NCBI RefSeq assembly: GCF_000828715.1
Contig: NZ_AP014583.1
Location: 2,354,001 to 2,418,000 of the forward strand
Length of the DNA stretch: 64,000 nucleotides
Origin: Winogradskyella sp. PG-2
Lineage (GTDB): Bacteria; Bacteroidota; Bacteroidia; Flavobacteriales; Flavobacteriaceae
Reading direction: 5' to 3'
Part shown: positions 1 through 64,000 of the stretch, piece after piece
Layout: every line of letters begins with the position of its first letter
How positions within the stretch are numbered: position 1 is the stretch's first letter
The notes under the pieces: generated by a model
The model's database searches: none
Seen by the model: the letters and a program-made list of their open reading frames with translations, nothing else
Told to the model about the DNA's origin: nothing
Translations under genes and position numbers: made by a program

Positions 1-81
1 GTTTCTTTTTTTATTTTTTTATTTTTTTGCTTTTTATTGGTTATAATTTAATTTTTTCGATTTCGTTCAGCAATGAATGCC
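1..81. other. right end of a cassette body, non-coding
   Basis: T-rich sequence with no ORF, ending in a GCCAAC boundary that joins the first repeat A. It is the upstream end of a body whose remainder lies outside the window. Nothing else is seen. Confidence 0.4.
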
Positions 82-299
82 AACGCCCACTGTGTATGTC
101 GTAGTGGGGCGCGCCTCACGGAAAGCCATTGTTGCGCCTGATTAGCTATACACGCTGTTGTGTGTAGTATCGTTCGGAGTTCTCGTAGACTCGACTAAAT
201 ATACATAAAATTGGCGAGGTGCGACAAACAGTGGGCGTTGGAATGTAATTAGTAGAAGGGCAGCGTTTGGAAAACGCGATTCTACGTGCCGCAGGCAAT
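82..299 (-). repeat. repeat A copy 1, truncated by IS3 element
   Basis: First copy of the 229-bp non-coding unit. It runs only to the GGCAAT near its right end, where the IS3 element begins; the last 10 bases (ACATACCAAC) are missing. C-G type at the covarying pair (unit positions 46/132). Confidence 0.9.
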
Positions 300-337
300 T
301 GTCTTGTCCTGAAATATGGCTACAGGTTAAAATTGAA

Positions 338-1216
338 TTAAGCTGATAATTTATATACCATATTTGGTATTTTATAATCTAAAGATAAGTGTAATCTTAT
401 TTCGTTGTATAAATTAATTGCACTTTTTGTGGCTCTTTTCGGGTGAGCGACGTCTGTAAAGGTTTGATCAAGATAAAATTCATCTTTTAAAATCCCGTTA
501 ACTCTTTCTGCCATTGCGTTTTCATAACAATGATTTTTCTCTGTCATACTAATGTCTATTTTTTTTCTTTTAAGTATTTGTGTGTATACATTGCTACAAT
601 ATTGAATACCTCTGTCTGAATGATGAATAAGTTGTTTAATATCTTTCGCTTGATATATAGCTTTATTAAGCGCTCTAACACATCCTTTAAGTTCTAGGCT
701 GTCACTAAGGTCGTATCCTACTATTTTACGAGAATACATGTCCGTAATTAGTGCCAGATAACAAAATCCTTTTACGGTTCTAATGTATGTAATATCAGAA
801 GCCCAAACTTGATTAGGTTTTGTGATTTCTATATCTTTTATAATGTTCTTATACTTATAAAAACGATGATACGAGTTGGTTGTTTTAGCACTAGTTTTCT
901 TTCTAAGTGTTAGCATTTGGTGTTTTCTAAGCACACTAAATAAAGTATCTCTACCAACCTTAACATTGGCTTTATTAAAATCTATGTTTAATGATTTCAC
1001 AAGTTTACGCACGCCTTCTCTAGGAAGAGATTTGCGTCTTTTTCGGACTATGTTAATAATCTTTTGTTCTAGTTTTAAACGGTTGTCAGCTCTAGATTTG
1101 TATTTATAATACGCATCACGTTTAAGTCCGAAACAATGAGTTATAGTCGTTAAAGAAGCAAATTCCTTAGATTTTTCTTTAGCTTTGATTAGGGCTTTAT
1201 ACTTAACTTTTTTTTT
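338..1216 (-). CDS. IS3-family transposase OrfB (DDE integrase domain)
   Basis: Catalytic half of an IS3-type transposase, which cuts and joins element ends. The rve/DDE core is visible: WASDITYI (first Asp), HHSDRGIQYCS (second Asp) and NAMAERVNGILKDE (Glu). An N-terminal region with an HTH_21-like stretch (FGLKRDAYYKYK) is open upstream of the GTG at 1012. There is no ATG in this frame, which stays open back to the A9G run at 1207-1216, so I take the product to be made as an OrfAB fusion by -1 frameshifting, as is known for the family. The sequence closely matches the second copy at 3.6-4.5 kb. The frame looks intact. Confidence 0.85.
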   Translation of the reverse strand, partial: KKKVKYKALIKAKEKSKEFASLTTITHCFGLKRDAYYKYKSRADNRLKLEQKIINIVRKRRKSLPREGVRKLVKSLNIDFNKANVKVGRDTLFSVLRKHQMLTLRKKTSAKTTNSYHRFYKYKNIIKDIEITKPNQVWASDITYIRTVKGFCYLALITDMYSRKIVGYDLSDSLELKGCVRALNKAIYQAKDIKQLIHHSDRGIQYCSNVYTQILKRKKIDISMTEKNHCYENAMAERVNGILKDEFYLDQTFTDVAHPKRATKSAINLYNEIRLHLSLDYKIPNMVYKLSA

Positions 1217-1560
1217 AGTTCAGCGATAGATTTGTAACCTAGATCTTCAGCTGCTACTTCAAGATAACAATCCTTTACCATAGCATCGAGATCCTTTTTA
1301 AGTAGTAGCTTTTTAAGCTGTTCAACCTCTTTTTGAAGTGCCTTAATTCTAGATATTTCGTCTTTTGTTTCCACTTTTACTCTGGTGTTCATTAAGTCTT
1401 TACGATTATACTTTTTAATCCACACATTTACTGTTGTAGGTGCAATAGAGTAGAGTTTACAAAGTTCGCTTTTTGTGTGTTTTCCGGTTGTAAGTTCGGC
1501 TAAAATTTTCAGTTTAAAAGGTTCTGAATACCGTCTAATTACTTTGTCATTTTTATACAT
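1189..1560 (-). CDS. IS3-family transposase OrfA (helix-turn-helix)
   Basis: 123-aa DNA-binding subunit. A helix-turn-helix lies at about residues 10-55 (YSEPFKLKILAEL, then APTTVNVWIKKYN), followed by a leucine-rich coiled coil (EVEQLKKLLLKKDLDAM) as in IS3 OrfA proteins. Its C-terminus (AELKKKLSIKP) is read across the A9G run that links it to OrfB in the -1 frame. About 87% identical by eye to the OrfA of copy 2. Confidence 0.85.
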   Translation of the reverse strand: MYKNDKVIRRYSEPFKLKILAELTTGKHTKSELCKLYSIAPTTVNVWIKKYNRKDLMNTRVKVETKDEISRIKALQKEVEQLKKLLLKKDLDAMVKDCYLEVAAEDLGYKSIAELKKKLSIKP

Positions 1561-1610
1561 AATGTTTAAAATTATGTAGCCTTTATTCAGGACGGGTCAC
1601 AATGCCACAC

Positions 1611-1839
1611 AACGCCCACTGTGTATGTCGTAGTGAGGCGCGCCTCACGGAAAGCCATTGTTGCGCCTGATTAGCTATACACGCTGTTGTGTGTAGTATC
1701 GTTCGGAGTTCTCGTAGACTCGACTAAATATACATAAAATTGGCGAGGTGCGACAAACAGTGGGCGTTGGTATGTAATTAGTAGAAGGGCAGCGTTTGGA
1801 AAACGCGATTCTACGTGCCGCAGGCAATTACATACCAAC
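1611..1839 (-). repeat. repeat A copy 2
   Basis: Full-length 229-bp unit, C-G type. It starts 11 bases after the IS3 element and ends in the ACATACCAAC shared with the next B site. Confidence 0.95.
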
Positions 1840-1880
1840 GTTTTGGCTAAACTGCGTTTTAATGCAGTTTAGGTTTTGTT
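1837..1880 (-). other. attC-like site B1 (44 bp, shortest)
   Basis: AACGTTTTGG, then a perfect CTAAACTGC / GCAGTTTAG hairpin, then GTTTTGTT. It closes the DUF1254 cassette, whose ends are GTTAGCAAA and TTTTTGCTAAC. Confidence 0.7.
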
Positions 1881-1916
1881 AGCAAATGCTTTTTTTCTGA
1901 TTCAAAATAATCTCGC

Positions 1917-3323
1917 TTAATTTTTTTGCACTCCTATTATTTCTGGCAATTTATATGCTCCATTTAATACGCTGTCATCGGGCCCATAAATGCGTAATAC
2001 AGTGTAGAAAGGACCTTCAGGAATAGGCAACCAATTACCTTCTCTATCTTTGCCGGGAGAGTCCGTTTGAAAGTAAATGGTCATCGAACCGTCTTTATGC
2101 TTTTTCAATGATTTAGTTTGACTACCTATGCTGTATCTGTTTATTGAGTTTTCAACCAAAAATCGATTTGGAAGATCGTACATTGTAAAAGACCAGAAAT
2201 AGTCAGATTTTGGTAATTGATCAGCAGAGAAAGTTATTGAATAATTCTTTTTACTTCCATCAAGTAATTCGCCATTAATGTCCGTTTTAAAGCTAGGATA
2301 CATGGCCTGAGAAGGGTAATTTCCAAATTGTCCAACAACTACACCAACAGTTCTATTTAAATAATCTTCACCTATAACTTCTCTTGTGTTAAATAGCTTT
2401 TTACCGTCATTTGTAATAGCTATCTGCTGATCAATTTCTCTAAGAGCTTCTTCTATACCAGCATTAATCGCCTGCACAAATGAACTGTCCATTTTATTAG
2501 GTTGCCAATTTCTACCAGCTTCAACACCAATTTTTTTTGCATTTTCAAGCATCATTTGATCTGCTTTATTTGGAACGATATAGTCTAGCATAAAATTTGC
2601 GTACCTAAAGAAATTGATGTTCTTTAAGTCATTCGATTGATAGCTAATCCAATTTATATTTTCTGATATTATTTTAGGTTCAGATCCAATGTATGAACTC
2701 AATGGTTGCAAAACATATCCGTTTTGTATATACTCCATCGCTGGGATGTCATCTTGACCATTTACTCCGGTTCTAGTTAAAGTCCCAATAAACTGAGTTT
2801 CCGAATAAATTGCACGCTTAATACCTTTCGGAATTGGTCCGTCAAAGTCTTTCGTAGTTAATAGGTAATGCCCTCCATCTTGTCCATCGATAATAGATCC
2901 AGGTGCATCAATTACATACCCCCACATATCGTCCCATTGACAAACATAATACCGATTACCATCTGAAGGAGGCATGGTCAATACCCACGGTTCAATGCGC
3001 AAATCGACCCATGCCCAAGAATAGGGCGTATTATTATTTGGTGTTGGAATGTCCTTATTATCTGGGGTAGATAAGCCATAATGTTTGTATACTCCAAAAC
3101 CTCCTATGTATTCTGGTGCATTATTATTAATTGCCTGATTGTACATCGTGCCATAATTATATACAAGTGGAAATAAGGCAATGTAAGTTTCTTTTGCAAT
3201 GAGTTTTATTTCATTTTGATCCATTGTTTTCTCATTTTGAGTTACTACCTTTTTTTCTCCTTCATTCTTACATCCTAACAGAGAAAATAGGACAATAGAA
3301 ATAGTCATTATTTTATATTTCAT
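1917..3323 (-). CDS. DUF1254/DUF1214 family lipoprotein
   Basis: 468-aa exported protein. The N-terminus is a lipoprotein signal (ISIVLFSLLGCKN, Cys at about residue 18). Residues 45-165 match the DUF1254 pattern (YNYGTMYNQA, then WVDLRIEPWVLTMPP and YYVCQWDDMWG), and the C-terminal part (YFWSFTMYDLPNRFLVENSINRYSIG) matches DUF1214. Proteins with this pair are often secreted or membrane-anchored; their biochemical role is not settled. An upstream in-frame extension beginning MRRASLRHTQWALA is translated repeat A and is not counted; I start at MKYKIM. Single gene of its cassette, with B1 downstream and repeat A copy 3 upstream. Confidence 0.85.
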   Translation of the reverse strand: MKYKIMTISIVLFSLLGCKNEGEKKVVTQNEKTMDQNEIKLIAKETYIALFPLVYNYGTMYNQAINNNAPEYIGGFGVYKHYGLSTPDNKDIPTPNNNTPYSWAWVDLRIEPWVLTMPPSDGNRYYVCQWDDMWGYVIDAPGSIIDGQDGGHYLLTTKDFDGPIPKGIKRAIYSETQFIGTLTRTGVNGQDDIPAMEYIQNGYVLQPLSSYIGSEPKIISENINWISYQSNDLKNINFFRYANFMLDYIVPNKADQMMLENAKKIGVEAGRNWQPNKMDSSFVQAINAGIEEALREIDQQIAITNDGKKLFNTREVIGEDYLNRTVGVVVGQFGNYPSQAMYPSFKTDINGELLDGSKKNYSITFSADQLPKSDYFWSFTMYDLPNRFLVENSINRYSIGSQTKSLKKHKDGSMTIYFQTDSPGKDREGNWLPIPEGPFYTVLRIYGPDDSVLNGAYKLPEIIGVQKN

Positions 3324-3345
3324 TTTGGTACTATTTGTTTTTGCT

Positions 3346-3563
3346 AACGCCCACTGTGTATGTCGCAGTGAGGCGCGCCTCACGGAAAGCCATTGTTGCG
3401 CCTGATTAGCTATACACGCTGTTGTGTGTAGTATCGTTCGGAGTTCTCGTAGACTCGACTAAATATACATAAAATTGGCGAGGTGCGACAAACAGTGGGC
3501 GTTGGTATGTAATTAGTAGAAGGGCAGCGTTTGGAAAACGCGATTCTACGTGCCGTAGGCAAT
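3346..3563 (-). repeat. repeat A copy 3, truncated by IS3 element
   Basis: Identical layout to copy 1: the unit is cut at the same base (GGCAAT) by the second IS3 element. C-G type. Confidence 0.9.
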
Positions 3564-3603
3564 TGTCTAGTCCTGAAATATGGCTAGAGGTTAAAATTGA
3601 TTT

Positions 3604-4491
3604 TTAAGCTGATAATTTGTATACCATATTTGGTGTTTTATAATCTAAAGATAAATGTAATCTTACTTGATTGTATAAATTAATTGCATTTTTTGCAGCT
3701 CTCTTAGCGTGACTCACGTTATCAAAGGTTTGGTCTAAATAAAATTCATCTTTTAAAATTCCATTTACACGTTCTGCCATTGCATTTTCGTAACAATGAT
3801 TTTCTTCGGTCATACTAATATCTATCTTTTTTCTTTTGAGTATTTGTGTGTATACATTGCTACAATACTGTATTCCTCTGTCCGAATGATGAATAAGTTG
3901 TTTAATGTTTTTAGCTTGATAAATAACCTTATTTAACGCTCTCACGCATCCTTTAAGTTCTAGACTATCACTGAGTTCATAACCTACAATTTTTCTGGAA
4001 TGCATATCTGTTATTAAAGCCAAGTAACAAAAGCCTTTTATTGTTCTAATGTATGTGATGTCGGATACCCAGACTTGGTTTGATCTTGTAACTTTCATCT
4101 CTCTTATAATGTTATTATATTTATAAAACCGATGATAAGAATTAGTTGTTTTGGCACTAGTTTTCTTTCTAAGTGTAAGCATATTGTGTTTTCTAAGGAC
4201 ATTGAATAGTGTATCTCTACCGACTTTAAGGTTGGCCTTTGTAAATTCCTTATCTAATGATATCTTAAGTTTACGTACGCCTTCTCTAGGAAGGGATTTA
4301 CGTCTTTTACTAACAATTTCAATAATCTGTTGTTCTATTTTTAAACGCTTATCAGCTCTAGATTTGTATTTATAATACGCATCTCGTTTAAGTCCAAAAC
4401 AATGGGTTATGGTAGTTAAATCTGCAAATCCCTTAGATTTTACTTTAGCTTTCACTAAGGCTTTATGCTTAACTTTTTTTTTGTTTCGCAA
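3604..4491 (-). CDS. IS3-family transposase OrfB (DDE integrase domain)
   Basis: 295-aa frame starting at a TTG at the orfA end. HTH_21-like N-terminus (ITHCFGLKRDAYYKYKSRA), then KSLPREGVRKL, then the DDE catalytic core with WVSDITYI, HHSDRGIQYCS and NAMAERVNGILKDE. Complete and apparently functional. As in copy 1, the frame crosses an A9G slippery run (4473-4482), so the active enzyme is probably the OrfAB fusion. Confidence 0.9.
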   Translation of the reverse strand: MRNKKKVKHKALVKAKVKSKGFADLTTITHCFGLKRDAYYKYKSRADKRLKIEQQIIEIVSKRRKSLPREGVRKLKISLDKEFTKANLKVGRDTLFNVLRKHNMLTLRKKTSAKTTNSYHRFYKYNNIIREMKVTRSNQVWVSDITYIRTIKGFCYLALITDMHSRKIVGYELSDSLELKGCVRALNKVIYQAKNIKQLIHHSDRGIQYCSNVYTQILKRKKIDISMTEENHCYENAMAERVNGILKDEFYLDQTFDNVSHAKRAAKNAINLYNQVRLHLSLDYKTPNMVYKLSA

Positions 4492-4825
4492 CAGACTTAT
4501 AGCCTAAATCTTCAGCAGCTACCTCAAGGTAAGAATCAAGAACCATAGCATCTAAATCCTTTTTAAGTAATAGTTTTTTAAGTTGCTGAATTTCGTTTTG
4601 AAGTGCTTTAATTCTAGATATTTCGTCTTTAGTTTCCACTTTTACTCTGGTGTTCATTAAGTCTTTACGATTGTACTTTTTAATCCACTCATTGACTGTT
4701 GTGGGTGCAATAGAGTAGAGTTTACAAAGTTCGCTCTTTGTGTGTTTACCTTTACTAAGTTCATCAAGAATTTTTAGTTTAAAGGGTTCTGAATACCTTC
4801 TGATGACTTTGTCATTTTTATACAT
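4469..4825 (-). CDS. IS3-family transposase OrfA (helix-turn-helix)
   Basis: 118-aa DNA-binding subunit with the same HTH (YSEPFKLKILDEL, APTTVNEWIKKYN) and C-terminal leucine-rich coil as copy 1. It overlaps OrfB by 23 bp at the A9G run. Its end (VAKQKKS) differs from copy 1 because the bases after the run have diverged. Confidence 0.88.
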   Translation of the reverse strand: MYKNDKVIRRYSEPFKLKILDELSKGKHTKSELCKLYSIAPTTVNEWIKKYNRKDLMNTRVKVETKDEISRIKALQNEIQQLKKLLLKKDLDAMVLDSYLEVAAEDLGYKSVAKQKKS

Positions 4826-4875
4826 AATAATTAAAATTATGTAGCCTTTTTTTAGGACGGGTCACTATTACTTAT

Positions 4876-4995
4876 AACGGTCTAGTGTATGAGTAACGTA
4901 TTCTAAATTACTACTTTTTAGAAAGCTATATACTTCATTTGAAATAAAAAAACGGTTTGAATATTAACTCAAACCGCTATTACTTACAAATAATG
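4876..4995 (-). other. attC-like site B2, degenerate right end
   Basis: Left end AACGGTCTAGTGTATGAG is typical. The right end (CGCTATTACTTACAAATAATG) has lost the GTT core by comparison with B12 (CGCTATTACTTATACACGTTGTT). Adjacent to IS3 copy 2. Confidence 0.5.
4944..4976 (-). terminator. rho-independent-like terminator
   Basis: On the minus strand, GCGGTTTGA - loop - TCAAACCG is followed by a T7 run. It lies about 50 bp after the stop of the amidohydrolase gene, inside site B2. Confidence 0.6.
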
Positions 4996-5022
4996 CTATG
5001 CTGATTTTTATACGAATTCTTT

Positions 5023-6762
5023 TTATTCAATAAAATACACTTTTTTAATTTTGTCTTTTTCAATATGATAAATAGCTATTGCTTCAATTGTTTGATCTCC
5101 AAATTGAACACGTTCTTTATCAATAACAATATTACCTTGTACAATTCTTTCCTTAAGCTCACAATGTAGGTTTGGGATTTTATTAAACATTTCTGAGTAT
5201 TGTTTTCTCATTTTTTTCTTACCTGTATAAAGCAGCTTGTTAGGATATGAATATACTTCAACATCATCTGCATAAGGCTTTAAAAAAGCGTCAATATTTC
5301 TAAAGTTATAGGCATTTAATTGTCTTTGCACTAAATCAGTTGGCGTGCTTTTAATAATCGCATCTGGTTTAAAGACAATTCCTTTATTGATAATAGTATT
5401 TATTTTAGTGAGGTTTTCAATGTCTTCAATTGGATTTTTATCTAATAAAACAAGATTAGCTTTCTTTCCAGTAGTTACCGAACCAAATTCATTTTCTTTA
5501 TCAAAAACTTTTGCGCCATTTATAGTTGATGCTTGAATAATTTTCCAATTGTTCATTCCACTTTTTTGCATGGCTTTTAATTCTGTTAAATAAGATGAGG
5601 CATGTAAAGTTCCTATATTTCCAGCATCTGTACCAGTTGCTATTAAAACTCCAGCATCAGATAGTATTTTAAGGTTTGCCATACTAATTGAGTCCGTTTT
5701 ATTTACAACCAAAATGTTTTCTGGAGCGTTTGCGTAATCTTGATATGCTTTAACAAGATTATTTTCAGATAAGTGTTTCAAATCTAATAAAGATCCTAAT
5801 TGGTATGGGTCTGCTTTTTGCAACTCATGATTACTCATTTTTATTCTTTGACCGAATGTATTTAAATATGCGCTATGCGTTATTAATGTTGGACTAAGAA
5901 TGATTTTGTTTTTCTTCATTAACTGTACAAAATCATCTTTTAAAATTTCGTCATCTATACTATGTACTAAAAAATCTGCACCATTTTCAACAGCTAATTG
6001 AGCCGTAATCCTTTGAGTTGCATGAACAGCTACTTTTAAATTGTTTTTATGAGCTTCATTGATAATAGCTTTAATAATTGGAAGATTTTTACGTGCACTT
6101 TTTTCAACACTTAAACCGTCTTCTCCTGCGATATACCAGATTTTTATTAAGTCTGGATTATATTTCAATTGTTCTCTAACGCCATTAATACCATCTTCCA
6201 CAGTTTTTGTTAAAGTAAAAGGTTCGTCTTCTCCTAAGCCTTCAAAGACTTCTGGTTCATAGGTAGTCAATAAAGGACCAGTAATGAAAATATAAGGCGA
6301 AAATGATTTATTAGTAAAATCATTTCTTTGTTTAAGAAAATGATATGTTGCACCTACATCAACCACTGTTGTAATGCCATTTTGAAGATATCTTCTTAAT
6401 TTGTTTTCCATGTCAGTTTTTGCATAGGTAATTTCTTGTTCATAGCTTTTGTGTTTTCGTAAATCAATAGCATCTGGGCGCGTATACAATCCTCCATTTT
6501 GGAAAAAATGTATATGTGAATCTATTAAACCAGGAATAAGATATTTGCCTGTTCCATCTATTACAATGGCATCTTTAGGTAGCTTTTTGTTTTTGTGATT
6601 TTGAATATTTGTTATCAAATCATCAGTGACTACTACTGTTTGGTTGGGACTTAATTTTTGTTGCTCTACATCAACTATAGTTACATTTTTGATATAGGTT
6701 TGAGAAAATATAAGGTTTGAAAAGATAAAAACTGATGAAACTAAAAGATATTTATTTTTCAT
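5023..6762 (-). CDS. exported amidohydrolase with C-terminal NTF2-like domain
   Basis: 579 aa. Signal peptide at residues 1-20. The metal-dependent hydrolase core runs to about residue 455: IDGTGKYLIPGLIDSHIHF (metal-binding HxH at 83-85), KIWYIAGEDG, VAVHATQR and LVHSIDD (His ligands), and IATGTDAGNIG (metal-binding Asp), ending in the beta-sandwich GSVTTGKKANLVLLDKNP. This matches imidazolonepropionase/prolidase-like amidohydrolases, which hydrolyse cyclic amide or dipeptide bonds; the substrate cannot be told. Residues about 465-579 form a SnoaL/NTF2-like domain. Single gene of its cassette; the right boundary is CATCTAAC. Confidence 0.88.
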   Translation of the reverse strand: MKNKYLLVSSVFIFSNLIFSQTYIKNVTIVDVEQQKLSPNQTVVVTDDLITNIQNHKNKKLPKDAIVIDGTGKYLIPGLIDSHIHFFQNGGLYTRPDAIDLRKHKSYEQEITYAKTDMENKLRRYLQNGITTVVDVGATYHFLKQRNDFTNKSFSPYIFITGPLLTTYEPEVFEGLGEDEPFTLTKTVEDGINGVREQLKYNPDLIKIWYIAGEDGLSVEKSARKNLPIIKAIINEAHKNNLKVAVHATQRITAQLAVENGADFLVHSIDDEILKDDFVQLMKKNKIILSPTLITHSAYLNTFGQRIKMSNHELQKADPYQLGSLLDLKHLSENNLVKAYQDYANAPENILVVNKTDSISMANLKILSDAGVLIATGTDAGNIGTLHASSYLTELKAMQKSGMNNWKIIQASTINGAKVFDKENEFGSVTTGKKANLVLLDKNPIEDIENLTKINTIINKGIVFKPDAIIKSTPTDLVQRQLNAYNFRNIDAFLKPYADDVEVYSYPNKLLYTGKKKMRKQYSEMFNKIPNLHCELKERIVQGNIVIDKERVQFGDQTIEAIAIYHIEKDKIKKVYFIE

Positions 6763-6809
6763 GTTTTTTTAAAAAATTTGTGTTTTAATAGATTATTTGG
6801 TATTCATCT

Positions 6810-6932
6810 AACGTTTGTGTGTAAGAATAGTTGCGGGTTTTTACACAAGAATTTTTGAAAGTAAAAGTAGAAGTTACAAACATGCAAGATCTTGTGATTT
6901 AGCACTAAATCGGAATTGTTTTATACAATGTT
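6810..6932 (-). other. attC-like site B3
   Basis: AACGTTTGTGTGTAAG ... TTTTATACAATGTT. The arms pair through GTGTA / TATAC. It follows the trypsin-like protease gene. Confidence 0.6.
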
Positions 6933-6941
6933 ATATGCTGA

Positions 6942-7694
6942 TTACTCTATACTTTTCTCAATCCACTCTTTATAATAACTAATGCGAGCATAATATTCAG
7001 TTACTCCGTAAACACCTTCTTTTCCGTTATTTTGTTGATATGAACTAACGCCTACGATATATCTCACATTATCTATGTCAATAAAAGCAGGTCCACCACT
7101 ATCTCCAGGTCCACTTACGCCTTCTAGTTCAGTTGTGTTTTCTGATTCAGGATGGTCAAAATTAAAAGTTATCCATTGATCATGAACTTCATCTATCCTA
7201 TTGGTTGCTGCTCGTGTAATCTTATCCCAATTTTGAGGACCTGTTAATCCAGTTCCAAAATCGCCTCTACCTACAATGGTTATTTGTTTCCCTTTTTCGT
7301 TTTGCTTATCGTATAGTTTAGCAAAAGGAATAGTTGTTATATTTCCTTTAATTTGAATTAAGGCTATATCATTTTCTATAGACGTTTCATTTATTTGAAA
7401 ATTTGGGTGTAAAATTACTTTCTCTACATCATATTTTTTATTATCAATACTCACTTGAGGTGTTTTTCCATTTTCCAATTCTTTATTTAATAAAATAGCT
7501 GCATGTGCTGCTGTTACAGCCCAATTTTCTTTAATAAGTGTAGACTCACCATCAGATAAATGACAAACTTGAGGATATGCTTTTCCTAATGCAATAAATC
7601 GTTCATCTGGCACATCGTGACGAACTATTAAACTCATTAATGAGAATGGCATAATTAGAATTAGTAGGATTGAGCTTAGTTTTTTCATTTTCAT
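6942..7694 (-). CDS. trypsin-like serine protease (S1 family), secreted
   Basis: 250 aa with an N-terminal hydrophobic signal (about residues 5-24). The chymotrypsin-fold catalytic triad is complete: His64 in TAAHAA, Asp109 in ENDIALIQ, Ser199 in GPGDSGGPAF. Length fits a single S1 domain with no pro-region of note. Probably a periplasmic or secreted endopeptidase. Start taken at the first ATG; a second in-frame ATG lies two codons later. Its cassette starts GTTATATGC, but the matching right end is not found, so the boundary has decayed. Confidence 0.88.
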   Translation of the reverse strand: MKMKKLSSILLILIMPFSLMSLIVRHDVPDERFIALGKAYPQVCHLSDGESTLIKENWAVTAAHAAILLNKELENGKTPQVSIDNKKYDVEKVILHPNFQINETSIENDIALIQIKGNITTIPFAKLYDKQNEKGKQITIVGRGDFGTGLTGPQNWDKITRAATNRIDEVHDQWITFNFDHPESENTTELEGVSGPGDSGGPAFIDIDNVRYIVGVSSYQQNNGKEGVYGVTEYYARISYYKEWIEKSIE

Positions 7695-7795
7695 ATTAGT
7701 TTAAATTTTAAAAACTCAAAACTAGAGTACTTTTTTACGCTTCTATGTTAATCAATGTTATTTGAAGTTAATGAGTGTTGTTTTTCAAATTTGAC

Positions 7796-7923
7796 TACGT
7801 CTGCGGTTTGTATATGAAAAGTAGCAGGTTTTTAAGAGCTACTTTCCCGCTAGTAATAAAGATAGTAGAAAACAAACAAACTTTTAATTTAACCCTTAAC
7901 CGCTATTTTTTATATACTTTGTT
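7796..7923 (-). other. attC-like site B4, degenerate left core
   Basis: ACGTCTGCGGTTTGTATATGAAAAGTAGC ... CGCTATTTTTTATATACTTTGTT, same family as B10 and B11. The AACG core has drifted. Closes the sigma-factor cassette. Confidence 0.6.
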
Positions 7924-7986
7924 GGCTGTTCGTTCTCTTATTAGAATCTAATAAGAGTATCAAATATATTAGTACATATCAAATAT

Positions 7987-8646
7987 TTAATTTTCAAACT
8001 TCTCAATATCATTTAAAAACTCTAAAGCTTTCATAGTTTTTGACCCTGTGAATAACCTTATCGTTTTTTTTACCCATTTAATATGTAGGTTTTTGTAGGT
8101 CAAATTATTTAAAAACCAAACTAACGGGATAATTAATAAGGAATTAACCATAAGGTATTTTAACACAAAATCAGCATCCATATTTGCATATAAGTCAATA
8201 TTAAATAAAAAGTCGCTAACAACCACTACATATGACCACCATATTGGAGTAGATAAAAACATTAATTTTAAAAATAACAATCCGTGAGCATTTACTAATT
8301 CTACTTTTTTTCTTATATCAACTATTGGTTTTGCAAAGTCAATTTGTTGTAATAACGTAACTTGTCCTATGCTACCTGCTAATGCAATCAGTATGAAAAT
8401 ATCAACAATAATTCCACTTATCGCTAAATGTGTTTGGCCCCAATTATTTGCAATATAATTTCCCATAAATAGTGCTAGTAGAGAAAAAACTACAATTTCT
8501 ATAATTCTGTACCTAAGAATACTCTGTGTGCTCTTTTCTGATTTGTCTAAATTGATACTTTTAAAAGAGGCTAGATTCAAACTTAATTTTTCATTTAGCT
8601 TCGTATCGTAAGCTGCTAATATTTTTTTTAATTCCTTTGCTTCCAT
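7987..8646 (-). CDS. four-helix membrane protein, partner of ECF sigma factor
   Basis: 219 aa, not a recognised named family. A cytoplasmic N-terminus of about 55 residues is followed by four predicted membrane helices (IVVFSLLALFMGNYI, LAISGIIVDIFILIALAG, LMFLSTPIWWSYVVVV, YLMVNSLLIIPLVWFL) and a basic C-terminal tail. It begins 4 bp after the sigma-factor gene, so the two are probably co-transcribed. By position it may be an anti-sigma-like membrane regulator, but no anti-sigma motif is visible. Confidence 0.6.
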   Translation of the reverse strand: MEAKELKKILAAYDTKLNEKLSLNLASFKSINLDKSEKSTQSILRYRIIEIVVFSLLALFMGNYIANNWGQTHLAISGIIVDIFILIALAGSIGQVTLLQQIDFAKPIVDIRKKVELVNAHGLLFLKLMFLSTPIWWSYVVVVSDFLFNIDLYANMDADFVLKYLMVNSLLIIPLVWFLNNLTYKNLHIKWVKKTIRLFTGSKTMKALEFLNDIEKFEN

Positions 8647-8650
8647 GATT

Positions 8651-9157
8651 CTATATATTTTGAAATTGTTTTTTTAATTTTAATTTAATTCTACTAATTT
8701 TTGTGGCGACATTAGTTTTAGAAATACCAAGTATTTCTGAAATTTCCTCATAACTTTTTTCTTCCAAATACAACAGCATTAGTGCTTTATTTAGTTCGTT
8801 TAAATTATGAATGAATTCTTGTAATAGTTTTAGATGATAATTTAATTCTGATTGCTCTTCTATAGGATCTTCTTCAATTTTGAAGATAGATTCTTCATTG
8901 TAAAAATCATTTTTCATAGACCACTTTTTTTCTTTTCTATAAAAAGAGATCGCAACGTTTAAGGCAATTCTGTACATCCAGGTTGAATATTTATATTCGC
9001 TATTATAGTTATCAAACGAATTCCATAATTGGATAATAATTTCTTGTTCTAAATCCTTTCTATCTTCTTTATTTTGGCAATAAGAGTTCACAATTTTATA
9101 GATGATTTTTTTATGCTCATCTATAGTTTTTATGAAATGTTCTTTTTTAATTACCAT
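8651..9157 (-). CDS. ECF-type RNA polymerase sigma-70 factor
   Basis: 168 aa, the usual size for an ECF sigma factor. Region 2: KEDRKDLEQEIIIQLWNSFDNYNSEYKYSTWMYRIALNVAISFYRK. Region 4: LNELNKALMLLYLEEKSYEEISEILGISKTNVATKISRIKLKLKKQF, containing the helix-turn-helix. There are no extra domains. It is translationally adjacent to the membrane protein downstream. The cassette is bounded by GTTGGCTGT and ACAGCCAAC and also holds a third, upstream membrane gene. Confidence 0.92.
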   Translation of the reverse strand: MVIKKEHFIKTIDEHKKIIYKIVNSYCQNKEDRKDLEQEIIIQLWNSFDNYNSEYKYSTWMYRIALNVAISFYRKEKKWSMKNDFYNEESIFKIEEDPIEEQSELNYHLKLLQEFIHNLNELNKALMLLYLEEKSYEEISEILGISKTNVATKISRIKLKLKKQFQNI

Positions 9158-9276
9158 TATTTATACGTGATTTTACTCTTGTCATGTATAAGCATCCACT
9201 CATTGTGAAACTAAATCTCTTTGTTTTATATATTATTCGAAATGCATGTGAATAAATCACACTTTTATAGGATAAA

Positions 9277-9738
9277 TTATAACCAATTAGAAAAAGCTGT
9301 GATTGTAGTTCCTAAAATTAAACTAGAAACACCTTCTTTTAATGATAAATGTTTTTGGTTGATAGTGTCTGAATAAGCAATCCATAATGCAAGTAATGCA
9401 CTGGAAAAAAATATTACGACAATATAAGTTGGGAAATTAATAGAAGTTATACCAAACCAACTCAACACAATTTCTTCCAGTACTGCAAATCCGAATACGG
9501 CTAATATTGGGTTTGATTTTGTAGGTTTTACTAATAACAATATGCCACCATAGAGCAGAATTAAGCAAATAATTAGCGGTAAAATTTGATTAAAATAGGA
9601 TAGACTGAAATAACTCTTAAAAGAAAAATCAAAATATTCTTTCAAATTAGTATTTATGCCTGATTCGAATAGGAAGATTATACTAAATAGTATACCTATA
9701 GATGAAAATGCAATACCGATAATTTTTCTAGCTGTCAT
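9277..9738 (-). CDS. hypothetical membrane protein, five helices
   Basis: 153 aa from MTARKIIG; an upstream ATG adds 11 residues. About five hydrophobic helices (IIGIAFSSIGILFSIIFLF, FNQILPLIICLILLYGGILLL, PILAVFGFAVLEEIVLSWFG and two more near the C-terminus). No family recognised. First gene of the sigma-factor cassette, separated from it by about 120 bp. Confidence 0.6.
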   Translation of the reverse strand: MTARKIIGIAFSSIGILFSIIFLFESGINTNLKEYFDFSFKSYFSLSYFNQILPLIICLILLYGGILLLVKPTKSNPILAVFGFAVLEEIVLSWFGITSINFPTYIVVIFFSSALLALWIAYSDTINQKHLSLKEGVSSLILGTTITAFSNWL

Positions 9739-9859
9739 ATTATAATAAGTTAGTTTAAGTATTATTCGCAAACTTTTGAAAAAGTCACACTTCCTATAAT
9801 TTATTTTCCAGGGTGATTAAACTAACACGGTACCGGGATGAAACGCGTGAGTGACAGCC

Positions 9860-10088
9860 AACGCCCACTGTGTATGGCGTAGTGAGGCGCGCCTCACGGA
9901 AAGCTATTGTTGCGCCTGATTAGCTATACACGCTGTTGTGTGTAGTATCGTTCGGAGTTCTCGTAGACTCGACTAAATATACATAAAATTAGCGAGGTGC
10001 GACAAACAGTGGGCGTTGGTATGTAATTAGTAGAAGGGCAGCGTTTGGAAAACGCGATTCTACGTGCCGTAGGCAATTACATACCAAC
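9860..10088 (-). repeat. repeat A copy 4
   Basis: Full 229 bp, T-A type at the covarying pair. Upstream neighbour of nothing but B5; downstream (on plus) of the sigma cassette. Confidence 0.95.
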
Positions 10089-10209
10089 GTGTTCGTGTAT
10101 AATTTCGTTGCGTTTTTAAGCAACTAAATTAGTAAATACAAACTGAATAGAAAATCCGCGAGGATTTTCGTAAGTAGGCTATATCTAGCAATGAATTATA
10201 CACGGTGTT
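10086..10209 (-). other. attC-like site B5
   Basis: AACGTGTTCGTGTATAA ... TTATACACGGTGTT with internal hairpin GAAAATCC-GCGA-GGATTTTC. Cassette ends GTTGCC / GGCAAC. Confidence 0.75.
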
Positions 10210-10221
10210 GCCAGTAGTTTT

Positions 10222-10776
10222 TTATTCCTTTTTGTTCAGTTCAATTGGGTTTGGGCTTTCAGGTAATCCGATTAACTTGTCATCATAAAAGTACATTTCT
10301 TGGATTTCCCCATTCCACCATTTCAACACAATACTATCTCCTCTTTTTTCATTCATTCCCATTTCAATTATTTTCAGGGAATCCACAGGATTTGGGTTTA
10401 ATTCATAAATCCCATATGTGTTTGGGTTTTCTGAAATTCTTAATTGAATATTTCTGTTCTCAATTTTAAAATCATATCTAGTTTGCGAGTAAGGATTATT
10501 TTCCAAATAGGAATTCCAGAAAAATGAGAATATCCAATAACAGACTATTGTGTTAACAAAGAATAAAATTGAAAGTCTTTTTTTAATGAAGAAAACAATA
10601 ATTCCAATCAGAATATTCACTCCAAATATTTCAAGTCTGTGCGATTCAACTCCGACAGACATAAATGGGTCAGGTTTAATATTACTAACCCAATATTTCA
10701 TAAGTAAAATATCGATTAGCAAAATCAGAATTCCAATTCCGACTAATAATTTCGTTTCTGATTTCGTCATTCTCAA
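10222..10776 (-). CDS. hypothetical membrane protein
   Basis: 184 aa. Three hydrophobic segments in the first 90 residues (LVGIGILILLIDILLMKYW, LEIFGVNILIGIIVFFI, LFFVNTIVCYWIFSFFW) followed by a soluble tail of about 95 residues rich in Asn and Glu. No family recognised. A second in-frame ATG two codons in (MTKSETK) is an equally good start. The only gene in its cassette. Confidence 0.6.
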   Translation of the reverse strand: MRMTKSETKLLVGIGILILLIDILLMKYWVSNIKPDPFMSVGVESHRLEIFGVNILIGIIVFFIKKRLSILFFVNTIVCYWIFSFFWNSYLENNPYSQTRYDFKIENRNIQLRISENPNTYGIYELNPNPVDSLKIIEMGMNEKRGDSIVLKWWNGEIQEMYFYDDKLIGLPESPNPIELNKKE

Positions 10777-10785
10777 ATTACCGGC

Positions 10786-10905
10786 AACGTGTTTGTATAT
10801 GGTTTGTTGCGTGTTTAAGCACTAAAGTTAGCAAATAAAACACAGATAGAAAGTCCGCTAGGACTTTCGCAAGAAGACACTAACTAGCAATGAATTATAC
10901 ACGGC
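10786..10905 (-). other. attC-like site B6, left part, interrupted by IS110
   Basis: AACGTGTTTGTATATGG ... GAAAGTCC-GCTA-GGACTTTC ... TTATACACGG. The expected TGTT follows only after the IS110 element, at about 12198. Confidence 0.7.
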
Positions 10906-11115
10906 TTAAGTTTGTCTTTTAATAAATTTGATACTTAATCAGAAAGAATAAAAGAGAGAATTAAGGTTACTATACACGGTGAAGCTTTTGACTTCGACAA
11001 CATTGATAATCCTCTCTTTTTTCTACTTTTATCACGTTCAGTTCTGTGAGACTTTAAATCTCGATTTCAAGTTGTTGTGAGTGCAAGTAGATTATTCTTT
11101 CATAAATCAGTTCTT
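10906..11115 (+). ncRNA. candidate IS110 bridge-RNA region
   Basis: Non-coding left end of the IS110 element. Published IS110 elements transcribe a bridge RNA from the region upstream of the recombinase, with loops matching target and donor DNA. I cannot fold it here; the call rests on position only. Confidence 0.35.
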
Positions 11116-12083
11116 ATGAATAAATATAGTGAAACTTTTGGAATCGATATTAGTAAAGATGTTTTTGATTGTTATGGCAGTACACAAGGTCATTTACAGT
11201 TTAAAAATACAGAATCAGGTTTTAAAAAGTTTCAGAAATTATTACGTAAAGATAGTTTGGTAGTTATGGAAGCTACGGGTTACTATCATTACAGATTTGC
11301 TCAGTTTCTTTATCATCAAGGCTTTGTAGTTTCTGTAGTAAATCCTTTATCTATAAAGCGTTTTATACAAATGAAGTTAGCAAAAGTAAAGACAGATAAG
11401 AGTGACGCTAAAGCTATTTGTAACTATGGTTTAAGTCAAGAAGTTCCTTTGTATAATGCTTTAACAGAAGTTCAAAGCGAGTGTTTACAGTTGTTTAGAT
11501 GGATGGATAGTTTATTAAAAAAACGAACAGCTACTAAGAATAAGATCCATGGAGAAAAGTTTTAGGGATCCCATCTAAATATGTTTACCATTCTTTGAGT
11601 AGAACCTTAAAGCATTTAGATAGAGAGTTGCAAGGAATCGATAAGAAACTATTAAGTTTAGAAGAGCAAGATCAACAAAAACAACTTACTTTGTTAAAAA
11701 GTATACCAGGAATAGGAGTAAAGACAGCTTTGTTTTTAATAGTAATTACAGATGGGTTTAAAAAATTTGAAACGGCATCACAGTTGTGTAGTTATTCAGG
11801 AGTAACGCCCACAATAAGAGCGTCTGGAAGTAGTGTTCGAGGTAGGTCAAGAATAAGTAAAGTAGGAAATCGAAAATTGAGAAATTTATTATTTCTATGT
11901 GCTTTTAGTGCTTATAAGTATAATAAAGGATGTAGAGAACTTTACGAACGAATTGTAAACAAAGGTAAAAGTAAAAAGTTAGCCATGTTAGCAGTTTTTA
12001 ATAAGCTATTAAAACAAGCCTTTGCTATAGCAAAATCTGGTATTCCATATGATGAAACTCACGTTTCATTATTACCTAAATAG
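11116..12083 (+). pseudogene. IS110-family transposase, frameshifted
   Basis: DEDD-type recombinase. The N-terminal RuvC-like part is read in one frame (FGIDISKDVFDCYGS with catalytic Asp, VVMEATGYYHYRFAQFL, VKTDKSDAKAICNYG) and ends after NKIHGEKF. The C-terminal Transposase_20 part is in another frame (LTLLKSIPGIGVKTALFLI, then CSYSGVTPTIRASGSSVRGRSRISKVGNRKLR with the catalytic Ser region). The frames rejoin if one base is corrected in the GAAAAG around 11559, giving the usual HGE-KVLGIPSKYVYHSL. So this copy carries a single-base frameshift and is probably inactive, unless recoding occurs. Confidence 0.85.
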
Positions 12084-12197
12084 CATATAGTAAAATAGAA
12101 TAATAAAAGCTCAAAAAACTAGCGTTTAGAATTTTGAGCCTAGCATAAAATTGTAAAAATTTAACGAAGAATTTATTTGTTTTTTAACTCAGTTCTT

Positions 12198-12202
12198 TGT
12201 TG
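12198..12202 (-). other. right end of split site B6
   Basis: TGTTG after the IS110 element completes the CACGG-TGTT core of B6. The following GTAACTGGC is not complementary to the right end of this body (GTTGCCAAC), so the boundary has been rearranged. Confidence 0.45.
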
Positions 12203-12227
12203 TGTAACTGGCTTTATTTCCGATTGT

Positions 12228-13562
12228 TTATTTTTTCAAAATATAGTTCAATAAAGGGTCATCGCCGTTTATTATATTAAATAGCTGTAATTTAATTTCT
12301 TTATCTGGAATTATGCCTTTATCTAATTTCAATTCAGGAACATTGACAGATTCCCTTTCTGTTCCTATTTGCAAACCAAGTTTTGTGTATTTTAGTGCTG
12401 TTGCTCCTCTACCTGGATGCGTACTGTATGTACCTCCTGTTTCTTCTCCAATTATCATGGCTAACTCATTATGTTTTACAACTGCTAACATTTGCCCTGT
12501 TGCAGATGCACAACGTCCATCAGTTAACATATATGTTTTAATATCACTAATATTATTGGTTGTTTTTGGTTTTACAGTTATTGGCCTATTTCTACTTTTA
12601 TTCAAATCATTGCTTTCATAAAAATTAACTTCTTTATTAATAAGATAAGATAATATGTGTTTGGTGCATTCAGGATTTCCACCTCTATTTCCTCTTAAAT
12701 CAAATGCTACTTTACTTATATTTTCATCTTTTATTTTTTTCATATAAGTATCTATCTCCTCCTTGAAAAAATCGATATTTTGCCTACCTCTTGGGAAGTA
12801 ATTGAAATTTTTAATCTTGATAATAGCAGTTTTATTTTCTTTATTCATCACTATCCCTAATCTTGGCTTATTGTTTATTTCTACTTTATAATTAAGGGCT
12901 GGTTCATTAATAAGAAATGATGTTATGAATATTTTTTCAGAATTATAAGGCTTAAACTTTATTTTGTATTCAGAATCAAAACCAAAATAAGTGTGGTAGT
13001 AATACAGAAAGTTTATATTCAAATCTCCTCGATAAAAACTTTCATTAAAGGCATCAGCAGAAATTGTTGATTTTAAAGTTTTTAAGATTTCGCTTGATGA
13101 AATTCCGTTAATTTCTATTATTTCAGAGCCTGGATTCATTTCAATATTTTCAACACAATTGTTTGTTGCATACATTTTTTCGTTTTCAAACCATACAATT
13201 AATGGTAACCAATACTTATATGGTGTTCTGAAAAAGCGAGTATCGACTATTCGTGTGTGTAAACAGCCTAAACTTGCAACTATAGGGGACGTTACTTGAT
13301 AAAACTCCTTAACAGTCATTGAATCTTTTAATTTATTCCGTTGAATATTTACAAGTTTCTCATAAGAATCTTTACTAATAAATTCAAACTGTGATGGATG
13401 TTCTTCTAGTGTTTCTAATAATTGATTAAAATCTTCTATAAGTTTTTCCTTTTCAATCTTAGTATTATGCTTTGTTATGATTGAATCCTTTATGCTTATG
13501 TTTTGAGCTTCCGTAAGTAAACTACACGATAAAAAAACTATAATTAAAAGAAAATTTCTCAT
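12228..13562 (-). CDS. S41 family (C-terminal processing-like) peptidase, exported
   Basis: 444 aa. Signal peptide at residues 1-19 (NFLLIIVFLSCSLLTEAQ). The C-terminal half is an S41 peptidase domain: VAFDLRGNRGGNPECTKHI (strand and glycine-rich loop), then YMLTDGRCASATGQM with the nucleophile Ser in CASATG, then IGEETGGTYSTHPG. No PDZ domain is evident; the N-terminal half is an unassigned beta-rich region. Probably a periplasmic serine peptidase. The start lies 26 bp downstream of a 44-bp perfect palindrome that overlaps a promoter-like TATATTTG. Confidence 0.85.
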   Translation of the reverse strand: MRNFLLIIVFLSCSLLTEAQNISIKDSIITKHNTKIEKEKLIEDFNQLLETLEEHPSQFEFISKDSYEKLVNIQRNKLKDSMTVKEFYQVTSPIVASLGCLHTRIVDTRFFRTPYKYWLPLIVWFENEKMYATNNCVENIEMNPGSEIIEINGISSSEILKTLKSTISADAFNESFYRGDLNINFLYYYHTYFGFDSEYKIKFKPYNSEKIFITSFLINEPALNYKVEINNKPRLGIVMNKENKTAIIKIKNFNYFPRGRQNIDFFKEEIDTYMKKIKDENISKVAFDLRGNRGGNPECTKHILSYLINKEVNFYESNDLNKSRNRPITVKPKTTNNISDIKTYMLTDGRCASATGQMLAVVKHNELAMIIGEETGGTYSTHPGRGATALKYTKLGLQIGTERESVNVPELKLDKGIIPDKEIKLQLFNIINGDDPLLNYILKK

Positions 13563-13585
13563 AGAATGGAATATTAAGCGAAAGA

Positions 13586-13593
13586 CAAATATA
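13586..13593 (-). promoter_or_regulatory. Bacteroidetes-type -7 box for the S41 peptidase gene
   Basis: TATATTTG on the minus strand matches TAnnTTTG. The -33 position 19 bases upstream reads TTAG instead of TTTG. It overlaps the end of the palindrome. Confidence 0.45.
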
Positions 13594-13631
13594 ACTAAAT
13601 ATTTAGTTTAAACTAAATATTTAGTTATATT
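13588..13631. promoter_or_regulatory. 44-bp perfect palindrome, candidate double operator
   Basis: Two copies of AACTAAATATTTAGTT, each a perfect 16-bp dyad, lie one after the other 20 bp apart, so the whole block is also a perfect inverted repeat. This fits cooperative binding of two repressor dimers over the promoter of the S41 peptidase. A cruciform or replication-related role is possible. Confidence 0.6.
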
Positions 13632-13752
13632 AAAAATGTTGTTGATTTATCTCAATATTTTAATAGTTACCAAAGATTGATAACTAATTGATGATAATAC
13701 TTTATTTCCTTGTCTTAAATATAAAGGTCAAAAGTTTTTTTAGCTTGTTGCC

Positions 13753-13981
13753 AACGCCCACTGTGTATGGCGTAGTGAGGCGCGCCTCACGGAAAGCCAT
13801 TGTTGCGCCTGATTAGCTATACACGCTGTTGTGTGTAGTATCGTTCGGAGTTCTCGTAGACTCGACTAAATATACATAAAATTGGCGAGGTGCGACAAAC
13901 AGTGGGCGTTGGTATGTAATTAGTAGAAGGGCAGCGTTTGGAAAACGCGATTCTACGTGCCGTAGGCAATTATATACCAAC
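13753..13981 (-). repeat. repeat A copy 5
   Basis: Full 229 bp, C-G type. The right end is ATATACCAAC (one C-to-T change in the body end, allowing G-T pairing), as in copies 11 and 21. Confidence 0.95.
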
Positions 13982-14100
13982 GTATTGGTGTATGATTTCG
14001 TTACGTAGTTTAAACACTAAATTTAGCAAATAAAACGACGGTACACGAACTAGCAATGTCTCGAGCGCAGCGAATGGGTGAAATAATCATACACGGTGTT
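13979..14100 (-). other. attC-like site B7
   Basis: AACGTATTGGTGTATGA ... TCATACACGGTGTT. It is followed after only four bases by another AACGG, so either an empty body or a deleted cassette lies here. Confidence 0.6.
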
Positions 14101-14200
14101 TGCTAACGGTTTATTTCCTTTTCAATTATTTGTATTTTTTATTTGAGGGTAAGTCGTCCCATTTTTATTCGTACCATGATAGCAAATCTATGACTTTCGA

Positions 14201-14232
14201 TTTGTATAGAATTAGTTTAATTTGTAATTTCG
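14201..14232 (+). promoter_or_regulatory. candidate Bacteroidetes promoter for the Ser-rich secreted protein
   Basis: TTTG, 20 bases, then TAATTTCG (TAnnTTTG with one mismatch), ending 39 bp before the chosen ATG. Suits a plus-strand gene that cannot use read-through from its minus-strand neighbours. Confidence 0.5.
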
Positions 14233-14270
14233 CACCACAATTAAATGTCTTTAAATTATATGTCTTTTCC

Positions 14271-14990
14271 ATGAAAAAAATTTTATTATTACTCGCAATG
14301 CTTCCTTCATGCCTTATGGCCCAAGAAAAAATAGGAAATAAAATCTATAAATATGGTGATCTTTACCATGCCATAGAGGGTACTTCACTAATATCATTTG
14401 AGAAAGCTGACGCAAAATCAATGAGCAAAACCCTTGACTATTTCGCTAAGGCTAGGGCAAATGTAAAATCTATGAATTCTCTTTTTCTACCAGGTTCAGA
14501 TGTGAGTGAGGATGAGTTTAGTAGAGTACTCGATGAAAATAAAATTGAAACGTTAATAGTAATTGAAATTATTGATTCTTCAGAAGCCAATATGATTAGA
14601 ACAACGTCCTCTGCTTATGCCGTGGTCAACAAGAAAAAAGAAATATCTGGCTCTTCATCCAGTGAAAGATCTGGCTCTTCATCTAGTCAAACATCTGGTT
14701 CTTCATCTTATGGACGTTCTAGCTCTTCAGGTAACGCTTCATATAATGCAAAAGCCAAGTTAAAGTCTACCTCTTCATCTGGCTCTACGAGTACCACAAA
14801 AAATAGTAATTATACTACTGAAATGAGTTTGCGTTTAACTATTTTCTCTAAAAAAGATAGTTTTAAAGCACCTGTTGCTGTGGTTGAAGGAAGAGCAACC
14901 AATGGCAGTCCAGACACCACTGATGATCAAATTGCGAGACGAATTGTTAGAAGAATGGTAAAAGCTTTAGACGAGCAGAGAGCCTTTTAG
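14271..14990 (+). CDS. secreted protein with Ser-rich low-complexity linker
   Basis: 239 aa from MKKILLLLAMLPSCLMAQ, a clear signal peptide; the frame is open further upstream but without coding character. An N-terminal domain (residues 20-120) has alternating helices and strands and ends ETLIVIEIIDSS. It is followed by about 60 residues of Ser/Gly repeats (SGSSSSERSGSSSSQTSGSS). The C-terminal part (TTEMSLRLTIFSKKD ... IARRIVRRMVKALDEQRAF) looks folded. No family recognised. It is the only normal-length, non-IS gene on the plus strand, so it is reversed relative to the array. Confidence 0.7.
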   Translation: MKKILLLLAMLPSCLMAQEKIGNKIYKYGDLYHAIEGTSLISFEKADAKSMSKTLDYFAKARANVKSMNSLFLPGSDVSEDEFSRVLDENKIETLIVIEIIDSSEANMIRTTSSAYAVVNKKKEISGSSSSERSGSSSSQTSGSSSYGRSSSSGNASYNAKAKLKSTSSSGSTSTTKNSNYTTEMSLRLTIFSKKDSFKAPVAVVEGRATNGSPDTTDDQIARRIVRRMVKALDEQRAF

Positions 14991-14994
14991 ATAT

Positions 14995-15055
14995 AACGGT
15001 GGGGCTAAACAAAAAATAAGTCATTATTAAAATAGCCCTCCCAACCGCATCCTGT
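14995..15055. terminator. stem-loop after the Ser-rich gene
   Basis: AACGGTGGGGCTA pairs imperfectly with TAGCCCTCCCAACC across about 25 bases. It could be a terminator or a decayed attC-like site. Confidence 0.35.
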
Positions 15056-15208
15056 TATCTTTTGCCAAAATAGGCTTAAAACATTTGTCTTTTTGATTCA
15101 ATCATTCTGGCGTACACTGCTATAAACTGAATGCTTTAACCTTAGATTGATACAGTCTAAAGAACAGAAAAACAAACCCTATAAAAAAGTGTTATCTATA
15201 GGTTTGCC

Positions 15209-15362
15209 AACGTATTGGTGTATGACCGCGTTGTGTGGTTTAAGTACTAAATTTAGTAAATAAGACGCAGATAGACCGCCTGCGAGGACTTTCAGACTTA
15301 AACACTAACTAGTCTAGTAATGACCCGAGCACAGCGAATAGGCTTAGCCATGATACACAGTT
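15209..15362 (-). other. attC-like site B8
   Basis: AACGTATTGGTGTATGACC ... CATGATACACAGTTTT; the right core is imperfect (CAGTT for GTGTT). Same family as B7 and B9. Confidence 0.6.
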
Positions 15363-15575
15363 TTAGCTGGCTTTTATTAGCTTTTAATGGTGTCAGGCGT
15401 TCCGTTTTTCTCCGTCAGATCCCCAAAGATTTCCATTTGTTTCTAGCCTAAAATTACCTTTTTGGTCTTGATATGGCTATCAAAACCCTATTATCACTTA
15501 ATCTGTAAGTATTCAAACCCTTAAAAGTATCACCATCAAGCACTATCATCAGTGGCATGAATCTCAATTTGCACC
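15363..15575. other. non-coding 3' part of the DUF502 cassette
   Basis: About 210 bases with no ORF, repeat or recognisable site on either strand, between B8 and the pseudogene stop. Confidence 0.4.
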
Positions 15576-16151
15576 TTATTTAATCTTATCGATATAACCT
15601 TTTCCAAATTGTTTATTGTAGACACGCATTTCTTTCATAGTTATAGGAATACACCTTATAGAACTTTGTTTTATGAGCATCATTCCTATAGGATCGGTAT
15701 TTGGTATTCGTACAGTGACCAGTGTAATCCATTCCTCGTTTTCTTCTAATATATAGGCTGGAAAACACTAATCTCCTTTTAAAACTAAAACAGGTTTCCA
15801 ATTTAAATCTATATCATCTACTTTCAATCGTTCAGTAGCCATAAGTTCTAAATAGTTTAAGGACGGTATAAATTTTAGAACTAATGATTCCACCTCAGCT
15901 CTTATGTTTGCGATCAATTTTATTCGCATTAATAGACCAAGTAAGAAAGCAATAGCAAGCATAGCTAATACCGTAAAAAAAGTAAGTGTAATTTCCCCAA
16001 AAACATGTTCTATTTGAAATTTTTTGGCAATAGGTTCTATAAGTTTTTCAAAAATCTTCATGAATTTATATAACACATAAAGGACTACAGATAGTGGTAA
16101 TGCTAGGGCAATACCTCGAAAGATGGTTGACTTTAATGAAAATTTTGTCAT
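15576..16151 (-). pseudogene. DUF502 family membrane protein interrupted by in-frame TAG
   Basis: Residues 1-127 are a DUF502 protein: two membrane helices (GIALALPLSVVLYVLYKFM and LTFFTVLAMLAIAFLLGLLM), then IKLIANIRAEVESLVLKFIPSLNYLELMATERL and KPVLVLKGD. A TAG at 15768-15770 then stops translation. The same frame continues for another 63 codons with family-like sequence (CFPAYILEENEEWITLVTVRIP, PNTDPIGMM) to a TAA, so this is a nonsense mutation, not a frameshift. Full-length relatives run to about 190-200 aa, matching the sum. Confidence 0.75.
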
Positions 16152-16213
16152 TTTATTTATTTTAAATTAGGACCGTATTCATTTTTTAATTTTTGTATTT
16201 TTTGGCTTTAGCT

Positions 16214-16338
16214 AGCGTATTGGTGTATACTCTCCTTGAGATGTTTAAGCACTAAATTTAGCAAATAATTCACAGATAGAAAGTCCGCTAGGACTTTCGC
16301 AAGTAGGCGAGTACTAGCAATGAATTATACACGGTGTT
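16214..16338 (-). other. attC-like site B9
   Basis: AGCGTATTGGTGTATAC (core A mutated to G) ... hairpin GAAAGTCC-GCTA-GGACTTTC ... TTATACACGGTGTT. Closes the esterase cassette. Confidence 0.65.
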
Positions 16339-16365
16339 ACCAAACGTATTTTTCTACAATAATTA

Positions 16366-17193
16366 TTAATTCTCTTGATTAATGTAGAGTAAACCTTCGT
16401 ACAAAGCTATTAATGGCACAGAGCGATGGTTTTCCTTGTCAAAATACTTTATTTCGATGTTTGTAGGTTCTTTCGTTTTCTTTGTGATTAATTTATAGAG
16501 ATGGTCGTGTCTTTTTTTATTCCGCTCATAATTAGTATCTCCTTGATTGGCAGTAGCGATATAAAGTTTTTTACCCAATGATATTTTTGAAATAGAATCA
16601 ACTTTGTTTTTCATCATCTCTTCGCTCCACCAAATACTTGGATCTATAGAAATGTAAGCATTGAAAACACTACTTTTATCTAAATAAGAATTTAATGTAA
16701 GTAGGCCTCCTAAAGAATGTCCAATAAGAGTTTTAGATGGTTTTGTTCTATATTTTTTATCAACATAAGGTATTAGCTCTTTCTCAATGAAATTCAAAAA
16801 ATTCCTTCCTCCACCCATAGTATTTGGTCGTTTGGTCTTAATTTTGGTAAAAGTAAAATCTCGTTCGCGATCAACATTTTCTATGGCTATAATAATACTT
16901 TCTGGCATTAAATTGTTTCGGTTCCTATTGGAACTCATAAAATGCACTATTCCAGATGCTGTTTTAAAATGAGTATATCCATCCAACAATATGATAATAG
17001 GATATTTTTTCGCCACTTGAGTTGAATCATTATATGAATCAGGAATACTTATTAAACAAGTTCTTTCTTCATCTAAAATAGTTGATTTAATAATGAACTG
17101 ACTTCCTATTATAATATCCCTTTTATTTTGTCCGAACGCGGTTTGTGCTCCAAAAAGTAGAATACATAATGCTACAAATGTTAAAGTTCTCAT
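16366..17193 (-). CDS. exported alpha/beta-hydrolase, esterase D-like
   Basis: 275 aa starting at MRTLTFVALCILLFG; the in-frame upstream MAFREARLTTPYTVGV is translated repeat A. Signal peptide of 22 residues (AQTAFGQ). The fold is that of putative esterases (PF00756): YPIIILLDGYTHF, then ESIIIAIENVDRERDFT, EKELIPYVDKKYRTKPSKTLIGHSLGGLLTLNSY with the nucleophile Ser in GHSLGG, YISIDPSIWW, and a catalytic His likely in NHRSVP. Acts outside the cytoplasm. Cassette ends GTTACCAAAC / GTTTGTTAAC pair over nine of ten bases. Confidence 0.88.
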   Translation of the reverse strand: MRTLTFVALCILLFGAQTAFGQNKRDIIIGSQFIIKSTILDEERTCLISIPDSYNDSTQVAKKYPIIILLDGYTHFKTASGIVHFMSSNRNRNNLMPESIIIAIENVDRERDFTFTKIKTKRPNTMGGGRNFLNFIEKELIPYVDKKYRTKPSKTLIGHSLGGLLTLNSYLDKSSVFNAYISIDPSIWWSEEMMKNKVDSISKISLGKKLYIATANQGDTNYERNKKRHDHLYKLITKKTKEPTNIEIKYFDKENHRSVPLIALYEGLLYINQEN

Positions 17194-17214
17194 AGTTGGC
17201 TTTATATGTTTGTT

Positions 17215-17443
17215 AACGCCCACTGTGTATGGCGTAGTGAGGCGCGCCTCACGGAAAGCCATTGTTGCGCCTGATTAGCTATACACGCTGTTGTGTGTAG
17301 TATCGTTCGGAGTTCTCGTAGACTCGACTAAATATACATAAAATTGGCGAGGTGCGACAAACAGTGGGCGTTGGTATGTAATTAGTAGAAGGGCAGCGTT
17401 TGGAAAACGCGATTCTACGTGCCGCAGGCAATTACATACCAAC
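17215..17443 (-). repeat. repeat A copy 6
   Basis: Full 229 bp, C-G type, directly upstream of the esterase gene in the reading direction. Confidence 0.95.
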
Positions 17444-17563
17444 GGTTTTGTATATGAAAAGTAGTGGATTTTTAGCACGTACTTTTTGGTTCATAACCGA
17501 TCTTTATTGTATTCAGTATCTTTAATTTAAGCACTGAAGCCGCTATTTTTTATATACGTTGTT
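17441..17563 (-). other. attC-like site B10
   Basis: AACGGTTTTGTATATGAAAAGTAG ... CGCTATTTTTTATATACGTTGTT. Nearly the same as B11. Cassette ends GTTAGCAAC / GTTGCTAAC. Confidence 0.75.
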
Positions 17564-17574
17564 AGCAACTTTAT

Positions 17575-18786
17575 TCATCCTTTTTTTTGAATTTCAAGAG
17601 GAAGATCGATATTAAAATGAACGCCTTTAGCAACCTCAGAATGCATTAGACGAATATGTCCTGATAATTTATTTAGCACTGCTTTTATTGTGGCTAAACC
17701 TATTCCGGTACTGTTTTCTGACTTTGCATTGAGTGTTTCAAATATTTCAAATATTTTATTCGCATACTTCATGCTGATCCCAGGACCATTATCTTTATAA
17801 TCTATGACAAGTCTATTGTTTTCTATCTTTGATGAAATAGAAATGATGCATGTATCCTTATCATTAAATTTCAGACTATTAGTCATCAAATTTTGAAAAA
17901 CCACTTGAATCACATGTTTTGATGTAATAACAATCTGTTTGCAATTCATAAGCTCTAACTTAACATTATCTGTATTTGCCAAATTAGCAAAAACAAATTT
18001 AGCAGTGTCTTCGAGTTTAAACTCACTAAAAACAAGATTTGCTTTTGAAACCCTAGCATAATCAATAGTCCCCTGAACAAGAGCTAATCCATACTTAGCT
18101 CTATCTTCAATTTGGTCGATCTTTTCTCCGAGAGAAATAGAAATTTCATCGGCATCTTCTTTTTTCAAAAATTCGATTATGGATAAAATTCCCCTTATGG
18201 GTGTTTGCATGTCATGAGATAATCTATAGGAAAATGCATCAATATCATGATTGAGCTGCTCTATGATTTTTATCTTCTCGATTAAGATTAAGTTTTTTCT
18301 TCTTAATTCAAACTGAGCAACTACCTGATTTGCAAGTGCTGTTAAGGAAGTTTGTTGAGTTTTACTCAGCTTTTTAGGCTTATTGTCAATAACACATAAA
18401 GTTCCTAAACAAAATCCTTCTGATGTATTCAATGGTGCTCCTGCATAGAATTTGACATTCGGTGCCTTAGTGGATAATGGATTGTCATGAAAACGCTCAT
18501 CTTTCGCAGCATCTTCGACAATGAGTATTTCCTCTGGTTTGTTTATGGCGTGAGCACAAAAAGCAATATCCTTAGGTGTTTCTCTTACATCTAATCCATG
18601 ATGAGATTTAAACCATTGCCTGCTAGAATCAATCAAAGAAACAAGAGCAATAGGAACATCACATATTTGAGAAGCAATAAGCGTTAGCTGGTCATATGCA
18701 TCTTCTTCTAAAGTGTCTAAAAGGTTTAAATTCTGAAGTGCTTTAATCCTTTCGTTCTCGTTATCTGGTATGTCTGGTTTTATCAC
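17575..18786 (-). CDS. GAF-domain sensor histidine kinase
   Basis: About 403 aa from a GTG (VIKPDIPDNENERIKALQNLNLLDT), the usual beginning of this family; longer frames run into repeat A. GAF domain at about residues 25-160 (DVPIALVSLIDSSRQWFKS, AFCAHAI, FYAGAPL, GTLCVID). Histidine kinase part: phosphoacceptor His in DAFSYRLSHDMQTPIRGI, N box in FQNLMTNSLKF, G boxes in DNGPGIS and STGIGLATIKAV. Soluble, without membrane helix or receiver domain. Single gene of its cassette, so its response regulator is elsewhere. No ATG start is available inside the body. Confidence 0.88.
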   Translation of the reverse strand: MIKPDIPDNENERIKALQNLNLLDTLEEDAYDQLTLIASQICDVPIALVSLIDSSRQWFKSHHGLDVRETPKDIAFCAHAINKPEEILIVEDAAKDERFHDNPLSTKAPNVKFYAGAPLNTSEGFCLGTLCVIDNKPKKLSKTQQTSLTALANQVVAQFELRRKNLILIEKIKIIEQLNHDIDAFSYRLSHDMQTPIRGILSIIEFLKKEDADEISISLGEKIDQIEDRAKYGLALVQGTIDYARVSKANLVFSEFKLEDTAKFVFANLANTDNVKLELMNCKQIVITSKHVIQVVFQNLMTNSLKFNDKDTCIISISSKIENNRLVIDYKDNGPGISMKYANKIFEIFETLNAKSENSTGIGLATIKAVLNKLSGHIRLMHSEVAKGVHFNIDLPLEIQKKG

Positions 18787-18819
18787 AGCCCTTATGGATT
18801 TTATTTTTTTATTGTTGCT

Positions 18820-19048
18820 AACGCCCACTGTGTATGGCGTAGTGAGGCGCGCCTCACGGAAAGCCATTGTTGCGCCTGATTGGCTATACACGCTGTTGTG
18901 TGTAGTATCGTTCGGAGTTCTCGTAGACTCGACTAAATATACATAAAATTGGCGAGGTGCTACAAACAGTGGGCGTTGGTATGTAATTAGTAGAAGGGCA
19001 GCGTTTGTAAAACGCGATTCTACGTGCCGCAGGCAATTACATACCAAC
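18820..19048 (-). repeat. repeat A copy 7
   Basis: Full 229 bp, C-G type, with several private changes (GGTGCTACAAAC, GTTTGTAAAACG, ATTGGCTATAC). It ends CCAACTG, so the B core is AACTG. Confidence 0.95.
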
Positions 19049-19169
19049 TGTTTTGTATATGAAAAGTAGCGAATTTTTAAGGACTAATTTTCGGTTTATT
19101 ACTAACTATAAATTTATAAAATTAAATTTTGTTTAAATTTTAAAACCGCTATTTTTTATATACGTTGTT
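19046..19169 (-). other. attC-like site B11, read into by the acyltransferase gene
   Basis: AACTGTTTTGTATATGAAAAGTAGC ... CGCTATTTTTTATATACGTTGTT. The 3' end of the acyltransferase ORF lies inside it. Cassette ends GTTGGCAAC / GTTGCCAAC. Confidence 0.75.
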
Positions 19170-20302
19170 GGCAACTGGCTTTTGTTCAGTGGTCTTTTTC
19201 GTGGTTTCATTCCGAAAAGCACTCTCATAACTCTAAAAGGGTAAATGGCAAAACGGTAAATTACCACAATAATAAAAAATGAAATAACTAAAAGAATTGT
19301 AAACTTAGCAGGAATATTTAAGTCGAGTTGAATGATGTAATATGCACAAATTACAATTACTGTTTGATGTAAAATATAAAACGGATAAATAGCTTCGTTC
19401 ATCCATTTAAGGTAGAGACTAGGTTTATTAAAGTAAACCTGTCCATATCCCAATATGGTCAAAACAAAACACCATCCCAACAGACAGCATAAGGTATGCC
19501 ATATATCCCAACGAGCAGAAAGGGTTAAATAAGGTTCTACCATAGTATTCGGTATAAAATAATAACCATAAAATAATAGTGTGCTAATACTAAAACCAAT
19601 AAGATGGAAGTGTCTAAATCTTTTCAAATTGTCCCAAAAAATTTGTGAAGAAGCAAATAAAATACCAGAGATAAAAAAGTAAGTATAAAAGAATGTTTCT
19701 GAAAGATTTGCCAGTGAAGATGACCCAGTTGGATAATACCTTTTAAGTACAACTGTAAAAATGATAAGAGGAAGTCCTCCCATTAAAAAACCTAATTTAT
19801 AAGAAGATATTTTTTCAATTCGATGAATAAATTTCTTAGATTTTTTGGATTTAAGAAAAATAATTAAAGGAATTACAATTACAGAAATCACATAAAGGTT
19901 TTCTATAAACCAAAGGTGATTAGTTTCAAATCGTCCTTCCGTGTAAATCTGCCAATAGGAATTGAATTCATTGATGTATTGATAATAAGTTTGCGGTGGT
20001 ACAATAAAAAGCACACCAAAAATGAGTGGAATTATAAGTCTTCCTGTACGTTCTTTAAAAAAATGCTTCCATGTCCGCTTAGAAAATGCGAGAACTGTTC
20101 CCGTTCCCGATATTAAAAAAAGTAAAGGAAGTCTAAATTGCTCAAAGTAAACCATAATATCATCTAACAGTTTACTAGATTCAGCATTCATAATATGAAA
20201 ATCATCTCCATTAAAAGGCATGCCTAAATGATGAAAATAAACAGCCAAAATAGCAATAACTCTTAACCAATCTAAATCGTATCTTCTTTTTGAAATATTC
20301 AT
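19133..20302 (-). CDS. membrane acyltransferase (acyltransferase 3 family)
   Basis: 389 aa from MNISKRRYDLDWLRVIAILAV. About ten membrane helices. N-terminal acyltransferase-3 signature: YDLDWLRVIAILAVYFHHLG, with the His pair after helix 1, then FRLPLLFLISGTGTVLAF. The family transfers acyl groups to sugars, lipids or glucans at the inner membrane. No stop codon exists inside the cassette body: the last 16 or so residues (SQLPTTYIKNSGFKI) are encoded by the boundary and site B11, so the native C-terminus was probably lost at the junction. Divergent from nothing; the LytTR gene follows upstream in the same cassette. Confidence 0.82.
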   Translation of the reverse strand: MNISKRRYDLDWLRVIAILAVYFHHLGMPFNGDDFHIMNAESSKLLDDIMVYFEQFRLPLLFLISGTGTVLAFSKRTWKHFFKERTGRLIIPLIFGVLFIVPPQTYYQYINEFNSYWQIYTEGRFETNHLWFIENLYVISVIVIPLIIFLKSKKSKKFIHRIEKISSYKLGFLMGGLPLIIFTVVLKRYYPTGSSSLANLSETFFYTYFFISGILFASSQIFWDNLKRFRHFHLIGFSISTLLFYGYYFIPNTMVEPYLTLSARWDIWHTLCCLLGWCFVLTILGYGQVYFNKPSLYLKWMNEAIYPFYILHQTVIVICAYYIIQLDLNIPAKFTILLVISFFIIVVIYRFAIYPFRVMRVLFGMKPRKRPLNKSQLPTTYIKNSGFKI

Positions 20303-20385
20303 TAATTCTGTTTTTTTTGGCAATGATAAAAACAAAAACAGCACGGTTTTTAGTTAAGTGATGAATAACAATGGGCAGGGACGAA

Positions 20386-21270
20386 TTACAAGGTAAATTG
20401 TTTTTTTAGGCTCTTGTAAGCTTGGTTAAATTCTTCAACTTTTGAGCGAGAAACTGGGATTGTTCTTTTGGAATAGTTTTTTAAATAAAGTACATATCCT
20501 TGTGCATTTCCAGAAACAGATTCAATCGCGTTAAGGTTTACAACATAAGAGCGATGAGTTTTAAAAATAAACGGATACGACTTTAATTGATCCAAAAATT
20601 CTTTTAGGGTTAATCTTTTTAAGTCTTTTTCATTAGTATTTGAATAGTCATAAAATATTTCTAGATAATTACTATCCACTTTTGCATAAAGAAAAGTTTG
20701 AATATTTAACTCAAAATTCTCCTCTTTTATTGGCGTAACAATTTGAACTGTTGTGTTGACGTCATTTATATATTGTTGCGTAACGGTTATTTTTTTTAAA
20801 TCATTTGAGTGCTTAATAATCAAACGATGAAGATTTAATGGTAAAATAATTAACAGCAATAAAATACCTATTAAAAACGTATTTCTAATTTCTTCCCATA
20901 AGTATCGAAAAGACCAGTTATCGGGGTTTGTATAAATAAAATCTCGAATTAAGAAACTAGCTAAACCTATAAGAAGTAGGATTACTGCTAAATGCAAAAA
21001 TTCCTTGCCTAATGTCCAATTTTCGATATTTTTTACCGTTTTTTTGAGCAAGAAAAAATAGGCAAAAGCAACAGGAATTGGTATAACAGAATGTAATACC
21101 ATAATCCAAAAAATATCTATTTTATGTTCTTCAATATTTACAACAAAGGGTTCAAATAAATAGGTAAAAATAAAACTTGCCATAGCAATAAAGCAAAGCA
21201 AAAGGAATACTCTTTTTAATTCCTCATAATAAAAAGGATAAGGTTGTTTTATGTAGGCTTTAATTTGCAT
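20386..21270 (-). CDS. membrane-anchored LytTR transcriptional regulator
   Basis: 294 aa. Four membrane helices in residues 18-155 (LLCFIAMASFIFTYLF, ILLLLIGLASFLI and two more), then a C-terminal LytTR DNA-binding domain at about 190-290 (FLYAKVDSNYLEIFYDY, LKSYPFIFKTHRSYVVNLNAIESV, YVLYLKNYSKRTIPVSRS). There is no receiver domain, so it probably senses through its membrane part. It lies 42-84 bp upstream of the acyltransferase in the same orientation and may control it. Confidence 0.88.
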   Translation of the reverse strand: MQIKAYIKQPYPFYYEELKRVFLLLCFIAMASFIFTYLFEPFVVNIEEHKIDIFWIMVLHSVIPIPVAFAYFFLLKKTVKNIENWTLGKEFLHLAVILLLIGLASFLIRDFIYTNPDNWSFRYLWEEIRNTFLIGILLLLIILPLNLHRLIIKHSNDLKKITVTQQYINDVNTTVQIVTPIKEENFELNIQTFLYAKVDSNYLEIFYDYSNTNEKDLKRLTLKEFLDQLKSYPFIFKTHRSYVVNLNAIESVSGNAQGYVLYLKNYSKRTIPVSRSKVEEFNQAYKSLKKQFTL

Positions 21271-21315
21271 TAAATTTATTCGGTCAAGTTCGGATATTCA
21301 GTTCAGCTTGTTGCC

Positions 21316-21544
21316 AACGCCCACTGTGTATGGCGTAGTGAGGCGCGCCTCACGGAAAGCTATTGTTGCGCCTGATTAGCTATACACGCTGTTGTGTGTA
21401 GTATCGTTCGGAGTTCTCGTAGACTCGACTAAATATACATAAAATTAGCGAGGTGCGACAAACAGTGGGCGTTGGTATGTAATTAGTAGAAGGGCAGCGT
21501 TTGGAAAACGCGATTCTACGTGCCGTAGGCAATTACATACCAAC
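21316..21544 (-). repeat. repeat A copy 8
   Basis: Full 229 bp, T-A type. Confidence 0.95.
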
Positions 21545-21663
21545 GGTTTTGTGTATAACTAGTAGCGAAAAATAAAATTCTACTTTTCCGTGAGAATTTA
21601 CAAAATAAAAAGTAATAGCGATTTGAATGATAACTCAAATCGCTATTACTTATACACGTTGTT
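21542..21663 (-). other. attC-like site B12
   Basis: AACGGTTTTGTGTATAACTAG ... TTATACACGTTGTT. It contains a strong hairpin AGTAATAGCGATTTGA / TCAAATCGCTATTACT that would also terminate minus-strand transcription. Cassette ends GTTGGCGGTAGTTT / AAATTACCGCCAAC. Confidence 0.8.
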
Positions 21664-21675
21664 GGCGGTAGTTTT

Positions 21676-22587
21676 TTATTTGTTTACCTCTTTAAGTAAT
21701 TCGGTTGCGGCTAATTTTCCAAAATCATTGGCAGCTAAAGGACTAGCTCCTGTTATTAATTTTCGGTCTTTATGAACTGTATTATCAGCTTCTTCGTTGA
21801 TGATTGTAACTCCTAAGTTGTTTAACTTTTCTCCATACTTGTAAGGCATATGACCAGGTGTATAACCAATCATTAGTCCTTGCTCATCCACAGCATCTGG
21901 AAATGAAGCGATTTTATAGCCTTTAAAGACATAAGTATCTTTTTTGCTATCTAAACCTGCTGCTAATAATGCTGCTGGACCATGACAAATAGCTAGTGTA
22001 AACATATCATTTTTGTGCGACCAGTTTATTAGTTTGTTCACATCTTTGTTTTCTGGTAGTCCAAGCATTGCTCCATGACCTCCTGGAATAAAAATAGCAG
22101 CATAATCTGAGCTTTCATTCATAGTGTTAGCAACAAAATCAGATAAGTTTCCTGGATTTTCAAATATCTTTTTGAATTCAGCATATATTGCTTTTATATG
22201 CTCATCGTCTTCTGGCATTGCCCATTGCTCAATAACAACAGGTTTTCCATTAGGTGTTACAACATCTACATCAAAGCCAGCATTTTTTAAATGTAGCACA
22301 GGTAAAAGTATTTCTACAGGATGATTTCCAGTTGAGAACTTTTTACCATTAGCCATGGTCATATTTTTCTGCTCCGTGCATATCATTAGCACCTTTTTAT
22401 TTCCTGTGTACTTATTTTCATAAACAGTATTATCAAAATCTGTAGTTGGAGATGTTGCTAATTTTAATGCTAATGGCGACGGAATATAAGATCCGTCTTC
22501 AGTTTCTATTGGTCTTGATGTAAAGTATAAGACAATAAAAGCTAGTAAGATGATGCTTGCTATTGTTAATATTATTTTTTTCTTCAT
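21676..22587 (-). CDS. DJ-1/PfpI-family protein (Hsp31/glyoxalase III-like), membrane-anchored
   Basis: 303 aa with an N-terminal hydrophobic helix (IILTIASIILLAFIVLYF) that anchors or exports it. The DJ-1/PfpI fold follows: VLMICTEQ, GFDVDVVTPNGKPV, YAAIFIPGGHGAMLGLPEN, and the nucleophile elbow TLAICHGPAALLAAG with the reactive Cys. It closely follows the type-1 glutamine amidotransferase / HchA pattern, known for reactive-aldehyde detoxification. Eight bases separate it from the nitroreductase, with which it forms a likely operon. Confidence 0.85.
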   Translation of the reverse strand: MKKKIILTIASIILLAFIVLYFTSRPIETEDGSYIPSPLALKLATSPTTDFDNTVYENKYTGNKKVLMICTEQKNMTMANGKKFSTGNHPVEILLPVLHLKNAGFDVDVVTPNGKPVVIEQWAMPEDDEHIKAIYAEFKKIFENPGNLSDFVANTMNESSDYAAIFIPGGHGAMLGLPENKDVNKLINWSHKNDMFTLAICHGPAALLAAGLDSKKDTYVFKGYKIASFPDAVDEQGLMIGYTPGHMPYKYGEKLNNLGVTIINEEADNTVHKDRKLITGASPLAANDFGKLAATELLKEVNK

Positions 22588-22595
22588 GATTTGAT

Positions 22596-23225
22596 TTATA
22601 TGAATGTTACTAATTTATCCATTGGTTTTCTAACTTTTACAAGGTTGACTAACCAATCTTTTTCTGCGTCTTTATAACCTATAGGTAATAAAAGTGTACT
22701 TCGTAATCCTTTTTCGCGCAATCCTAGAATTTTATCTAAAGCTTCAGGATCAAATCCTTCCATTGGTGTACTATCTAAACCTTCATATACAGCTTGGGCA
22801 ATGGCAGCCATAAATGCAATATAAGTTTGCCTTGCAGCATGTTCAAAGTTCGTTTCAGGATCACGTTTAGGGTAGCCATCTAACAACATTTGACGATAGT
22901 TTTCCCAACCTTCATTTTTAAATCCTCTTATTTCGTTTGTTAAATCGAACATATAATTAATACGGTCTGCCGTATAATTATCCCAAGCTGCAAACACCAA
23001 TAAATGGGAGCAATCTGTAACTTGTGATTGATTCCAAGCAATTTCTTTGATACTAGATTTAGTATCGTCATTTGTAACTACAAAAACTTCAAAAGGTTGT
23101 AATCCACTAGATGTTGGTGCTAACCTTATGGCCTCTAAAATGTTATCTATTTTTTCTTGAGGAACTACTTCGCCATTCATTGCTTTAGTAGCGTATCGTT
23201 CATTTAATTTGTCTATAAAACTCAT
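22596..23225 (-). CDS. nitroreductase family NAD(P)H-dependent oxidoreductase
   Basis: 209 aa from MSFIDKLNERYATKAM; an ATG two codons upstream is equally usable. Flavin-dependent nitroreductase fold: RYATK near the N-terminus (FMN phosphate binding), RLAPTSSGLQPFEVFVV, HLLVFAA, YIAFMAAIAQAVYEGLDSTPMEGFD, and a C-terminal GLREKGLRSTLLLPIGY. Reduces nitro or quinone compounds with NAD(P)H. Middle gene of a Crp - nitroreductase - DJ-1 cassette, which looks like an electrophile stress module. Confidence 0.9.
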   Translation of the reverse strand: MSFIDKLNERYATKAMNGEVVPQEKIDNILEAIRLAPTSSGLQPFEVFVVTNDDTKSSIKEIAWNQSQVTDCSHLLVFAAWDNYTADRINYMFDLTNEIRGFKNEGWENYRQMLLDGYPKRDPETNFEHAARQTYIAFMAAIAQAVYEGLDSTPMEGFDPEALDKILGLREKGLRSTLLLPIGYKDAEKDWLVNLVKVRKPMDKLVTFI

Positions 23226-23295
23226 TGTCATATGTTTAATTATCGCACAAAAGTAAATGATAATCAAAATGTAAATATGAATCTATGGTAATAAA

Positions 23296-23871
23296 TTAAT
23301 TTTTGATTCTTTCTTTTCTAATTCTGCTTAGACTTTGAGGAGTAATGCCTAGATATGAGGCAATTTGATAGTTAGGTATTATTTTTTCGAATTCAGTATA
23401 ATTCTCAATAAACTGATTATATTTTTCTGCAGCAGTTAAGGCTAATAAGCTTAAAATTCGTTTTTGAAGTGCAGAAATACGCTTTTCAAAATTCTTACGC
23501 TGAATGATTTCAAATTGAGGAAATTCTTTATAAAATTTTTCAACTTTAGAATTGTCGATTATTAAAACCTTAGAATGGGTTAGGCTTTCGATGGAGACAA
23601 CAGATTTGTTATCCGTATAAAGTGTTATGTAATCGCTTATCCACCAGTTCTTAATGGCAAACTGTATGGTGTGTTCTTTTCCGTCTTCCGTTTTGAAAAA
23701 AGAACGCAAACAACCACTTACAACAAAAATATGCTCTTTTTTAATAGAGTTTTCAGCTAGGATTTGTTCTCCTTTTATTAAATTTTTTTCTTTGATTATT
23801 TCATTTAGTTTACTTTCTATTTCAGGTGAAATTGAAATCGTATTTTTAAAATAATCTAAAAGTTCATTCAT
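23296..23871 (-). CDS. Crp/Fnr-family transcriptional regulator
   Basis: 191 aa. Cyclic-nucleotide-binding-like beta-roll at about residues 25-115 (LIKGEQILAENSIKKEHIFVVSGCLRSFFKTEDGKEHTIQF), then a C-terminal helix-turn-helix (IPNYQIASYLGITPQSLSRIRKERI). Typical of the short flavobacterial Crp/Fnr proteins. Its ATG is only about 15 bp from the cassette boundary (TTACCGCCAAC), leaving no room for its own promoter, so it must be read from upstream. Probably regulates the downstream nitroreductase and DJ-1 genes. Confidence 0.9.
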   Translation of the reverse strand: MNELLDYFKNTISISPEIESKLNEIIKEKNLIKGEQILAENSIKKEHIFVVSGCLRSFFKTEDGKEHTIQFAIKNWWISDYITLYTDNKSVVSIESLTHSKVLIIDNSKVEKFYKEFPQFEIIQRKNFEKRISALQKRILSLLALTAAEKYNQFIENYTEFEKIIPNYQIASYLGITPQSLSRIRKERIKN

Positions 23872-23888
23872 ATTTTCAAATTACCGCC

Positions 23889-24117
23889 AACGCCCACTGT
23901 GTATGTCGTAGTGAGGCGCGCCTCACGGAAAGCCATTGTTGCGCCTGATTAGCTATACACGCTGTTGTGTGTAGTATCGTTCGGAGTTCTCGTAGACTCG
24001 ACTAAATATACATAAAATTGGCGAGGTGCGACAAACAGTGGGCGTTGGTATGTAATTAGTAGAAGGGCAGCGTTTGGAAAACGCGATTCTACGTGCCGCA
24101 GGCAATTACATACCAAC
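23889..24117 (-). repeat. repeat A copy 9
   Basis: Full 229 bp, C-G type. Confidence 0.95.
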
Positions 24118-24239
24118 GGTTTAGGCTATGATTTCGTTGTGGAATCATCCGCAGGATTATTCCGCCTATGAAATCAGCAGTTTTGGTTTTTAAATTTATT
24201 CTTTTTTACTCAATGCCACAATGAATTATAGCCAGTGTT
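24115..24239 (-). other. attC-like site B13
   Basis: AACGGTTTAGGCTATGATTTCG ... AATGAATTATAGCCAGTGTT with internal GGAATCATCC-GCA-GGATTATTCC. Same family as B23, B31 and B42. Cassette ends GTTAGCCAC / GTGGCTAAC. Confidence 0.8.
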
Positions 24240-24258
24240 AGCCACTGTATTTTTCAGT

Positions 24259-24720
24259 TTAAGGTATCGTTTCAATTCCAGCAAATTTGAGTTCTCCATT
24301 TATCTTTTTTAAATAAATTCCTAATTGCTCTCCTTCGTGGTTTTCGGCTAATTCTCCCTTTTCCCAAGTTGTAAGATAAGCCGTAATATCACTTTGTTTA
24401 TTGTTCTCGTTTATTATTATAAGTTCTGAAGATGTTTTTGCTTTTTTAAAACTTTCAAACTTGTTAATTTTCTCAATGAAATTTTCAAAAAAGTGTTTTC
24501 GGTCAGTCATATATGGCTCTTCCGTCAAATTGGGGTTTGAAAAGCAAATTATACAGTAGATTTTTTCCGTTGAAATTCTCTCAAAAGTTTCAAAATTCGG
24601 GTTTTCAAAATTCTCAAATATTGATTTCAAAGCCAATTCAACTTTTTCTTTTTCCGAATATTCTTTTTGAAATCCTGATATAATCGTAAAAATTAGAATA
24701 GACAAAAGTATCTTTTTCAT
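24259..24720 (-). CDS. small exported protein, NTF2-like
   Basis: 153 aa from MKKILLSILIFTIISGFQ, a probable signal peptide. The rest has the alpha+beta pattern of NTF2/SnoaL-like proteins (VELALKSIFENFENPNFETF, KHFFENFIEKINKF, then strands ELIIINEN, SDITAYLTTWEKGE, QLGIYLKKINGELKFAGIETIP). No catalytic residue can be assigned. Single gene of its cassette. Confidence 0.55.
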   Translation of the reverse strand: MKKILLSILIFTIISGFQKEYSEKEKVELALKSIFENFENPNFETFERISTEKIYCIICFSNPNLTEEPYMTDRKHFFENFIEKINKFESFKKAKTSSELIIINENNKQSDITAYLTTWEKGELAENHEGEQLGIYLKKINGELKFAGIETIP

Positions 24721-24729
24721 ATTGTGGCT

Positions 24730-24958
24730 AACGCCCACTGTGTATGGCGTAGTGAGGCGCGCCTCACGGAAAGCTATTGTTGCGCCTGATTAGCTATACA
24801 CGCTGTTGTGTGTAGTATCGTTCGGAGTTCTCGTAGACTCGACTAAATATACATAAAATTAGCGAGGTGCGACAAACAGTGGGCGTTGGTATGTAATTAG
24901 TAGAAGGGCAGCGTTTGGAAAACGCGATTCTACGTGCCGTAGGCAATTACATACCAAC
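24730..24958 (-). repeat. repeat A copy 10
   Basis: Full 229 bp, T-A type. Confidence 0.95.
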
Positions 24959-25079
24959 GGTATTGTATATGGCAAGTAGGGCAGTAGAAAGTACTAAACT
25001 TTCAGGCTGGCACTTACTTTTGTTAAATGTATAAAATTTTAATTTAGCACAAATTGCCCTATTTGCTATATACCGTGTT
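24956..25079 (-). other. attC-like site B14
   Basis: AACGGTATTGTATATGGCAAGTAGGGCA ... TGCCCTATTTGCTATATACCGTGTT. Arms pair over most of their length. Closes the 8-kb efflux cassette, whose ends are GTTGTGCATAGTGCT and AGCATTATGCACAAC. Confidence 0.8.
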
Positions 25080-25141
25080 GTGCATAGTGCTTTTCACGTT
25101 TTGCTTAGTTTTCCGATGTTTTTTATTTAGTTCGGAATTGA

Positions 25142-25224
25142 GCGTTGGCAAGACATACTCTTTTGCAATTTTTGGCGTAGCGTTGGCTGTAGCGAATTGC
25201 GAATGTGTATGACTTATGCGTTGG
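25142..25224 (-). other. relict attC-like structure inside the efflux cassette
   Basis: CGTTGGCAAGACATACTC ... GAATGTGTATGACTTATGCG. The arms CATACTCTTTTGCAATT and AATTGCGAATGTGTATG are complementary at most positions. It is further enclosed by TTAGTTTTCC / GGAAAACTAA. It may mark an old cassette fusion downstream of the response regulator. Confidence 0.4.
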
Positions 25225-25280
25225 AAAACTAATAAAAGTGCTTACAATCTGAAGAACAATTTTTTTTCTACCACTTTTGT

Positions 25281-26054
25281 TTATCTATCCATCCATCGTT
25301 TAAAGGCTGCTGCCTTGTCCTTACCAACTATTATATCCTCTGTGTGTGACGGTTTTATTTCGAGTTTTAGTTTCCCATTAAAATAAGAATGAACTCTTTT
25401 AATAGCGTCAATATTTACTATAAATTGACGATTTATTTTAAAAAAAATGTCGGGATTTAATTGTTCTTTTAAGCTCTCTAGTGAAAAATTAACTGGGTAT
25501 TCTCTTTTTTCGAAAGTAACAGCAAAAGTAATGCCTTGCATACTGTAAAAGAGTGCAATGTCTTCAACAGGCAAATGAAAAAACGATTCATTGGATTGTA
25601 TCAGAAAGCGGTTACGGTATTCAGTCTTTTCACCTTTAATTAAAGAAGCAAGTTCGGAAAAATCAATATTGGAATTCTGTTTCTGAATAAACTGTTTGTT
25701 GTAGTTATGATATTTTTCAAAGGCAGTTTTTAACTCATCTTTTTCTACTGGTTTTAACAGGTAGTCAATGCTATTTACTTTAAAGGCTTGTATGGCATAT
25801 TCATCATAAGCAGTTGTAAAAATAATGGCACTTTCAACTTTTGCCTGCTTAAAAATTTCAAAGCTAAGGCCATCAGATAATTGAATATCCAACAAAACAA
25901 TATCGGGATGTGGGTTGTTTTGAAACCATTCCACGGCAGATTTTATACTATCCAAACACCCAATAACTTTCGTATCAAAATTTATTTCCTGCAAGGTTTC
26001 TTTTAGCAAGCGTTGTGCTGGTAATTCGTCTTCTATTATTACTGCTTTTATCAT
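25281..26054 (-). CDS. LytTR-family response regulator
   Basis: 257 aa. Receiver domain at residues 1-120 (IIEDELPAQRLL acidic pocket, phosphoacceptor Asp in DIVLLDIQLSDG, Thr/Ser in AIIFTTAYDEYA, Lys in LLKPVEKDEL) and a LytTR DNA-binding domain at about 155-255 (FSMQGITFAVTFEKREYPVNFSLESL, DIFFKINRQFIVNIDAI). Its start is two bases from the kinase stop, so the two are translationally coupled. It terminates the efflux operon and probably controls it. Confidence 0.93.
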   Translation of the reverse strand: MIKAVIIEDELPAQRLLKETLQEINFDTKVIGCLDSIKSAVEWFQNNPHPDIVLLDIQLSDGLSFEIFKQAKVESAIIFTTAYDEYAIQAFKVNSIDYLLKPVEKDELKTAFEKYHNYNKQFIQKQNSNIDFSELASLIKGEKTEYRNRFLIQSNESFFHLPVEDIALFYSMQGITFAVTFEKREYPVNFSLESLKEQLNPDIFFKINRQFIVNIDAIKRVHSYFNGKLKLEIKPSHTEDIIVGKDKAAAFKRWMDR

Positions 26055-26055
26055 T

Positions 26056-27087
26056 TTATTCTTCGATTAAAGGAATCGTTACCACAAATTTCGCCTCTTG
26101 TTTACCATAAGTAAAACCCTCTTTTTTAATAAGCTCAAATCGCTTGCTTAAATTAGCTAAACCAGTGTATGTTGAATTGACCGTATCAATAATTTGTAAG
26201 TTATTACTAACGGTTAAAGTGTTATCACTACCGCTTTCAATTGAAATTTTCAACACGTTTTCCTCATTAGCTACATTGTGTTTTATGGCATTTTCAACTA
26301 GAATTTGCAGAGTTAAAGGTGGTAGTTGCGTTTCTAAAGCTTCATCTGAAATAGTCGCTGAATATTCTAATGCATCACCAATTCTGACTTTATGTAAAAA
26401 AATAAAGGACTCGATAAATTCAATTTCTTTTTTCAATGGAATTAAATCGTGATTTTTACTTTGTAAAACATAGCGATATACTTTTGATAGTTTGCGTGTA
26501 AAATCTTCTGCAGTTTTTGGATCGTGTTTTATTTCTGAAATTAAAACATTCAAACTATTAAACAAAAAATGTGGATTTACTTGATTTTGCAAAACCCGAT
26601 AATTGGCTTTTAGTTTTTCCTGTTTGTAATATTCGGCATCCAATAAAGAACTATTCCATTGCTTGAAAAAGTTGATGGTCATAGAAATAACAATAAAAAC
26701 CAATAAAAAAACAACGGAACCTATAAATATAATAACGGGTGCACGTGGATAGATTAATGACTGTTCATTTATAAAATACCAAGCAATAAAAGGGATTCCA
26801 ATAGAAATAAAAGCCCAAATCATAATTAAAACGAACTGAATAACAATTCGTTTTTTAGGAAAATTAAACCAATGGATTTTTTTATTTAAGTAGCGGTCAA
26901 AAAATAAGCTGCCTTCTACATTCAAATTGAAAAAAAGTAGGTAGAAAAATAAAAATACTTGTTTAGGAATCGGTGAATTATATTCGATATCATTCGGCAT
27001 AACGAAGGTTACTAATCTTATTACGAGAATAGCATATAATGACACCAAAACAATTCTAATTACAGTATTTTTAATATTTTTTGACAT
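26056..27087 (-). CDS. LytS-type sensor histidine kinase
   Basis: 343 aa. Four membrane helices in residues 8-150, then the His_kinase domain: phosphoacceptor in LQNQVNPHFLFNSLNVLISEI, N box in LTLQILVENAIKHN, and a degenerate G-rich region near YTGLANLSKRFELI. This is the class that pairs with LytTR regulators, and its partner is the next gene. Its signal is unknown; context suggests envelope stress or a toxic compound. Confidence 0.92.
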   Translation of the reverse strand: MSKNIKNTVIRIVLVSLYAILVIRLVTFVMPNDIEYNSPIPKQVFLFFYLLFFNLNVEGSLFFDRYLNKKIHWFNFPKKRIVIQFVLIMIWAFISIGIPFIAWYFINEQSLIYPRAPVIIFIGSVVFLLVFIVISMTINFFKQWNSSLLDAEYYKQEKLKANYRVLQNQVNPHFLFNSLNVLISEIKHDPKTAEDFTRKLSKVYRYVLQSKNHDLIPLKKEIEFIESFIFLHKVRIGDALEYSATISDEALETQLPPLTLQILVENAIKHNVANEENVLKISIESGSDNTLTVSNNLQIIDTVNSTYTGLANLSKRFELIKKEGFTYGKQEAKFVVTIPLIEE

Positions 27088-27140
27088 TTCTAATTACAGT
27101 AAATTACAGATAGTAATATATTAAATTAAAATTAACGCTA

Positions 27141-28052
27141 TTATTTTCTTTTTGGCGGAACCAACACAATTCCTACACTAAAAAAAGGTGCTGATTCAGA
27201 GTCAAAATCATAAGTCGTATCGTCTGTGTCAATTAAACTGTATTTTCTACCTGCACTTAAGCCTCCAAAAGCTTCTAAACGAAGTATTTTAGTTAGTTGA
27301 TAATTGGATAATACTCCAAAATTTACTCTCGAATAGTTTATTTCATCAATACTATTGTCTTCAGAATACACATTAAAATTTCCTCCGTTAAGATTATACT
27401 TTACACCTAATTCTAATTTATTACTTGGCAATAATGAATAGGTATAGTTAGTATTTATAGGAAATAAAGCATTTATCTCGTGCCTATTTTTTTTATACTG
27501 CAGATTAACCAAAGGAATTAATCTCGGACTCCCCAAACGTGCACCATAAGCTAAACCTCCTCCTATTTTAAATGTAGAACTTAATTTTCTTGTAGCTGTA
27601 ACTGCTCCTTGAAAAATAAAATCGTCAGAACTTAATTTTGCCTCAAAATCTGATGCTAATGTGGGTTTTAAATTGACAAGAAGATTCCATTTTTCGTTCC
27701 ATTGATGTAGCAAAGTTATTTGGTAATAAAACATTTGTAACTTTTTATTGTTATCATCAAACCAAAACAATGGATTATCAAATGATGCTTCCACAAATCC
27801 ATAACCAAACCCATTAACTAAAACAGTTTTATCGTTTTTTAATTTCTTCGGAAAGTTTACAAAAGCACCAAATTCTTGAAATGAAATTTCTTGGTTTCCT
27901 GAATCATTTTTTATTTCTGATTTTGGGTAGTTTGCATATTTGATTCCTGCTAATTTAAAATCCTGTGCATAACTTGCTTTCAGAAAAATAAAGAAGAAAA
28001 AAATACCTAAACTTGCTTTTTGCTTCGCTGTATTCTTATTAGAATATCGCAT
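27141..28052 (-). CDS. outer-membrane beta-barrel protein (DUF6268-like)
   Basis: 303 aa from MRYSNKNTAKQK, just after the DUF2147 stop; a start six codons upstream would overlap it. Signal peptide up to about residue 29 (LKASYAQDF). The rest is alternating amphipathic strands with aromatic girdles, ending ESAPFFSVGIVLVPPKRK, as in DUF6268 barrels. Probably an outer-membrane component whose function in the module is unknown. Confidence 0.75.
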   Translation of the reverse strand: MRYSNKNTAKQKASLGIFFFFIFLKASYAQDFKLAGIKYANYPKSEIKNDSGNQEISFQEFGAFVNFPKKLKNDKTVLVNGFGYGFVEASFDNPLFWFDDNNKKLQMFYYQITLLHQWNEKWNLLVNLKPTLASDFEAKLSSDDFIFQGAVTATRKLSSTFKIGGGLAYGARLGSPRLIPLVNLQYKKNRHEINALFPINTNYTYSLLPSNKLELGVKYNLNGGNFNVYSEDNSIDEINYSRVNFGVLSNYQLTKILRLEAFGGLSAGRKYSLIDTDDTTYDFDSESAPFFSVGIVLVPPKRK

Positions 28053-28054
28053 AA

Positions 28055-28420
28055 TTACTTTCTTACCCATTCTATCGTTTTACTAAAAAACCCAACCTTT
28101 ATTTTAACATCAAGCGTATTTTCTTTTGGAATAAATTCTGCATCATACCATTCTTTACGTTTTGGCGAATATGTTTTTCCTTTCCATTTTCCTTTCTTTA
28201 CCTTTAGATCTTTAACCATTAGTTTTCCAATTTCAGCTTTAGGATTATCCGAAGAAATAATTGTTCCACAATAAATACCATCATTTTGTTCAATTTTTAT
28301 AACCGTGTTTTGTTTTCCGACAACCCAATCGCCTGCTACTTCAGATTGCGATTGTGCATAATTAGTGATACTAAATAATGTCATGAATACTACTGTAATT
28401 ACATTTTTTAAATTTTTCAT
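28055..28420 (-). CDS. DUF2147 family secreted protein
   Basis: 121 aa. Signal peptide (residues 1-22), then the compact DUF2147 beta fold: GDWVVGKQNTVIKIEQNDGIYCGTI, then KKGKWKGKTYSPKRKEWYDAEF and VGFFSKTIEWVRK. DUF2147 proteins are small periplasmic proteins of unknown function. Lies between the ABC ATPase gene and the barrel gene, with spacing that fits one operon. Confidence 0.85.
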   Translation of the reverse strand: MKNLKNVITVVFMTLFSITNYAQSQSEVAGDWVVGKQNTVIKIEQNDGIYCGTIISSDNPKAEIGKLMVKDLKVKKGKWKGKTYSPKRKEWYDAEFIPKENTLDVKIKVGFFSKTIEWVRK

Positions 28421-28453
28421 TTTGTTGTTTTTATTTGTTTAACTTATTTATTG

Positions 28454-29125
28454 TTATCGAATTAATTTACCATCAGACAGTTCGATAATACGGTCGCAAT
28501 TGTCTGCAAACTCATCATCGTGAGTAACAGCTATAATGGTTTGCCCGCGTTCTTTTGCCAGTTCTTTAAACACATCAAAAACAATATTTGTGTTTTTAGA
28601 ATCGAGGTTTCCTGTCGGTTCATCTCCCATAATAATAGATGGCGAATTGATTAGTGCTCTTGCAATGGCAACTCGTTGTTGTTGTCCGCCTGATATTTTA
28701 GAGGCTTTTTTATGTTCATTGCCTTTCAAACCTAACAAGTGAAGTGATTCGATGGCTTCTGCTTCAATTTCATCTTTAGGTCTTTTATTCAGTTTTAAAG
28801 CTGGTAACATTACGTTGTCTAAAACGGTAAATTCTGGTAACAAAAAGTGAAACTGAAACACAAAACCGATTTGTTCGTTTCTAAACTTTGCTAGTTCATT
28901 TTGTGATAAACCGGTGACTTGCGTGCCGTTAATGGCAATGTTTCCGTTGTATTTTGTATCCATTGTAGATAGCAGATACAGTAAGGTAGATTTACCTGAA
29001 CCCGATTTTCCGATAATGGAAACAAATTCGCCTTTTTTCACATCAAAAGAAATATCTTTTAATACTTGAAATTCTACTGGATCGTAAAAATGTTTGTTTA
29101 TATTTTGTATAGAAATTGCATTCAT
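28454..29125 (-). CDS. ABC transporter ATP-binding protein (LolD/MacB class)
   Basis: 223 aa, the standard size. Walker A GKSGSGKST (about 39-47), Q loop in GFVFQFHFLLPEF, signature ISGGQQQRVAIARAL, Walker B IIMGDEPTGNLD, H loop in IAVTHDDEFA. It powers the adjacent FtsX-type permease. It forms with the permease, the HlyD adaptor and TolC a MacAB-TolC-like tripartite exporter. Confidence 0.95.
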   Translation of the reverse strand: MNAISIQNINKHFYDPVEFQVLKDISFDVKKGEFVSIIGKSGSGKSTLLYLLSTMDTKYNGNIAINGTQVTGLSQNELAKFRNEQIGFVFQFHFLLPEFTVLDNVMLPALKLNKRPKDEIEAEAIESLHLLGLKGNEHKKASKISGGQQQRVAIARALINSPSIIMGDEPTGNLDSKNTNIVFDVFKELAKERGQTIIAVTHDDEFADNCDRIIELSDGKLIR

Positions 29126-29137
29126 TTGTTGTTGTTT

Positions 29138-30376
29138 TTAACCTCTTAATATTTCAACTGGATCTACTTTTGATGCTTTTCGGGATGGAAGATATCCTGC
29201 TATTAGTGTGATAATTGTACCAAAAGAAAATGCCAATATGTAATCCTTTGCATTATATACAACAGGTAATGTGTTGTGTGAAGCAATTTTAAAGGGCACA
29301 ATGTCCAGCATTTGTACAATCATATTTCCTAAAAACAAGCCAACCAAGCCACCGATTAAGCCTATGGCTACCGACTGTGTTAGGAAAATTTCAATCACAT
29401 CTTTTCCATTAAATCCCATTGCTTTTAAGATGGCTATCTCTTTAATTTTTTCGTTTACGGTCATATTCATAATGTTGTAAATTCCAAATCCTGCCACAAT
29501 CAGTATGGTTAGAGAAACTGCAATTGCCAATATATCTCGCAATAAACTGGAAGACACCAGTTGACCGTTTCCTTCTTGCCAAGATTCAACTTTATAGTCT
29601 GTAAGTTTGCGTACTTTTTCAGCAACTTCACTGGCATTATTATAGTCATAGGTGTTTACCAAAATATCAGTTGCATAACTTTTATTTTTAGAAAAAAATT
29701 GTCTAGCGGTTTGAATAGAAATCAATGCTCGTGTTCTATCTGCTCCTTTAGAACCAGATTCTAAAAGTCCTATAATTTTGAAGGTTTTAGATATTCCTTC
29801 AGATGTTGAAACTGAAATGGTATTACCTGTTTTTACGCCAATGGTTTGTGCCAATCCAACGCCCAAAATAATACCATCAGAGCGTTTGTCTAATTCACTT
29901 AAATTACCTTCTACAATATATTTTGCGGTTTCAAAAAGTTTGTTTTCATTAACTGTTTCAATACCTGAAAGCGAAGCACTTGTATTTGAAACGCCATTTC
30001 TAATAAAAACTTTCTCATTGAGTTGTAGTGCAACACCATTGATTTCAGGCAAATTCAATAATTCATTTTTAATTGCATCTGCGTTTTTAATGCCTTGTGT
30101 ATATTGAATATTTCTGGCATTATTGACCATTAAAACCGTATTGCTATCTTTCGGTTTTGGTATTATTGGCGCTATCTTTTCCGATAAATCATTATAAATT
30201 TTAATGTGCGACATTGAGGTGAAAGTAATTTCCGTTTGTATATTATTTACACCTGCCATAAAACTGTTCATTGCGATGTACATAGAGATACCAAAGCTTA
30301 CACTTAATATCGCTACAAGTAGTTGTCGAAACCTTGACGTAAGATGTACTTTTGCAATTTTCTGATTAGTATTCAT
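29138..30376 (-). CDS. ABC transporter permease (FtsX/MacB class)
   Basis: 412 aa. One N-terminal membrane helix (LLVAILSVSFGISMYIAMN), a periplasmic MacB-like domain of about 240 residues, and three C-terminal helices (ILAIAVSLTILIVAGFGIYNIM, TQSVAIGLIGGLVGLFLGN, ILAFSFGTIITLIAGYLP) ending KVDPVEILRG, the hallmark of FtsX-type permeases. It uses mechanical transmission to drive periplasmic substrates into the TolC channel. Confidence 0.93.
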   Translation of the reverse strand: MNTNQKIAKVHLTSRFRQLLVAILSVSFGISMYIAMNSFMAGVNNIQTEITFTSMSHIKIYNDLSEKIAPIIPKPKDSNTVLMVNNARNIQYTQGIKNADAIKNELLNLPEINGVALQLNEKVFIRNGVSNTSASLSGIETVNENKLFETAKYIVEGNLSELDKRSDGIILGVGLAQTIGVKTGNTISVSTSEGISKTFKIIGLLESGSKGADRTRALISIQTARQFFSKNKSYATDILVNTYDYNNASEVAEKVRKLTDYKVESWQEGNGQLVSSSLLRDILAIAVSLTILIVAGFGIYNIMNMTVNEKIKEIAILKAMGFNGKDVIEIFLTQSVAIGLIGGLVGLFLGNMIVQMLDIVPFKIASHNTLPVVYNAKDYILAFSFGTIITLIAGYLPSRKASKVDPVEILRG

Positions 30377-30379
30377 CGT

Positions 30380-31477
30380 TTACATTTTTGATTTTACAAT
30401 GATGTCTTCTTCTGAAATTCCTGAAATTACTTCCGTCCAATCACTATTTTTTCTTCCTGTTTTAATAGCTATTTCTTCATCATTTTCAAGGATTACATAA
30501 TTTTCTCTTATAAGATATGCAGTTGGAATAACCAATACATTTTTACTACTGCCAGTTTCAATATTTGCTTGTAGTTGAGAACCTGAAAATATTTTATTGG
30601 GTACTTGGTCAAACTGTGCTTCTACCACATACGATTGTTCTGTGGTGTTAAATGAAGGATAAATTTTTGAAATTTTTGCTTTAAACGTCTCGTTAGGATT
30701 GGTGTTTAAATGCACCAAAACTAGCTGATTGTTGTTTACTTTTTTAATATCATCTTCCGCAACAAATAGTTTGATGATAAACGCACCACTTCCAATTTCT
30801 GCAATAGCTTCGCCTCTTTTAATGAGTTCGCCTTGTTTTTTAAACACATTGATAACCGTTCCAGAAATAGATGAATTTAGTTTGTAATCATCTAAGATGG
30901 CTTTTTGCGTTTTAACTTGCACTAAGCTTCGTTTTTCATTTAGTTTTAAATCAGATTCAGTTGACTTGTAACTGTCTTGTAGTCCTAAAAGGTTATTTTT
31001 TGAAGCTTTGTACTGTAATTCGGCTTTTTCAAAATCCAATTGTGATACCGAATTTTTTGCACGTAAATCCTTGTAACGCTGGTAATTTGTTTTGTCTAAG
31101 GATAATTGTGTTTTTGCTTGATTAATGTTTGTTTGAATTTGCTTTAATATAGAAGCATTTGCAGAAGCATTGGTTACCGCATTTTTATAGACCACTTGTG
31201 CATCTGCAAGCTGGTTGTTTTGCACATCACTTTTTATAACAGCAACCGTTGTGTTGTTAGTTATAATATCGCCTTCACTTACTGGTATTGTGGTTAAAAT
31301 TCCATCTGCATTAGCAGATACTGTATATTGATTTTCTTGTTCTATAAAACCACTTGCAAAAACTGCATCTTCAATATTTTTTCGTGTTGGTGTTGTTGTT
31401 TCTTTGTTATTACACGATGACAATAGCGATAGTGCTACTATCATACATCCCAAAAAAGTTATTCTGTTATATTTCAT
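30380..31477 (-). CDS. periplasmic adaptor (HlyD/MacA family) lipoprotein
   Basis: 365 aa. Lipoprotein signal (MIVALSLLSSCNNK). Biotinyl-lipoyl halves flank a helical hairpin: VSANADGILTTIPVSEGDII, then a coiled coil (about 90-200, LKQIQTNINQAKTQLSLDKTNYQRYKDL), then SSISGTVINVFKKQGELIKRGEAIAEIG, and beta-barrel/membrane-proximal parts. It bridges permease and TolC. Three bases from the permease gene. Confidence 0.92.
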   Translation of the reverse strand: MKYNRITFLGCMIVALSLLSSCNNKETTTPTRKNIEDAVFASGFIEQENQYTVSANADGILTTIPVSEGDIITNNTTVAVIKSDVQNNQLADAQVVYKNAVTNASANASILKQIQTNINQAKTQLSLDKTNYQRYKDLRAKNSVSQLDFEKAELQYKASKNNLLGLQDSYKSTESDLKLNEKRSLVQVKTQKAILDDYKLNSSISGTVINVFKKQGELIKRGEAIAEIGSGAFIIKLFVAEDDIKKVNNNQLVLVHLNTNPNETFKAKISKIYPSFNTTEQSYVVEAQFDQVPNKIFSGSQLQANIETGSSKNVLVIPTAYLIRENYVILENDEEIAIKTGRKNSDWTEVISGISEEDIIVKSKM

Positions 31478-31488
31478 TATTATGTTAA

Positions 31489-32826
31489 TTAATTGTTGGA
31501 TTTTAAATCTAGTTGTCTGATATACATTTTATACTTCGCCAATGTGTATGATGCCAAACTTTGCAGATACGTATTTTGTGCATTTAGCAAATCTTCATAA
31601 CTGTCTAAACGTTCGTTTAAACTTGTAATACCGCTATTGTATTTGTTTTCTGCGTGTACATCATTTTTTTGTCTGAGCACCATAATTTTGGTGTATTCTG
31701 CTAATTCTTCTTCAAATTGATTGACATCTAAAAGCAATAAATCATCTTCCTTTTGCTTCACCAATTTTGTGTTTTCCAGTTGCAACTCTTGTTGTTGCAG
31801 TTCTAATTTTGATTTCTTGATTTTTGAGCGAGAAGAAAATCCACTGAAAATTGGGATATTCAGCTTTGCACCAATATATTGTTGTGGTAATTCGTTAGCG
31901 TTTGAAAAATCTGTAAATCCATCGGTAGCCCAACTCGTGTTGTATTGATAGTTAAGACTTAGATTAGGCAGAAGCAATGCTTTCTTTTCTTTTAGAAGCG
32001 ATTTTTGTTTATCGACTTCCATTTCTTGCCAAGTAATTTCAGGATGTATGGTTTCAAAATTTGTATTAGTTAAACTGAAATTTTGAGGTGAATCTGAAAT
32101 TATAATTTGTTGGCTAGTATTTAGCTGACTTTGCAATTGCGTATAAAATCTGCTTCGATTACTTAATGCTTGTTGTAAAGTGTTACGGTTTTGTAACTGT
32201 TTAATTTTAGCTAAATTGAGTGCTTCCTCACTTGCGATTCCTTTTTGAAAATTTTCATTTGTACTCTTATAAATCGCTTCTGAAACCTTTAGGTTTTCTT
32301 CATAAATAACAATAGCTTCTTGTGTTAGCAAAATGGAATAGTACGTTGAAGCCAAAAGATTATAGGTGCTAAGCTTGCTTTTTTGTGTGTTAATTTCGCT
32401 TTGTTCAGTTACTATACCTGCTGTTTCCGAAGCAAATATTTTTTGAAAATTTAGAATATTCCATTGTGCTTGAATTCCCGTAGAATAAACGTGTTGTTGT
32501 CCAAAGGTTAATTCTCGAAAACTGCCTTCAGTAGCGTTTGGATTAAAAAATTGTTCAGGAACCAAAGTGGGTTGCAAGGTTAGGTTGTTGTTATATCCTG
32601 CACTAGCATTTACAGAAGGATATAAATAGGATTTTGCACCCTTTTTATTGGCACTTGCTATTTGCTCGCCAATAAGGGCATTTTGTATTTGTATGGCGTG
32701 TTCATCAGCGTATTTCAGCAACTCTTGAAAGGACTGAAACTGAATTTGCACATCCATTTCATTGCTTTGCGCAACTACAAATGTTGTGCTTAATGTTATT
32801 AAAAAGAGTATTAAAATTCTGTTCAT
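31489..32826 (-). CDS. TolC family outer-membrane efflux protein
   Basis: 445 aa with signal peptide (LILFLITLSTTFVVAQ). Duplicated long helical hairpins and short barrel strands of the OEP family: SYLYPSVNASAGYNNNL, IFASETAGIVTEQSEI, SLLKEKKALLLPNLSLNYQYNTSW, then KLNIPIFSGFSSRSKIKKSKL. First gene of the operon TolC - adaptor - permease - ATPase - DUF2147 - barrel - kinase - regulator, which fills one 8-kb cassette. Confidence 0.93.
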   Translation of the reverse strand: MNRILILFLITLSTTFVVAQSNEMDVQIQFQSFQELLKYADEHAIQIQNALIGEQIASANKKGAKSYLYPSVNASAGYNNNLTLQPTLVPEQFFNPNATEGSFRELTFGQQHVYSTGIQAQWNILNFQKIFASETAGIVTEQSEINTQKSKLSTYNLLASTYYSILLTQEAIVIYEENLKVSEAIYKSTNENFQKGIASEEALNLAKIKQLQNRNTLQQALSNRSRFYTQLQSQLNTSQQIIISDSPQNFSLTNTNFETIHPEITWQEMEVDKQKSLLKEKKALLLPNLSLNYQYNTSWATDGFTDFSNANELPQQYIGAKLNIPIFSGFSSRSKIKKSKLELQQQELQLENTKLVKQKEDDLLLLDVNQFEEELAEYTKIMVLRQKNDVHAENKYNSGITSLNERLDSYEDLLNAQNTYLQSLASYTLAKYKMYIRQLDLKSNN

Positions 32827-33081
32827 TACAAAAAATCTGTTTTAAATTCTTTGCAAAGATGTAGAGCTATGTCTTCTTTTTTAGAAATTAGTTATTGAAG
32901 TCGAATTTTGGGCATTGAGGTCGAAAAGGAAGTTATGAAGATAATTTGGTAAGTTGTGCGGAGGGAAAAGGCAAGCTCTTTTTATTTTTTGAGGCACGAA
33001 AAAAATGAAATGTGCTTGACTGTGCGGTTGGATTTTTTAGTTTAAATGTTGATGGTTTGCTCGGTTTTCAGCATTATGCAC
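32827..33081. other. leader of the efflux cassette
   Basis: About 250 bp before the tolC-like gene, long enough to hold the operon's own promoter. A CATCTTTGC near 32850 on the minus strand resembles a -7 box but does not match it fully. Ends in AGCATTATGCACAAC, the cassette boundary. Confidence 0.4.
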
Positions 33082-33310
33082 AACGCCCACTGTGTATGGC
33101 GTAGTGAGGCGCGCCTCACGGAAAGCCATTGTTGCGCCTGATTAGCTATACACGCTGTTGTGTGTAGTATCGTTCGGAGTTCTCGTAGACTCGACTAAAT
33201 ATACATAAAATTGGCGAGGTGCGACAAACAGTGGGCGTTGGTATGTAATTAGTAGAAGGGCAGCGTTTGGAAAACGCGATTCTACGTGCCGTAGGCAATT
33301 ATATACCAAC
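33082..33310 (-). repeat. repeat A copy 11
   Basis: Full 229 bp, C-G type, ATATACCAAC end. Confidence 0.95.
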
Positions 33311-33366
33311 GTTCAGTGTATGGTGACGCAGCATCCCGAAGGGTGCAATGCACCATACACATTGTT
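33308..33366 (-). other. attC-like site B15, 59 bp
   Basis: AACGTTCAGTGTATGGTG - loop - CACCATACACATTGTT. The stem is perfect over ten pairs, with an inner CCC/GGG hairpin; outer arms differ as in integron sites. Exactly 59 bp. Cassette ends GTTGTGTTTTCGTTA / TAATGAAATACAAC. Confidence 0.8.
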
Positions 33367-33375
33367 GTGTTTTCG

Positions 33376-34251
33376 TTATTTTTCTTGATATGCATTTTTA
33401 ACCATCCTTCTGACTATTTGTCTGTGAAAAGGTTTTATGAAACTCATATATATTTTCCCTTTAAGATTATTGTATTCCACCAAAGTAATTACTTTAATGT
33501 TGTACGAAGCAGATTTATCATCACTTATCAATGCACGAAAGTTTAAATGTGAATCATCTGCGCCTAAAATCACTTCAGAATCTGAGATCGAGTATATTTT
33601 AAAAAATTTCACATATCCTCCAACCTTGAAGTTTTCAATATAGTCATCGGGTATTTCTGTTTTCAAACCAAACAAACCTGCAATTTTATTTCGTAGAACG
33701 AATAATGAATTAACCCACTTTGGAGTTGTATTAAAAATGAGATTTGTAATTTCTTCAACATTATTTGTATGATTGGTCGTAGAGAAAGTATCAACAAAGT
33801 CTATTTTTGTCAGTAAACCTTTTTGATTGTCATTTAATCTGGTTTTTTCTTCGATTACTTTTCTGTTTAGTTCCTTTTTAACAATTATAAAACATAAAAT
33901 AGCAGAAGTCAATGTCAAGAAAGTTCCTAGGATTAATTCTATTATACTTTTCGAAAATAGATTACCAATAGTGTTTAAAGCGAAAAAAACTGAGAAAATC
34001 CAAATTAGAATATCAATAACTTTACTATTTACTCCTTTCACTAGTTGTCTGTATTTGATATACAATACTGTTAATATGAAGGCATTCAGTAGTATTGAAA
34101 ATGTTTCAAAAGATTTCATTTCCTCAACTGAATTAAGTTTTCCTGCCCAAACTTTGTCATAAGGAATTTGCTCTGTCAAAATCAAAAAGTGAAACAGCAG
34201 AACTATTCCAAGTATAAAAAACATGATAATTAAAGCTACTTTCTTTTTCAT
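33376..34251 (-). CDS. membrane protein with C-terminal DUF2867 domain
   Basis: 291 aa from MKKKVALIIMFFILG; the upstream MRRASLRHTQWAL is repeat A. Four membrane helices in residues 4-135, then a DUF2867 domain at about 145-290: DFVDTFSTTN, TTPKWVNSLFVLRNKIAGLFGLK, EVILGADDSHLNFRALI, VITLVEYNNLKGKIYMSFIKPFHRQIVRRM. DUF2867 is usually found behind a Rossmann domain or alone; fusion to a four-helix membrane part is less common. Function unknown. Confidence 0.75.
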   Translation of the reverse strand: MKKKVALIIMFFILGIVLLFHFLILTEQIPYDKVWAGKLNSVEEMKSFETFSILLNAFILTVLYIKYRQLVKGVNSKVIDILIWIFSVFFALNTIGNLFSKSIIELILGTFLTLTSAILCFIIVKKELNRKVIEEKTRLNDNQKGLLTKIDFVDTFSTTNHTNNVEEITNLIFNTTPKWVNSLFVLRNKIAGLFGLKTEIPDDYIENFKVGGYVKFFKIYSISDSEVILGADDSHLNFRALISDDKSASYNIKVITLVEYNNLKGKIYMSFIKPFHRQIVRRMVKNAYQEK

Positions 34252-34282
34252 ATTTAATGTCCTATTTTTTCTAATGAAATAC

Positions 34283-34511
34283 AACGCCCACTGTGTATGT
34301 CGTAGTGAGGCGCGCCTCACGGAAAGCCATTGTTGCGCCTGATTAGCTATACACGCTGTTGTGTGTAGTATCGTTCGGAGTTCTCGTAGACTCGACTAAA
34401 TATACATAAAATTGGCGAGGTGCGACAAACAGTGGGCGTTGGTATGTAATTAGTAGAAGGGCAGCGTTTGGAAAACGCGATTCTACGTGCCGCAGGCAAT
34501 TACATACCAAC
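34283..34511 (-). repeat. repeat A copy 12
   Basis: Full 229 bp, C-G type. Confidence 0.95.
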
Positions 34512-34633
34512 GTGTTTGTGTATGATGTCGTTGCGTTGGTTAGGTTAAATTTAGTAAAAGAAACTAGAACAGAGGAGGAGTCGATGCTTTTTCCGAATAA
34601 TCACAGAACAAGCAATGCGTTATACACGTTGTT
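34509..34633 (-). other. attC-like site B16
   Basis: AACGTGTTTGTGTATGATGTCGTTGCG ... GCAATGCGTTATACACGTTGTT. Cassette ends GTTGTGACCTGTGCTT / AAGCATTGGTTACAAC. Confidence 0.75.
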
Positions 34634-34647
34634 GTGACCTGTGCTTT

Positions 34648-35442
34648 TTACTTTCCTAGTTTCAAAATTCTAATAGCACCTTGAATAACTAACGTAAAGA
34701 CTATTGTTCCAATAATTAAATCAGGTTTACTTGAATTTAACCAATTTACTAGAACTCCTGCGATTATAATTCCTAAATTTATAATTACGTCATTCGAAGT
34801 AAATATCATACTTGCTTTCATGTGAGCTTCTTCTTTACTCTTTGATTTTTGTAAAATATAAAGACAGATTCCGTTTGCAATAAGTGCAAAAATCGAAACG
34901 ATAATCATAGTCGAAAAATCAGGAAGTTTCTCGTCTCCAAAAAAACGTCTCAGAACTTCTAAAAATCCAATAACGGCAAGTATAATCTGAAAATAACCAG
35001 CAAGCTTTGCAATCCGTTTTTTTCTTATTACTGTTCCTCCAACGGCAAACAGGCTAATTCCATAAACAAAACTATCTGCGAGCATATCCAAACTGTCAGC
35101 TACAAGTCCCATTGATTTTGATATCAGACCTGTTGTCATTTCGATTATAAAAAAAGCAAAATTGATTAAAAGAACAGACCAAAGAAGCCTTTTCTGGTTT
35201 TTATTTTCTTCAAATTCTGTCTGTTCAGATTGTTCGGTAGATATTTTCTTTTCGCCTAGTTTTAATTCTGAGATAGATTTTTCTATTTGTTGAATTTCCC
35301 CGTTATGAAAGACTGTCAATATTCGGTTAGGAATATCAAATTCTAAATTCGCAATACTTGAGATTCCATCCAATTTCATTCGGATTAGGTTTTCCTCTGA
35401 AGGACAATCCATTTTGGTGATTTCAAATATCGATTTTTGCAT
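34648..35442 (-). CDS. cation diffusion facilitator-like transporter with HMA-like N-terminus
   Basis: 264 aa. N-terminal 65 residues look like a heavy-metal-associated fold, but the usual CxxC is reduced to a single Cys (MDCPSEENL). Then about six membrane helices of the CDF type: LLWSVLLINFAFFIIEM, SMGLVADSLDMLADSFVYG (first metal site), and SMIFTSNDVIINLGIIIAG (second site, Asn-Asp in place of His-Asp). It lacks the long CDF C-terminal cytoplasmic domain. Probably a divalent cation exporter with an altered second site. Confidence 0.82.
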   Translation of the reverse strand: MQKSIFEITKMDCPSEENLIRMKLDGISSIANLEFDIPNRILTVFHNGEIQQIEKSISELKLGEKKISTEQSEQTEFEENKNQKRLLWSVLLINFAFFIIEMTTGLISKSMGLVADSLDMLADSFVYGISLFAVGGTVIRKKRIAKLAGYFQIILAVIGFLEVLRRFFGDEKLPDFSTMIIVSIFALIANGICLYILQKSKSKEEAHMKASMIFTSNDVIINLGIIIAGVLVNWLNSSKPDLIIGTIVFTLVIQGAIRILKLGK

Positions 35443-35470
35443 TCAATATCGAATTTTAAGCATTGGTTAC

Positions 35471-35594
35471 AACGGTTTGTGTATGATCTCGTTGCGGTGT
35501 TTAAGCACTGAAGATAGCAAATAAAATACAGATAGAAAGTCCGCTAGGACTTTCGCAAGTAGACACTAATTAGCAATGAATTATACACGGTGTT
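35471..35594 (-). other. attC-like site B17
   Basis: AACGGTTTGTGTATGATCTCG ... GAAAGTCC-GCTA-GGACTTTC ... TTATACACGGTGTT. Cassette ends GTTCTACGCAGTTTT / AAATTGCGTAGAAC. Confidence 0.8.
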
Positions 35595-35606
35595 CTACGC
35601 AGTTTT

Positions 35607-35906
35607 TTATTCAGCTATTCTTTTTTTTAAATCCATTCTTTCGTGTAATATTCTCGTAATCTCAACATAATCTTCGTTTAAAGTTCTGTAGAATATTATA
35701 TGACGATTTGATTTTATTCCTAAAAGTTGCTTTGAAATTCCTTCATAATTCTTTCCAAAATCTGGATTTTCAGCAATTTCCTCACAATTTGAGATTAGTC
35801 CATCGTAATATTTATCGGCTTGTTTTTCCGACCAAACCTCAAATGTATATTCCCAAATTTTTGATAAATCCGCAACAGCTTTGTTCGTCAGTTTATATTT
35901 AGCCAT
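35607..35906 (-). CDS. parE: RelE/ParE-family toxin
   Basis: 99 aa ParE-type fold: YKLTNKAVADLSKIWEYTFEVWSEKQADKYYDGL, then NPDFGKNYEGISKQLLGIKSNRHIIFYRT and ITRILHERMD. ParE toxins poison DNA gyrase; RelE relatives cut mRNA. The RSNRH..FYR pattern favours ParE. It overlaps the antitoxin gene by 8 bp. Toxin-antitoxin cassettes are frequent in large integron arrays, where they stabilise the array. Confidence 0.92.
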   Translation of the reverse strand: MAKYKLTNKAVADLSKIWEYTFEVWSEKQADKYYDGLISNCEEIAENPDFGKNYEGISKQLLGIKSNRHIIFYRTLNEDYVEITRILHERMDLKKRIAE

Positions 35907-36150
35907 TCGAGTGCTTTTTCGCTTTTAGAGATTCAAGATGCTTTTTCGGGTCAAAATCGTCCGCTATTCCGCTGTCTATTCCTTCTTGAATTGCTTTTTT
36001 CAATGCAATTACTTTACTTTCTTCTTCTTCTAAAAGCCTTAATCCTGCTCGTATAACTTCGCTAACGTTTTTAAATCTTCCTTCACTAATACTACTTTGT
36101 ACGAATTGGTCAAAATAATTTCCGAGTGATATTGATGTGTTTTTGTTCAT
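35899..36150 (-). CDS. parD: ParD-family antitoxin
   Basis: 83 aa. N-terminal ribbon-helix-helix (NTSISLGNYFDQFVQSSISEGRFKNVSEVIRAGLRLLEEEE) that binds DNA and dimerises, then a flexible toxin-binding C-terminus (FDPKKHLESLKAKKHSNG). It precedes the toxin gene, as usual. The promoter and a 13-bp dyad lie just upstream, consistent with autorepression. Confidence 0.92.
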   Translation of the reverse strand: MNKNTSISLGNYFDQFVQSSISEGRFKNVSEVIRAGLRLLEEEESKVIALKKAIQEGIDSGIADDFDPKKHLESLKAKKHSNG

Positions 36151-36167
36151 TTTGATTCTATTTATAT

Positions 36168-36198
36168 CAAATGTACCAAAAATTGGTATTTTTGCAAA
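36168..36198 (-). promoter_or_regulatory. Bacteroidetes promoter of the parDE operon with operator
   Basis: Minus strand TTTG - 19 bases - TACATTTG, an exact match to the TTTG / TAnnTTTG consensus and spacing. The dyad ACCAAAAATTGGT (36175-36187) fills the spacer and is the likely ParD operator. Confidence 0.75.
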
Positions 36199-36218
36199 AT
36201 TTTTCTCAAATTGCGTAG

Positions 36219-36447
36219 AACGCCCACTGTGTATGGCGTAGTGAGGCGCGCCTCACGGAAAGCTATTGTTGCGCCTGATTAGCTATACACGCTGTTGTGT
36301 GTAGTATCGTTCGGAGTTCTCGTAGACTCGACTAAATATACATAAAATTAGCGAGGTGCGACAAACAGTGGGCGTTGGTATGTAATTAGTAGAAGGGCAG
36401 CGTTTGGAAAACGCGATTCTACGTGCCGTAGGCAATTACATACCAAC
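36219..36447 (-). repeat. repeat A copy 13
   Basis: Full 229 bp, T-A type. Confidence 0.95.
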
Positions 36448-36569
36448 GGAATTGTGTATGATCTCGTTGCGGTGTTTTAGCGTGGAAGATAGCAAATATA
36501 TCACAGATAGAAAGTCCGCTAGGACTTTCGCAAGCAGGTACTAACTAGCAATGAATTATACACGGTGTT
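36445..36569 (-). other. attC-like site B18
   Basis: AACGGAATTGTGTATGATCTCG ... GAAAGTCC-GCTA-GGACTTTC ... TTATACACGGTGTT. Cassette ends GTTGTGAGCTGTGC / GCATTGCTCACAAC. Confidence 0.8.
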
Positions 36570-36581
36570 GTGAGCTGTGCT

Positions 36582-37451
36582 TTATTTTAATATTCTACTC
36601 GTTACTTCAATAAATTCTATTTCCCAAAATTTGTCGTTATGTTTACCTTCAAATTCTTTCACTTCTATATTTGAATTTGATTCCTTGTATTTAGATTTTA
36701 AAAATTCCACATCTCCTTCCAGAAAAAATTCTTCACTTGCATATCTGTAATATAAATTTGGATATTGAGTTCCTATATTCCAACTTGTATTTGATTGAAT
36801 GTCTCCTGCAAATGGCGAAAAACAAAGATAAGTCCCAATTAATTCAGGTTTGATATTTAATAAACTCAATCCAAATCCAGCACCATTAGATGCACCATAA
36901 AAATACCTGTCATTCCGAGTTGTTGATTGTTCAAGCTCTTTTTCGACATATGGAATCAATTCTTTACTGAAATAATTCAAGTGATTTTTAAAAGTATCTT
37001 CTAAATGTGGGTATTTGTTATCTTCTGGAAACTCTTGGTTGACATATTCGAAATATCTATAAGCCAGATTATGTTTTTTTCCATTGCCAATTGTCATACT
37101 TGTACTATCTGCAATCTTTCTATTTGCAAAACTTGCTACTAAAATTAAAGGTTTAATTATTTTATTGTTAATTAAGGAATCTAATAATGTTTTTTTATCC
37201 GTCAAATTACTATTTCCATCAGTAGCATAAATAATAGGATACTGTTTTTCTTTATTGAAGCCTTTTGGTAAATAAACATTGTACTTTCTGTATTCGCTTA
37301 AATTTTTGCTGTAAAGTGAATCAGTTAAAAATTCAGATTTTTCTAGTGTTTTTGTTTTATTAGATTGACACGATATTATCAAAATTCCTAAAAAACCAAA
37401 GAAAATTATTTGAGATTTCAATTTGATTCGAGTTTTATGCATATTGCTCAT
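36582..37451 (-). CDS. alpha/beta-hydrolase lipoprotein, esterase D-like
   Basis: 289 aa. Lipoprotein signal (FFGFLGILIISCQSNK, Cys at about 28). PF00756-type hydrolase: YNVYLPKGFNKEKQYPIIYATDG, SKELIPYVEKELEQ, nucleophile region YFYGASNGAGFGLSLL (GASNG with Ser), LCFSPFAG, and a C-terminal GKHNDKFWE carrying the likely catalytic His. It follows the Xre regulator by 4 bp in the same cassette. Confidence 0.82.
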   Translation of the reverse strand: MSNMHKTRIKLKSQIIFFGFLGILIISCQSNKTKTLEKSEFLTDSLYSKNLSEYRKYNVYLPKGFNKEKQYPIIYATDGNSNLTDKKTLLDSLINNKIIKPLILVASFANRKIADSTSMTIGNGKKHNLAYRYFEYVNQEFPEDNKYPHLEDTFKNHLNYFSKELIPYVEKELEQSTTRNDRYFYGASNGAGFGLSLLNIKPELIGTYLCFSPFAGDIQSNTSWNIGTQYPNLYYRYASEEFFLEGDVEFLKSKYKESNSNIEVKEFEGKHNDKFWEIEFIEVTSRILK

Positions 37452-37455
37452 TATA

Positions 37456-38019
37456 CTATTTTATTATTCTTATTAAATTTGGATACATTGCTTTTGGTTC
37501 CTCTTTTTTTGTTCGTAGAGCAAATACAATTGGTAAAATAATATTTAGAAGATAAAGTCCTATAAATAAATAGAATAAGAAGTCGTGCTTTCCATAGTGC
37601 ATAATTTTAAAAAACCCATAGGCAGTTATAGATAGAAAAGCAAAAACTGACCAAATTATTTGAAAGTTTAAAAGGTTAACTCCAATTTCCTTAAGTCCAA
37701 TGATTTTATCTTTTTTGGTCATCCATAAAATCAGTGGTAGAATAATATTTCCGACAGGGATTACTAAAAATATTATAACAGATAGATGAAATATAGCTAG
37801 GTAACTTTGGTCTGTTTTTTTTCCGTAATCCAAAATATCTTCTGCATTAATATCAAGAACATCGCAAATTAAATTCAGAGTTTTTCCGCGAGGTTCACTT
37901 TCGTTATTCTCAATCCGTTGAATAGTCCTTAAATTTACTTTAGCAGATTCAGCTAGTTCTTCTTGTGAAAGACCTTTTTTCTTTCTTAACTCTTTTATTT
38001 TTTTTCCGATTTCATTCAT
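37456..38019 (-). CDS. Xre-family regulator with membrane helices
   Basis: 187 aa. N-terminal HTH_3 domain (GKKIKELRKKKGLSQEELAESAKVNLRTIQRIENNESEP), then four hydrophobic helices in residues 70-175 (LAIFHLSVIIFLVIPVGNI and others), a common flavobacterial layout. Probably a membrane-bound regulator of the esterase gene beside it. Confidence 0.85.
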   Translation of the reverse strand: MNEIGKKIKELRKKKGLSQEELAESAKVNLRTIQRIENNESEPRGKTLNLICDVLDINAEDILDYGKKTDQSYLAIFHLSVIIFLVIPVGNIILPLILWMTKKDKIIGLKEIGVNLLNFQIIWSVFAFLSITAYGFFKIMHYGKHDFLFYLFIGLYLLNIILPIVFALRTKKEEPKAMYPNLIRIIK

Positions 38020-38148
38020 AATTAATTTATTTTAATATTTCTACAAAAGTATTTATGAATCTACCATTCTGGTAACGGTTTGTTTGCGACATTTCTACGA
38101 CATTTTTGTCAATCAGTTGATTTTATAAGGATTTTGTGCATTGCTCAC

Positions 38149-38275
38149 AACGGAATTGTGTATGGTTAGTTGCGAGTTTAAGCAACTAATTTAGTAAACA
38201 AATACGAACCCGAGAAAATTCCGCAGGAATTTTCCAAATAAGCACTTGCCAAAGCAATTAATTATACACGGTGTT
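38149..38275 (-). other. attC-like site B19
   Basis: AACGGAATTGTGTATGGTTAG ... GAAAATTCC-GCA-GGAATTTTC ... TTATACACGGTGTT. Nearly identical to B30, though the genes differ. Cassette ends GTTACCTTCAGGCT / AGCTTGCAGGTAAC. Confidence 0.8.
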
Positions 38276-38308
38276 ACCTTCAGGCTTTTCTATTCAGTTC
38301 CTAATAAA

Positions 38309-39367
38309 TTATTTCAATATTTTTTCATAAATTTCATTCAATAAATTCTCTCTCATTTTTGAATTTCTTTGATTTATGAAGATTATAATACCCCAGTTTT
38401 CAATTCTATTGTAACAAATAAAAGAAGATTGACCCAAAGAATCACCCGATTTTAAAAAAAATGTATTTTTATCATCAGTTATTATGTTTAAACCCATTCC
38501 CATTTTTCTATTTTTATCGGTGTAAAATATTTGCTCAGTTAAAATTGCAGCCTTTGATATTGGGTTATCTTTATTTAAAATTGCTTTCAAAAATGTTATC
38601 ATATCAGAAGCATTAGATTTTACCAATCCAGCAGGTGCTGTTATATTCCAATTAAAAAACTCTTGAATTTCTCCATTTGGATTATACCCTGTAGTTTTAT
38701 TCTTCACATTAAACTCTTTAGTTAATGTATTGGTCATTTGTAACGGATCTAAAATTTTTTCTTTTATAATTTCATCATAACTCTTTCCATAGACGTTTTC
38801 TAATATTTGCCCAAGCATTATATATCCTATAGTAGAATATCGATATTGTCCATAATCGATTAAACTATTACAGTTATTAATTATTTCTGTTAATGTATCC
38901 ATCGTAACACTACTAACAGGTTGCTGTGGATTTAACGCGATTAATTTTCCAAAATCTAAATCTGGCAATCCAGATTGATGTGAAGTTAAATCAGTTATTT
39001 TAATTTTTTCTCGAAGATTGATTTGTAAATTATATCCTTCTGGAAGGTAATCTTCAATAAATGCATCTGGTTTTATTTTATTTTCAAAAATAGCTTGTGC
39101 AATTAAATTTGAAGTTAAAATTTTAGTTATTGATACAATTTCAAATATTGAATTTTTATTAATTTTTATTTGACTCTCTTTATCCAAATTACCATAAGAA
39201 GTATAATATTCTTCATTATTTTTAATAAAACCAATACTAATTCCAACCTCTGGATTATTTAGATAGTTATTTTTTACTAGTGAATCAATCTTTTGAGAGA
39301 TTTCTTGTCCAAAAGAAAAGCTACTTATTAATATAAGTAGTATTAAATTTTTTATTGAATCTTTCAT
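38309..39367 (-). CDS. serine hydrolase, class C beta-lactamase fold, exported
   Basis: 352 aa from MKDSIKNLILLILISSFSFGQ, which is a signal peptide; the frame runs 30 codons further upstream without support. Nucleophile motif SITK in FEIVSITKILTSNLI; the second motif is YST in QYRYSTIGYIMLGQIL where YxN is usual. The third (HxG/KTG) motif is replaced near LKSGDSLGQSS. The altered motifs make true beta-lactamase activity unlikely; an esterase or D-amino peptidase is more likely. Same cassette as the AraC-type regulator. Confidence 0.82.
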   Translation of the reverse strand: MKDSIKNLILLILISSFSFGQEISQKIDSLVKNNYLNNPEVGISIGFIKNNEEYYTSYGNLDKESQIKINKNSIFEIVSITKILTSNLIAQAIFENKIKPDAFIEDYLPEGYNLQINLREKIKITDLTSHQSGLPDLDFGKLIALNPQQPVSSVTMDTLTEIINNCNSLIDYGQYRYSTIGYIMLGQILENVYGKSYDEIIKEKILDPLQMTNTLTKEFNVKNKTTGYNPNGEIQEFFNWNITAPAGLVKSNASDMITFLKAILNKDNPISKAAILTEQIFYTDKNRKMGMGLNIITDDKNTFFLKSGDSLGQSSFICYNRIENWGIIIFINQRNSKMRENLLNEIYEKILK

Positions 39368-39521
39368 TGTATCTTGTTTTAAGTTAATAATTATTTTCGA
39401 TACAAATATGTGGAAGAAAATATCCTTAAGCGACCGAATGAAAATACTCGAACGCATTTACTTTAAAAAAATAAGTATGAGTACTTTAATGATCTAGTAC
39501 GAGTAATCACAAATCACTGAT

Positions 39522-40654
39522 TTATATGATTTTACGATATTCGGTAGGTGTGGTGTTAGTGTGTTTTTTAAAAGCTGTATTAAAAGAAGATTTAGAATTA
39601 AATCCAACTTCATACAGAATTTCAAGAATTGTTACTTTACTTTTTGAAGGGTCTTTTAGAATATTCTTAGCTTTTTCAATACGATAAGTATTTATAAAAT
39701 CATAAAAATGTTGATTTAGTTTATGATTAATCAAAAGAGATAATTCTCTAACTGGGATTTCGATTTCTTTGGAAATATCTTGAATTGTTAAAGAAGGATT
39801 AAGAAATGGTTCATCTATAACCATATAAGCTTTTAATTTCGATAAAACCTTGGCATATTCATTCTGGTCAAATTGATCATTCTGTTTTTCTTCAGAAACT
39901 ATTTCATTTACAAGCTTCAGTTTTGAATCAATTGCACGAAAAAGATTTGGATTGTTAAGTGCTTTAAACAAATACCAACTTATAATAAACAGTTCAAATA
40001 TGAAAAGTCCTATCATTAACCATTCAGAAATATTTGTATAAATAGAAAATTTAAATATATTTTTTAAAAAAGCTATAAAATAGAAAAATGTAAGTGCCAA
40101 AGTAAATTGAAACAACCAATTAAGTGATTTAATACTTGCTCCTGCATAATTTTCGAGGTATATTTTCTTTGCTTTTTTTAATGTTATAATGACAAGAATT
40201 ATATAAAATACAATTTGAACATGAATGAATATATGATTAAACTGTATTTCTATCATACTACTACTATTTTCAAGAAAACTAATTTTTGAATTGAGATTAA
40301 CTGAATAAAATCGAGGTAACAAAATTAAGTTTGCAATTAAAAAAGGAATTATATGGATTAAATGTTTGAGTTTTAGTTTGAAATCACAATAACAAATAGA
40401 TAAGACGTATAAATAAAAAGTTGGAAGTTGTAAAAAGATAAATAAGTTTCTAAACATTCCGATATTTGAAGGATTCTGATTTAATAAGTAGAATAAACTT
40501 CCGCTAATATCAATTGTAGTTAAAACTAAAAAAAAGCAAAAAGACGATTACTTAATTTATGCTTTGTTTTTACCGTAAACAAAAATAATGACAGAATTAA
40601 TGAAATGAATATTGTAATTACTGCAACAGTAATTAATAAATTTACTTTATCCAT
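39522..40654 (-). pseudogene. membrane-bound AraC-type regulator, frameshifted
   Basis: The 311-aa C-terminal frame has six membrane helices and then an HTH_18 domain (SLTIQDISKEIEIPVRELSLLINHKLNQHFYDFINTYRIEKAKNIL, VGFNSKSSFNTAFKKHTNTTPTEYRKI). Upstream, an ATG at 40654 opens MDKVNLLITVAVITIFIS..., which stops after NRLFAFF. The two frames join if one base is added or removed in the A8 run at 40528-40535, giving LFAFF-LVLTTIDISGSLFYLL. So the first helix is split off by a homopolymer frameshift; phase variation or a sequencing error are alternatives. Confidence 0.75.
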
Positions 40655-40714
40655 TATTTATCTTTTTATTTTTCATAATCTCTTTTTGGAAAGTTGGTTT
40701 TTCAGCTTGCAGGT

Positions 40715-40943
40715 AACGCCCACTGTGTATGGCGTAGTGAGGCGCGCCTCACGGAAAGCTATTGTTGCGCCTGATTAGCTATACACGCTGTTGTGTGTAG
40801 TATCGTTCGGAGTTCTCGTAGACTCGACTAAATATACATAAAATTAGCGAGGTGCGACAAACAGTGGGCGTTGGTATGTAATTAGTAGAAGGGCAGCGTT
40901 TGGAAAACGCGATTCTACGTGCCGCAGGCAATTACATACCAAC
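40715..40943 (-). repeat. repeat A copy 14
   Basis: Full 229 bp, T-A type. Confidence 0.95.
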
Positions 40944-41067
40944 GGTCTTGGCTATGGTTTCGTTACGGAATGGTACGCGAGTATCATTCCGCCGTAACCA
41001 TAAATTTAGCAAAAAGGCTTGAAATTCCGATTAGGGATTTCAGCCGTAATGAACTATAGCCGTTGTT
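40941..41067 (-). other. attC-like site B20
   Basis: AACGGTCTTGGCTATGGTTTCG ... AATGAACTATAGCCGTTGTT. Cassette ends GTTGTGCATAGTTTT / AAATTATGCACAAC. Confidence 0.8.
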
Positions 41068-41078
41068 GTGCATAGTTT

Positions 41079-41600
41079 TTATTTTGATATTAATAAATAA
41101 TGGGTGATAATTCCTGCAATAAAAGTTCCAATAGCTATTAACCATCTAAATCTTATATCCCAATTATTCAATCTTAAGTTATCTCGTGTTAAATTTTGGA
41201 TTTGCTTTTCTAATTCAATTTTTGAGTTCTGATATTCTAAATTTTCAGCGGTTAGTAAATCAATCTTATCCTTAATATTTTCTCTTTCTGTTTGCTTTTC
41301 AATCTTTGCTTGTTCCAGTTTTAAATTATTTTCTAAAACTTTTAACCAACCACCATTTTCAATAACCTCAAATCCTTTTTTAGTTAATTGGCATATGTCT
41401 CCACCATCCGAAGGGTAGGTTATTAATCCATAATCGTAATGCATATAATTAACCAAACTTTTTGAATCAATTTCTGAATATTCGTCTTCAAGTCTTTTGC
41501 CATCTTCTTTAATAAAGTTGTAATAACTTACCCAATTATTTTCTTTTTTGATGTGTTTAAGATTTATATCAGTTAGGATATCAAATCGATTATGTTTCAT
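41079..41600 (-). CDS. hypothetical protein with coiled coil and C-terminal anchor
   Basis: 173 aa. A winged-helix-like N-terminal half (ILTDINLKHI, GLITYPSDGGDICQLTKKGFEVIENGGW), then a heptad-rich coiled coil (about 85-145, ENIKDKIDLLTAENLEYQNSKI), then a single C-terminal membrane helix (WLIAIGTFIAGIITHYLL). No named family recognised. Shares a cassette with a small lipoprotein gene 32 bp upstream. Confidence 0.65.
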   Translation of the reverse strand: MKHNRFDILTDINLKHIKKENNWVSYYNFIKEDGKRLEDEYSEIDSKSLVNYMHYDYGLITYPSDGGDICQLTKKGFEVIENGGWLKVLENNLKLEQAKIEKQTERENIKDKIDLLTAENLEYQNSKIELEKQIQNLTRDNLRLNNWDIRFRWLIAIGTFIAGIITHYLLISK

Positions 41601-41632
41601 TTCAGTTTTAAGATTTTAGATTCGCAAAGAAT

Positions 41633-42025
41633 TTATTCCTCCACAACTCCGATAAATATTAAATATTCAATTTCGGTATCATAGATTTCGGTCAATTCGT
41701 CTTTTGTTAGGTCAACTTTTTCCTCATTCAGAGCATATTCCACCATTTCGTTAATATCCATTTCTGCATTCGATTCCGAGTCGCTTTCTGGATTAGGGTT
41801 TTCGGAAATCAGTCCGATTTTATTCATATAGTTTTCTTCTGCAATTAGAGCACTACGAATCAAATTCAAGTCCGATTTTTTCTTATTCAACTTCAATGCA
41901 ATGAAACAAGTCGCTTCGACCAAATCATATATTTGTTTTCCAGCGTTATTTTCATTCACAGTGCAAAACGGTTCGCTTTTACAACCGAAAAAAGAGAGTA
42001 AAGTCAAGATAAATATTTTTTTCAC
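41633..42025 (-). CDS. hypothetical small lipoprotein
   Basis: 130 aa. Lipoprotein signal (IFILTLLSFFGCKSE, Cys at 15). Then a helical, acidic domain (QIYDLVEATCFIALKLNKKKSD, MNKIGLISE) with a Glu/Asp/Ser-rich linker. No family recognised. Probably co-transcribed with the coiled-coil protein. Confidence 0.65.
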   Translation of the reverse strand: MKKIFILTLLSFFGCKSEPFCTVNENNAGKQIYDLVEATCFIALKLNKKKSDLNLIRSALIAEENYMNKIGLISENPNPESDSESNAEMDINEMVEYALNEEKVDLTKDELTEIYDTEIEYLIFIGVVEE

Positions 42026-42050
42026 GTTTCTGATTGGTTAAATTATGCAC

Positions 42051-42279
42051 AACGCCCACTGTGTATGGCGTAGTGAGGCGCGCCTCACGGAAAGCTATTG
42101 TTGCGCCTGATTAGCTATACACGCTGTTGTGTGTAGTATCGTTCGGAGTTCTCGTAGACTCGACTAAATATACATAAAATTAGCGAGGTGCGACAAACAG
42201 TGGGCGTTGGTATGTAATTAGTAGAAGGGCAGCGTTTGGAAAACGCGATTCTACGTGCCGTAGGCAATTACATACCAAC
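42051..42279 (-). repeat. repeat A copy 15
   Basis: Full 229 bp, T-A type. Confidence 0.95.
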
Positions 42280-42463
42280 GGCTCCGTATATGAAAAGTAG
42301 CGTTGAAAATAAGCAATAACTTTTCGGATTAGCATAAGCCGAATTTTTAAATTATACTATTTATTTTTGGGAAATCGTCAAATTTAAAAATTTGGCGACT
42401 TTCCAAAAATACCCAAGCCTTAGTATTAGCAACTACTTGCGCTATTTTTTTATATGCATTGTT
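42277..42463 (-). other. attC-like site B21
   Basis: AACGGCTCCGTATATGAAAAGTAGCG ... GCGCTATTTTTTTATATGCATTGTT, with a central AAATTTAAAAATTTGGCG region. Cassette ends GTTAGCATTTGTT / AATGAATGCTAAC. Confidence 0.75.
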
Positions 42464-42475
42464 AGCATTTGTTAC

Positions 42476-43483
42476 TTATAATCCAACTTTATTATTTATC
42501 CAGTCAAATGAATTTTTTACAAATTTAGGTGCATCAAATCGATAGCCAAAATAGATTTTAGCAAAGGTTTTATCGTTATTTATAACACTTTGAGCGTCTT
42601 CATCATACCAATTGCTATCAAAATTTATGTTTGCTCCAAATATATAGCGTGTAGAACTATATCCCAATTGCAACCCTCCACTTAATCCCAAAGGGTAATA
42701 AGTGTTATGTTCAGCTATATTCTCTCCTTCAATTTCTTCTTTGGCAAAACGAATTCCGAATGAGGGGGATAAAAATGGGGTGACAAACCAGTTTTTGTCA
42801 ATAACAAATGAGAAATAGTAGTCTGGTGAAACTCGAATTTCGTAGCTATTTTCAAAAATTTTGGTAGAGTCAATCTTTACTGATATATAATTATATCTAT
42901 AGCGTAAAGTAGGAATTAAACTCCCGGCACTTTTAAGCTGCCATTCGGTATTATATAAAACATTTCTCAATGAAAATTTATTATTAAGAACGTAAGAAGT
43001 AGCCCCTTCCCAACGCGTTACTTTAATATCAGGAAATTGGACGTAGGAGTCTTGTCCTTCTATCCAATCTTCTACAAAGTCTGAAGTATTTTCAATATAG
43101 AAACCTTGAACCCTGCTATAGCCTATTTCCTGCGTCCATTTCTTCAGAAAAAAGCGGAACCTGTAATCAGTGAATGATGATTTACCTTTTAACTCATCAT
43201 CATTATTTCCTGGCAAAAATTTAGGTGAAAACTCATAGCTAAAGCCTAAAAATTGATATTCAAGAGATAATGAAAGACGGTACTCATTGTTGGTAAGCAA
43301 ATTAAAATCGCTTTCATTTGTTTGAGTCGTGTTAAACGATTCTGATTTTGTATCGATACTTGCCTCAATAATTATCTTATCAGCAAAAGAAATAATTGGA
43401 ATAGAATCTTTTTGATTATAATCTTGACCGCTTAAATTGAAAGTGGCAAATAGAAAGAGTAATAAAGATGCAATTTTTTTCAT
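42476..43483 (-). CDS. outer-membrane barrel protein (DUF4421-like)
   Basis: 335 aa. Signal peptide (SLLLFLFATFNLSGQ). The rest alternates amphipathic strands; SLSLEYQFLGFSYEFSPKFLPGNNDD and LGLSGGLQLGYSSTRYIFGANINFD resemble DUF4421 outer-membrane proteins. Terminal strand ends YFGYRFDAP. Function unknown. Single gene of its cassette. Confidence 0.65.
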   Translation of the reverse strand: MKKIASLLLFLFATFNLSGQDYNQKDSIPIISFADKIIIEASIDTKSESFNTTQTNESDFNLLTNNEYRLSLSLEYQFLGFSYEFSPKFLPGNNDDELKGKSSFTDYRFRFFLKKWTQEIGYSRVQGFYIENTSDFVEDWIEGQDSYVQFPDIKVTRWEGATSYVLNNKFSLRNVLYNTEWQLKSAGSLIPTLRYRYNYISVKIDSTKIFENSYEIRVSPDYYFSFVIDKNWFVTPFLSPSFGIRFAKEEIEGENIAEHNTYYPLGLSGGLQLGYSSTRYIFGANINFDSNWYDEDAQSVINNDKTFAKIYFGYRFDAPKFVKNSFDWINNKVGL

Positions 43484-43510
43484 TGTTATATTTTGTTCAT
43501 AATGAATGCT

Positions 43511-43635
43511 AACGGTCTCGTATAACCGTCAGTTACGGGTTTTAAATTACTGTTTTTCGATTAAGTACTAACGCCCGCAATTCCGAGTGGATTCGGACGT
43601 AGTCGAATCCGCCGTAATTGCCGTTATACATTGTT
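43511..43635 (-). other. attC-like site B22
   Basis: AACGGTCTCGTATAACCGTCAGTTACGG ... CCGTAATTGCCGTTATACATTGTT. Both arms pair extensively. Cassette ends GTTAGCAAAAGGTTT / AAATTTTTGCTAAC. No repeat A here. Confidence 0.8.
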
Positions 43636-43647
43636 AGCAAAAGGTTT

Positions 43648-44160
43648 TTATTCGCCATTTAAAAAGTCTGTCACAATATTGTTTTTATCAGATTCCATTT
43701 CACAAATCCAACTGTCAATAAACCATCTTCCATTTTCGTAATGAAGTTGAATGCTATTCAGTCCTCTAATATTAGATTCCGTATTTGGGGCAGTTCGTAT
43801 TTCAAATGCACTCCAAACTTGGGCAATATTTCCATATTTGCTTACTGTTCTTTTAAGTTCCTTTTCGTAAAAATCCTCTTTCGGTGATAATCCGATTGGT
43901 ATATATTCCGCCTCAAGAGTATGTGATTCCGCTTTTCCATTTTCGTTCAGTCTCGTGATTACAGCAGTTTCTGAATGAATAAATTTATCTCTTTCGAATT
44001 CCCAAGGGTCACTACTCGAACCTGAAACAACATCATAATATGCATTAATTATTGCATCTATTGATTGAACATCTTTTGCGTATTTTACTTTGTTCGTTTG
44101 TCCAAAAATTGAGTTACAAGTAAAAATTATACTTAATGATGTTAGAATTATTTTGTTCAT
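43648..44160 (-). CDS. exported NTF2-like protein
   Basis: 170 aa. Signal peptide up to residue 20 (IIFTCNSIFGQ). NTF2/SnoaL-like fold: VQSIDAIINAYYDVVSGSS, RDKFIHSETAVI, AQVWSAFEIRTAPNTESNIRGLNSIQLHYENGRWFIDSWICE. Such proteins bind small ligands or act as isomerases; no catalytic residues can be assigned. Single-gene cassette. Confidence 0.72.
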   Translation of the reverse strand: MNKIILTSLSIIFTCNSIFGQTNKVKYAKDVQSIDAIINAYYDVVSGSSSDPWEFERDKFIHSETAVITRLNENGKAESHTLEAEYIPIGLSPKEDFYEKELKRTVSKYGNIAQVWSAFEIRTAPNTESNIRGLNSIQLHYENGRWFIDSWICEMESDKNNIVTDFLNGE

Positions 44161-44184
44161 TTCGGTCGATTTTAAATTTTTGCT

Positions 44185-44307
44185 AACGGTTTAGACTATG
44201 ATTTCGTTGTGGAATCATCCGCAGGATTATTCCGCTGAGAAATCAGCCGTTGATTAACACTTTTATTTTGGTGTGGCACAAAACCACAATGAATTATAGC
44301 CATTGTT
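44185..44307 (-). other. attC-like site B23
   Basis: AACGGTTTAGACTATGATTTCG ... GGAATCATCC-GCA-GGATTATTCC ... AATTATAGCCATTGTT. Cassette ends GTTCTACGCAGTTTTT / AAATTGCGTAGAAC, the same as the ParDE cassette. Confidence 0.8.
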
Positions 44308-44318
44308 CTACGCAGTTT

Positions 44319-45551
44319 TTATTTCGTCATTTTATTAATAAGTTCAATTCCTTTTTCAAGGGTTTCATCCTTTTTAGTTGTTGTTTGTTTCACATAATTA
44401 GTGGGTACATACTTTTCTCTTGGTGTTCCATTAATATGAAAAAGTTTAGCTGTTGAAAGGCGAAAACCAAAACTTTGATGTTTAAATGAAAACCCATACA
44501 TTTCTCCTGCTAAACGCTCCATTTCCGTGCCTACGACTTGTCCTCTTTCCATTCCCTCAAAACCAATTGCAAGTCCTTCTCCCATACTACCTGTCCATCT
44601 GCCAACTAAAATCAGGACTGGATTTTTGTATTGCTCTTTTCTTGGGCTTACGTATTCAATCCAACTTCTTTCAACATCTGGGTTTCCTTCTGATTTTGCC
44701 ATAAAAGAATGTCTTTGATATGGTTTGGGTTGATTAATAAACCGACTCATTATACCACGTGCCTCATATGAATCGCCACCATTTACAGTATTTCTTAAAT
44801 CAATAATTAACCCTTTAGTATTGAATAGACTATCGAGTGCATTATCAAATTCATTGATAATTTCGTCTTTCCCAAGTGAATTATTTATCCGGATAATACC
44901 AATATTATCTATTTCATCAACTGTTAAAAGATTTTCTTCTTCTCTAATTTCTAATTTGTCTAAATCAAAATCAATTATGCTCTTGTTTTTTAATTTTAAT
45001 TTTAAAACTCTTGGTTGATTGTAACGACCTGCTAATATTTTATTAGAAATCCACTCTTTGACATTTATAGCTTTTTTGTCATTACAATGAGTTGGGAATT
45101 GTTCTATAGCTTTATCAAAATCAATTTCATTTATCATTAGTAATTCAGCACCAATTATGTCATATTTGAGGTTTTTTATTTGTGTTTGCCAAACATTTGA
45201 AACAATGATTTTATCCTCTTCTGCCGTTACATAAACTGGTGAAGAAAGACGAAAAGAAGAATTATACGCTGTGTTTAAATGGACGTGACTATCATAAAAC
45301 TCATCTAGTAGATATTCAAAAAAAAGCACAATTTCTTCTTCTGATTTTATATTAGGAATTAATGCTTCGTAATATTCTCTGATACAGTTTAGATCTACGT
45401 TTTTTTCTTGTAGATAAACGTAATTATATGAAATGCTATTTAAGATTCCATTTAAGTCTTCCTCTATTTTAACAGGGTCAATATTACTTTCTTGAGATTG
45501 GGTGCAAGAAAAATTGAAAAGAAGAATTAACAATAAAGTTATTTGTCTCAT
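44319..45551 (-). CDS. S41-family peptidase-like lipoprotein
   Basis: 410 aa. Lipoprotein signal (LLLILLFNFSCTQSQ). C-terminal S41 domain: GLIIDLRNTVNGGDSYEARGIMSRFINQ, then ILVGRWTGSMGEGLAIGF with the nucleophile Ser in TGSMGE, then VVGTEMERLAGEMYG. The N-terminal half includes a helical cap (LLDEFYDSHVHLNTAYN). Unlike the S41 gene at 12-13.5 kb it is anchored by a lipid. Single-gene cassette. Confidence 0.82.
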   Translation of the reverse strand: MRQITLLLILLFNFSCTQSQESNIDPVKIEEDLNGILNSISYNYVYLQEKNVDLNCIREYYEALIPNIKSEEEIVLFFEYLLDEFYDSHVHLNTAYNSSFRLSSPVYVTAEEDKIIVSNVWQTQIKNLKYDIIGAELLMINEIDFDKAIEQFPTHCNDKKAINVKEWISNKILAGRYNQPRVLKLKLKNKSIIDFDLDKLEIREEENLLTVDEIDNIGIIRINNSLGKDEIINEFDNALDSLFNTKGLIIDLRNTVNGGDSYEARGIMSRFINQPKPYQRHSFMAKSEGNPDVERSWIEYVSPRKEQYKNPVLILVGRWTGSMGEGLAIGFEGMERGQVVGTEMERLAGEMYGFSFKHQSFGFRLSTAKLFHINGTPREKYVPTNYVKQTTTKKDETLEKGIELINKMTK

Positions 45552-45584
45552 AATTTTTTCGAAGGTTGTTTTTAAATTGCGTAG

Positions 45585-45706
45585 AACGGTCTTGTGTAAT
45601 GTTTGTGCGGCTTAAAATCCGAAGGATTTTCCGCCAGTTACAATTTTGTTAAGTTGTTGTTGTTTTCAATTCTTGTTTAAATATAGCATGAATTTTACAC
45701 GGTGTT
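45585..45706 (-). other. attC-like site B24
   Basis: AACGGTCTTGTGTAATG ... ATTTTACACGGTGTT with an AAAATCC-GAA-GGATTTT hairpin. Cassette ends GTTGTAAGTAGTTT / AAATTACTTACAAC. Confidence 0.78.
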
Positions 45707-45718
45707 GTAAGTAGTTTT

Positions 45719-46369
45719 TTACCTTTTCTTCTTAACAGCTTTCCAATATAAATCATAAAATTCATTATTAGAAGTTAAATTCTTAATTCCATTAGAAAAA
45801 TATTCAATTATTGATTTTTTTAAGACTTGATTATCATCACTTAAACAATCTTTCCCGCTTGAGTCAAGAACAATTATAGATGCATAAATACCATGATTAC
45901 TTCCTTTAACTTGTTTGTGATAACGATTACTTTTCACTTGGTTCCCATCACCTTTACTGTTCTCAAAACCTGTTGCATAAACAGTGTAAAGATTATCATT
46001 ATTAAATAGTTTGACATTTTTCCAAATTAAAACCGGATGTTCCTCTCTTTTTACTCTAAACTTTTCACTCCATAATCCAAACTTTTCATACATAACCTTT
46101 TTAGTGTAAAATGATGAGTATGTAGCGTTGAATCTTAACTCTTTAGCAAATGATGAATTTTTATCTTTAATTAAATTTGAAGAATTAATTTCAAAATCTT
46201 TAAACCCATTTATATGTATGAAGGGATATTTTAAAGTTTGATCGTGAGTTTTTACTACTTGAGGGGTTACAATGTGATATTTCTGGTTCGTTTTTTGTTT
46301 TCCTACTGTAATTTTTTTAGTTGAACAACTAACAATAATTAACAGAGAAAATAGATAGATTTTTTTCAT
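45719..46369 (-). CDS. hypothetical lipoprotein
   Basis: 216 aa. Lipoprotein signal (IYLFSLLIIVSCSTKK). Mixed alpha/beta remainder with VYATGFENSKGDGNQVKSNRYHKQV, and a C-terminal helical end (IEYFSNGIKNLTSNNEFYDLYWKAVKKKR). No family recognised. Single-gene cassette, start about 25 bp from the boundary. Confidence 0.6.
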   Translation of the reverse strand: MKKIYLFSLLIIVSCSTKKITVGKQKTNQKYHIVTPQVVKTHDQTLKYPFIHINGFKDFEINSSNLIKDKNSSFAKELRFNATYSSFYTKKVMYEKFGLWSEKFRVKREEHPVLIWKNVKLFNNDNLYTVYATGFENSKGDGNQVKSNRYHKQVKGSNHGIYASIIVLDSSGKDCLSDDNQVLKKSIIEYFSNGIKNLTSNNEFYDLYWKAVKKKR

Positions 46370-46407
46370 ATTTTTTTAAAAACTAAAGGGTTTTTTAAAT
46401 TACTTAC

Positions 46408-46528
46408 AACGGAATTGTGTATGGCTCGTTGCGGGAAATCAGCTATGATTTTCCGCCGTAACCGAAAGATAGCAAATTGCAATGAATTCCGATTAGGAAT
46501 TCAGCCGCAATGAGCTATACACGTTGTT
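46408..46528 (-). other. attC-like site B25
   Basis: AACGGAATTGTGTATGGCTCGTTGCGG ... CCGCAATGAGCTATACACGTTGTT. Almost identical to B26. Cassette ends GTTGGTGGTTCGTTT / AAATGACCACCAAC. Confidence 0.82.
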
Positions 46529-46584
46529 GGTGGTTCGTTTTTCCTCTCTGGATTTTAAATAATTTAGTTTTGATTTATGCAAAA

Positions 46585-47094
46585 TTAACGATATTCAGAA
46601 CTTACTACATTTGATGGATGAATATGCACTATTTTCCATGTATCATTGTTTTCCCCAAGAACAATAGTTCTCCTTGAAAGTGATTTACCATTTTCTAAAT
46701 GAAAAGTTACTATTGCTGCTTCTTTAAGTATTGTAATTTTTAAATCTTTAGGTTCGAGTTTCATAAAAGGTGGTTGTTTTCCACTTTCACGTATGCTATT
46801 TATAACCTGTTTCATTTGAGGGTCAAGCCCATTCATTCGCCTATAATTAACATTATCAATAGGTCCTAATGAATCATTTGACATTATAGCTCTAGGAAAA
46901 ATATAGGCGTCATTAGTCATTAAAGCTTCCATTGTTTCAAAATCTCCATTTTCAAAAGCACGAAGAAATTTATTTAGTGTATTCACTACTTCTTTTTCCT
47001 CATCTATGTCTTGTTGAGTTGAATTACAAGAAGTTTGAGAGATACTTATTGTAAACAATGCACTTATTAGTATCAATATTTGAATTTTATTCAT
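46585..47094 (-). CDS. NTF2-like (SnoaL) lipoprotein
   Basis: 169 aa from MNKIQILILISALFTISISQTSCNS; five codons further upstream another ATG exists. Lipoprotein signal, then a SnoaL/DUF4440-type domain: VVNTLNKFLRAFENGDFETMEALMTNDAYIFP, LKITILKEAAIVTFHLENG, SLSRRTIVLGENNDTWKIVHIHPS. The buried His/Trp pattern fits NTF2-like ligand pockets. Single-gene cassette. Confidence 0.8.
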   Translation of the reverse strand: MNKIQILILISALFTISISQTSCNSTQQDIDEEKEVVNTLNKFLRAFENGDFETMEALMTNDAYIFPRAIMSNDSLGPIDNVNYRRMNGLDPQMKQVINSIRESGKQPPFMKLEPKDLKITILKEAAIVTFHLENGKSLSRRTIVLGENNDTWKIVHIHPSNVVSSEYR

Positions 47095-47156
47095 AATTCT
47101 ACTGTTCAAATGACTTTTGAGTTTTATTATCTGTTTCGTTTTTTTAAATGACCACC

Positions 47157-47277
47157 AACGGTTTTGTGTATGGCTCGTTGCGGAAAATCAGCTATGATTT
47201 TCCGCCGTAACCGAAAGATAGCAAATTGCAATGAATTCCGATTAGGAATTCAGCCGCAATGAGCTATACACGTTGTT
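47157..47277 (-). other. attC-like site B26
   Basis: AACGGTTTTGTGTATGGCTCGTTGCGG ... CCGCAATGAGCTATACACGTTGTT. Cassette ends GTTGTAGCACGTTT / AAATGTGCTACAAC. Confidence 0.82.
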
Positions 47278-47293
47278 GTAGCACGTTTTTATT

Positions 47294-47659
47294 TTATAAT
47301 TTATTTAGTTTCCTATGGTAATAAAATCCAATTAGGCTGACTATAACTTGAGATGGAATAAATACTTTCCATAAAAATTTATCCATCAGATTCAGTTGAG
47401 TTCCAATTAGGCTTATAATTCCAATTATCGCTACAGAAGAAAAGAAAGTTATTCCAATTTTCTGCGGATATTTCAAAGACAGAAATTGAGTCAGATTACT
47501 TATTAAGTAGATAGGAATGTAAAATATTCCTCCAATGACAAGTAAGACAAAACCCTTTCCCCAAAATCCGCTATTAAAGAGCATTTCTATTGTACCAAAC
47601 ATAATGAAAGTCAAATATCCAACTACTATACTCAATAAATAAACTCTTTTAATTTTCAT
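47294..47659 (-). CDS. hypothetical four-helix membrane protein
   Basis: 121 aa. Four membrane helices (VYLLSIVVGYLTFIMFG, GFVLLVIGGIFYIPIYLI, IGITFFSSVAIIGIISLIG, VFIPSQVIVSLIGFYY). No family recognised. It overlaps the upstream small membrane gene by 11 bp, so the two are a translationally coupled pair. Confidence 0.62.
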   Translation of the reverse strand: MKIKRVYLLSIVVGYLTFIMFGTIEMLFNSGFWGKGFVLLVIGGIFYIPIYLISNLTQFLSLKYPQKIGITFFSSVAIIGIISLIGTQLNLMDKFLWKVFIPSQVIVSLIGFYYHRKLNKL

Positions 47660-47876
47660 TTAGACTTTTCAAATATTTTCTAAACTTCAACATTTTTATT
47701 CCTGGAAAAACCATAAATACAATTCCGAAAACACATCCAAATAGACTAATTGTTTGTGGTGTTGGTCTTTTACTTCCTAATTTGTGGAACAAAATAGACA
47801 CTATAAAAACTACAATTCCAATTATAAATGGCGTTAATAAATTCCGCCAAGATTTTTTAATATTTTCTTCTGTCAT
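47649..47876 (-). CDS. hypothetical two-helix membrane protein
   Basis: 75 aa from MTEENIKKSWRNLL; an upstream frame extends into site B27 and is not counted. Two helices (LLTPFIIGIVVFIVSILF, ISLFGCVFGIVFMVFPGI) and a basic tail. No family recognised. First gene of a two-gene cassette. Confidence 0.6.
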   Translation of the reverse strand: MTEENIKKSWRNLLTPFIIGIVVFIVSILFHKLGSKRPTPQTISLFGCVFGIVFMVFPGIKMLKFRKYLKSLNEN

Positions 47877-47899
47877 TTCAGTTTTCTCAAATGTGCTAC

Positions 47900-48022
47900 A
47901 ACGTGTTTGTATATGGTTTGTTGCGTTGTTTAGAACGTAATTTAGCAAATAAAAACCGAATAGAAAATCCGCGAGGATTTTCGTAAGTAGGCTAGAACTA
48001 GCAATAAATTATATACGGTGTT
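47900..48022 (-). other. attC-like site B27
   Basis: AACGTGTTTGTATATGG ... GAAAATCC-GCGA-GGATTTTC ... TTATATACGGTGTT. Cassette ends GTTGGCAATAGTAT / ATATTATTGCCAAC. Confidence 0.8.
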
Positions 48023-48036
48023 GGCAATAGTATTTT

Positions 48037-48408
48037 TTATTCAGTTAGATTTTCTGTTATAGATTTCAGCGTTTCAATTTTCGGCATTTCTATAATTTCA
48101 GATTCTCCGTCTATTGAGTAAAATTCCAATTCAGTCGGCATTTGGTCAGTTCCGAATACAGATATTCCAATCAATTCTCCGTTTTTACTTTTTCCAGCGT
48201 AATCTATTATTAAATTTCCTTTTTGAATTTCCGAGTCAAATGTTTTTCCAAATATGATAGTCGGACAATTTCCGCAACCACATCTCGCAATAACTTTCAG
48301 GTTTCCGATTAAATTAGTCCATTCCGATTTTTCTTTTCCAAACAGATAAGTCAGAAATTCAATTTCGGATTCTGTTAATTCTCTTTTATCTGGAATACTG
48401 TATTTCAT
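48037..48408 (-). CDS. hypothetical protein with Cys-rich motif
   Basis: 123 aa, soluble, no signal. An N-terminal helix (LTESEIEFLTYLFGKEKSEW) is followed by VIARCGCGNCPTIIFG, a CxCxxC motif that may bind metal, and a small beta domain. Similar Cys motifs occur in uncharacterised flavobacterial proteins; no function is known. It overlaps the upstream gene by one base. Confidence 0.62.
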   Translation of the reverse strand: MKYSIPDKRELTESEIEFLTYLFGKEKSEWTNLIGNLKVIARCGCGNCPTIIFGKTFDSEIQKGNLIIDYAGKSKNGELIGISVFGTDQMPTELEFYSIDGESEIIEMPKIETLKSITENLTE

Positions 48409-48593
48409 TAATCTTCTGTCTCTTTATTTTTGCTTAAACTTTTAAATAATTTCAAGGCATAAAGAACAGCAATTAAAGACATAATTCCGAAAATCCAATA
48501 TTCTCCTTTTGAATAATAGTTTAATCCGCCAATAATTCCGAAAGCAGTCCACAAAAGATTTGTCAGAATTTCACTTTTAAGTAATTTGTTCAT
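48408..48593 (-). CDS. hypothetical small two-helix membrane protein
   Basis: 61 aa: SEILTNLLWTAFGIIGGLNYYSKGEYWIFGIMSLIAVLYALKLF spans two short membrane helices. The ATG overlaps nothing upstream, and its stop overlaps the next start. No family recognised. Confidence 0.55.
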   Translation of the reverse strand: MNKLLKSEILTNLLWTAFGIIGGLNYYSKGEYWIFGIMSLIAVLYALKLFKSLSKNKETED

Positions 48594-48621
48594 TTTTAAG
48601 CGTTCAGTTTATATTATTGCC

Positions 48622-48850
48622 AACGCCCACTGTGTATGGCGTAGTGAGGCGCGCCTCACGGAAAGCCATTGTTGCGCCTGATTAGCTATACACGCTGTTG
48701 TGTGTAGTATCGTTCGGAGTTCTCGTAGACTCGACTAAATATACATAAAATTGGCGAGGTGCGACAAACAGTGGGCGTTGGTATGTAATTAGTAGAAGGG
48801 CAGCGTTTGGAAAACGCGATTCTACGTGCCGCAGGCAATTACATACCAAC
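48622..48850 (-). repeat. repeat A copy 16
   Basis: Full 229 bp, C-G type. Confidence 0.95.
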
Positions 48851-49034
48851 GGTCACGTATATGAAACGTAGCATGTAAATAGACGCTTACTTTTCGGATT
48901 ATACACAAGCCAAATTTTTATGTTTTGTTTTTATCTTTTTATTCTAAAAGCCAAATTTAAAAATTTGGCGGTCTTGGCAAACACACATAAACCTTTCGGA
49001 AAGCCTATATTAGCTATGTTTTATATACATTGTT
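48848..49034 (-). other. attC-like site B28
   Basis: AACGGTCACGTATATGAAACGTAGC ... TAGCTATGTTTTATATACATTGTT with a central CCAAATTTAAAAATTTGG hairpin. Cassette ends GTTGTGCCTCGTACT / AGTATGAGGCACAAC. Confidence 0.8.
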
Positions 49035-49049
49035 GTGCCTCGTACTTCC

Positions 49050-49946
49050 TCATAGATTTTTAAGCATATACTTTTTATACATACCAATTGGCATCATTCC
49101 AATTTTCATTCTTCGCTTATCCAAATCCTCAACATTTTCCGTATCTGCTAATTCTACCGTTTTATTTACTGGGTCAACATTTGAAAATTGAGTTCCGTAA
49201 AATTGCTTTTCTCCACTATTAATTTTAATTCTGTCATATAAATAAGCATACTTTTGACCTTCTAAATCTCCGTTTTCTACTGTTCTTTCTATATTTGGCA
49301 GTTGAGATTTCTGCCATTCTTTATCTCCATCACTATGCTGAATAATAAAAAACACTCCTTGAATAGCATCTTTTCCAACTAATTTTTTGGTAGGAAAACC
49401 AAACTCTCCAATAATTTCTTTAAGTCTATTTCTATTTCGTTCATCAACTTCAACTCCACCATCTTTGGTAATCTCTGTTGTGTCAATGTTATATTTATCA
49501 ATAATGTTTTGCATTAGATTATTTCTAACAGCTTGGTCATCTACATACATTTTAATTAGTTCATTTTGCAAATTTTCGTTCTCTACTTTTTCTTTTGGAA
49601 TACTATTGCAAATTTCAAAATTTGATAGAAATTCGGATGCGCAAATTTCTCTCAACATATTTTCATTTTGGGTACTTAATATTTGAATTATTTCGTCATT
49701 CTTACCAATTTTATTTTTTGATTTAAGACCTGTTAAAAGATATTTTCTGTCAATTTTATCAGTAATATTCCTCAATGAATCGAATTGTAAATTTGCAATT
49801 TCATAATTCTCTTCCATTGAATTTTCTATCATCCGCCAACCTAATTTCCAGGTTTCAATCTCGGATATTTGAGAGTTTTCTTTTTGTTTACAAGAGATTA
49901 TTACACTAATTCCTAAAATTAAAATTATAGTTTTTCCTTTGTTCAT
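49050..49946 (-). CDS. DUF6624-containing lipoprotein
   Basis: 298 aa from MNKGKTIILILGISVIISCKQ; the upstream MRRASLRHTQWAL is repeat A. Lipoprotein signal. The C-terminal half fits DUF6624: VDDQAVRNNLMQNIIDKYNIDTTEI, DERNRNRLKEIIGEFGFPTKKLVGKDAIQGVFFIIQHSDGD, YLYDRIKINSGEKQFYGTQF. Function of the domain is unknown. Single-gene cassette. Confidence 0.8.
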   Translation of the reverse strand: MNKGKTIILILGISVIISCKQKENSQISEIETWKLGWRMIENSMEENYEIANLQFDSLRNITDKIDRKYLLTGLKSKNKIGKNDEIIQILSTQNENMLREICASEFLSNFEICNSIPKEKVENENLQNELIKMYVDDQAVRNNLMQNIIDKYNIDTTEITKDGGVEVDERNRNRLKEIIGEFGFPTKKLVGKDAIQGVFFIIQHSDGDKEWQKSQLPNIERTVENGDLEGQKYAYLYDRIKINSGEKQFYGTQFSNVDPVNKTVELADTENVEDLDKRRMKIGMMPIGMYKKYMLKNL

Positions 49947-49968
49947 TGGTTTTTTTAGTATGAGGCAC

Positions 49969-50197
49969 AACGCCCACTGTGTATGGCGTAGTGAGGCGCG
50001 CCTCACGGAAAGCCATTGTTGCGCCTGATTAGCTATACACGCTGTTGTGTGTAGTATCGTTCGGAGTTCTCGTAGACTCGACTAAATATACATAAAATTG
50101 GCGAGGTGCTACAAACAGTGGGCGTTGGTATGTAATTAGTAGAAGGGCAGCGTTTGGAAAACGCGATTCTACGTGCCGCAGGCAATTACATACCAAC
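49969..50197 (-). repeat. repeat A copy 17
   Basis: Full 229 bp, C-G type, with GGTGCTACAAAC as in copy 7. Confidence 0.95.
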
Positions 50198-50383
50198 GGT
50201 CTTGTGTATGAAACGTAGCGTTGCCTAAAATTAGTATATTATGGTTAAACAATGAGCCGAGTTTTTATATTTTGTGCTTGTTTATCACGTTTTATGCTTA
50301 AAAATCTAAAAAATTGGCGGTAAAAGCAAGTAAACACATACCTTATGATAAGCCAAAACTAGCTATGTTTTATACATGGTGTT
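50195..50383 (-). other. attC-like site B29
   Basis: AACGGTCTTGTGTATGAAACGTAGCG ... TAGCTATGTTTTATACATGGTGTT. Closes a gene-less body. Confidence 0.8.
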
Positions 50384-50589
50384 GTGCGGTCGTTATTTCT
50401 TATTCAGCCTGATTTATCCGTTAGTCTTTATCCGTCGTCCTGATCCGTTTTACCTCAAACCTGAACCTAATCTTTGCGAAAATCCGTGCGCTCTGTACCA
50501 GATTTATCCATCAAAAAATGCGATTCGTTTTAGTGATTAGTATCTGTTTTATTTTGAGTGATCGCGAGTGCATTTTAATGACGCACAAC
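50381..50589. other. gene-less cassette body
   Basis: 209 bp bounded by GTTGTGCGGTCGTT and AATGACGCACAAC, like the coding cassettes, but with no ORF over about 40 codons on either strand. Internally it has direct echoes (TTTATCCGTTAGTC, TTTATCCGTCGTCC, TTTATCCATC). May be a small RNA, a very short ORF, or a remnant. Confidence 0.55.
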
Positions 50590-50815
50590 GCCCACTGTGT
50601 ATGGCGTAGTGAGGCGCGCCTCACGGAAAGCCATTGTTGCGCCTGATTAGCTATACACGCTGTTGTGTGTAGTATCGTTCGGAGTTCTCGTAGACTCGAC
50701 TAAATATACATAAAATTGGCGAGGTGCGACAAACAGTGGGCGTTGGTATGTAATTAGTAGAAGGGCAGCGTTTGGAAAACGCGATTCTACGTGCCGCAGG
50801 CAATTACATACCAAC
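50587..50815 (-). repeat. repeat A copy 18
   Basis: Full 229 bp, C-G type. Confidence 0.95.
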
Positions 50816-50939
50816 GGAATTGTGTATGGTTAGTTGCGTGGCTAAGCAACTAAATTAGTAAACAAATATGAACCTGAGAAAATTCCGAAGGAATTTTCCA
50901 AATAAGCACTTGCCAAAGCAATTAATTATACACGGTGTT
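50813..50939 (-). other. attC-like site B30
   Basis: AACGGAATTGTGTATGGTTAG ... GAAAATTCC-GAA-GGAATTTTC ... TTATACACGGTGTT. Near twin of B19. Cassette ends GTTGGCTTTAGTTT / AAATTAAAGCCAAC. Confidence 0.82.
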
Positions 50940-50951
50940 GGCTTTAGTTTT

Positions 50952-51548
50952 TTAGTTTTCTGCAAATTTTATTAATGGTTTTATATTTCCATTGTCAGCT
51001 TCTCTTAATGCTATGATATACTCTTTTCTTGTTTCATCCGCTCTAACCATATTTGACTTGTGCCAGCTGAAAATTTCTTTTCCGAAAATAGATTCAATAA
51101 TTATATCAGCCATCATTCTTGAGTGTCTACCATTTCCATTTGGAAAGCAGTGAATTGCTACGATTCTATGTTTAAATCTAATAGCAATTTCTTTAGGTTG
51201 ATAAGTCTTATTTTCTAACCAATATTTAGTGTCATCAATTAGATTTTTCAGTTCTATTCCGATTTGAGTCCATTTTATTCCAATGTTTTTGTCAGTCTTT
51301 CTAAATTCACCTGCCCATTTCCAAACATCGCTGTACATTTTTTTGTGTAAATCTTTTATAAACTTTTCAGTCAATATTTTTTCAGGTTTTAAATTAGCAC
51401 GAATAGTCCATTCTACAGCTTTTTCAATATTTAACTGTTCAAATTCATCGAGTTCTTTTTGCGTTGTTATTGATTTTATTTTTAGACCTTTTTTTTCGTC
51501 TTCATCTAAAGGTGTTTGGCCATCTGCGTATTTTAAATCTAATCCCAT
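50952..51548 (-). CDS. Fic-domain protein (mobile mystery protein B)
   Basis: 198 aa. Fic/DOC fold: ILTEKFIKDLHKKMYSDVWKWAGEFR, then the catalytic loop AIHCFPNGNGRHSRMMADI (Fic motif with Asn in place of the usual Asp/Glu). Fic enzymes transfer AMP or related groups to proteins. It matches the family called mobile mystery protein B, always found next to an HTH partner in mobile contexts. Overlaps the HTH gene by 10 bp. Probably a toxin-antitoxin-like pair. Confidence 0.9.
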   Translation of the reverse strand: MGLDLKYADGQTPLDEDEKKGLKIKSITTQKELDEFEQLNIEKAVEWTIRANLKPEKILTEKFIKDLHKKMYSDVWKWAGEFRKTDKNIGIKWTQIGIELKNLIDDTKYWLENKTYQPKEIAIRFKHRIVAIHCFPNGNGRHSRMMADIIIESIFGKEIFSWHKSNMVRADETRKEYIIALREADNGNIKPLIKFAEN

Positions 51549-52000
51549 AATGACTTTCTCATTTCCCTTTTTATTTCATTAGCCAAGTCATTTATTGAAT
51601 GATCAATTTTATCTTCACTGATTCCTTGGTCCTCTAATTTCATATTTTGATTTGTCCTTAAAACAATTTTTCGGGCCAGTTTTTCAGCCTTTAAGTTGAT
51701 TAGACTTTCGATGGTCCCATCTTTAGGAATAAAACCATAGATAAATTTCATATTCAAGGCATTGCCAACATCCTTTAGTTTATTGATGGTTATCTGACCT
51801 GTAGCTTCACGTTCCTCAATTTTTTGAATAGCTCCTTTAGTCAAGTCAAGTTTGTTTCCTAATTGGTCTCTTGTCATATTAAGAGTAGTTCTAATAGTAT
51901 TTACCCATCCTTTTTGTGGGACCAGGACCATTCCTGCATCTTTAAAATTAGTCAGTTTTTGGTCTAATTGTTCTATGAGTAGTTTTTTCTTGTTTCTCAT
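51539..52000 (-). CDS. HTH protein (mobile mystery protein A)
   Basis: 153 aa. Xre-type helix-turn-helix (TLNMTRDQLGNKLDLTKGAIQKIEEREATGQITINKLKDVGNAL) after a family-specific N-terminus (LIEQLDQKL, GMVLVPQKGWVNTIR). It fits mobile mystery protein A, the regulator of the Fic partner. Four related dyads upstream suggest autoregulation. Confidence 0.9.
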   Translation of the reverse strand: MRNKKKLLIEQLDQKLTNFKDAGMVLVPQKGWVNTIRTTLNMTRDQLGNKLDLTKGAIQKIEEREATGQITINKLKDVGNALNMKFIYGFIPKDGTIESLINLKAEKLARKIVLRTNQNMKLEDQGISEDKIDHSINDLANEIKREMRKSLWD

Positions 52001-52014
52001 TTGTTAATATTTTA

Positions 52015-52030
52015 TACATATAAGTATGTA
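52015..52030. promoter_or_regulatory. operator-like dyad 1 of the mystery A/B pair
   Basis: TACATATAAGTATGTA, an inverted repeat 15 bp before the start of the HTH gene. Confidence 0.6.
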
Positions 52031-52038
52031 AATTAAAG

Positions 52039-52046
52039 CAAAAGTA
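52039..52046 (-). promoter_or_regulatory. -7 box for the mystery A/B pair
   Basis: TACTTTTG on the minus strand fits TAnnTTTG; the -33 region 19 bases upstream reads TTTT. Flanked on both sides by dyads. Confidence 0.5.
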
Positions 52047-52124
52047 TACAAATATGTAGAAATAAAAAAATAAAAGAATACTTATATGTGTTCTTTTATA
52101 CAAATAATCATACACTTATGTATG
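52047..52124. promoter_or_regulatory. further operator-like dyads of the mystery A/B pair
   Basis: TACAAATATGTA (52047-52058), an imperfect GAATACTTATATGTGTTC (from about 52076), and CATACACTTATGTATG (52109-52124) share the TA(C)ATA / TATGTA theme with dyad 1. They lie at about two to three helical turns. Confidence 0.5.
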
Positions 52125-52163
52125 AATAAGTTTGTCTAAAAGGTTCTGATTTAAATTAAAGCC

Positions 52164-52290
52164 AACGGTCTCGGCTATGATTTCGTTGTGGACATTTCCG
52201 AGAGGAAACTGTCCGCCGAAACCTAACCTTGGCTTAAAGTTAAGAATTTCCCGTTAGAAAATCCTGCCACAATGAATTATAGCCATTGTT
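52164..52290 (-). other. attC-like site B31
   Basis: AACGGTCTCGGCTATGATTTCG ... AATGAATTATAGCCATTGTT. Cassette ends GTTGTGCTTTCGTTA / TAATGAAGCACAAC. Confidence 0.8.
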
Positions 52291-52337
52291 GTGCTTTCGT
52301 TATTTTTATTTAGTTTTCTTGTTCATTTTTTAAGAAT

Positions 52338-53078
52338 TTATGGTTCTGTTTCCAAAATGATTTTATCAATAATTGTCAGTAATTCTTTAAGGTTATTTCC
52401 CGCTGATTTTACTCTATATAAATAATCATCCATAATATTTTCAAACTGTATATCTTCAAATATGTATAGCTTATCAATATTCAATAGTGTTTTGCTTTTC
52501 CATTGTAAAGTACCATACGCATCAATATCTTTCATAGAGTAATGTTTTGATAGATAAGGTACTAATTCATTATCAATTTTTAATTCAGCTCGATTAAAAC
52601 TGACATCAGTTTTTTTTAGGTTTCTTGTCCATTTATAAAGTAGATTTTTTAACCTTTCATTTCTTATTAATTGTAATTTACCTGATTGTAACAAGTCAGA
52701 AATTGTGTTTTCTGAAGGTCTAAAAGAGCCAGTTTCTAGCATTACATACATTAAACTATCCAAATTATGTTGTTGGATAAATTCTCTTTTTTGACCAACA
52801 AGATTTAATAATGTTATGGATGCGTTGGAACCTTGATTGTTTTCTTCAAGTCCTAACTTTAAAGCAATTTTATTTTCTGAAAATTCGGTGTGAATGTTTT
52901 TTAGAATAATTTTTTCTTCATTTGAAAACAGTCTTTCCTGATTCCAATTATTAATTTGAAGTGCTATCAAAATTCCGATAACGACAAGAATAATCTCGCC
53001 AATTGCGTATTTAAAATACTTTCCAGTTTTATTTTCCATAAGCAAGTTTTGCCTAATTTTTCTAAAGAATTTTATCAT
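52338..53078 (-). CDS. DUF6090 family protein, single-helix membrane anchor
   Basis: 246 aa. The N-terminus has the family hallmark: MIKFFRKIRQNLL, then KYFKYAIGEIILVVIGILIALQINNWNQ with one membrane helix. The rest is a long helical extracytoplasmic domain (residues 50-240). DUF6090 proteins are abundant in Flavobacteriia, function unknown. One of four in this window. Single-gene cassette. Confidence 0.88.
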   Translation of the reverse strand: MIKFFRKIRQNLLMENKTGKYFKYAIGEIILVVIGILIALQINNWNQERLFSNEEKIILKNIHTEFSENKIALKLGLEENNQGSNASITLLNLVGQKREFIQQHNLDSLMYVMLETGSFRPSENTISDLLQSGKLQLIRNERLKNLLYKWTRNLKKTDVSFNRAELKIDNELVPYLSKHYSMKDIDAYGTLQWKSKTLLNIDKLYIFEDIQFENIMDDYLYRVKSAGNNLKELLTIIDKIILETEP

Positions 53079-53106
53079 TGGTTAGCGGTTTGTCATAATG
53101 AAGCAC

Positions 53107-53335
53107 AACGCCCACTGTGTATGGCGTAGTGAGGCGCGCCTCACGGAAAGCTATTGTTGCGCCTGATTAGCTATACACGCTGTTGTGTGTAGTATCGTTC
53201 GGAGTTCTCGTAGACTCGACTAAATATACATAAAATTAGCGAGGTGCGACAAACAGTGGGCGTTGGTATGTAATTAGTAGAAGGGCAGCGTTTGGAAAAC
53301 GCGATTCTACGTGCCGTAGGCAATTACATACCAAC
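53107..53335 (-). repeat. repeat A copy 19
   Basis: Full 229 bp, T-A type. Confidence 0.95.
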
Positions 53336-53437
53336 GTTAAGGCTATGCGTAGTGGTACAAACTGAATAGATAAAAACAATATGGCTAAAAAGGAAACGCT
53401 AAAAGATATTAATGAAGCATTACGCATAGGTAGTGTT
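53333..53437 (-). other. attC-like site B32, contains a plus-strand start codon
   Basis: AACGTTAAGGCTATGCGTAGTGG ... GCATTACGCATAGGTAGTGTT. Arms pair through ATGCGTA / TACGCAT. Cassette ends GTTATGCTTTGTTTT / AAATAAAGCATAAC. Confidence 0.7.
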
Positions 53438-53605
53438 ATGCTTTGTTTTCATTTACAATTAAATATAGAGCATTGGGGGACATATAGGAAGGGGGATATT
53501 CTCAAAACATATATCAATCTATTGGATGAAGATAATGGACTAGCAAGGTTTGGGATAGAAAAGCATTGGACTATAATAAGTTGTGAGTTTGTAAATAAAG
53601 CATAA
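53381..53605 (+). CDS. small hypothetical protein, begins inside site B32
   Basis: 74 aa: MAKKETLKDINEALRIGSVM, then IEHWGTYRKGDILKTYINLL and GIEKHWTIISCEFVNKA. Soluble mixed alpha/beta, no family recognised. The ATG lies in the loop of site B32, and the TAA stop is part of the GCATAAC boundary, so the ORF spans the site arm and fills the whole body. It reads opposite to the array. Confidence 0.55.
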   Translation: MAKKETLKDINEALRIGSVMLCFHLQLNIEHWGTYRKGDILKTYINLLDEDNGLARFGIEKHWTIISCEFVNKA

Positions 53606-53806
53606 CGCTGAGTATATCATTCGTTATTTTTAGCGAATTAACTTAAAACATAAATTATGACAACAGATGAACAATTAGATGCACTTATAGAAAGAATAAG
53701 TGAACATAAAAATATTAGTGAAAAGGATAAAAAGCCCCTAATAGATAATATACTATGGATACAAGCAGGAATGTCAGCTAAAAATAATGAAATGATATAT
53801 AATGTT
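53604..53806 (-). other. attC-like site B33
   Basis: AACGCTGAGTATATCATTCG ... GAAATGATATATAATGTT; arms pair through TATATCATT / AATGATATA. Cassette ends GTTAGGAAGTCT / AATGACTCCTAAC. Contains the first half of the next ORF. Confidence 0.65.
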
Positions 53807-53905
53807 AGGAAGTCTGTTTTTAGAGAAGTTTTAGAAGACTATAATGACTATGATTCTAAATCTGATTTTGTTGAGTGGTTAAGAGATGAGGCAAATGACT
53901 CCTAA
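53657..53905 (+). CDS. small acidic hypothetical protein, begins inside site B33
   Basis: 82 aa, helical and acidic: MTTDEQLDALIERISEHKNI, KPLIDNILWIQAGMSAKNN, then VFREVLEDYNDYDSKSDFVEWL. No family recognised. The start is in the site, and the stop TAA is the boundary CCTAAC. Codon use is like ordinary genes here. Confidence 0.55.
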   Translation: MTTDEQLDALIERISEHKNISEKDKKPLIDNILWIQAGMSAKNNEMIYNVRKSVFREVLEDYNDYDSKSDFVEWLRDEANDS

Positions 53906-54014
53906 CGCTTGTGTAAACCTCGTAAACTAAATAATTATGAAAAACAGAAAAGATTTTATAACAGACAAGCATCAAAGATTAATAAATGATAGTGATGAGG
54001 TTTTACACCTTGTT
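53904..54014 (-). other. attC-like site B34
   Basis: AACGCTTGTGTAAACCTCG ... GATGAGGTTTTACACCTTGTT; arms pair through GTAAACCTC / GAGGTTTTAC. Cassette ends GTTATGCGTAGTTTT / AATTACGCATAAC. Contains the start of the next ORF. Confidence 0.68.
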
Positions 54015-54167
54015 ATGCGTAGTTTTTTAGAGCGTAAAGCTGAGGAATTAGGCACTAATTATGAAAGTTTATATGTTCAAATAACCTTTGATAGTATAGA
54101 AATATTAAAAGATGAAGGGGTTTACAGTGAATCAATAGAAACGATTCAAAGTATAACAGTAAGGTAA
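53937..54167 (+). CDS. small hypothetical protein, begins inside site B34
   Basis: 76 aa: MKNRKDFITDKHQRLINDSD, VMRSFLERKAEELGTNYESLYVQITFDSIEIL, VYSESIETIQSITVR. Soluble, no family recognised. It starts in the loop of site B34 and crosses the GTT core in frame; it ends 8 bp before the next boundary. A competing minus ORF in the same place has no coding character. Confidence 0.5.
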   Translation: MKNRKDFITDKHQRLINDSDEVLHLVMRSFLERKAEELGTNYESLYVQITFDSIEILKDEGVYSESIETIQSITVR

Positions 54168-54175
54168 TTACGCAT

Positions 54176-54364
54176 AACGTTTGGGCTATGGTTAGTACGG
54201 GAATTAAAAGTAGTGAATTTCCGATTAAGCACTTAGCCAAAACTTTTTTATTTTGTTTTATATTTTCTATTTTAAAGCCAAATCAAAAAGATTTGGCGGA
54301 CTTTATAAAAATACACTAAACTTTGGATTAAACACCAAAACCCGTATTAATTATAGCCATTGTT
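54176..54364 (-). other. attC-like site B35
   Basis: AACGTTTGGGCTATGGTTAG ... AATTATAGCCATTGTT with a central GCCAAATC...GATTTGGC hairpin. Cassette ends GTTAGCTAC / GTAGCTAAC. Confidence 0.78.
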
Positions 54365-54366
54365 AG

Positions 54367-55038
54367 CTACTGCCTTTTATTCCATTCAGAGTTAGAAATA
54401 ATTTCAGTCAATTCCAATGTTCGTTTTGTTCCGTCAGAATATTCCTTTTCCATTTTCACAAGCCCAAGTCCTTTTGCGTAATAACTAAACTGACTATATT
54501 CATATTTTTGGTTGGTTTTCGGAACTTCTGTTTTATAGAATCCCTTAAATTTTAAAGCTTTATATTCTCTTCCGAGTACATTGACTTTTACCTCTCCGAT
54601 AAATTCTCGTCTCTTCTCAAACATTACTTTTCCATAAAATTCCTCTGTTGCTTCTGAAGAGTAACGATATGGATTATCAGTTTTCCATTTGAAAACATCT
54701 AATTCAATTGGTTTGTTAATTATTTCTTTTTCTTTCTGTCCATTTTCATTGGTTCTATAACTTATAAATTCAAGTAATTTAGAACCTTCTTTAGTTAGTT
54801 CCTCTTTAAAGAATTCGTATTGTATGAATTCAGAGTTGAACGCCTCTGTAATAATCGTGTTTTCAGTCAGATTGGAAGTTAGTTTCCAATATTCCGTTTT
54901 TGATGGTTCAGATTTGCATTCATATTTATACACTTTACCTTTAGTCAATTCAGACATTGGGAAGTAATAATCTTTTATGGAACATCCTGATAAAATCAGA
55001 ATTATGATAAAAATTGTAATTAGTTTTAGGTATCTCAT
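54367..55038 (-). CDS. hypothetical lipoprotein
   Basis: 223 aa from MRYLKLITIFIIILILSGCSIKD; upstream MRRASLRHTQWALA is repeat A. Lipoprotein signal with Cys at 19. Mostly beta-strands: KVYKYECKSEPSKTEYWKLTS, ALKFKGFYKTEVPKTNQKYEYSQFSYYAKGLGLVKMEKEYSDG, a pattern seen in uncharacterised periplasmic lipoproteins. Single-gene cassette. Confidence 0.65.
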   Translation of the reverse strand: MRYLKLITIFIIILILSGCSIKDYYFPMSELTKGKVYKYECKSEPSKTEYWKLTSNLTENTIITEAFNSEFIQYEFFKEELTKEGSKLLEFISYRTNENGQKEKEIINKPIELDVFKWKTDNPYRYSSEATEEFYGKVMFEKRREFIGEVKVNVLGREYKALKFKGFYKTEVPKTNQKYEYSQFSYYAKGLGLVKMEKEYSDGTKRTLELTEIISNSEWNKRQ

Positions 55039-55054
55039 TTCCCAGGTTGTAGCT

Positions 55055-55283
55055 AACGCCCACTGTGTATGGCGTAGTGAGGCGCGCCTCACGGAAAGCC
55101 ATTGTTGCGCCTGATTAGCTATACACGCTGTTGTGTGTAGTATCGTTCGGAGTTCTCGTAGACTCGACTAAATATACATAAAATTGGCGAGGTGCGACAA
55201 ACAGTGGGCGTTGGTATGTAATTAGTAGAAGGGCAGCGTTTGGAAAACGCGATTCTACGTGCCGCAGGCAATTACATACCAAC
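55055..55283 (-). repeat. repeat A copy 20
   Basis: Full 229 bp, C-G type. Confidence 0.95.
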
Positions 55284-55405
55284 GTGATTGTGTATGGTTA
55301 GTTGCGTGGTTAATCATCTAATTTAGCAAATAAATCACAGATAGAATATTCCGCAGGAATGTTCTTAAGTCCGCAGTGAACTAGCAATTAATTATACACG
55401 GTGTT
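55281..55405 (-). other. attC-like site B36
   Basis: AACGTGATTGTGTATGGTTAG ... ATATTCC-GCA-GGAATGTT ... TTATACACGGTGTT. It closes the first of two duplicated DUF6090 bodies; the other copy has a different site (B39). Confidence 0.8.
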
Positions 55406-56441
55406 AGCCTTTCGTTTTTTCATAAATTGCACTAATATTTCCACCCCAACTTAAATATAATTCTCCTTTTTTTGATCGATTAAAAATCACTAAGAGCGGA
55501 CTACTTTTTCTCTTATCAACGAAAATTGAATTGTCGTACCATAAAATCTCTACATCATCAAAATCTTCATTAGAAAGAAATAATTGACCATTTACTTCTT
55601 TAATTTCAATAGTCTTATCCCAAGAATTATTCACAGTTTCTTTTAATTCATAATTCCCTACAACTTTATTTAAACCCAAAGAATCCTTAATTGAGTTATA
55701 CGTTACATTTTCAGGAATAGAATCTTTACTTTTAAGTAGTTCAGCTATTTTATTATACAAACGAATTGCGTCTATTTTATATTTTTTACTTTGACTAAAT
55801 AAATTTACTCTATCATTCATATATTTAATCACCATATTTTTATAATGATTATCAGTAAGGACATAGTTTATTAGCTCTTCTGAAACTAATCCTTTTGCTT
55901 GTTCTTGATACCAATTAAAATTTGATAACTCATCGAGATTTTTGTAAACAGTTGAACGAATTCTTTCATTATAATTATCAAGAGTAGTTTTATCGGTTTC
56001 GTATAAATTTTTCAAATCCTTAATTATATAACTATACTTTTCTGGCACATTATCAATATTTCTTTTAAAATTATCATAACCATTCGAAATAGTATTGAAA
56101 GAGCGATAATTATAGCCTATAGTTACATAGTTTTCTGTTCTATAATCTTCGTAGGTATACTTATCATTCAATATTAGTTTTGCAATTGAATCTGTATAAA
56201 TTTGATAATCAAAAATCGTTTTTGAATTCTCAATATCCTTCACTAAATCATTTTGAACCTCTTTTAAGATACTTGTTATTTTGTCCTCATTAATTTTTTT
56301 CTGATTACTATTATTAATATTTAGCGCAATTAAAATACCAATAACAACTAAAACTATTTCTCCAATAGCATATAGCAAATATTTACTGAATTTGTTTTCA
56401 GTAAGTAAATTTTGACGGATTTTTCGGAAGAATTTAATCAT
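55404..56441 (-). CDS. DUF6090 family protein, duplicate copy 1
   Basis: 345 aa. N-terminal hallmark MIKFFRKIRQNLLTENKFSK, then LLYAIGEIVLVVIGILIALNINN as membrane helix; a long helical middle (residues 50-230) and a C-terminal beta part (KTIEIKEVNGQLFLSNEDFDDVEILWYDNSIFVD). The stop TAA is supplied by the boundary GGCTAAC. The body is repeated at 59.0-60.1 kb with one visible substitution (Arg here, Ser there). Function unknown. Confidence 0.88.
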   Translation of the reverse strand: MIKFFRKIRQNLLTENKFSKYLLYAIGEIVLVVIGILIALNINNSNQKKINEDKITSILKEVQNDLVKDIENSKTIFDYQIYTDSIAKLILNDKYTYEDYRTENYVTIGYNYRSFNTISNGYDNFKRNIDNVPEKYSYIIKDLKNLYETDKTTLDNYNERIRSTVYKNLDELSNFNWYQEQAKGLVSEELINYVLTDNHYKNMVIKYMNDRVNLFSQSKKYKIDAIRLYNKIAELLKSKDSIPENVTYNSIKDSLGLNKVVGNYELKETVNNSWDKTIEIKEVNGQLFLSNEDFDDVEILWYDNSIFVDKRKSSPLLVIFNRSKKGELYLSWGGNISAIYEKTKG

Positions 56442-56470
56442 TGGTTTCTTGGTTGATCTTAATGAAGGCT

Positions 56471-56656
56471 AACGGTCTTGTGTATGAAACGTAGCGTGTA
56501 AAAAGACACTAACTTTTCGGATTAACACAGAGCCGAATTTTTATATTTTGTTTTAATTTATCAATCTTAAAAGCCAAATTAAAAATTTGGCGGTCATTGC
56601 AAATAAGTACAAACCTTTCGGTTAAGCACTTATTAGCTATGTTTTATACACCGTGT
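56471..56656 (-). other. attC-like site B37
   Basis: AACGGTCTTGTGTATGAAACGTAGCG ... TAGCTATGTTTTATACACCGTGTT with central GCCAAATTAAAAATTTGGC. Cassette ends GTTACCAACTGGCT / GGCTTGTTGGTAAC. Confidence 0.8.
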
Positions 56657-56670
56657 TACCAACTGGCTTT

Positions 56671-57417
56671 TTACAGTTCATTTTCATAACCTATTTCATT
56701 CAAATCGCTTTTAAGTTTTTCAAAATCCTCAAACTCTGGATTTATTTCGAGAACTAAGTCTTTTGATATAATTATTCCAGAATAAATTTTTTCTACTAAT
56801 TCTAATTTAAGGTCTCTATTTTCGAATTCTTCTTCATAATATTCTTCAGCCCAATTTTTATAAGTCAAAGGCTTTCCGTCTAACAACTGTAATAAATCGC
56901 TTGAACCATCTTTATATTCATCATTAGGTAATTCAATTCCTCCTATTTTCCAGTTATCGTCAGTTTTCATTTGCCAAATACAAAAAGTTGTTCCAATACT
57001 TTTGACAGGTTCTCCAAAGATAAATTCGTTAAATTCTTTTGGTAATTTATCAAGAATTCCGTCTGCAATTTCTTGAGTCAATTCCGTTTTTACTTCTTTT
57101 TTTGAGTCAAATAGCTTTTCGAAAACCGATTTTTTTTCTTCTACAGTAATATTTTTCCATCCATTCAGTTCACTCCCTTGAGCAAATCCGTTTATACAAG
57201 TTCCATCTTTGCTAAAAACGATTAGCATTTGGTCTCCTTGCCCATTTCGCATTTCACAAAATTCTTCTGTTTCACTCCAATGTTTTTGATAAGAGTAATA
57301 TCTGTATTCCCATTCAGGACAAATGATTGCTTCTAAAGCAGAAATTGATTTACAAATCCTTTTTAATTCACTTTGAGAGGGAAGAAGCTTTAAATTTTCA
57401 GTAGAAATTTGTTCCAT
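56671..57417 (-). CDS. hypothetical soluble protein
   Basis: 248 aa with no signal or membrane segment. Features: PEWEYRYYSYQKHWSETEEFCEMRNGQGDQMLIVFSKDG, then KLPKEFNEFIFGEPVKSIGTTFCIWQM and KPLTYKNWAEEYYEEEFENRDL. The overall look recalls immunity-type (SMI1/SUKH-like) proteins but no motif is decisive. Single-gene cassette, ATG about 25 bp from the boundary. Confidence 0.6.
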   Translation of the reverse strand: MEQISTENLKLLPSQSELKRICKSISALEAIICPEWEYRYYSYQKHWSETEEFCEMRNGQGDQMLIVFSKDGTCINGFAQGSELNGWKNITVEEKKSVFEKLFDSKKEVKTELTQEIADGILDKLPKEFNEFIFGEPVKSIGTTFCIWQMKTDDNWKIGGIELPNDEYKDGSSDLLQLLDGKPLTYKNWAEEYYEEEFENRDLKLELVEKIYSGIIISKDLVLEINPEFEDFEKLKSDLNEIGYENEL

Positions 57418-57444
57418 TTACAGATTTTTATTCGGCTTGTTGGT

Positions 57445-57627
57445 AACGTTTGGTGTAAGGAACGTAGGGCAGAGGATAAGCACTGTCTTTCGAATTCTCA
57501 CTAAGCCAAATTTACATATTTTGCTTTTATTTTTCTCTAAATGCCAAATTGGAAATTTGGCGACCACATAAAGAAACCCAATCCTTTTGTACAAGCCCAA
57601 ATGGCCCTATGTTTTTTACACGTTGTT
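57445..57627 (-). other. attC-like site B38
   Basis: AACGTTTGGTGTAAGGAACGTAGGGC ... GCCCTATGTTTTTTACACGTTGTT with central GCCAAATTGGAAATTTGGC. Cassette ends GTTGTAATGCGTTTA / TTAATGCATTACAAC. Confidence 0.78.
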
Positions 57628-57636
57628 GTAATGCGT

Positions 57637-58086
57637 TTATTTAGCAAGCTCAATTTTACATTCATCTCTAAGACAGAATTCTCCTTTTAGTTTACTTAAA
57701 ATCAAATCGCCAAATGTCAAATCTATTTTTTCGTTTATTCTATCATAGAGAATATTATCAATCGTATTATATGTATTTAGTGAAATGTACTTTATAATTA
57801 AACTGTTTATTATCAGTAATGGTAGCTTTAAAATTCCAAGTGTCAAATTTTTTAATCCTATAAATTCACCCTCAGAGTCAAAGTGTTTGTCATACTCAAA
57901 ATTTTCAAAATTCAAATTGTATTTCTCAATAAATTCAATCAGCAAGAAATAATTGTCATCTCCCCACAACTTTAAGTCATCAACAATTTTAGTATTCAGG
58001 TTATTTATTTTCTCTCCAGAAGCGTGTTCAAGAAATTTTTTAACCTCCAAATAAGCATCTTTTATTTCAGTGTATTTAAATTTCAT
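57637..58086 (-). CDS. hypothetical soluble protein
   Basis: 149 aa, helical N-terminus (EIKDAYLEVKKFLEHASGEKIN) and DDNYFLLIEFIEKYNLNFENFEYDKHFDSEGE, with a hydrophobic stretch at 80-105 (LGILKLPLLIINSLIIKYI). No family recognised; the layout resembles DUF1493-type proteins. Second gene of a cassette whose first gene is the ASCH protein. Confidence 0.6.
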   Translation of the reverse strand: MKFKYTEIKDAYLEVKKFLEHASGEKINNLNTKIVDDLKLWGDDNYFLLIEFIEKYNLNFENFEYDKHFDSEGEFIGLKNLTLGILKLPLLIINSLIIKYISLNTYNTIDNILYDRINEKIDLTFGDLILSKLKGEFCLRDECKIELAK

Positions 58087-58111
58087 ATTTTACGATTTTG
58101 GTAATGCGCTT

Positions 58112-58591
58112 TTATTTCAGGTAGATTGTCTTAAATTGTTCGCACACTATTATCATATTTTCGTCAAATTGTTCATTAAAAGGTTTCATTTCTCTTGTAT
58201 AATAATCTTTATGAACTCTTTTCCAATATTCTAATGATTTGTCACCTTCTCCTTCAATTTTGGCAAATTCAGATGTGATTTTATTGTATGGGATTTGCTC
58301 TATTTTAGTAGTTTCAATTATAGCTTTAGCATTACCATTCCAATCTGTTACAATATACTGGTCTCCAATTTTTGGCAATTTTTCATTATTTTTTTCAAAC
58401 CACCACAGAGAAGTTGCTGTTGCTCGTTTTATTCCTTTTACAACCAATTCAGCGCATTCATCCGCGTCTTTTTTATTATCACAAAAATAAAATGAAATTG
58501 GTACTTCTTTATTTTTATTGTCAGGATTCTTTTCAAGGAAACTACTCCATAAGGCTTTAACAGAATGTTTTCCTATTTCTTTTTGATTCAT
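58112..58591 (-). CDS. ASCH domain protein
   Basis: 159 aa from MNQKEIGKHSVKALWSSFLE. ASCH fold: FYFCDNKKDADECAELVVKGIKRATATSLWWFEKNNEKLPKIGDQYIVTDWNGNAKAIIETTKIE, ending in EYWKRVHKDYYTREM. ASCH proteins bind RNA or modified nucleosides (amidohydrolase activity is known for YqfB-type members). The frame is open 31 codons upstream and there encodes a lipoprotein-like signal (FILTIISCKTDSDNSK), but without a start codon, because the cassette boundary GCATTAC replaced it. Either the signal is dead or an unusual start is used. Confidence 0.8.
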   Translation of the reverse strand: MNQKEIGKHSVKALWSSFLEKNPDNKNKEVPISFYFCDNKKDADECAELVVKGIKRATATSLWWFEKNNEKLPKIGDQYIVTDWNGNAKAIIETTKIEQIPYNKITSEFAKIEGEGDKSLEYWKRVHKDYYTREMKPFNEQFDENMIIVCEQFKTIYLK

Positions 58592-58692
58592 TTTGCTATT
58601 ATCCGAGTCAGTTTTACAACTTATTATTGTTAAAATGAATATGATATAAAATATATTTGATTTAATATTTATTGTTTTTTTTAATGCATTAC

Positions 58693-58921
58693 AACGCCCA
58701 CTGTGTATGGCGTAGTGAGGCGCGCCTCACGGAAAGCCATTGTTGCGCCTGATTAGCTATACACGCTGTTGTGTGTAGTATCGTTCGGAGTTCTCGTAGA
58801 CTCGACTAAATATACATAAAATTGGCGAGGTGCGACAAACAGTGGGCGTTGGTATGTAATTAGTAGAAGGGCAGCGTTTGGAAAACGCGATTCTACGTGC
58901 CGTAGGCAATTATATACCAAC
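58693..58921 (-). repeat. repeat A copy 21
   Basis: Full 229 bp, C-G type, ATATACCAAC end. Last repeat A before the right edge; the final 5 kb has none. Confidence 0.95.
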
Positions 58922-59043
58922 GTGTTTGTATATGGTTTGTTGCGTGTTTTAAGCACCTAATTTAGCAAATAATTACCGACCAAGAAAGTCCGCGAGGACT
59001 TTCGCAAGTAAGCTAGAATTAGCAATAAATTATATACGGTGTT
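58919..59043 (-). other. attC-like site B39
   Basis: AACGTGTTTGTATATGG ... GAAAGTCC-GCGA-GGACTTTC ... TTATATACGGTGTT. Belongs to the second DUF6090 duplicate and differs widely from B36. Confidence 0.8.
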
Positions 59044-60079
59044 AGCCTTTCGTTTTTTCATAAATTGCACTAATATTTCCACCCCAACTTAAATATAATT
59101 CTCCTTTTTTTGATCGATTAAAAATCACTAAGAGCGGACTACTTTTTCTCTTATCAACGAAAATTGAATTGTCGTACCATAAAATCTCTACATCATCAAA
59201 ATCTTCATTAGAAAGAAATAATTGACCATTTACTTCTTTAATTTCAATAGTCTTATCCCAAGAATTATTCACAGTTTCTTTTAATTCATAATTCCCTACA
59301 ACTTTATTTAAACCCAAAGAATCCTTAATTGAGTTATACGTTACATTTTCAGGAATAGAATCTTTACTTTTAAGTAGTTCAGCTATTTTATTATACAAAC
59401 TAATTGCGTCTATTTTATATTTTTTACTTTGACTAAATAAATTTACTCTATCATTCATATATTTAATCACCATATTTTTATAATGATTATCAGTAAGGAC
59501 ATAGTTTATTAGCTCTTCTGAAACTAATCCTTTTGCTTGTTCTTGATACCAATTAAAATTTGATAACTCATCGAGATTTTTGTAAACAGTTGAACGAATT
59601 CTTTCATTATAATTATCAAGAGTAGTTTTATCGGTTTCGTATAAATTTTTCAAATCCTTAATTATATAACTATACTTTTCTGGCACATTATCAATATTTC
59701 TTTTAAAATTATCATAACCATTCGAAATAGTATTGAAAGAGCGATAATTATAGCCTATAGTTACATAGTTTTCTGTTCTATAATCTTCGTAGGTATACTT
59801 ATCATTCAATATTAGTTTTGCAATTGAATCTGTATAAATTTGATAATCAAAAATCGTTTTTGAATTCTCAATATCCTTCACTAAATCATTTTGAACCTCT
59901 TTTAAGATACTTGTTATTTTGTCCTCATTAATTTTTTTCTGATTACTATTATTAATATTTAGCGCAATTAAAATACCAATAACAACTAAAACTATTTCTC
60001 CAATAGCATATAGCAAATATTTACTGAATTTGTTTTCAGTAAGTAAATTTTGACGGATTTTTCGGAAGAATTTAATCAT
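59042..60079 (-). CDS. DUF6090 family protein, duplicate copy 2
   Basis: 345 aa, the same as copy 1 except for one Ser instead of Arg (DAISLYN). Same membrane-anchor N-terminus and domains, same stop formed by the boundary TAAC. Identity covers the whole body, from GTTAGCC to GGCTAACGGT, and stops there on both sides. The duplication therefore moved the body alone. Confidence 0.88.
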   Translation of the reverse strand: MIKFFRKIRQNLLTENKFSKYLLYAIGEIVLVVIGILIALNINNSNQKKINEDKITSILKEVQNDLVKDIENSKTIFDYQIYTDSIAKLILNDKYTYEDYRTENYVTIGYNYRSFNTISNGYDNFKRNIDNVPEKYSYIIKDLKNLYETDKTTLDNYNERIRSTVYKNLDELSNFNWYQEQAKGLVSEELINYVLTDNHYKNMVIKYMNDRVNLFSQSKKYKIDAISLYNKIAELLKSKDSIPENVTYNSIKDSLGLNKVVGNYELKETVNNSWDKTIEIKEVNGQLFLSNEDFDDVEILWYDNSIFVDKRKSSPLLVIFNRSKKGELYLSWGGNISAIYEKTKG

Positions 60080-60108
60080 TGGTTTCTTGGTTGATCTTAA
60101 TGAAGGCT

Positions 60109-60232
60109 AACGGTTTTGTATAAGATTAGTTGCGTATTTTAAGAACTAAAGTTAGCAAATAAATCACAGATAGAAAGTCCGCGAGGACTTTCGTAAATAG
60201 GCTAGAACTAGCAATTAATTTTATACGTTGTT
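60109..60232 (-). other. attC-like site B40
   Basis: AACGGTTTTGTATAAGATTAG ... GAAAGTCC-GCGA-GGACTTTC ... TTTTATACGTTGTT. Cassette ends GTTGTAGGTAGTTA / TAATTACCTACAAC. Confidence 0.8.
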
Positions 60233-60243
60233 GTAGGTAGTTA

Positions 60244-61680
60244 TTATTCTATTTTTTTAAATTTATAGTTATTGTTTACCATAAATCCATCTACTTTTTT
60301 ATCAACTGAAAATTCAATTGTAGTACCACTTTCTAAATCTATGAATTTGGTATTTGTCATAGGAATAAGTTTTAAGTTACCAAAAGGGGTATTAGGTACA
60401 AAAAGTTGATTTTCTTTATATTCCACTTTAAGAGTTGTATCATATTTTTTAAGTTCATATTTCCCAATATATTTTTTTAAAACAGAATCTTCTAATTTTA
60501 TAAGTTCGATTGTTCTAGGCTGACTTAGTGACCAATTATAATAATTAGAGATAGCATTTTTAATTTCTGATATTAACTTGCCTCCATTGTCAGCGTTTGT
60601 CATAACTATTACTGCATTACCTTGATAAGCATATGCTTTCATATCATTAGTAAAGCCAGCATTTTTACCACCATGTCCAAAAATTAAAGAATCTTTCTGG
60701 TTTTGTAAAGAAGGACCAAGTCCCCAATCATTTTTATGTTTTGTGAGCATTTTGTCAACAGTTTTTCTTGTTAAGACACCATCTTCTTTACCTTGTACTA
60801 TATTCTGTATTTCTATACAATACATTGCTAAATCTGAAGCTGTAGTCCATAAACCCGCTGCTGCTTGTTCTGGATAATTGTTCCATAAGCCTTTAATTAA
60901 TTTGCCATTTCCGTCGTAAGCAGAACTAATATTGTTTTGCCATTCTTTAGTTATTGGTTGTAAATACGTGCTGTTTTTCATTCCAATTGGAAGCAGAATG
61001 TTTTTAGACATGTATTCATCAAGAGTTAATCCACTGACATCTTCAACTACTTTTTCCATTACTGTATAACCACCACCAGAATATCTCCACATACTTCCAG
61101 GGATAGTATCGACCAATATTTTTGCTGTATTTCCATTACCATTTAAAACATCAATGATCTCAGGAAATTCATCTGTTTGTTGGTAACCGGGAAAGCCATG
61201 AACTGTCATTCCTGCTGTATGCGTTAATAGTTTTTCAAGCGTTACTTTTTCAGTATTAGTAAACTTGTTTTCTGGAATCTGCCAATTTTTTAAGTAAAAG
61301 TTCACATCTTTATTTAAATCAAGGCTATCATTCTCATAAAGTTTTAAAGCCGACAAAGCAGCCAGAGGCTTACTTATAGAACCTGCTTGGAATAGAGTAT
61401 TCTCATCTACTTTGGTTCGAGTATCTGTATTTGCAAATCCGTATCCTTTTGCCCATTTAATCTTTCCGTTTTCGACAACTGATATACTAACACCTGGGAC
61501 TTTGTAATAATCCATCCTTTCTTTAATGTTGAATTTCTGGATTGAATCTCCTTCTATTTGAATATTCTTTATCAATCCATTTTCAATAGCACTTATTTCT
61601 GCTTGAATTTGGCTATCTTTTTGAGCAAAGCAATTGCTTATTAGGCTTAATGAGAAAATTAGATAATAGATGTTTTTCAT
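60244..61680 (-). CDS. serine hydrolase, class C beta-lactamase fold, exported
   Basis: 478 aa. Signal peptide (IFSLSLISNCFAQ). Nucleophile motif SISK in FQAGSISKPLAALSAL, Tyr motif YSG in WRYSGGGYTVMEKVV, third motif HGG in LIFGHGGKNAGFT. A C-terminal beta domain (residues 390-478, KYIGKYELKKYDTTLKVEYKENQLFVP) follows, as in DUF3471-type lipocalin tails. Likely a periplasmic esterase or peptidase. Single-gene cassette. Confidence 0.88.
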   Translation of the reverse strand: MKNIYYLIFSLSLISNCFAQKDSQIQAEISAIENGLIKNIQIEGDSIQKFNIKERMDYYKVPGVSISVVENGKIKWAKGYGFANTDTRTKVDENTLFQAGSISKPLAALSALKLYENDSLDLNKDVNFYLKNWQIPENKFTNTEKVTLEKLLTHTAGMTVHGFPGYQQTDEFPEIIDVLNGNGNTAKILVDTIPGSMWRYSGGGYTVMEKVVEDVSGLTLDEYMSKNILLPIGMKNSTYLQPITKEWQNNISSAYDGNGKLIKGLWNNYPEQAAAGLWTTASDLAMYCIEIQNIVQGKEDGVLTRKTVDKMLTKHKNDWGLGPSLQNQKDSLIFGHGGKNAGFTNDMKAYAYQGNAVIVMTNADNGGKLISEIKNAISNYYNWSLSQPRTIELIKLEDSVLKKYIGKYELKKYDTTLKVEYKENQLFVPNTPFGNLKLIPMTNTKFIDLESGTTIEFSVDKKVDGFMVNNNYKFKKIE

Positions 61681-61702
61681 AATAGTGGCTTTAATTACCT
61701 AC

Positions 61703-61826
61703 AACGAGTTTGTGTATGATTTCGTTGCGTGTTTCAGCAACTAAATTAGCAAATACAAACCGAATAGAAAATCCGCGAGGATTTTCGTAAGTAGGCGAGT
61801 ACTAGCAATGAATTATACACGGTGTT
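61703..61826 (-). other. attC-like site B41
   Basis: AACGAGTTTGTGTATGATTTCG ... GAAAATCC-GCGA-GGATTTTC ... TTATACACGGTGTT. Cassette ends GTTACAGGTCGTTA / TAATGACCTGTAAC. Confidence 0.8.
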
Positions 61827-61843
61827 ACAGGTCGTTATTTTTT

Positions 61844-62998
61844 TCATTCAGTTTTTTTTGATATCATATTATATATTCCGCTGGAAACATTTTTAGGATT
61901 GTTCGAGACATTGTTATTAAATACAAGAACCTTAATGCCGTTATTTGTATCTACAATAAAATGACTTCTAAATCCAACAATATATCCTGGATGACTAATT
62001 ATTCCGTCTGTAAGGCTTAATCCATAACCATACCATGGTCCTTTTTCTTTAAGAAAAGAAAAGTCATTTTTAATGTATGGTGTAGTCATTTTTTTTATGG
62101 CAATGTCATCTATGACTTTTTGGTTATTGTTGGTGTAGATACTAGTCCATTCTAGAAAGTCATTTAGTGTGGTTACTAAATTCCCATCTGGCTCTGTAAC
62201 AGGTAGACTAATAATATCATCAGGCACATGTTTGTTCAACTCATCATCCCATCGATAGCCCATGGCTTCATCATTTGCCACAGTATAATTCGAAGTATTA
62301 TGAATAAATGAATTATGCATACCTATAGGTTCAAAAATGTGCTTTTTCATATAACTGTCATAAGGTTCTCCAGAAGTGTTTTCGATTATTTGGCCTAGTA
62401 AAGTATAGCCAATATTAGAATAAGAAAATTTAGAACCTGATGGAAATTTTAACTCCTTTACCATTGCTTCTTTTATCATTCCATCTACCGTATTTCCTAA
62501 ACAAAAACCTTTTTCAACCTCATAATAATTTCGAGTCAACCCATAATCTTCAATGCCACTTGTTTGAGTTAATAAGTTATGTATGGTAACATTGTGCCAT
62601 TTGTCAGAACGATATTGAGTAGGTAAAAATTCATTGATAGATTCTTTTAGATTAATTTTCTTCTGTTCCAATAGCTGCATTATTGCTGCTGCGGTGAATT
62701 GTTTGGTGATTGAGGCAACATGAAACTTTGTGTTGATACTATTCTGAATTCCATCTTGAGCCATTCCGTAGCCTTTAGCATGAATTATTTTATCGTTCAC
62801 AGCGACAAGGACAACGCCTGTGAAATGCTCCTCACCAATCTTGTTATTAATCAATAATTCTATTTCAGAATGCGTAATCTCTTTTGAAAGATTAATTTCT
62901 TCTGTGATGATTTTATTTCCTGTTTCATTTTCCTTGTTCTTGCAGGAAAAAAGAAGAAGCAAAATGAAAATAATGTTTAATGCTTTTATATATTTCAT
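61844..62998 (-). CDS. serine hydrolase lipoprotein, class C beta-lactamase fold
   Basis: 384 aa. Lipoprotein signal (IIFILLLLFSCKNKEN, Cys at about 19). Canonical motifs: SITK in FHVASITKQFTAAAIM, YSN in FSYSNIGYTLLGQII, and a third motif region ISHPGYIVGF. No C-terminal lipocalin part. Probably an outer-membrane-anchored esterase or peptidase. Upstream boundary ACCTGTAAC is 17 bp from the start. Confidence 0.9.
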   Translation of the reverse strand: MKYIKALNIIFILLLLFSCKNKENETGNKIITEEINLSKEITHSEIELLINNKIGEEHFTGVVLVAVNDKIIHAKGYGMAQDGIQNSINTKFHVASITKQFTAAAIMQLLEQKKINLKESINEFLPTQYRSDKWHNVTIHNLLTQTSGIEDYGLTRNYYEVEKGFCLGNTVDGMIKEAMVKELKFPSGSKFSYSNIGYTLLGQIIENTSGEPYDSYMKKHIFEPIGMHNSFIHNTSNYTVANDEAMGYRWDDELNKHVPDDIISLPVTEPDGNLVTTLNDFLEWTSIYTNNNQKVIDDIAIKKMTTPYIKNDFSFLKEKGPWYGYGLSLTDGIISHPGYIVGFRSHFIVDTNNGIKVLVFNNNVSNNPKNVSSGIYNMISKKTE

Positions 62999-63019
62999 TG
63001 GTTTGTTTTAATGACCTGT

Positions 63020-63146
63020 AACGGTTTTGGCTATGATTTTGTTACGGAAAAATCAGGAGGATTTTTTCGTCATAGCACTTACTATAGTAAATATACAAGG
63101 ATTTTCCGATTAGGAAAATCCGCCGTAATAAATTATAGCCATTGTT
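63020..63146 (-). other. attC-like site B42
   Basis: AACGGTTTTGGCTATGATTTTG ... AATAAATTATAGCCATTGTT with GGAAAATCC-GCC hairpin. Cassette ends GTTGTGCTTTCGTTA / TAATGAAGCACAAC, the same as the other DUF6090 cassette at 52.3 kb. Confidence 0.8.
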
Positions 63147-63159
63147 GTGCTTTCGTTAA

Positions 63160-63927
63160 TTAATAATTTTTTAATTCTGATTTAATTAGATTTCTCAGGC
63201 TATTATTTTCTTCAATTACAATTTTTATTCGCGTGTAGAAATCATTCCATTTTACATTAATCTCAAATAAAAGTTGTTGAAATTTATCTGTTTTTGCTAA
63301 TTGAATTAATCCATTTTTATCAAGTAAATTTTTTCCATTGAGCTGTTTATATGAATAATCTTCAAAATTTTTATCTTTTAGATAAAACCAATTTTCAGTA
63401 TTGTAAAGTTTTTCTTCTGCAAGTAAGGGCTTTAATTTATTTTCAATTAGAGGGGTGAGTTGGCCTAAATAAATAGACTCCATATCATCTATGCTTCTTG
63501 TATATGTGATTAATGCTTCTTTAATTTTTGTATTATTTATGGTTTCCGCTTTTTCACCAAAACCAGAATTAATAAGTTGTTTAAAATACAAAGATCTTCT
63601 TATTAGAGTTGGCTCTGAAATTGAGTCTAAAGATTTGTTGTCTACTCCCACTTTAAATAGCTCTAAATGTAGTTTTTCAATCTGTTTAAACTGTTGAGTG
63701 TAATATTTAAACTGTATGGAATCCGTACCTAAATTTTTGTAAATATTGGTTAAGACATTTTTTTCTACATTCTTAAATTTTCGATTTTCATTCCAATTAT
63801 TTATTCCCAATGCAATTAAAATACCAATAACTACAAGAAGAATTTCGCCAATTGCGTACTTAAAGTACTTCCTGGTTTTTCCTTCTGAAAGTAAATTTTG
63901 TCTAATTTTTCTAAAGAATTTTATCAT
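63160..63927 (-). CDS. DUF6090 family protein
   Basis: 255 aa. MIKFFRKIRQNLLSEGKTRK, then FKYAIGEILLVVIGILIALGINNWNE as membrane anchor, then a helical domain (residues 50-250). Fourth DUF6090 of the window; closest in layout to the one at 52.3-53.1 kb. Function unknown. Complete within the window. Confidence 0.88.
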   Translation of the reverse strand: MIKFFRKIRQNLLSEGKTRKYFKYAIGEILLVVIGILIALGINNWNENRKFKNVEKNVLTNIYKNLGTDSIQFKYYTQQFKQIEKLHLELFKVGVDNKSLDSISEPTLIRRSLYFKQLINSGFGEKAETINNTKIKEALITYTRSIDDMESIYLGQLTPLIENKLKPLLAEEKLYNTENWFYLKDKNFEDYSYKQLNGKNLLDKNGLIQLAKTDKFQQLLFEINVKWNDFYTRIKIVIEENNSLRNLIKSELKNY

Positions 63928-63955
63928 TGATTAATTGTTGGTTATAATGAAGCAC

Positions 63956-64000
63956 AACGGTCATGTGTATGAAACGTAGCGTTGCTTAAAAGTAGTATAT
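63956..64000 (-). other. attC-like site B43, cut by window edge
   Basis: AACGGTCATGTGTATGAAACGTAGCG is the left arm of the B28/B29/B37 family. The array continues beyond the window. Confidence 0.75.

Follow-up and report, generated by a model that had tools for sequence, protein, structure and literature searches.

The window, i.e. the whole 64-kb stretch of DNA that was analysed, represents the middle part of an array of gene cassettes of about 104 kb. With a probability of roughly 0.87, this array belongs to a chromosomal integron-type cassette platform of Bacteroidota, in which a XerA-like recombinase would act on attI-like and attC-like sites. At the level of sequence, the platform is marked by the array, an adjacent enzyme, an attI boundary, complementary cassette ends, exact insertion and excision of units, and exact duplication of a unit. 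Each cassette would consist of one body (GTT...AAC, with its gene or genes mostly in the direction of the array) together with the site on its 3' side. The XerA-like recombinase at the 5' end of the array would recombine the attI-like site with the attC-like sites closing the cassettes. Once the circle is excised, the site would lie between the two body ends, whose variable N6 would pair with each other. The enzyme would thereby bind a folded single-strand hairpin with outer arms of AAC/GTT plus N6 and inner arms of GTGTAT/ATACAC, the spacer between outer and inner arms being unequal (3 and 6 nt). Strand exchange would take place at GTT, with new cassettes entering at attI and leaving by recombination of site with site. 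We infer that the recombinase found here does this work, on folded single strands, with a choice of strand and with insertion mainly at attI.

A large number of AAC...GTT sites, 62 in the window and all of one polarity, have been found, comprising 21 A sites and 41 diverse B sites. Only GTT and AAC, followed by a variable N6, are conserved across them; the sites contain inverted boxes, with spacers of 3 and 6 nt. The tandem GTT/AAC-bounded bodies with palindromic sites of one polarity, on which the initial annotation was founded, are real and far beyond chance, but its count of 43 sites is too low; that number is close to the tally obtained when an A site and the B site 68 bp beyond it are taken as a single site. 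Its statement that nearly all genes lie on one strand also holds for the whole array. Among 71 gene bodies of at least 150 bp (median 876 bp, range 161-8,002), the longest ATG ORF lies on the minus strand, which is the array strand, in 65/71 and on the plus strand in 3/71, and it is shorter than 50 aa in 3/71. Tandem cassettes with one gene direction are a feature of integrons. Furthermore, a covariance search of the same genome, as had been proposed, was carried out with a model (R1) built from 25 B sites, and it detected at least 113 places in the whole chromosome at E<=1, the majority concentrated in three large clusters; the count is a lower bound as 150 of 4,658 candidates were scored. 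Scans of the window against Rfam (at gathering scores) and for tRNAs yielded no match.

The A sites are 158-bp palindromes (AACGCCCACTGT...ACAGTGGGCGTT) on the minus strand, located at 82..239, 1611..1768, 3346..3503, 9860..10017, 13753..13910, 17215..17372, 18820..18977, 21316..21473, 23889..24046, 24730..24887, 33082..33239, 34283..34440, 36219..36376, 40715..40872, 42051..42208, 48622..48779, 49969..50126, 50587..50744, 53107..53264, 55055..55212, and 58693..58850 (copies 1 to 21). They are highly uniform, with 219-230 bases equal to one reference copy along a 230-base stretch. A gene-less body of 68 bp adjoins 18 of the 21 copies, for example at 10018..10085 (minus strand, ends GGTATGTAATT / AATTACATACC), and the bodies of copies 1 and 3 are split by an rve-type IS. 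On its array-direction strand, the A cassette carries TTTG...TATATTTA, which is loosely promoter-like, with one mismatch by eye to what we take to be the Bacteroidetes consensus. No role as mobile promoter is claimed on the strength of this likeness.

The B sites, also on the minus strand, are mostly 121-127 or 183-190 bp long. They are located at 6810..6932, 10086..10209, 13979..14100, 17441..17563, 19046..19169, 21542..21663, 24956..25079, 34509..34633, 35471..35594, 36445..36569, 38149..38275, 40941..41067, 43511..43635, 44185..44307, 45585..45706, 46408..46528, 47157..47277, 47900..48022, 50813..50939, 52164..52290, 55281..55405, 58919..59043, 60109..60232, 61703..61826, and 63020..63146. 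The long form is found at 42277..42463, 48848..49034, 50195..50383, 54176..54364, 56471..56657, 57445..57627, and 63956..64000, the last continuing beyond the window to about 64139. Weak, short or degenerate B sites occur at 4876..4997 (weak, 27.2 bits), 7802..7923 (GTT end degenerate), 15209..15362 (degenerate, 154 bp as paired, with the R1 match at 15209-15327), 33308..33366 (short, 59 bp), 53333..53437 (weak, 18.5 bits), and 53904..54014 (weak, 21.1 bits). Additionally, the site at 10786..10907 has lost its GTT end next to an IS110-type element, the plus strand of 16214..16338 starts with AGC instead of AAC, and 24115..24239 is a GGCTAT/ATAGCC variant.

The two ends of a body match each other to a great extent. 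Over the six variable bases, the own-end match of the 71 gene bodies has a mean of 5.20/6, compared with 2.12/6 in a shuffled control (sd 0.17, maximum 2.70 among 2,000), and it is below 5/6 in 11/71, a point against the proposed mechanism. One truncated A site was omitted here and in later analyses, and the site at 63956 was used with an uncorrected end, so that one body loses its match. Neighbouring ends across a site match in 2.5/6 (n=46), and the complementarity is a property of the body, not of the site flanks. Among the 43 gene bodies lying wholly within the window, the ends are perfect in 28, match in at least 5/6 in 34 and in at most 2/6 in seven; all of these seven, in our reading, have an IS element, or a site that is weak or degenerate, within or next to them. 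The same holds in other genera, where own ends match 6/6 in 71/78 bodies from 10 loci of nine genera. The input there was 92 R1 matches from 11 loci, out of 121 matches in 20 loci. The comparison was confined to bodies between 100 and 4000 bp in length whose model ends carry GTT and AAC, and L069 was the one locus without such a body. Such matching ends are what a folded circular cassette would need.

Moreover, cassettes are gained, lost and copied as exact units, as in integrons. Two arrays of this genome agree over 762+773 bp (1,535 bp) with 0 mismatches, the single difference being a cassette of 1,110 bp. The initial annotation had made its reading depend on whether bodies ever move as units; the check, run between arrays of one genome, did not refute it, as this cassette is present in one and absent from the other. 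The sites at its point of insertion or excision share just AACGGT and then diverge, and these 6 nt are too short for homologous recombination. Arrays 1 and 3 share, at 100% identity, a 984-bp stretch that includes a complete cassette and in array 3 sits directly at attI; at the attI junction, 3 nt (AAC) are common and the sequences differ right after. Furthermore, the body at 55406..56470 is 99.9% identical to the one at 59044..60108 (both minus strand). The B sites flanking the two copies differ on each side, the 3' sites showing about 42 differences per 125 bp. Near-identical bodies with clearly different 3' sites are not predicted by simple GTT-only exchange.

One body with two different sites is what exchange at both ends would give. 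This, along with the inverted repeat that forms the attI of type II, is in line with the same cassette system working on double-stranded sites in a Xer/dif-like manner, not on folded single strands. However, double-stranded exchange gives no reason for every cassette to possess complementary N6 ends of its own, and the circle form is predicted to fold better than the array form in 55/67 sites. Double-stranded working is therefore considered rather unlikely.

The integron-type platform would require a recombinase at one end of the array. The initial annotation reported no tyrosine recombinase in the 64 kb, which is correct for the window, but the enzyme is not missing from the system. The search at the array end that it advised revealed a tyrosine recombinase of 375 aa at 2442413-2443540 of the genome, just 24 kb beyond the window, at the 5' end of array 1; the genes beyond it, named from their translations, are presumably housekeeping genes of the Era/EngA type. 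A divergent relative of 355 aa is located at the 5' end of array 3, so that the adjacency of recombinase and array known from integrons is seen at arrays 1 and 3; no such recombinase was found near array 2. The R, K, H, R, H, and Y columns, which we take to be the catalytic residues, are invariant in 14 aligned recombinases. XerC-like and XerD-like genes are separate (2650889 and 3116480), lie about 71 kb and about 86 kb from the nearest R1 match and form their own tree group, by which XerC or XerD of this genome was ruled out as the enzyme of the array.

After the recombinase gene follows an attI-like inverted repeat with AAC/GTT at 88369-88371 (window numbering), where the first cassette joins, as would be expected of an integron from the sequence. 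When the recombinase locus was compared with others by BLAST, 9/14 among the matches listed (eight same-genus loci and L061) end at 88338-88369, within 31 bp of AAC/GTT, and the other 5/14 among those listed, from other genera, end within the recombinase gene at 88445-88453. The first cassettes differ between the loci compared. Compared with recombinases of the XerA family, the enzyme has an extra N-terminal stretch of about 85-105 residues and occurs beside arrays of cassettes where those have one dif site; this family (archaeal XerA, NF040815) contains the best sequence and fold relatives of its catalytic part. The AlphaFold model has a pTM of 0.53, which was counted against the best explanation. 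In a separate fold search, XerA and IntI4 were the top chains by E-value, with low TM-scores (0.41-0.51 by query, rows above rank 9); this search carries no weight in the conclusions.

The system appears to work like an integron, yet it has neither the IntI-specific domain nor the GTTRRRY core. Integrons are defined and searched for by means of the IntI-specific domain (PMC9668308, in part), and the IntI insert is described as essential to integron function (PMC8138268, in part). A divergent but canonical integron, consisting of IntI and attC, would be built in the same way; the best matches by sequence and fold include V. cholerae IntI4 (2a3v), and the 375-aa enzyme passes NF040815, a model whose description includes 'integron integrase' (242.8 against a cut-off of 220; the 355-aa enzyme fails with 199.2). 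However, the two recombinases score 199.5 and 184.6 in TIGR02249 (integron integrase), below the cut-off of 265. In the alignment, 2a3v is longer by about 33 residues at one place, presumably the IntI-specific insert. In a tree of 81 hand-chosen proteins (those above 520 residues being cut to the last 420), the IntI proteins group together with 100/100 support and stand apart from types I and II. The attC core RYYYAAC ... GTTRRRY, which the initial annotation quoted, does not apply, GTTRRRY being present in 2/96 sites and RYYYAAC in 2/96. Classical IntI integrons occur in other classes of the same phylum, and sites of the present kind were not found at 18/20 IntI loci examined, the control giving 3 R1 matches in the other two. 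A canonical integron is accordingly very improbable.

Sedentary chromosomal integrons such as the Vibrio superintegron share many features with this platform, including a recombinase gene with an attI-like site at one end of the array, dozens of cassettes that mostly face the same way and move as exact units, and imperfect-palindrome sites with an unequal spacer. The differences are that the enzyme here falls outside IntI and is devoid of the IntI-specific insert, that the core is not GTTRRRY but GTT-N6, each cassette having its own N6, and that the recombinase is co-oriented (type II) or divergent (type I).

Sites and recombinases of this kind also occur together in relatives. At all 20 recombinase loci fetched (20 stretches from 19 genomes), R1 sites lie 390-3,479 bp off and point away from the enzyme; one locus (L053) is backed by a single weak site and another (L052) begins with a weak site. 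The stretches were chosen before the sites were examined, roughly by E-value rank, skipping many near contig ends and adding G014 and G131, and the table of nearest sites has 23 rows. The recombinase matches (107/149) are an upper bound, the weakest of them (frames of about 300 aa, E near 1e-31) being possibly Xer-like. Sites of this kind are present in 21/22 complete or near-complete genomes of the family; in the phylum-wide sample, R1 at E<=1e-4 gave nothing in 218/296 genomes, with stricter filters by which weak matches are lost. TIGR02249 is passed by 84/296 sampled genomes, none of the 84 being marked as the same family. Two complete genomes, G059 and G071, have 22 and 30 R1 matches, and the recombinase search gave only Xer-length matches (298-328 aa) in them, besides a weak 59-residue match in a 387-aa frame of G071, far from the array. 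Thus, arrays can exist without such an enzyme nearby, or another enzyme serves them. In other genera, such sites likewise lie next to recombinases of the same families.

Interspersed repeats of MITE or REP type, combined with ordinary homologous recombination and a bystander recombinase, are scarcely credible: the sites are repeats in direct orientation and a 34-base A stretch has 58 matches in the genome like a spreading repeat, but the junctions fall within 6 nt (3 nt at attI) with sequences differing right after, the end complementarity belongs to the body, and the recombinase is adjacent in 20/20.

The large, distinct integron-like cassette system of Flavobacteriaceae suggested in the initial annotation is supported by the recombinase with its attI-like site, by unit movement and by the same sites elsewhere. 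In a wider sense, it is probable that Bacteroidota, above all Flavobacteriaceae, possess integron-type platforms with at least three non-IntI recombinase lineages (type I, type II, and a third group) and one family of hairpin sites, whose folding need is written as private compensating N6. If so, gene capture via folded single-stranded sites would be possible without the IntI insert, and the cassette system of a large bacterial family would have been missed by integron finders that depend on this insert. A platform resembling an integron in its architecture and in its evolutionary signs would then run without the IntI-specific domain, making two old questions testable, namely the use of folded single strands by tyrosine recombinases and the single origin of integrons. 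IntegronFinder 2.0, in the part of its account considered (PMC9024848), names one complete integron for Bacteroidetes proper, in Salinibacter. Titles and abstract beginnings of the open-licence PMC literature gave no account of such a system in Flavobacteriaceae, which suggests that mobile genes in large number have gone undescribed there.

The cargo is of the same kinds as in the Vibrio superintegron, i.e. toxin-antitoxin and unknown genes. For instance, the body at 35595..36218 (minus strand, own ends 6/6) carries a ParE/ParD toxin-antitoxin pair. Unlike in the Vibrio type, there are also the gene-less A cassette with its 58 genome matches and a body of 8.0 kb, the largest of all, at 25080..33081 (minus strand), whose own ends GTGCAT/ATGCAC match 6/6 and which holds several ORFs, a histidine kinase and an ABC-transporter ATPase among them.

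The window belongs to what we regard, at a probability of roughly 0.87, as a real, large and active-looking cassette platform. The genome comprises 3.81 Mb on one contig, of which the window covers 2354001-2418000. It holds 62 sites of a single polarity, 41 of the diverse B kind and 21 of the near-identical, palindromic A kind. Read along the genes (minus strand), a typical B site has the form AAC-ACC-GTGTATAATTCATTGC ... GCAACGAAATCATACAC-AAACAC-GTT, and its middle part varies. Array 1, to which these sites belong, is about 104 kb long; its ends are an A site at 2338159 and the attI junction near 2442369. Array 2 lies at about 2.52-2.58 Mb and array 3 at about 3.265-3.282 Mb, with small site groups at 1.075 and 1.98 Mb. 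Matches to R1, a covariance model built from 25 B sites, also occur in isolation off the arrays (G000:C1 131500, 216676, 2856647, 3029886, 3607290 and 3647227), some of them weak; possibly these are solitary cassettes that entered the chromosome at other places. At window positions 14101-15208 and 53438-54175, three bodies, the gene units between GTT and AAC, have their longest ORF opposite to the array direction.

The initial annotation had seen no tyrosine recombinase in the 64 kb and proposed looking beside the array end. A 375-aa recombinase is indeed present at the 5' end of array 1 (2442413-2443540, minus strand), and beyond it, on the side away from the array, are presumably housekeeping genes. 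It is one of five PF00589 matches in the genome. The others are a 355-aa recombinase next to the 5' end of array 3 and oriented divergently from it (match 3281753-3282817, plus strand), XerC-like and XerD-like proteins distant from the arrays, and a protein of 217-233 aa close to the opposite end of array 1. Both array enzymes carry PF00589, a SAM-like domain and an additional N-terminal stretch. The 375-aa enzyme scores 242.8 and the 355-aa enzyme 199.2 against NF040815 (cut-off 220), a XerA-type model whose description also names integron integrase. Canonical IntI identity was rejected for both: their TIGR02249 scores are 199.5 and 184.6, respectively, below the cut-off of 265, and when the 355-aa enzyme is aligned with V. 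cholerae IntI4 (2a3v), the match breaks where the 2a3v chain has about 33 more residues. In a tree of 81 proteins, IntI (16 rows), type II (the 375-aa kind, 16) and type I (the 355-aa kind, 5) each form one group at 100/100, and the tree gives no order among the three. Fourteen Bacteroidota enzymes, including those of loci L068 and L069, form an additional group at 97/97. The recombinases of the same-genus genome G187 and of Winogradskyella ursingii (L088) are each 78% identical to that of the study genome.

An attI-like site accompanies both kinds of recombinase gene. In type II loci, a conserved inverted repeat stands past the stop codon, just before GTT, and is followed by a differing cassette; an example from this genus is GGATATA...TATATCC, then AATT. 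Among the 27 type II loci compared, L092 lacks the repeat by eye and L090 stops at GTT. Type I loci have a differently worded site on the 5' side of the gene (ATAT...GTGTT or similar), recognized by eye in 9 of 12 loci and not in L024, L104 and L115. Nine of the 14 BLAST matches listed for the 375-aa recombinase locus end at window-numbered bases 88338-88369, that of the closest relative (G182, 86.8% over 1,233 bp) ending at 88368; AAC/GTT lies at 88369-88371. The remaining five, from other genera, stop earlier, within the recombinase gene.

The initial annotation proposed a cassette system of Flavobacteriaceae, and R1 finds sites in 21 of 22 genomes of this family that are complete or nearly so. 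Across the phylum, 78 of 296 genomes have R1 matches. Of 60 genomes from the same genus, 53 contain a match to the 375-aa recombinase at E<=1e-40. For the 355-aa recombinase (E<=1e-30), 107 of 149 family genomes, one per genus, is an upper bound, with some weak matches appearing Xer-like. All 20 stretches around recombinase genes, from 19 genomes, contain R1 sites at E<=0.1 (121 matches), the nearest 390-3,479 bp from the recombinase, and for L053 the match is a single weak site. The array is on the 3' side in the same direction in 16 stretches and on the 5' side in the opposite direction in four, all of the 355-aa type; thus, the sites always point away from the recombinase. Among 80 named loci, 14 have R1 matches, every one a Bacteroidota record. 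Sites are on the 3' side in 13 of them and on the 5' side in L130, whose enzyme groups with type I in the tree. As a control, 20 IntI genes of the same phylum gave three R1 matches in two loci. The TIGR02249 cut-off is passed in 84 of the 296 genomes; the same class is marked for one of them and the same phylum for the rest, and none of these 84 is of the same family. One of the 20 IntI loci has a lone flavobacterial-type site (L180:8649-8772, genome G271), with a canonical IntI gene about 1 kb away. Several cases count against a strict link between enzyme and array. A PF00589 search of the genome found no recombinase of array 2's own. G059 and G071 have 22 and 30 R1 matches, yet their recombinase matches are all of Xer length, apart from a weak one in G071 that falls in a 387-aa frame distant from the array. 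Moreover, the recombinase of G143, which lies about 1 kb from a site, is truncated, and neither array-type enzyme nor sites were found in G023.

Each body starts with GTT-N6 and ends with the complement of N6 followed by AAC, N6 varying between bodies. The two ends of the 71 gene bodies of array 1 agree at 5.20 of 6 positions, 52 of them perfectly; random re-pairing of starts and ends gives 2.12 (sd 0.17), and the two flanks of one site in its array setting agree at 2.5 of 6 (n=46). Positions 1-6 agree in 59-64 of the 71 bodies, position 7 in 34 and position 8 in 8; agreement climbs back to 43 and 61 at positions 9 and 10, where T is frequent at both ends. Within the window, 28 of 43 bodies are perfect, 34 have at least five matches and seven have two or fewer. 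Ten loci from nine other genera supply 78 bodies, 71 of them with perfect ends (mean 5.77 vs 2.09, sd 0.15). Because both ends flank the site in an excised circle, their pairing would lengthen the site hairpin. Predicted folding favours the circle form over the array form at 55 of 67 sites (mean -21.4 vs -17.6 kcal/mol). Judged from sequence, we read the complementarity as a probable structural constraint on a circular cassette, and we infer that the platform quite probably works through a single-strand step.

Whole cassettes, each a body with the site on its 3' side, recur between arrays. Cassettes of 762 and 773 bp are common to arrays 1 and 2 with zero mismatches. They adjoin in array 1, whereas in array 2 one further cassette of 1,110 bp fits exactly between them (2565173-2566282, a 318-aa ORF, own ends 6/6). 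The two sites that would need to recombine for this cassette have only AACGGT in common and then diverge. Additionally, arrays 1 and 3 share, at 100% identity, a 984-bp stretch that contains one complete cassette. In array 3 this cassette comes first after attI, the place expected of the most recent insertion, and the shared DNA stops at AAC. The array-1 copies in both comparisons lie past the window end. Within the window, one 1,065-bp body occurs twice (55406-56470 and 59044-60108) with one mismatch (99.9% identity). The flanking B sites differ on both sides, the 3' pair at about 42 of 125 positions, which is not explained by exchange at GTT only and counts against that simplest model; this suggests exchange at the AAC side as well, or site replacement. 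The cargo is ordinary accessory content of the integron-like kind. In a Pfam scan, 19 of 20 cassette proteins were matched, including Peptidase S41, esterases, histidine kinases, a DJ-1/PfpI protein, a nitroreductase, an ABC ATPase, a cation-efflux protein, three PF00144 proteins (beta-lactamase-fold family), ParE/ParD and a Fic protein, which also matches phage-defence candidate models.

The platform resembles sedentary chromosomal integrons in architecture, attI behaviour, polarity, unit mobility and a likely hairpin site. Two features that define canonical integrons are missing: its array enzymes have no IntI-specific domain, and the sites tested here do not follow the RYYYAAC/GTTRRRY core to which the initial annotation had likened the layout. 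It is therefore considered integron-like in working and is not classed as a canonical integron. Passages of PMC8946536 list bottom-strand folding, an unpaired central spacer and extrahelical bases as attC features. The IntI domain is described in parts of PMC9668308 and PMC8138268, the latter noting that the insert is incompletely conserved in an integron-like subgroup. Bacteroidota are counted among integron-bearing phyla in passages of PMC9668308 and PMC8618304, and for Bacteroidetes proper a section of PMC9024848 names a complete integron in Salinibacter only. A search of open-licence papers, judged by titles and the opening lines of abstracts, found no such system described for Flavobacteriaceae.

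The A unit is a cassette without genes, consisting of a 68-bp body with complementary ends and a 158-bp palindromic site. Of the 21 copies in the window, 18 have this body placed between the A site and a B site. A 34-base A stretch has 58 genomic matches, 57 of them in one orientation; counting the study genome, 6 of 60 genomes from the genus carry it. The A cassette is much commoner and more uniform than the other cassettes seen. Two rve-type insertion sequences, about 85% alike and which we take to be IS3-like, lie within A-cassette bodies (window about 300-1600 and 3540-4860), and array 2 holds a 97.5% copy of the first. The attC sites of classical cassettes are known targets of IS1111 relatives, according to a passage of PMC11187229. 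In the window, an IS110-type element (PF01548, PF02371; about 10905-12190) abuts the GTT end of the site at 10786-10907.
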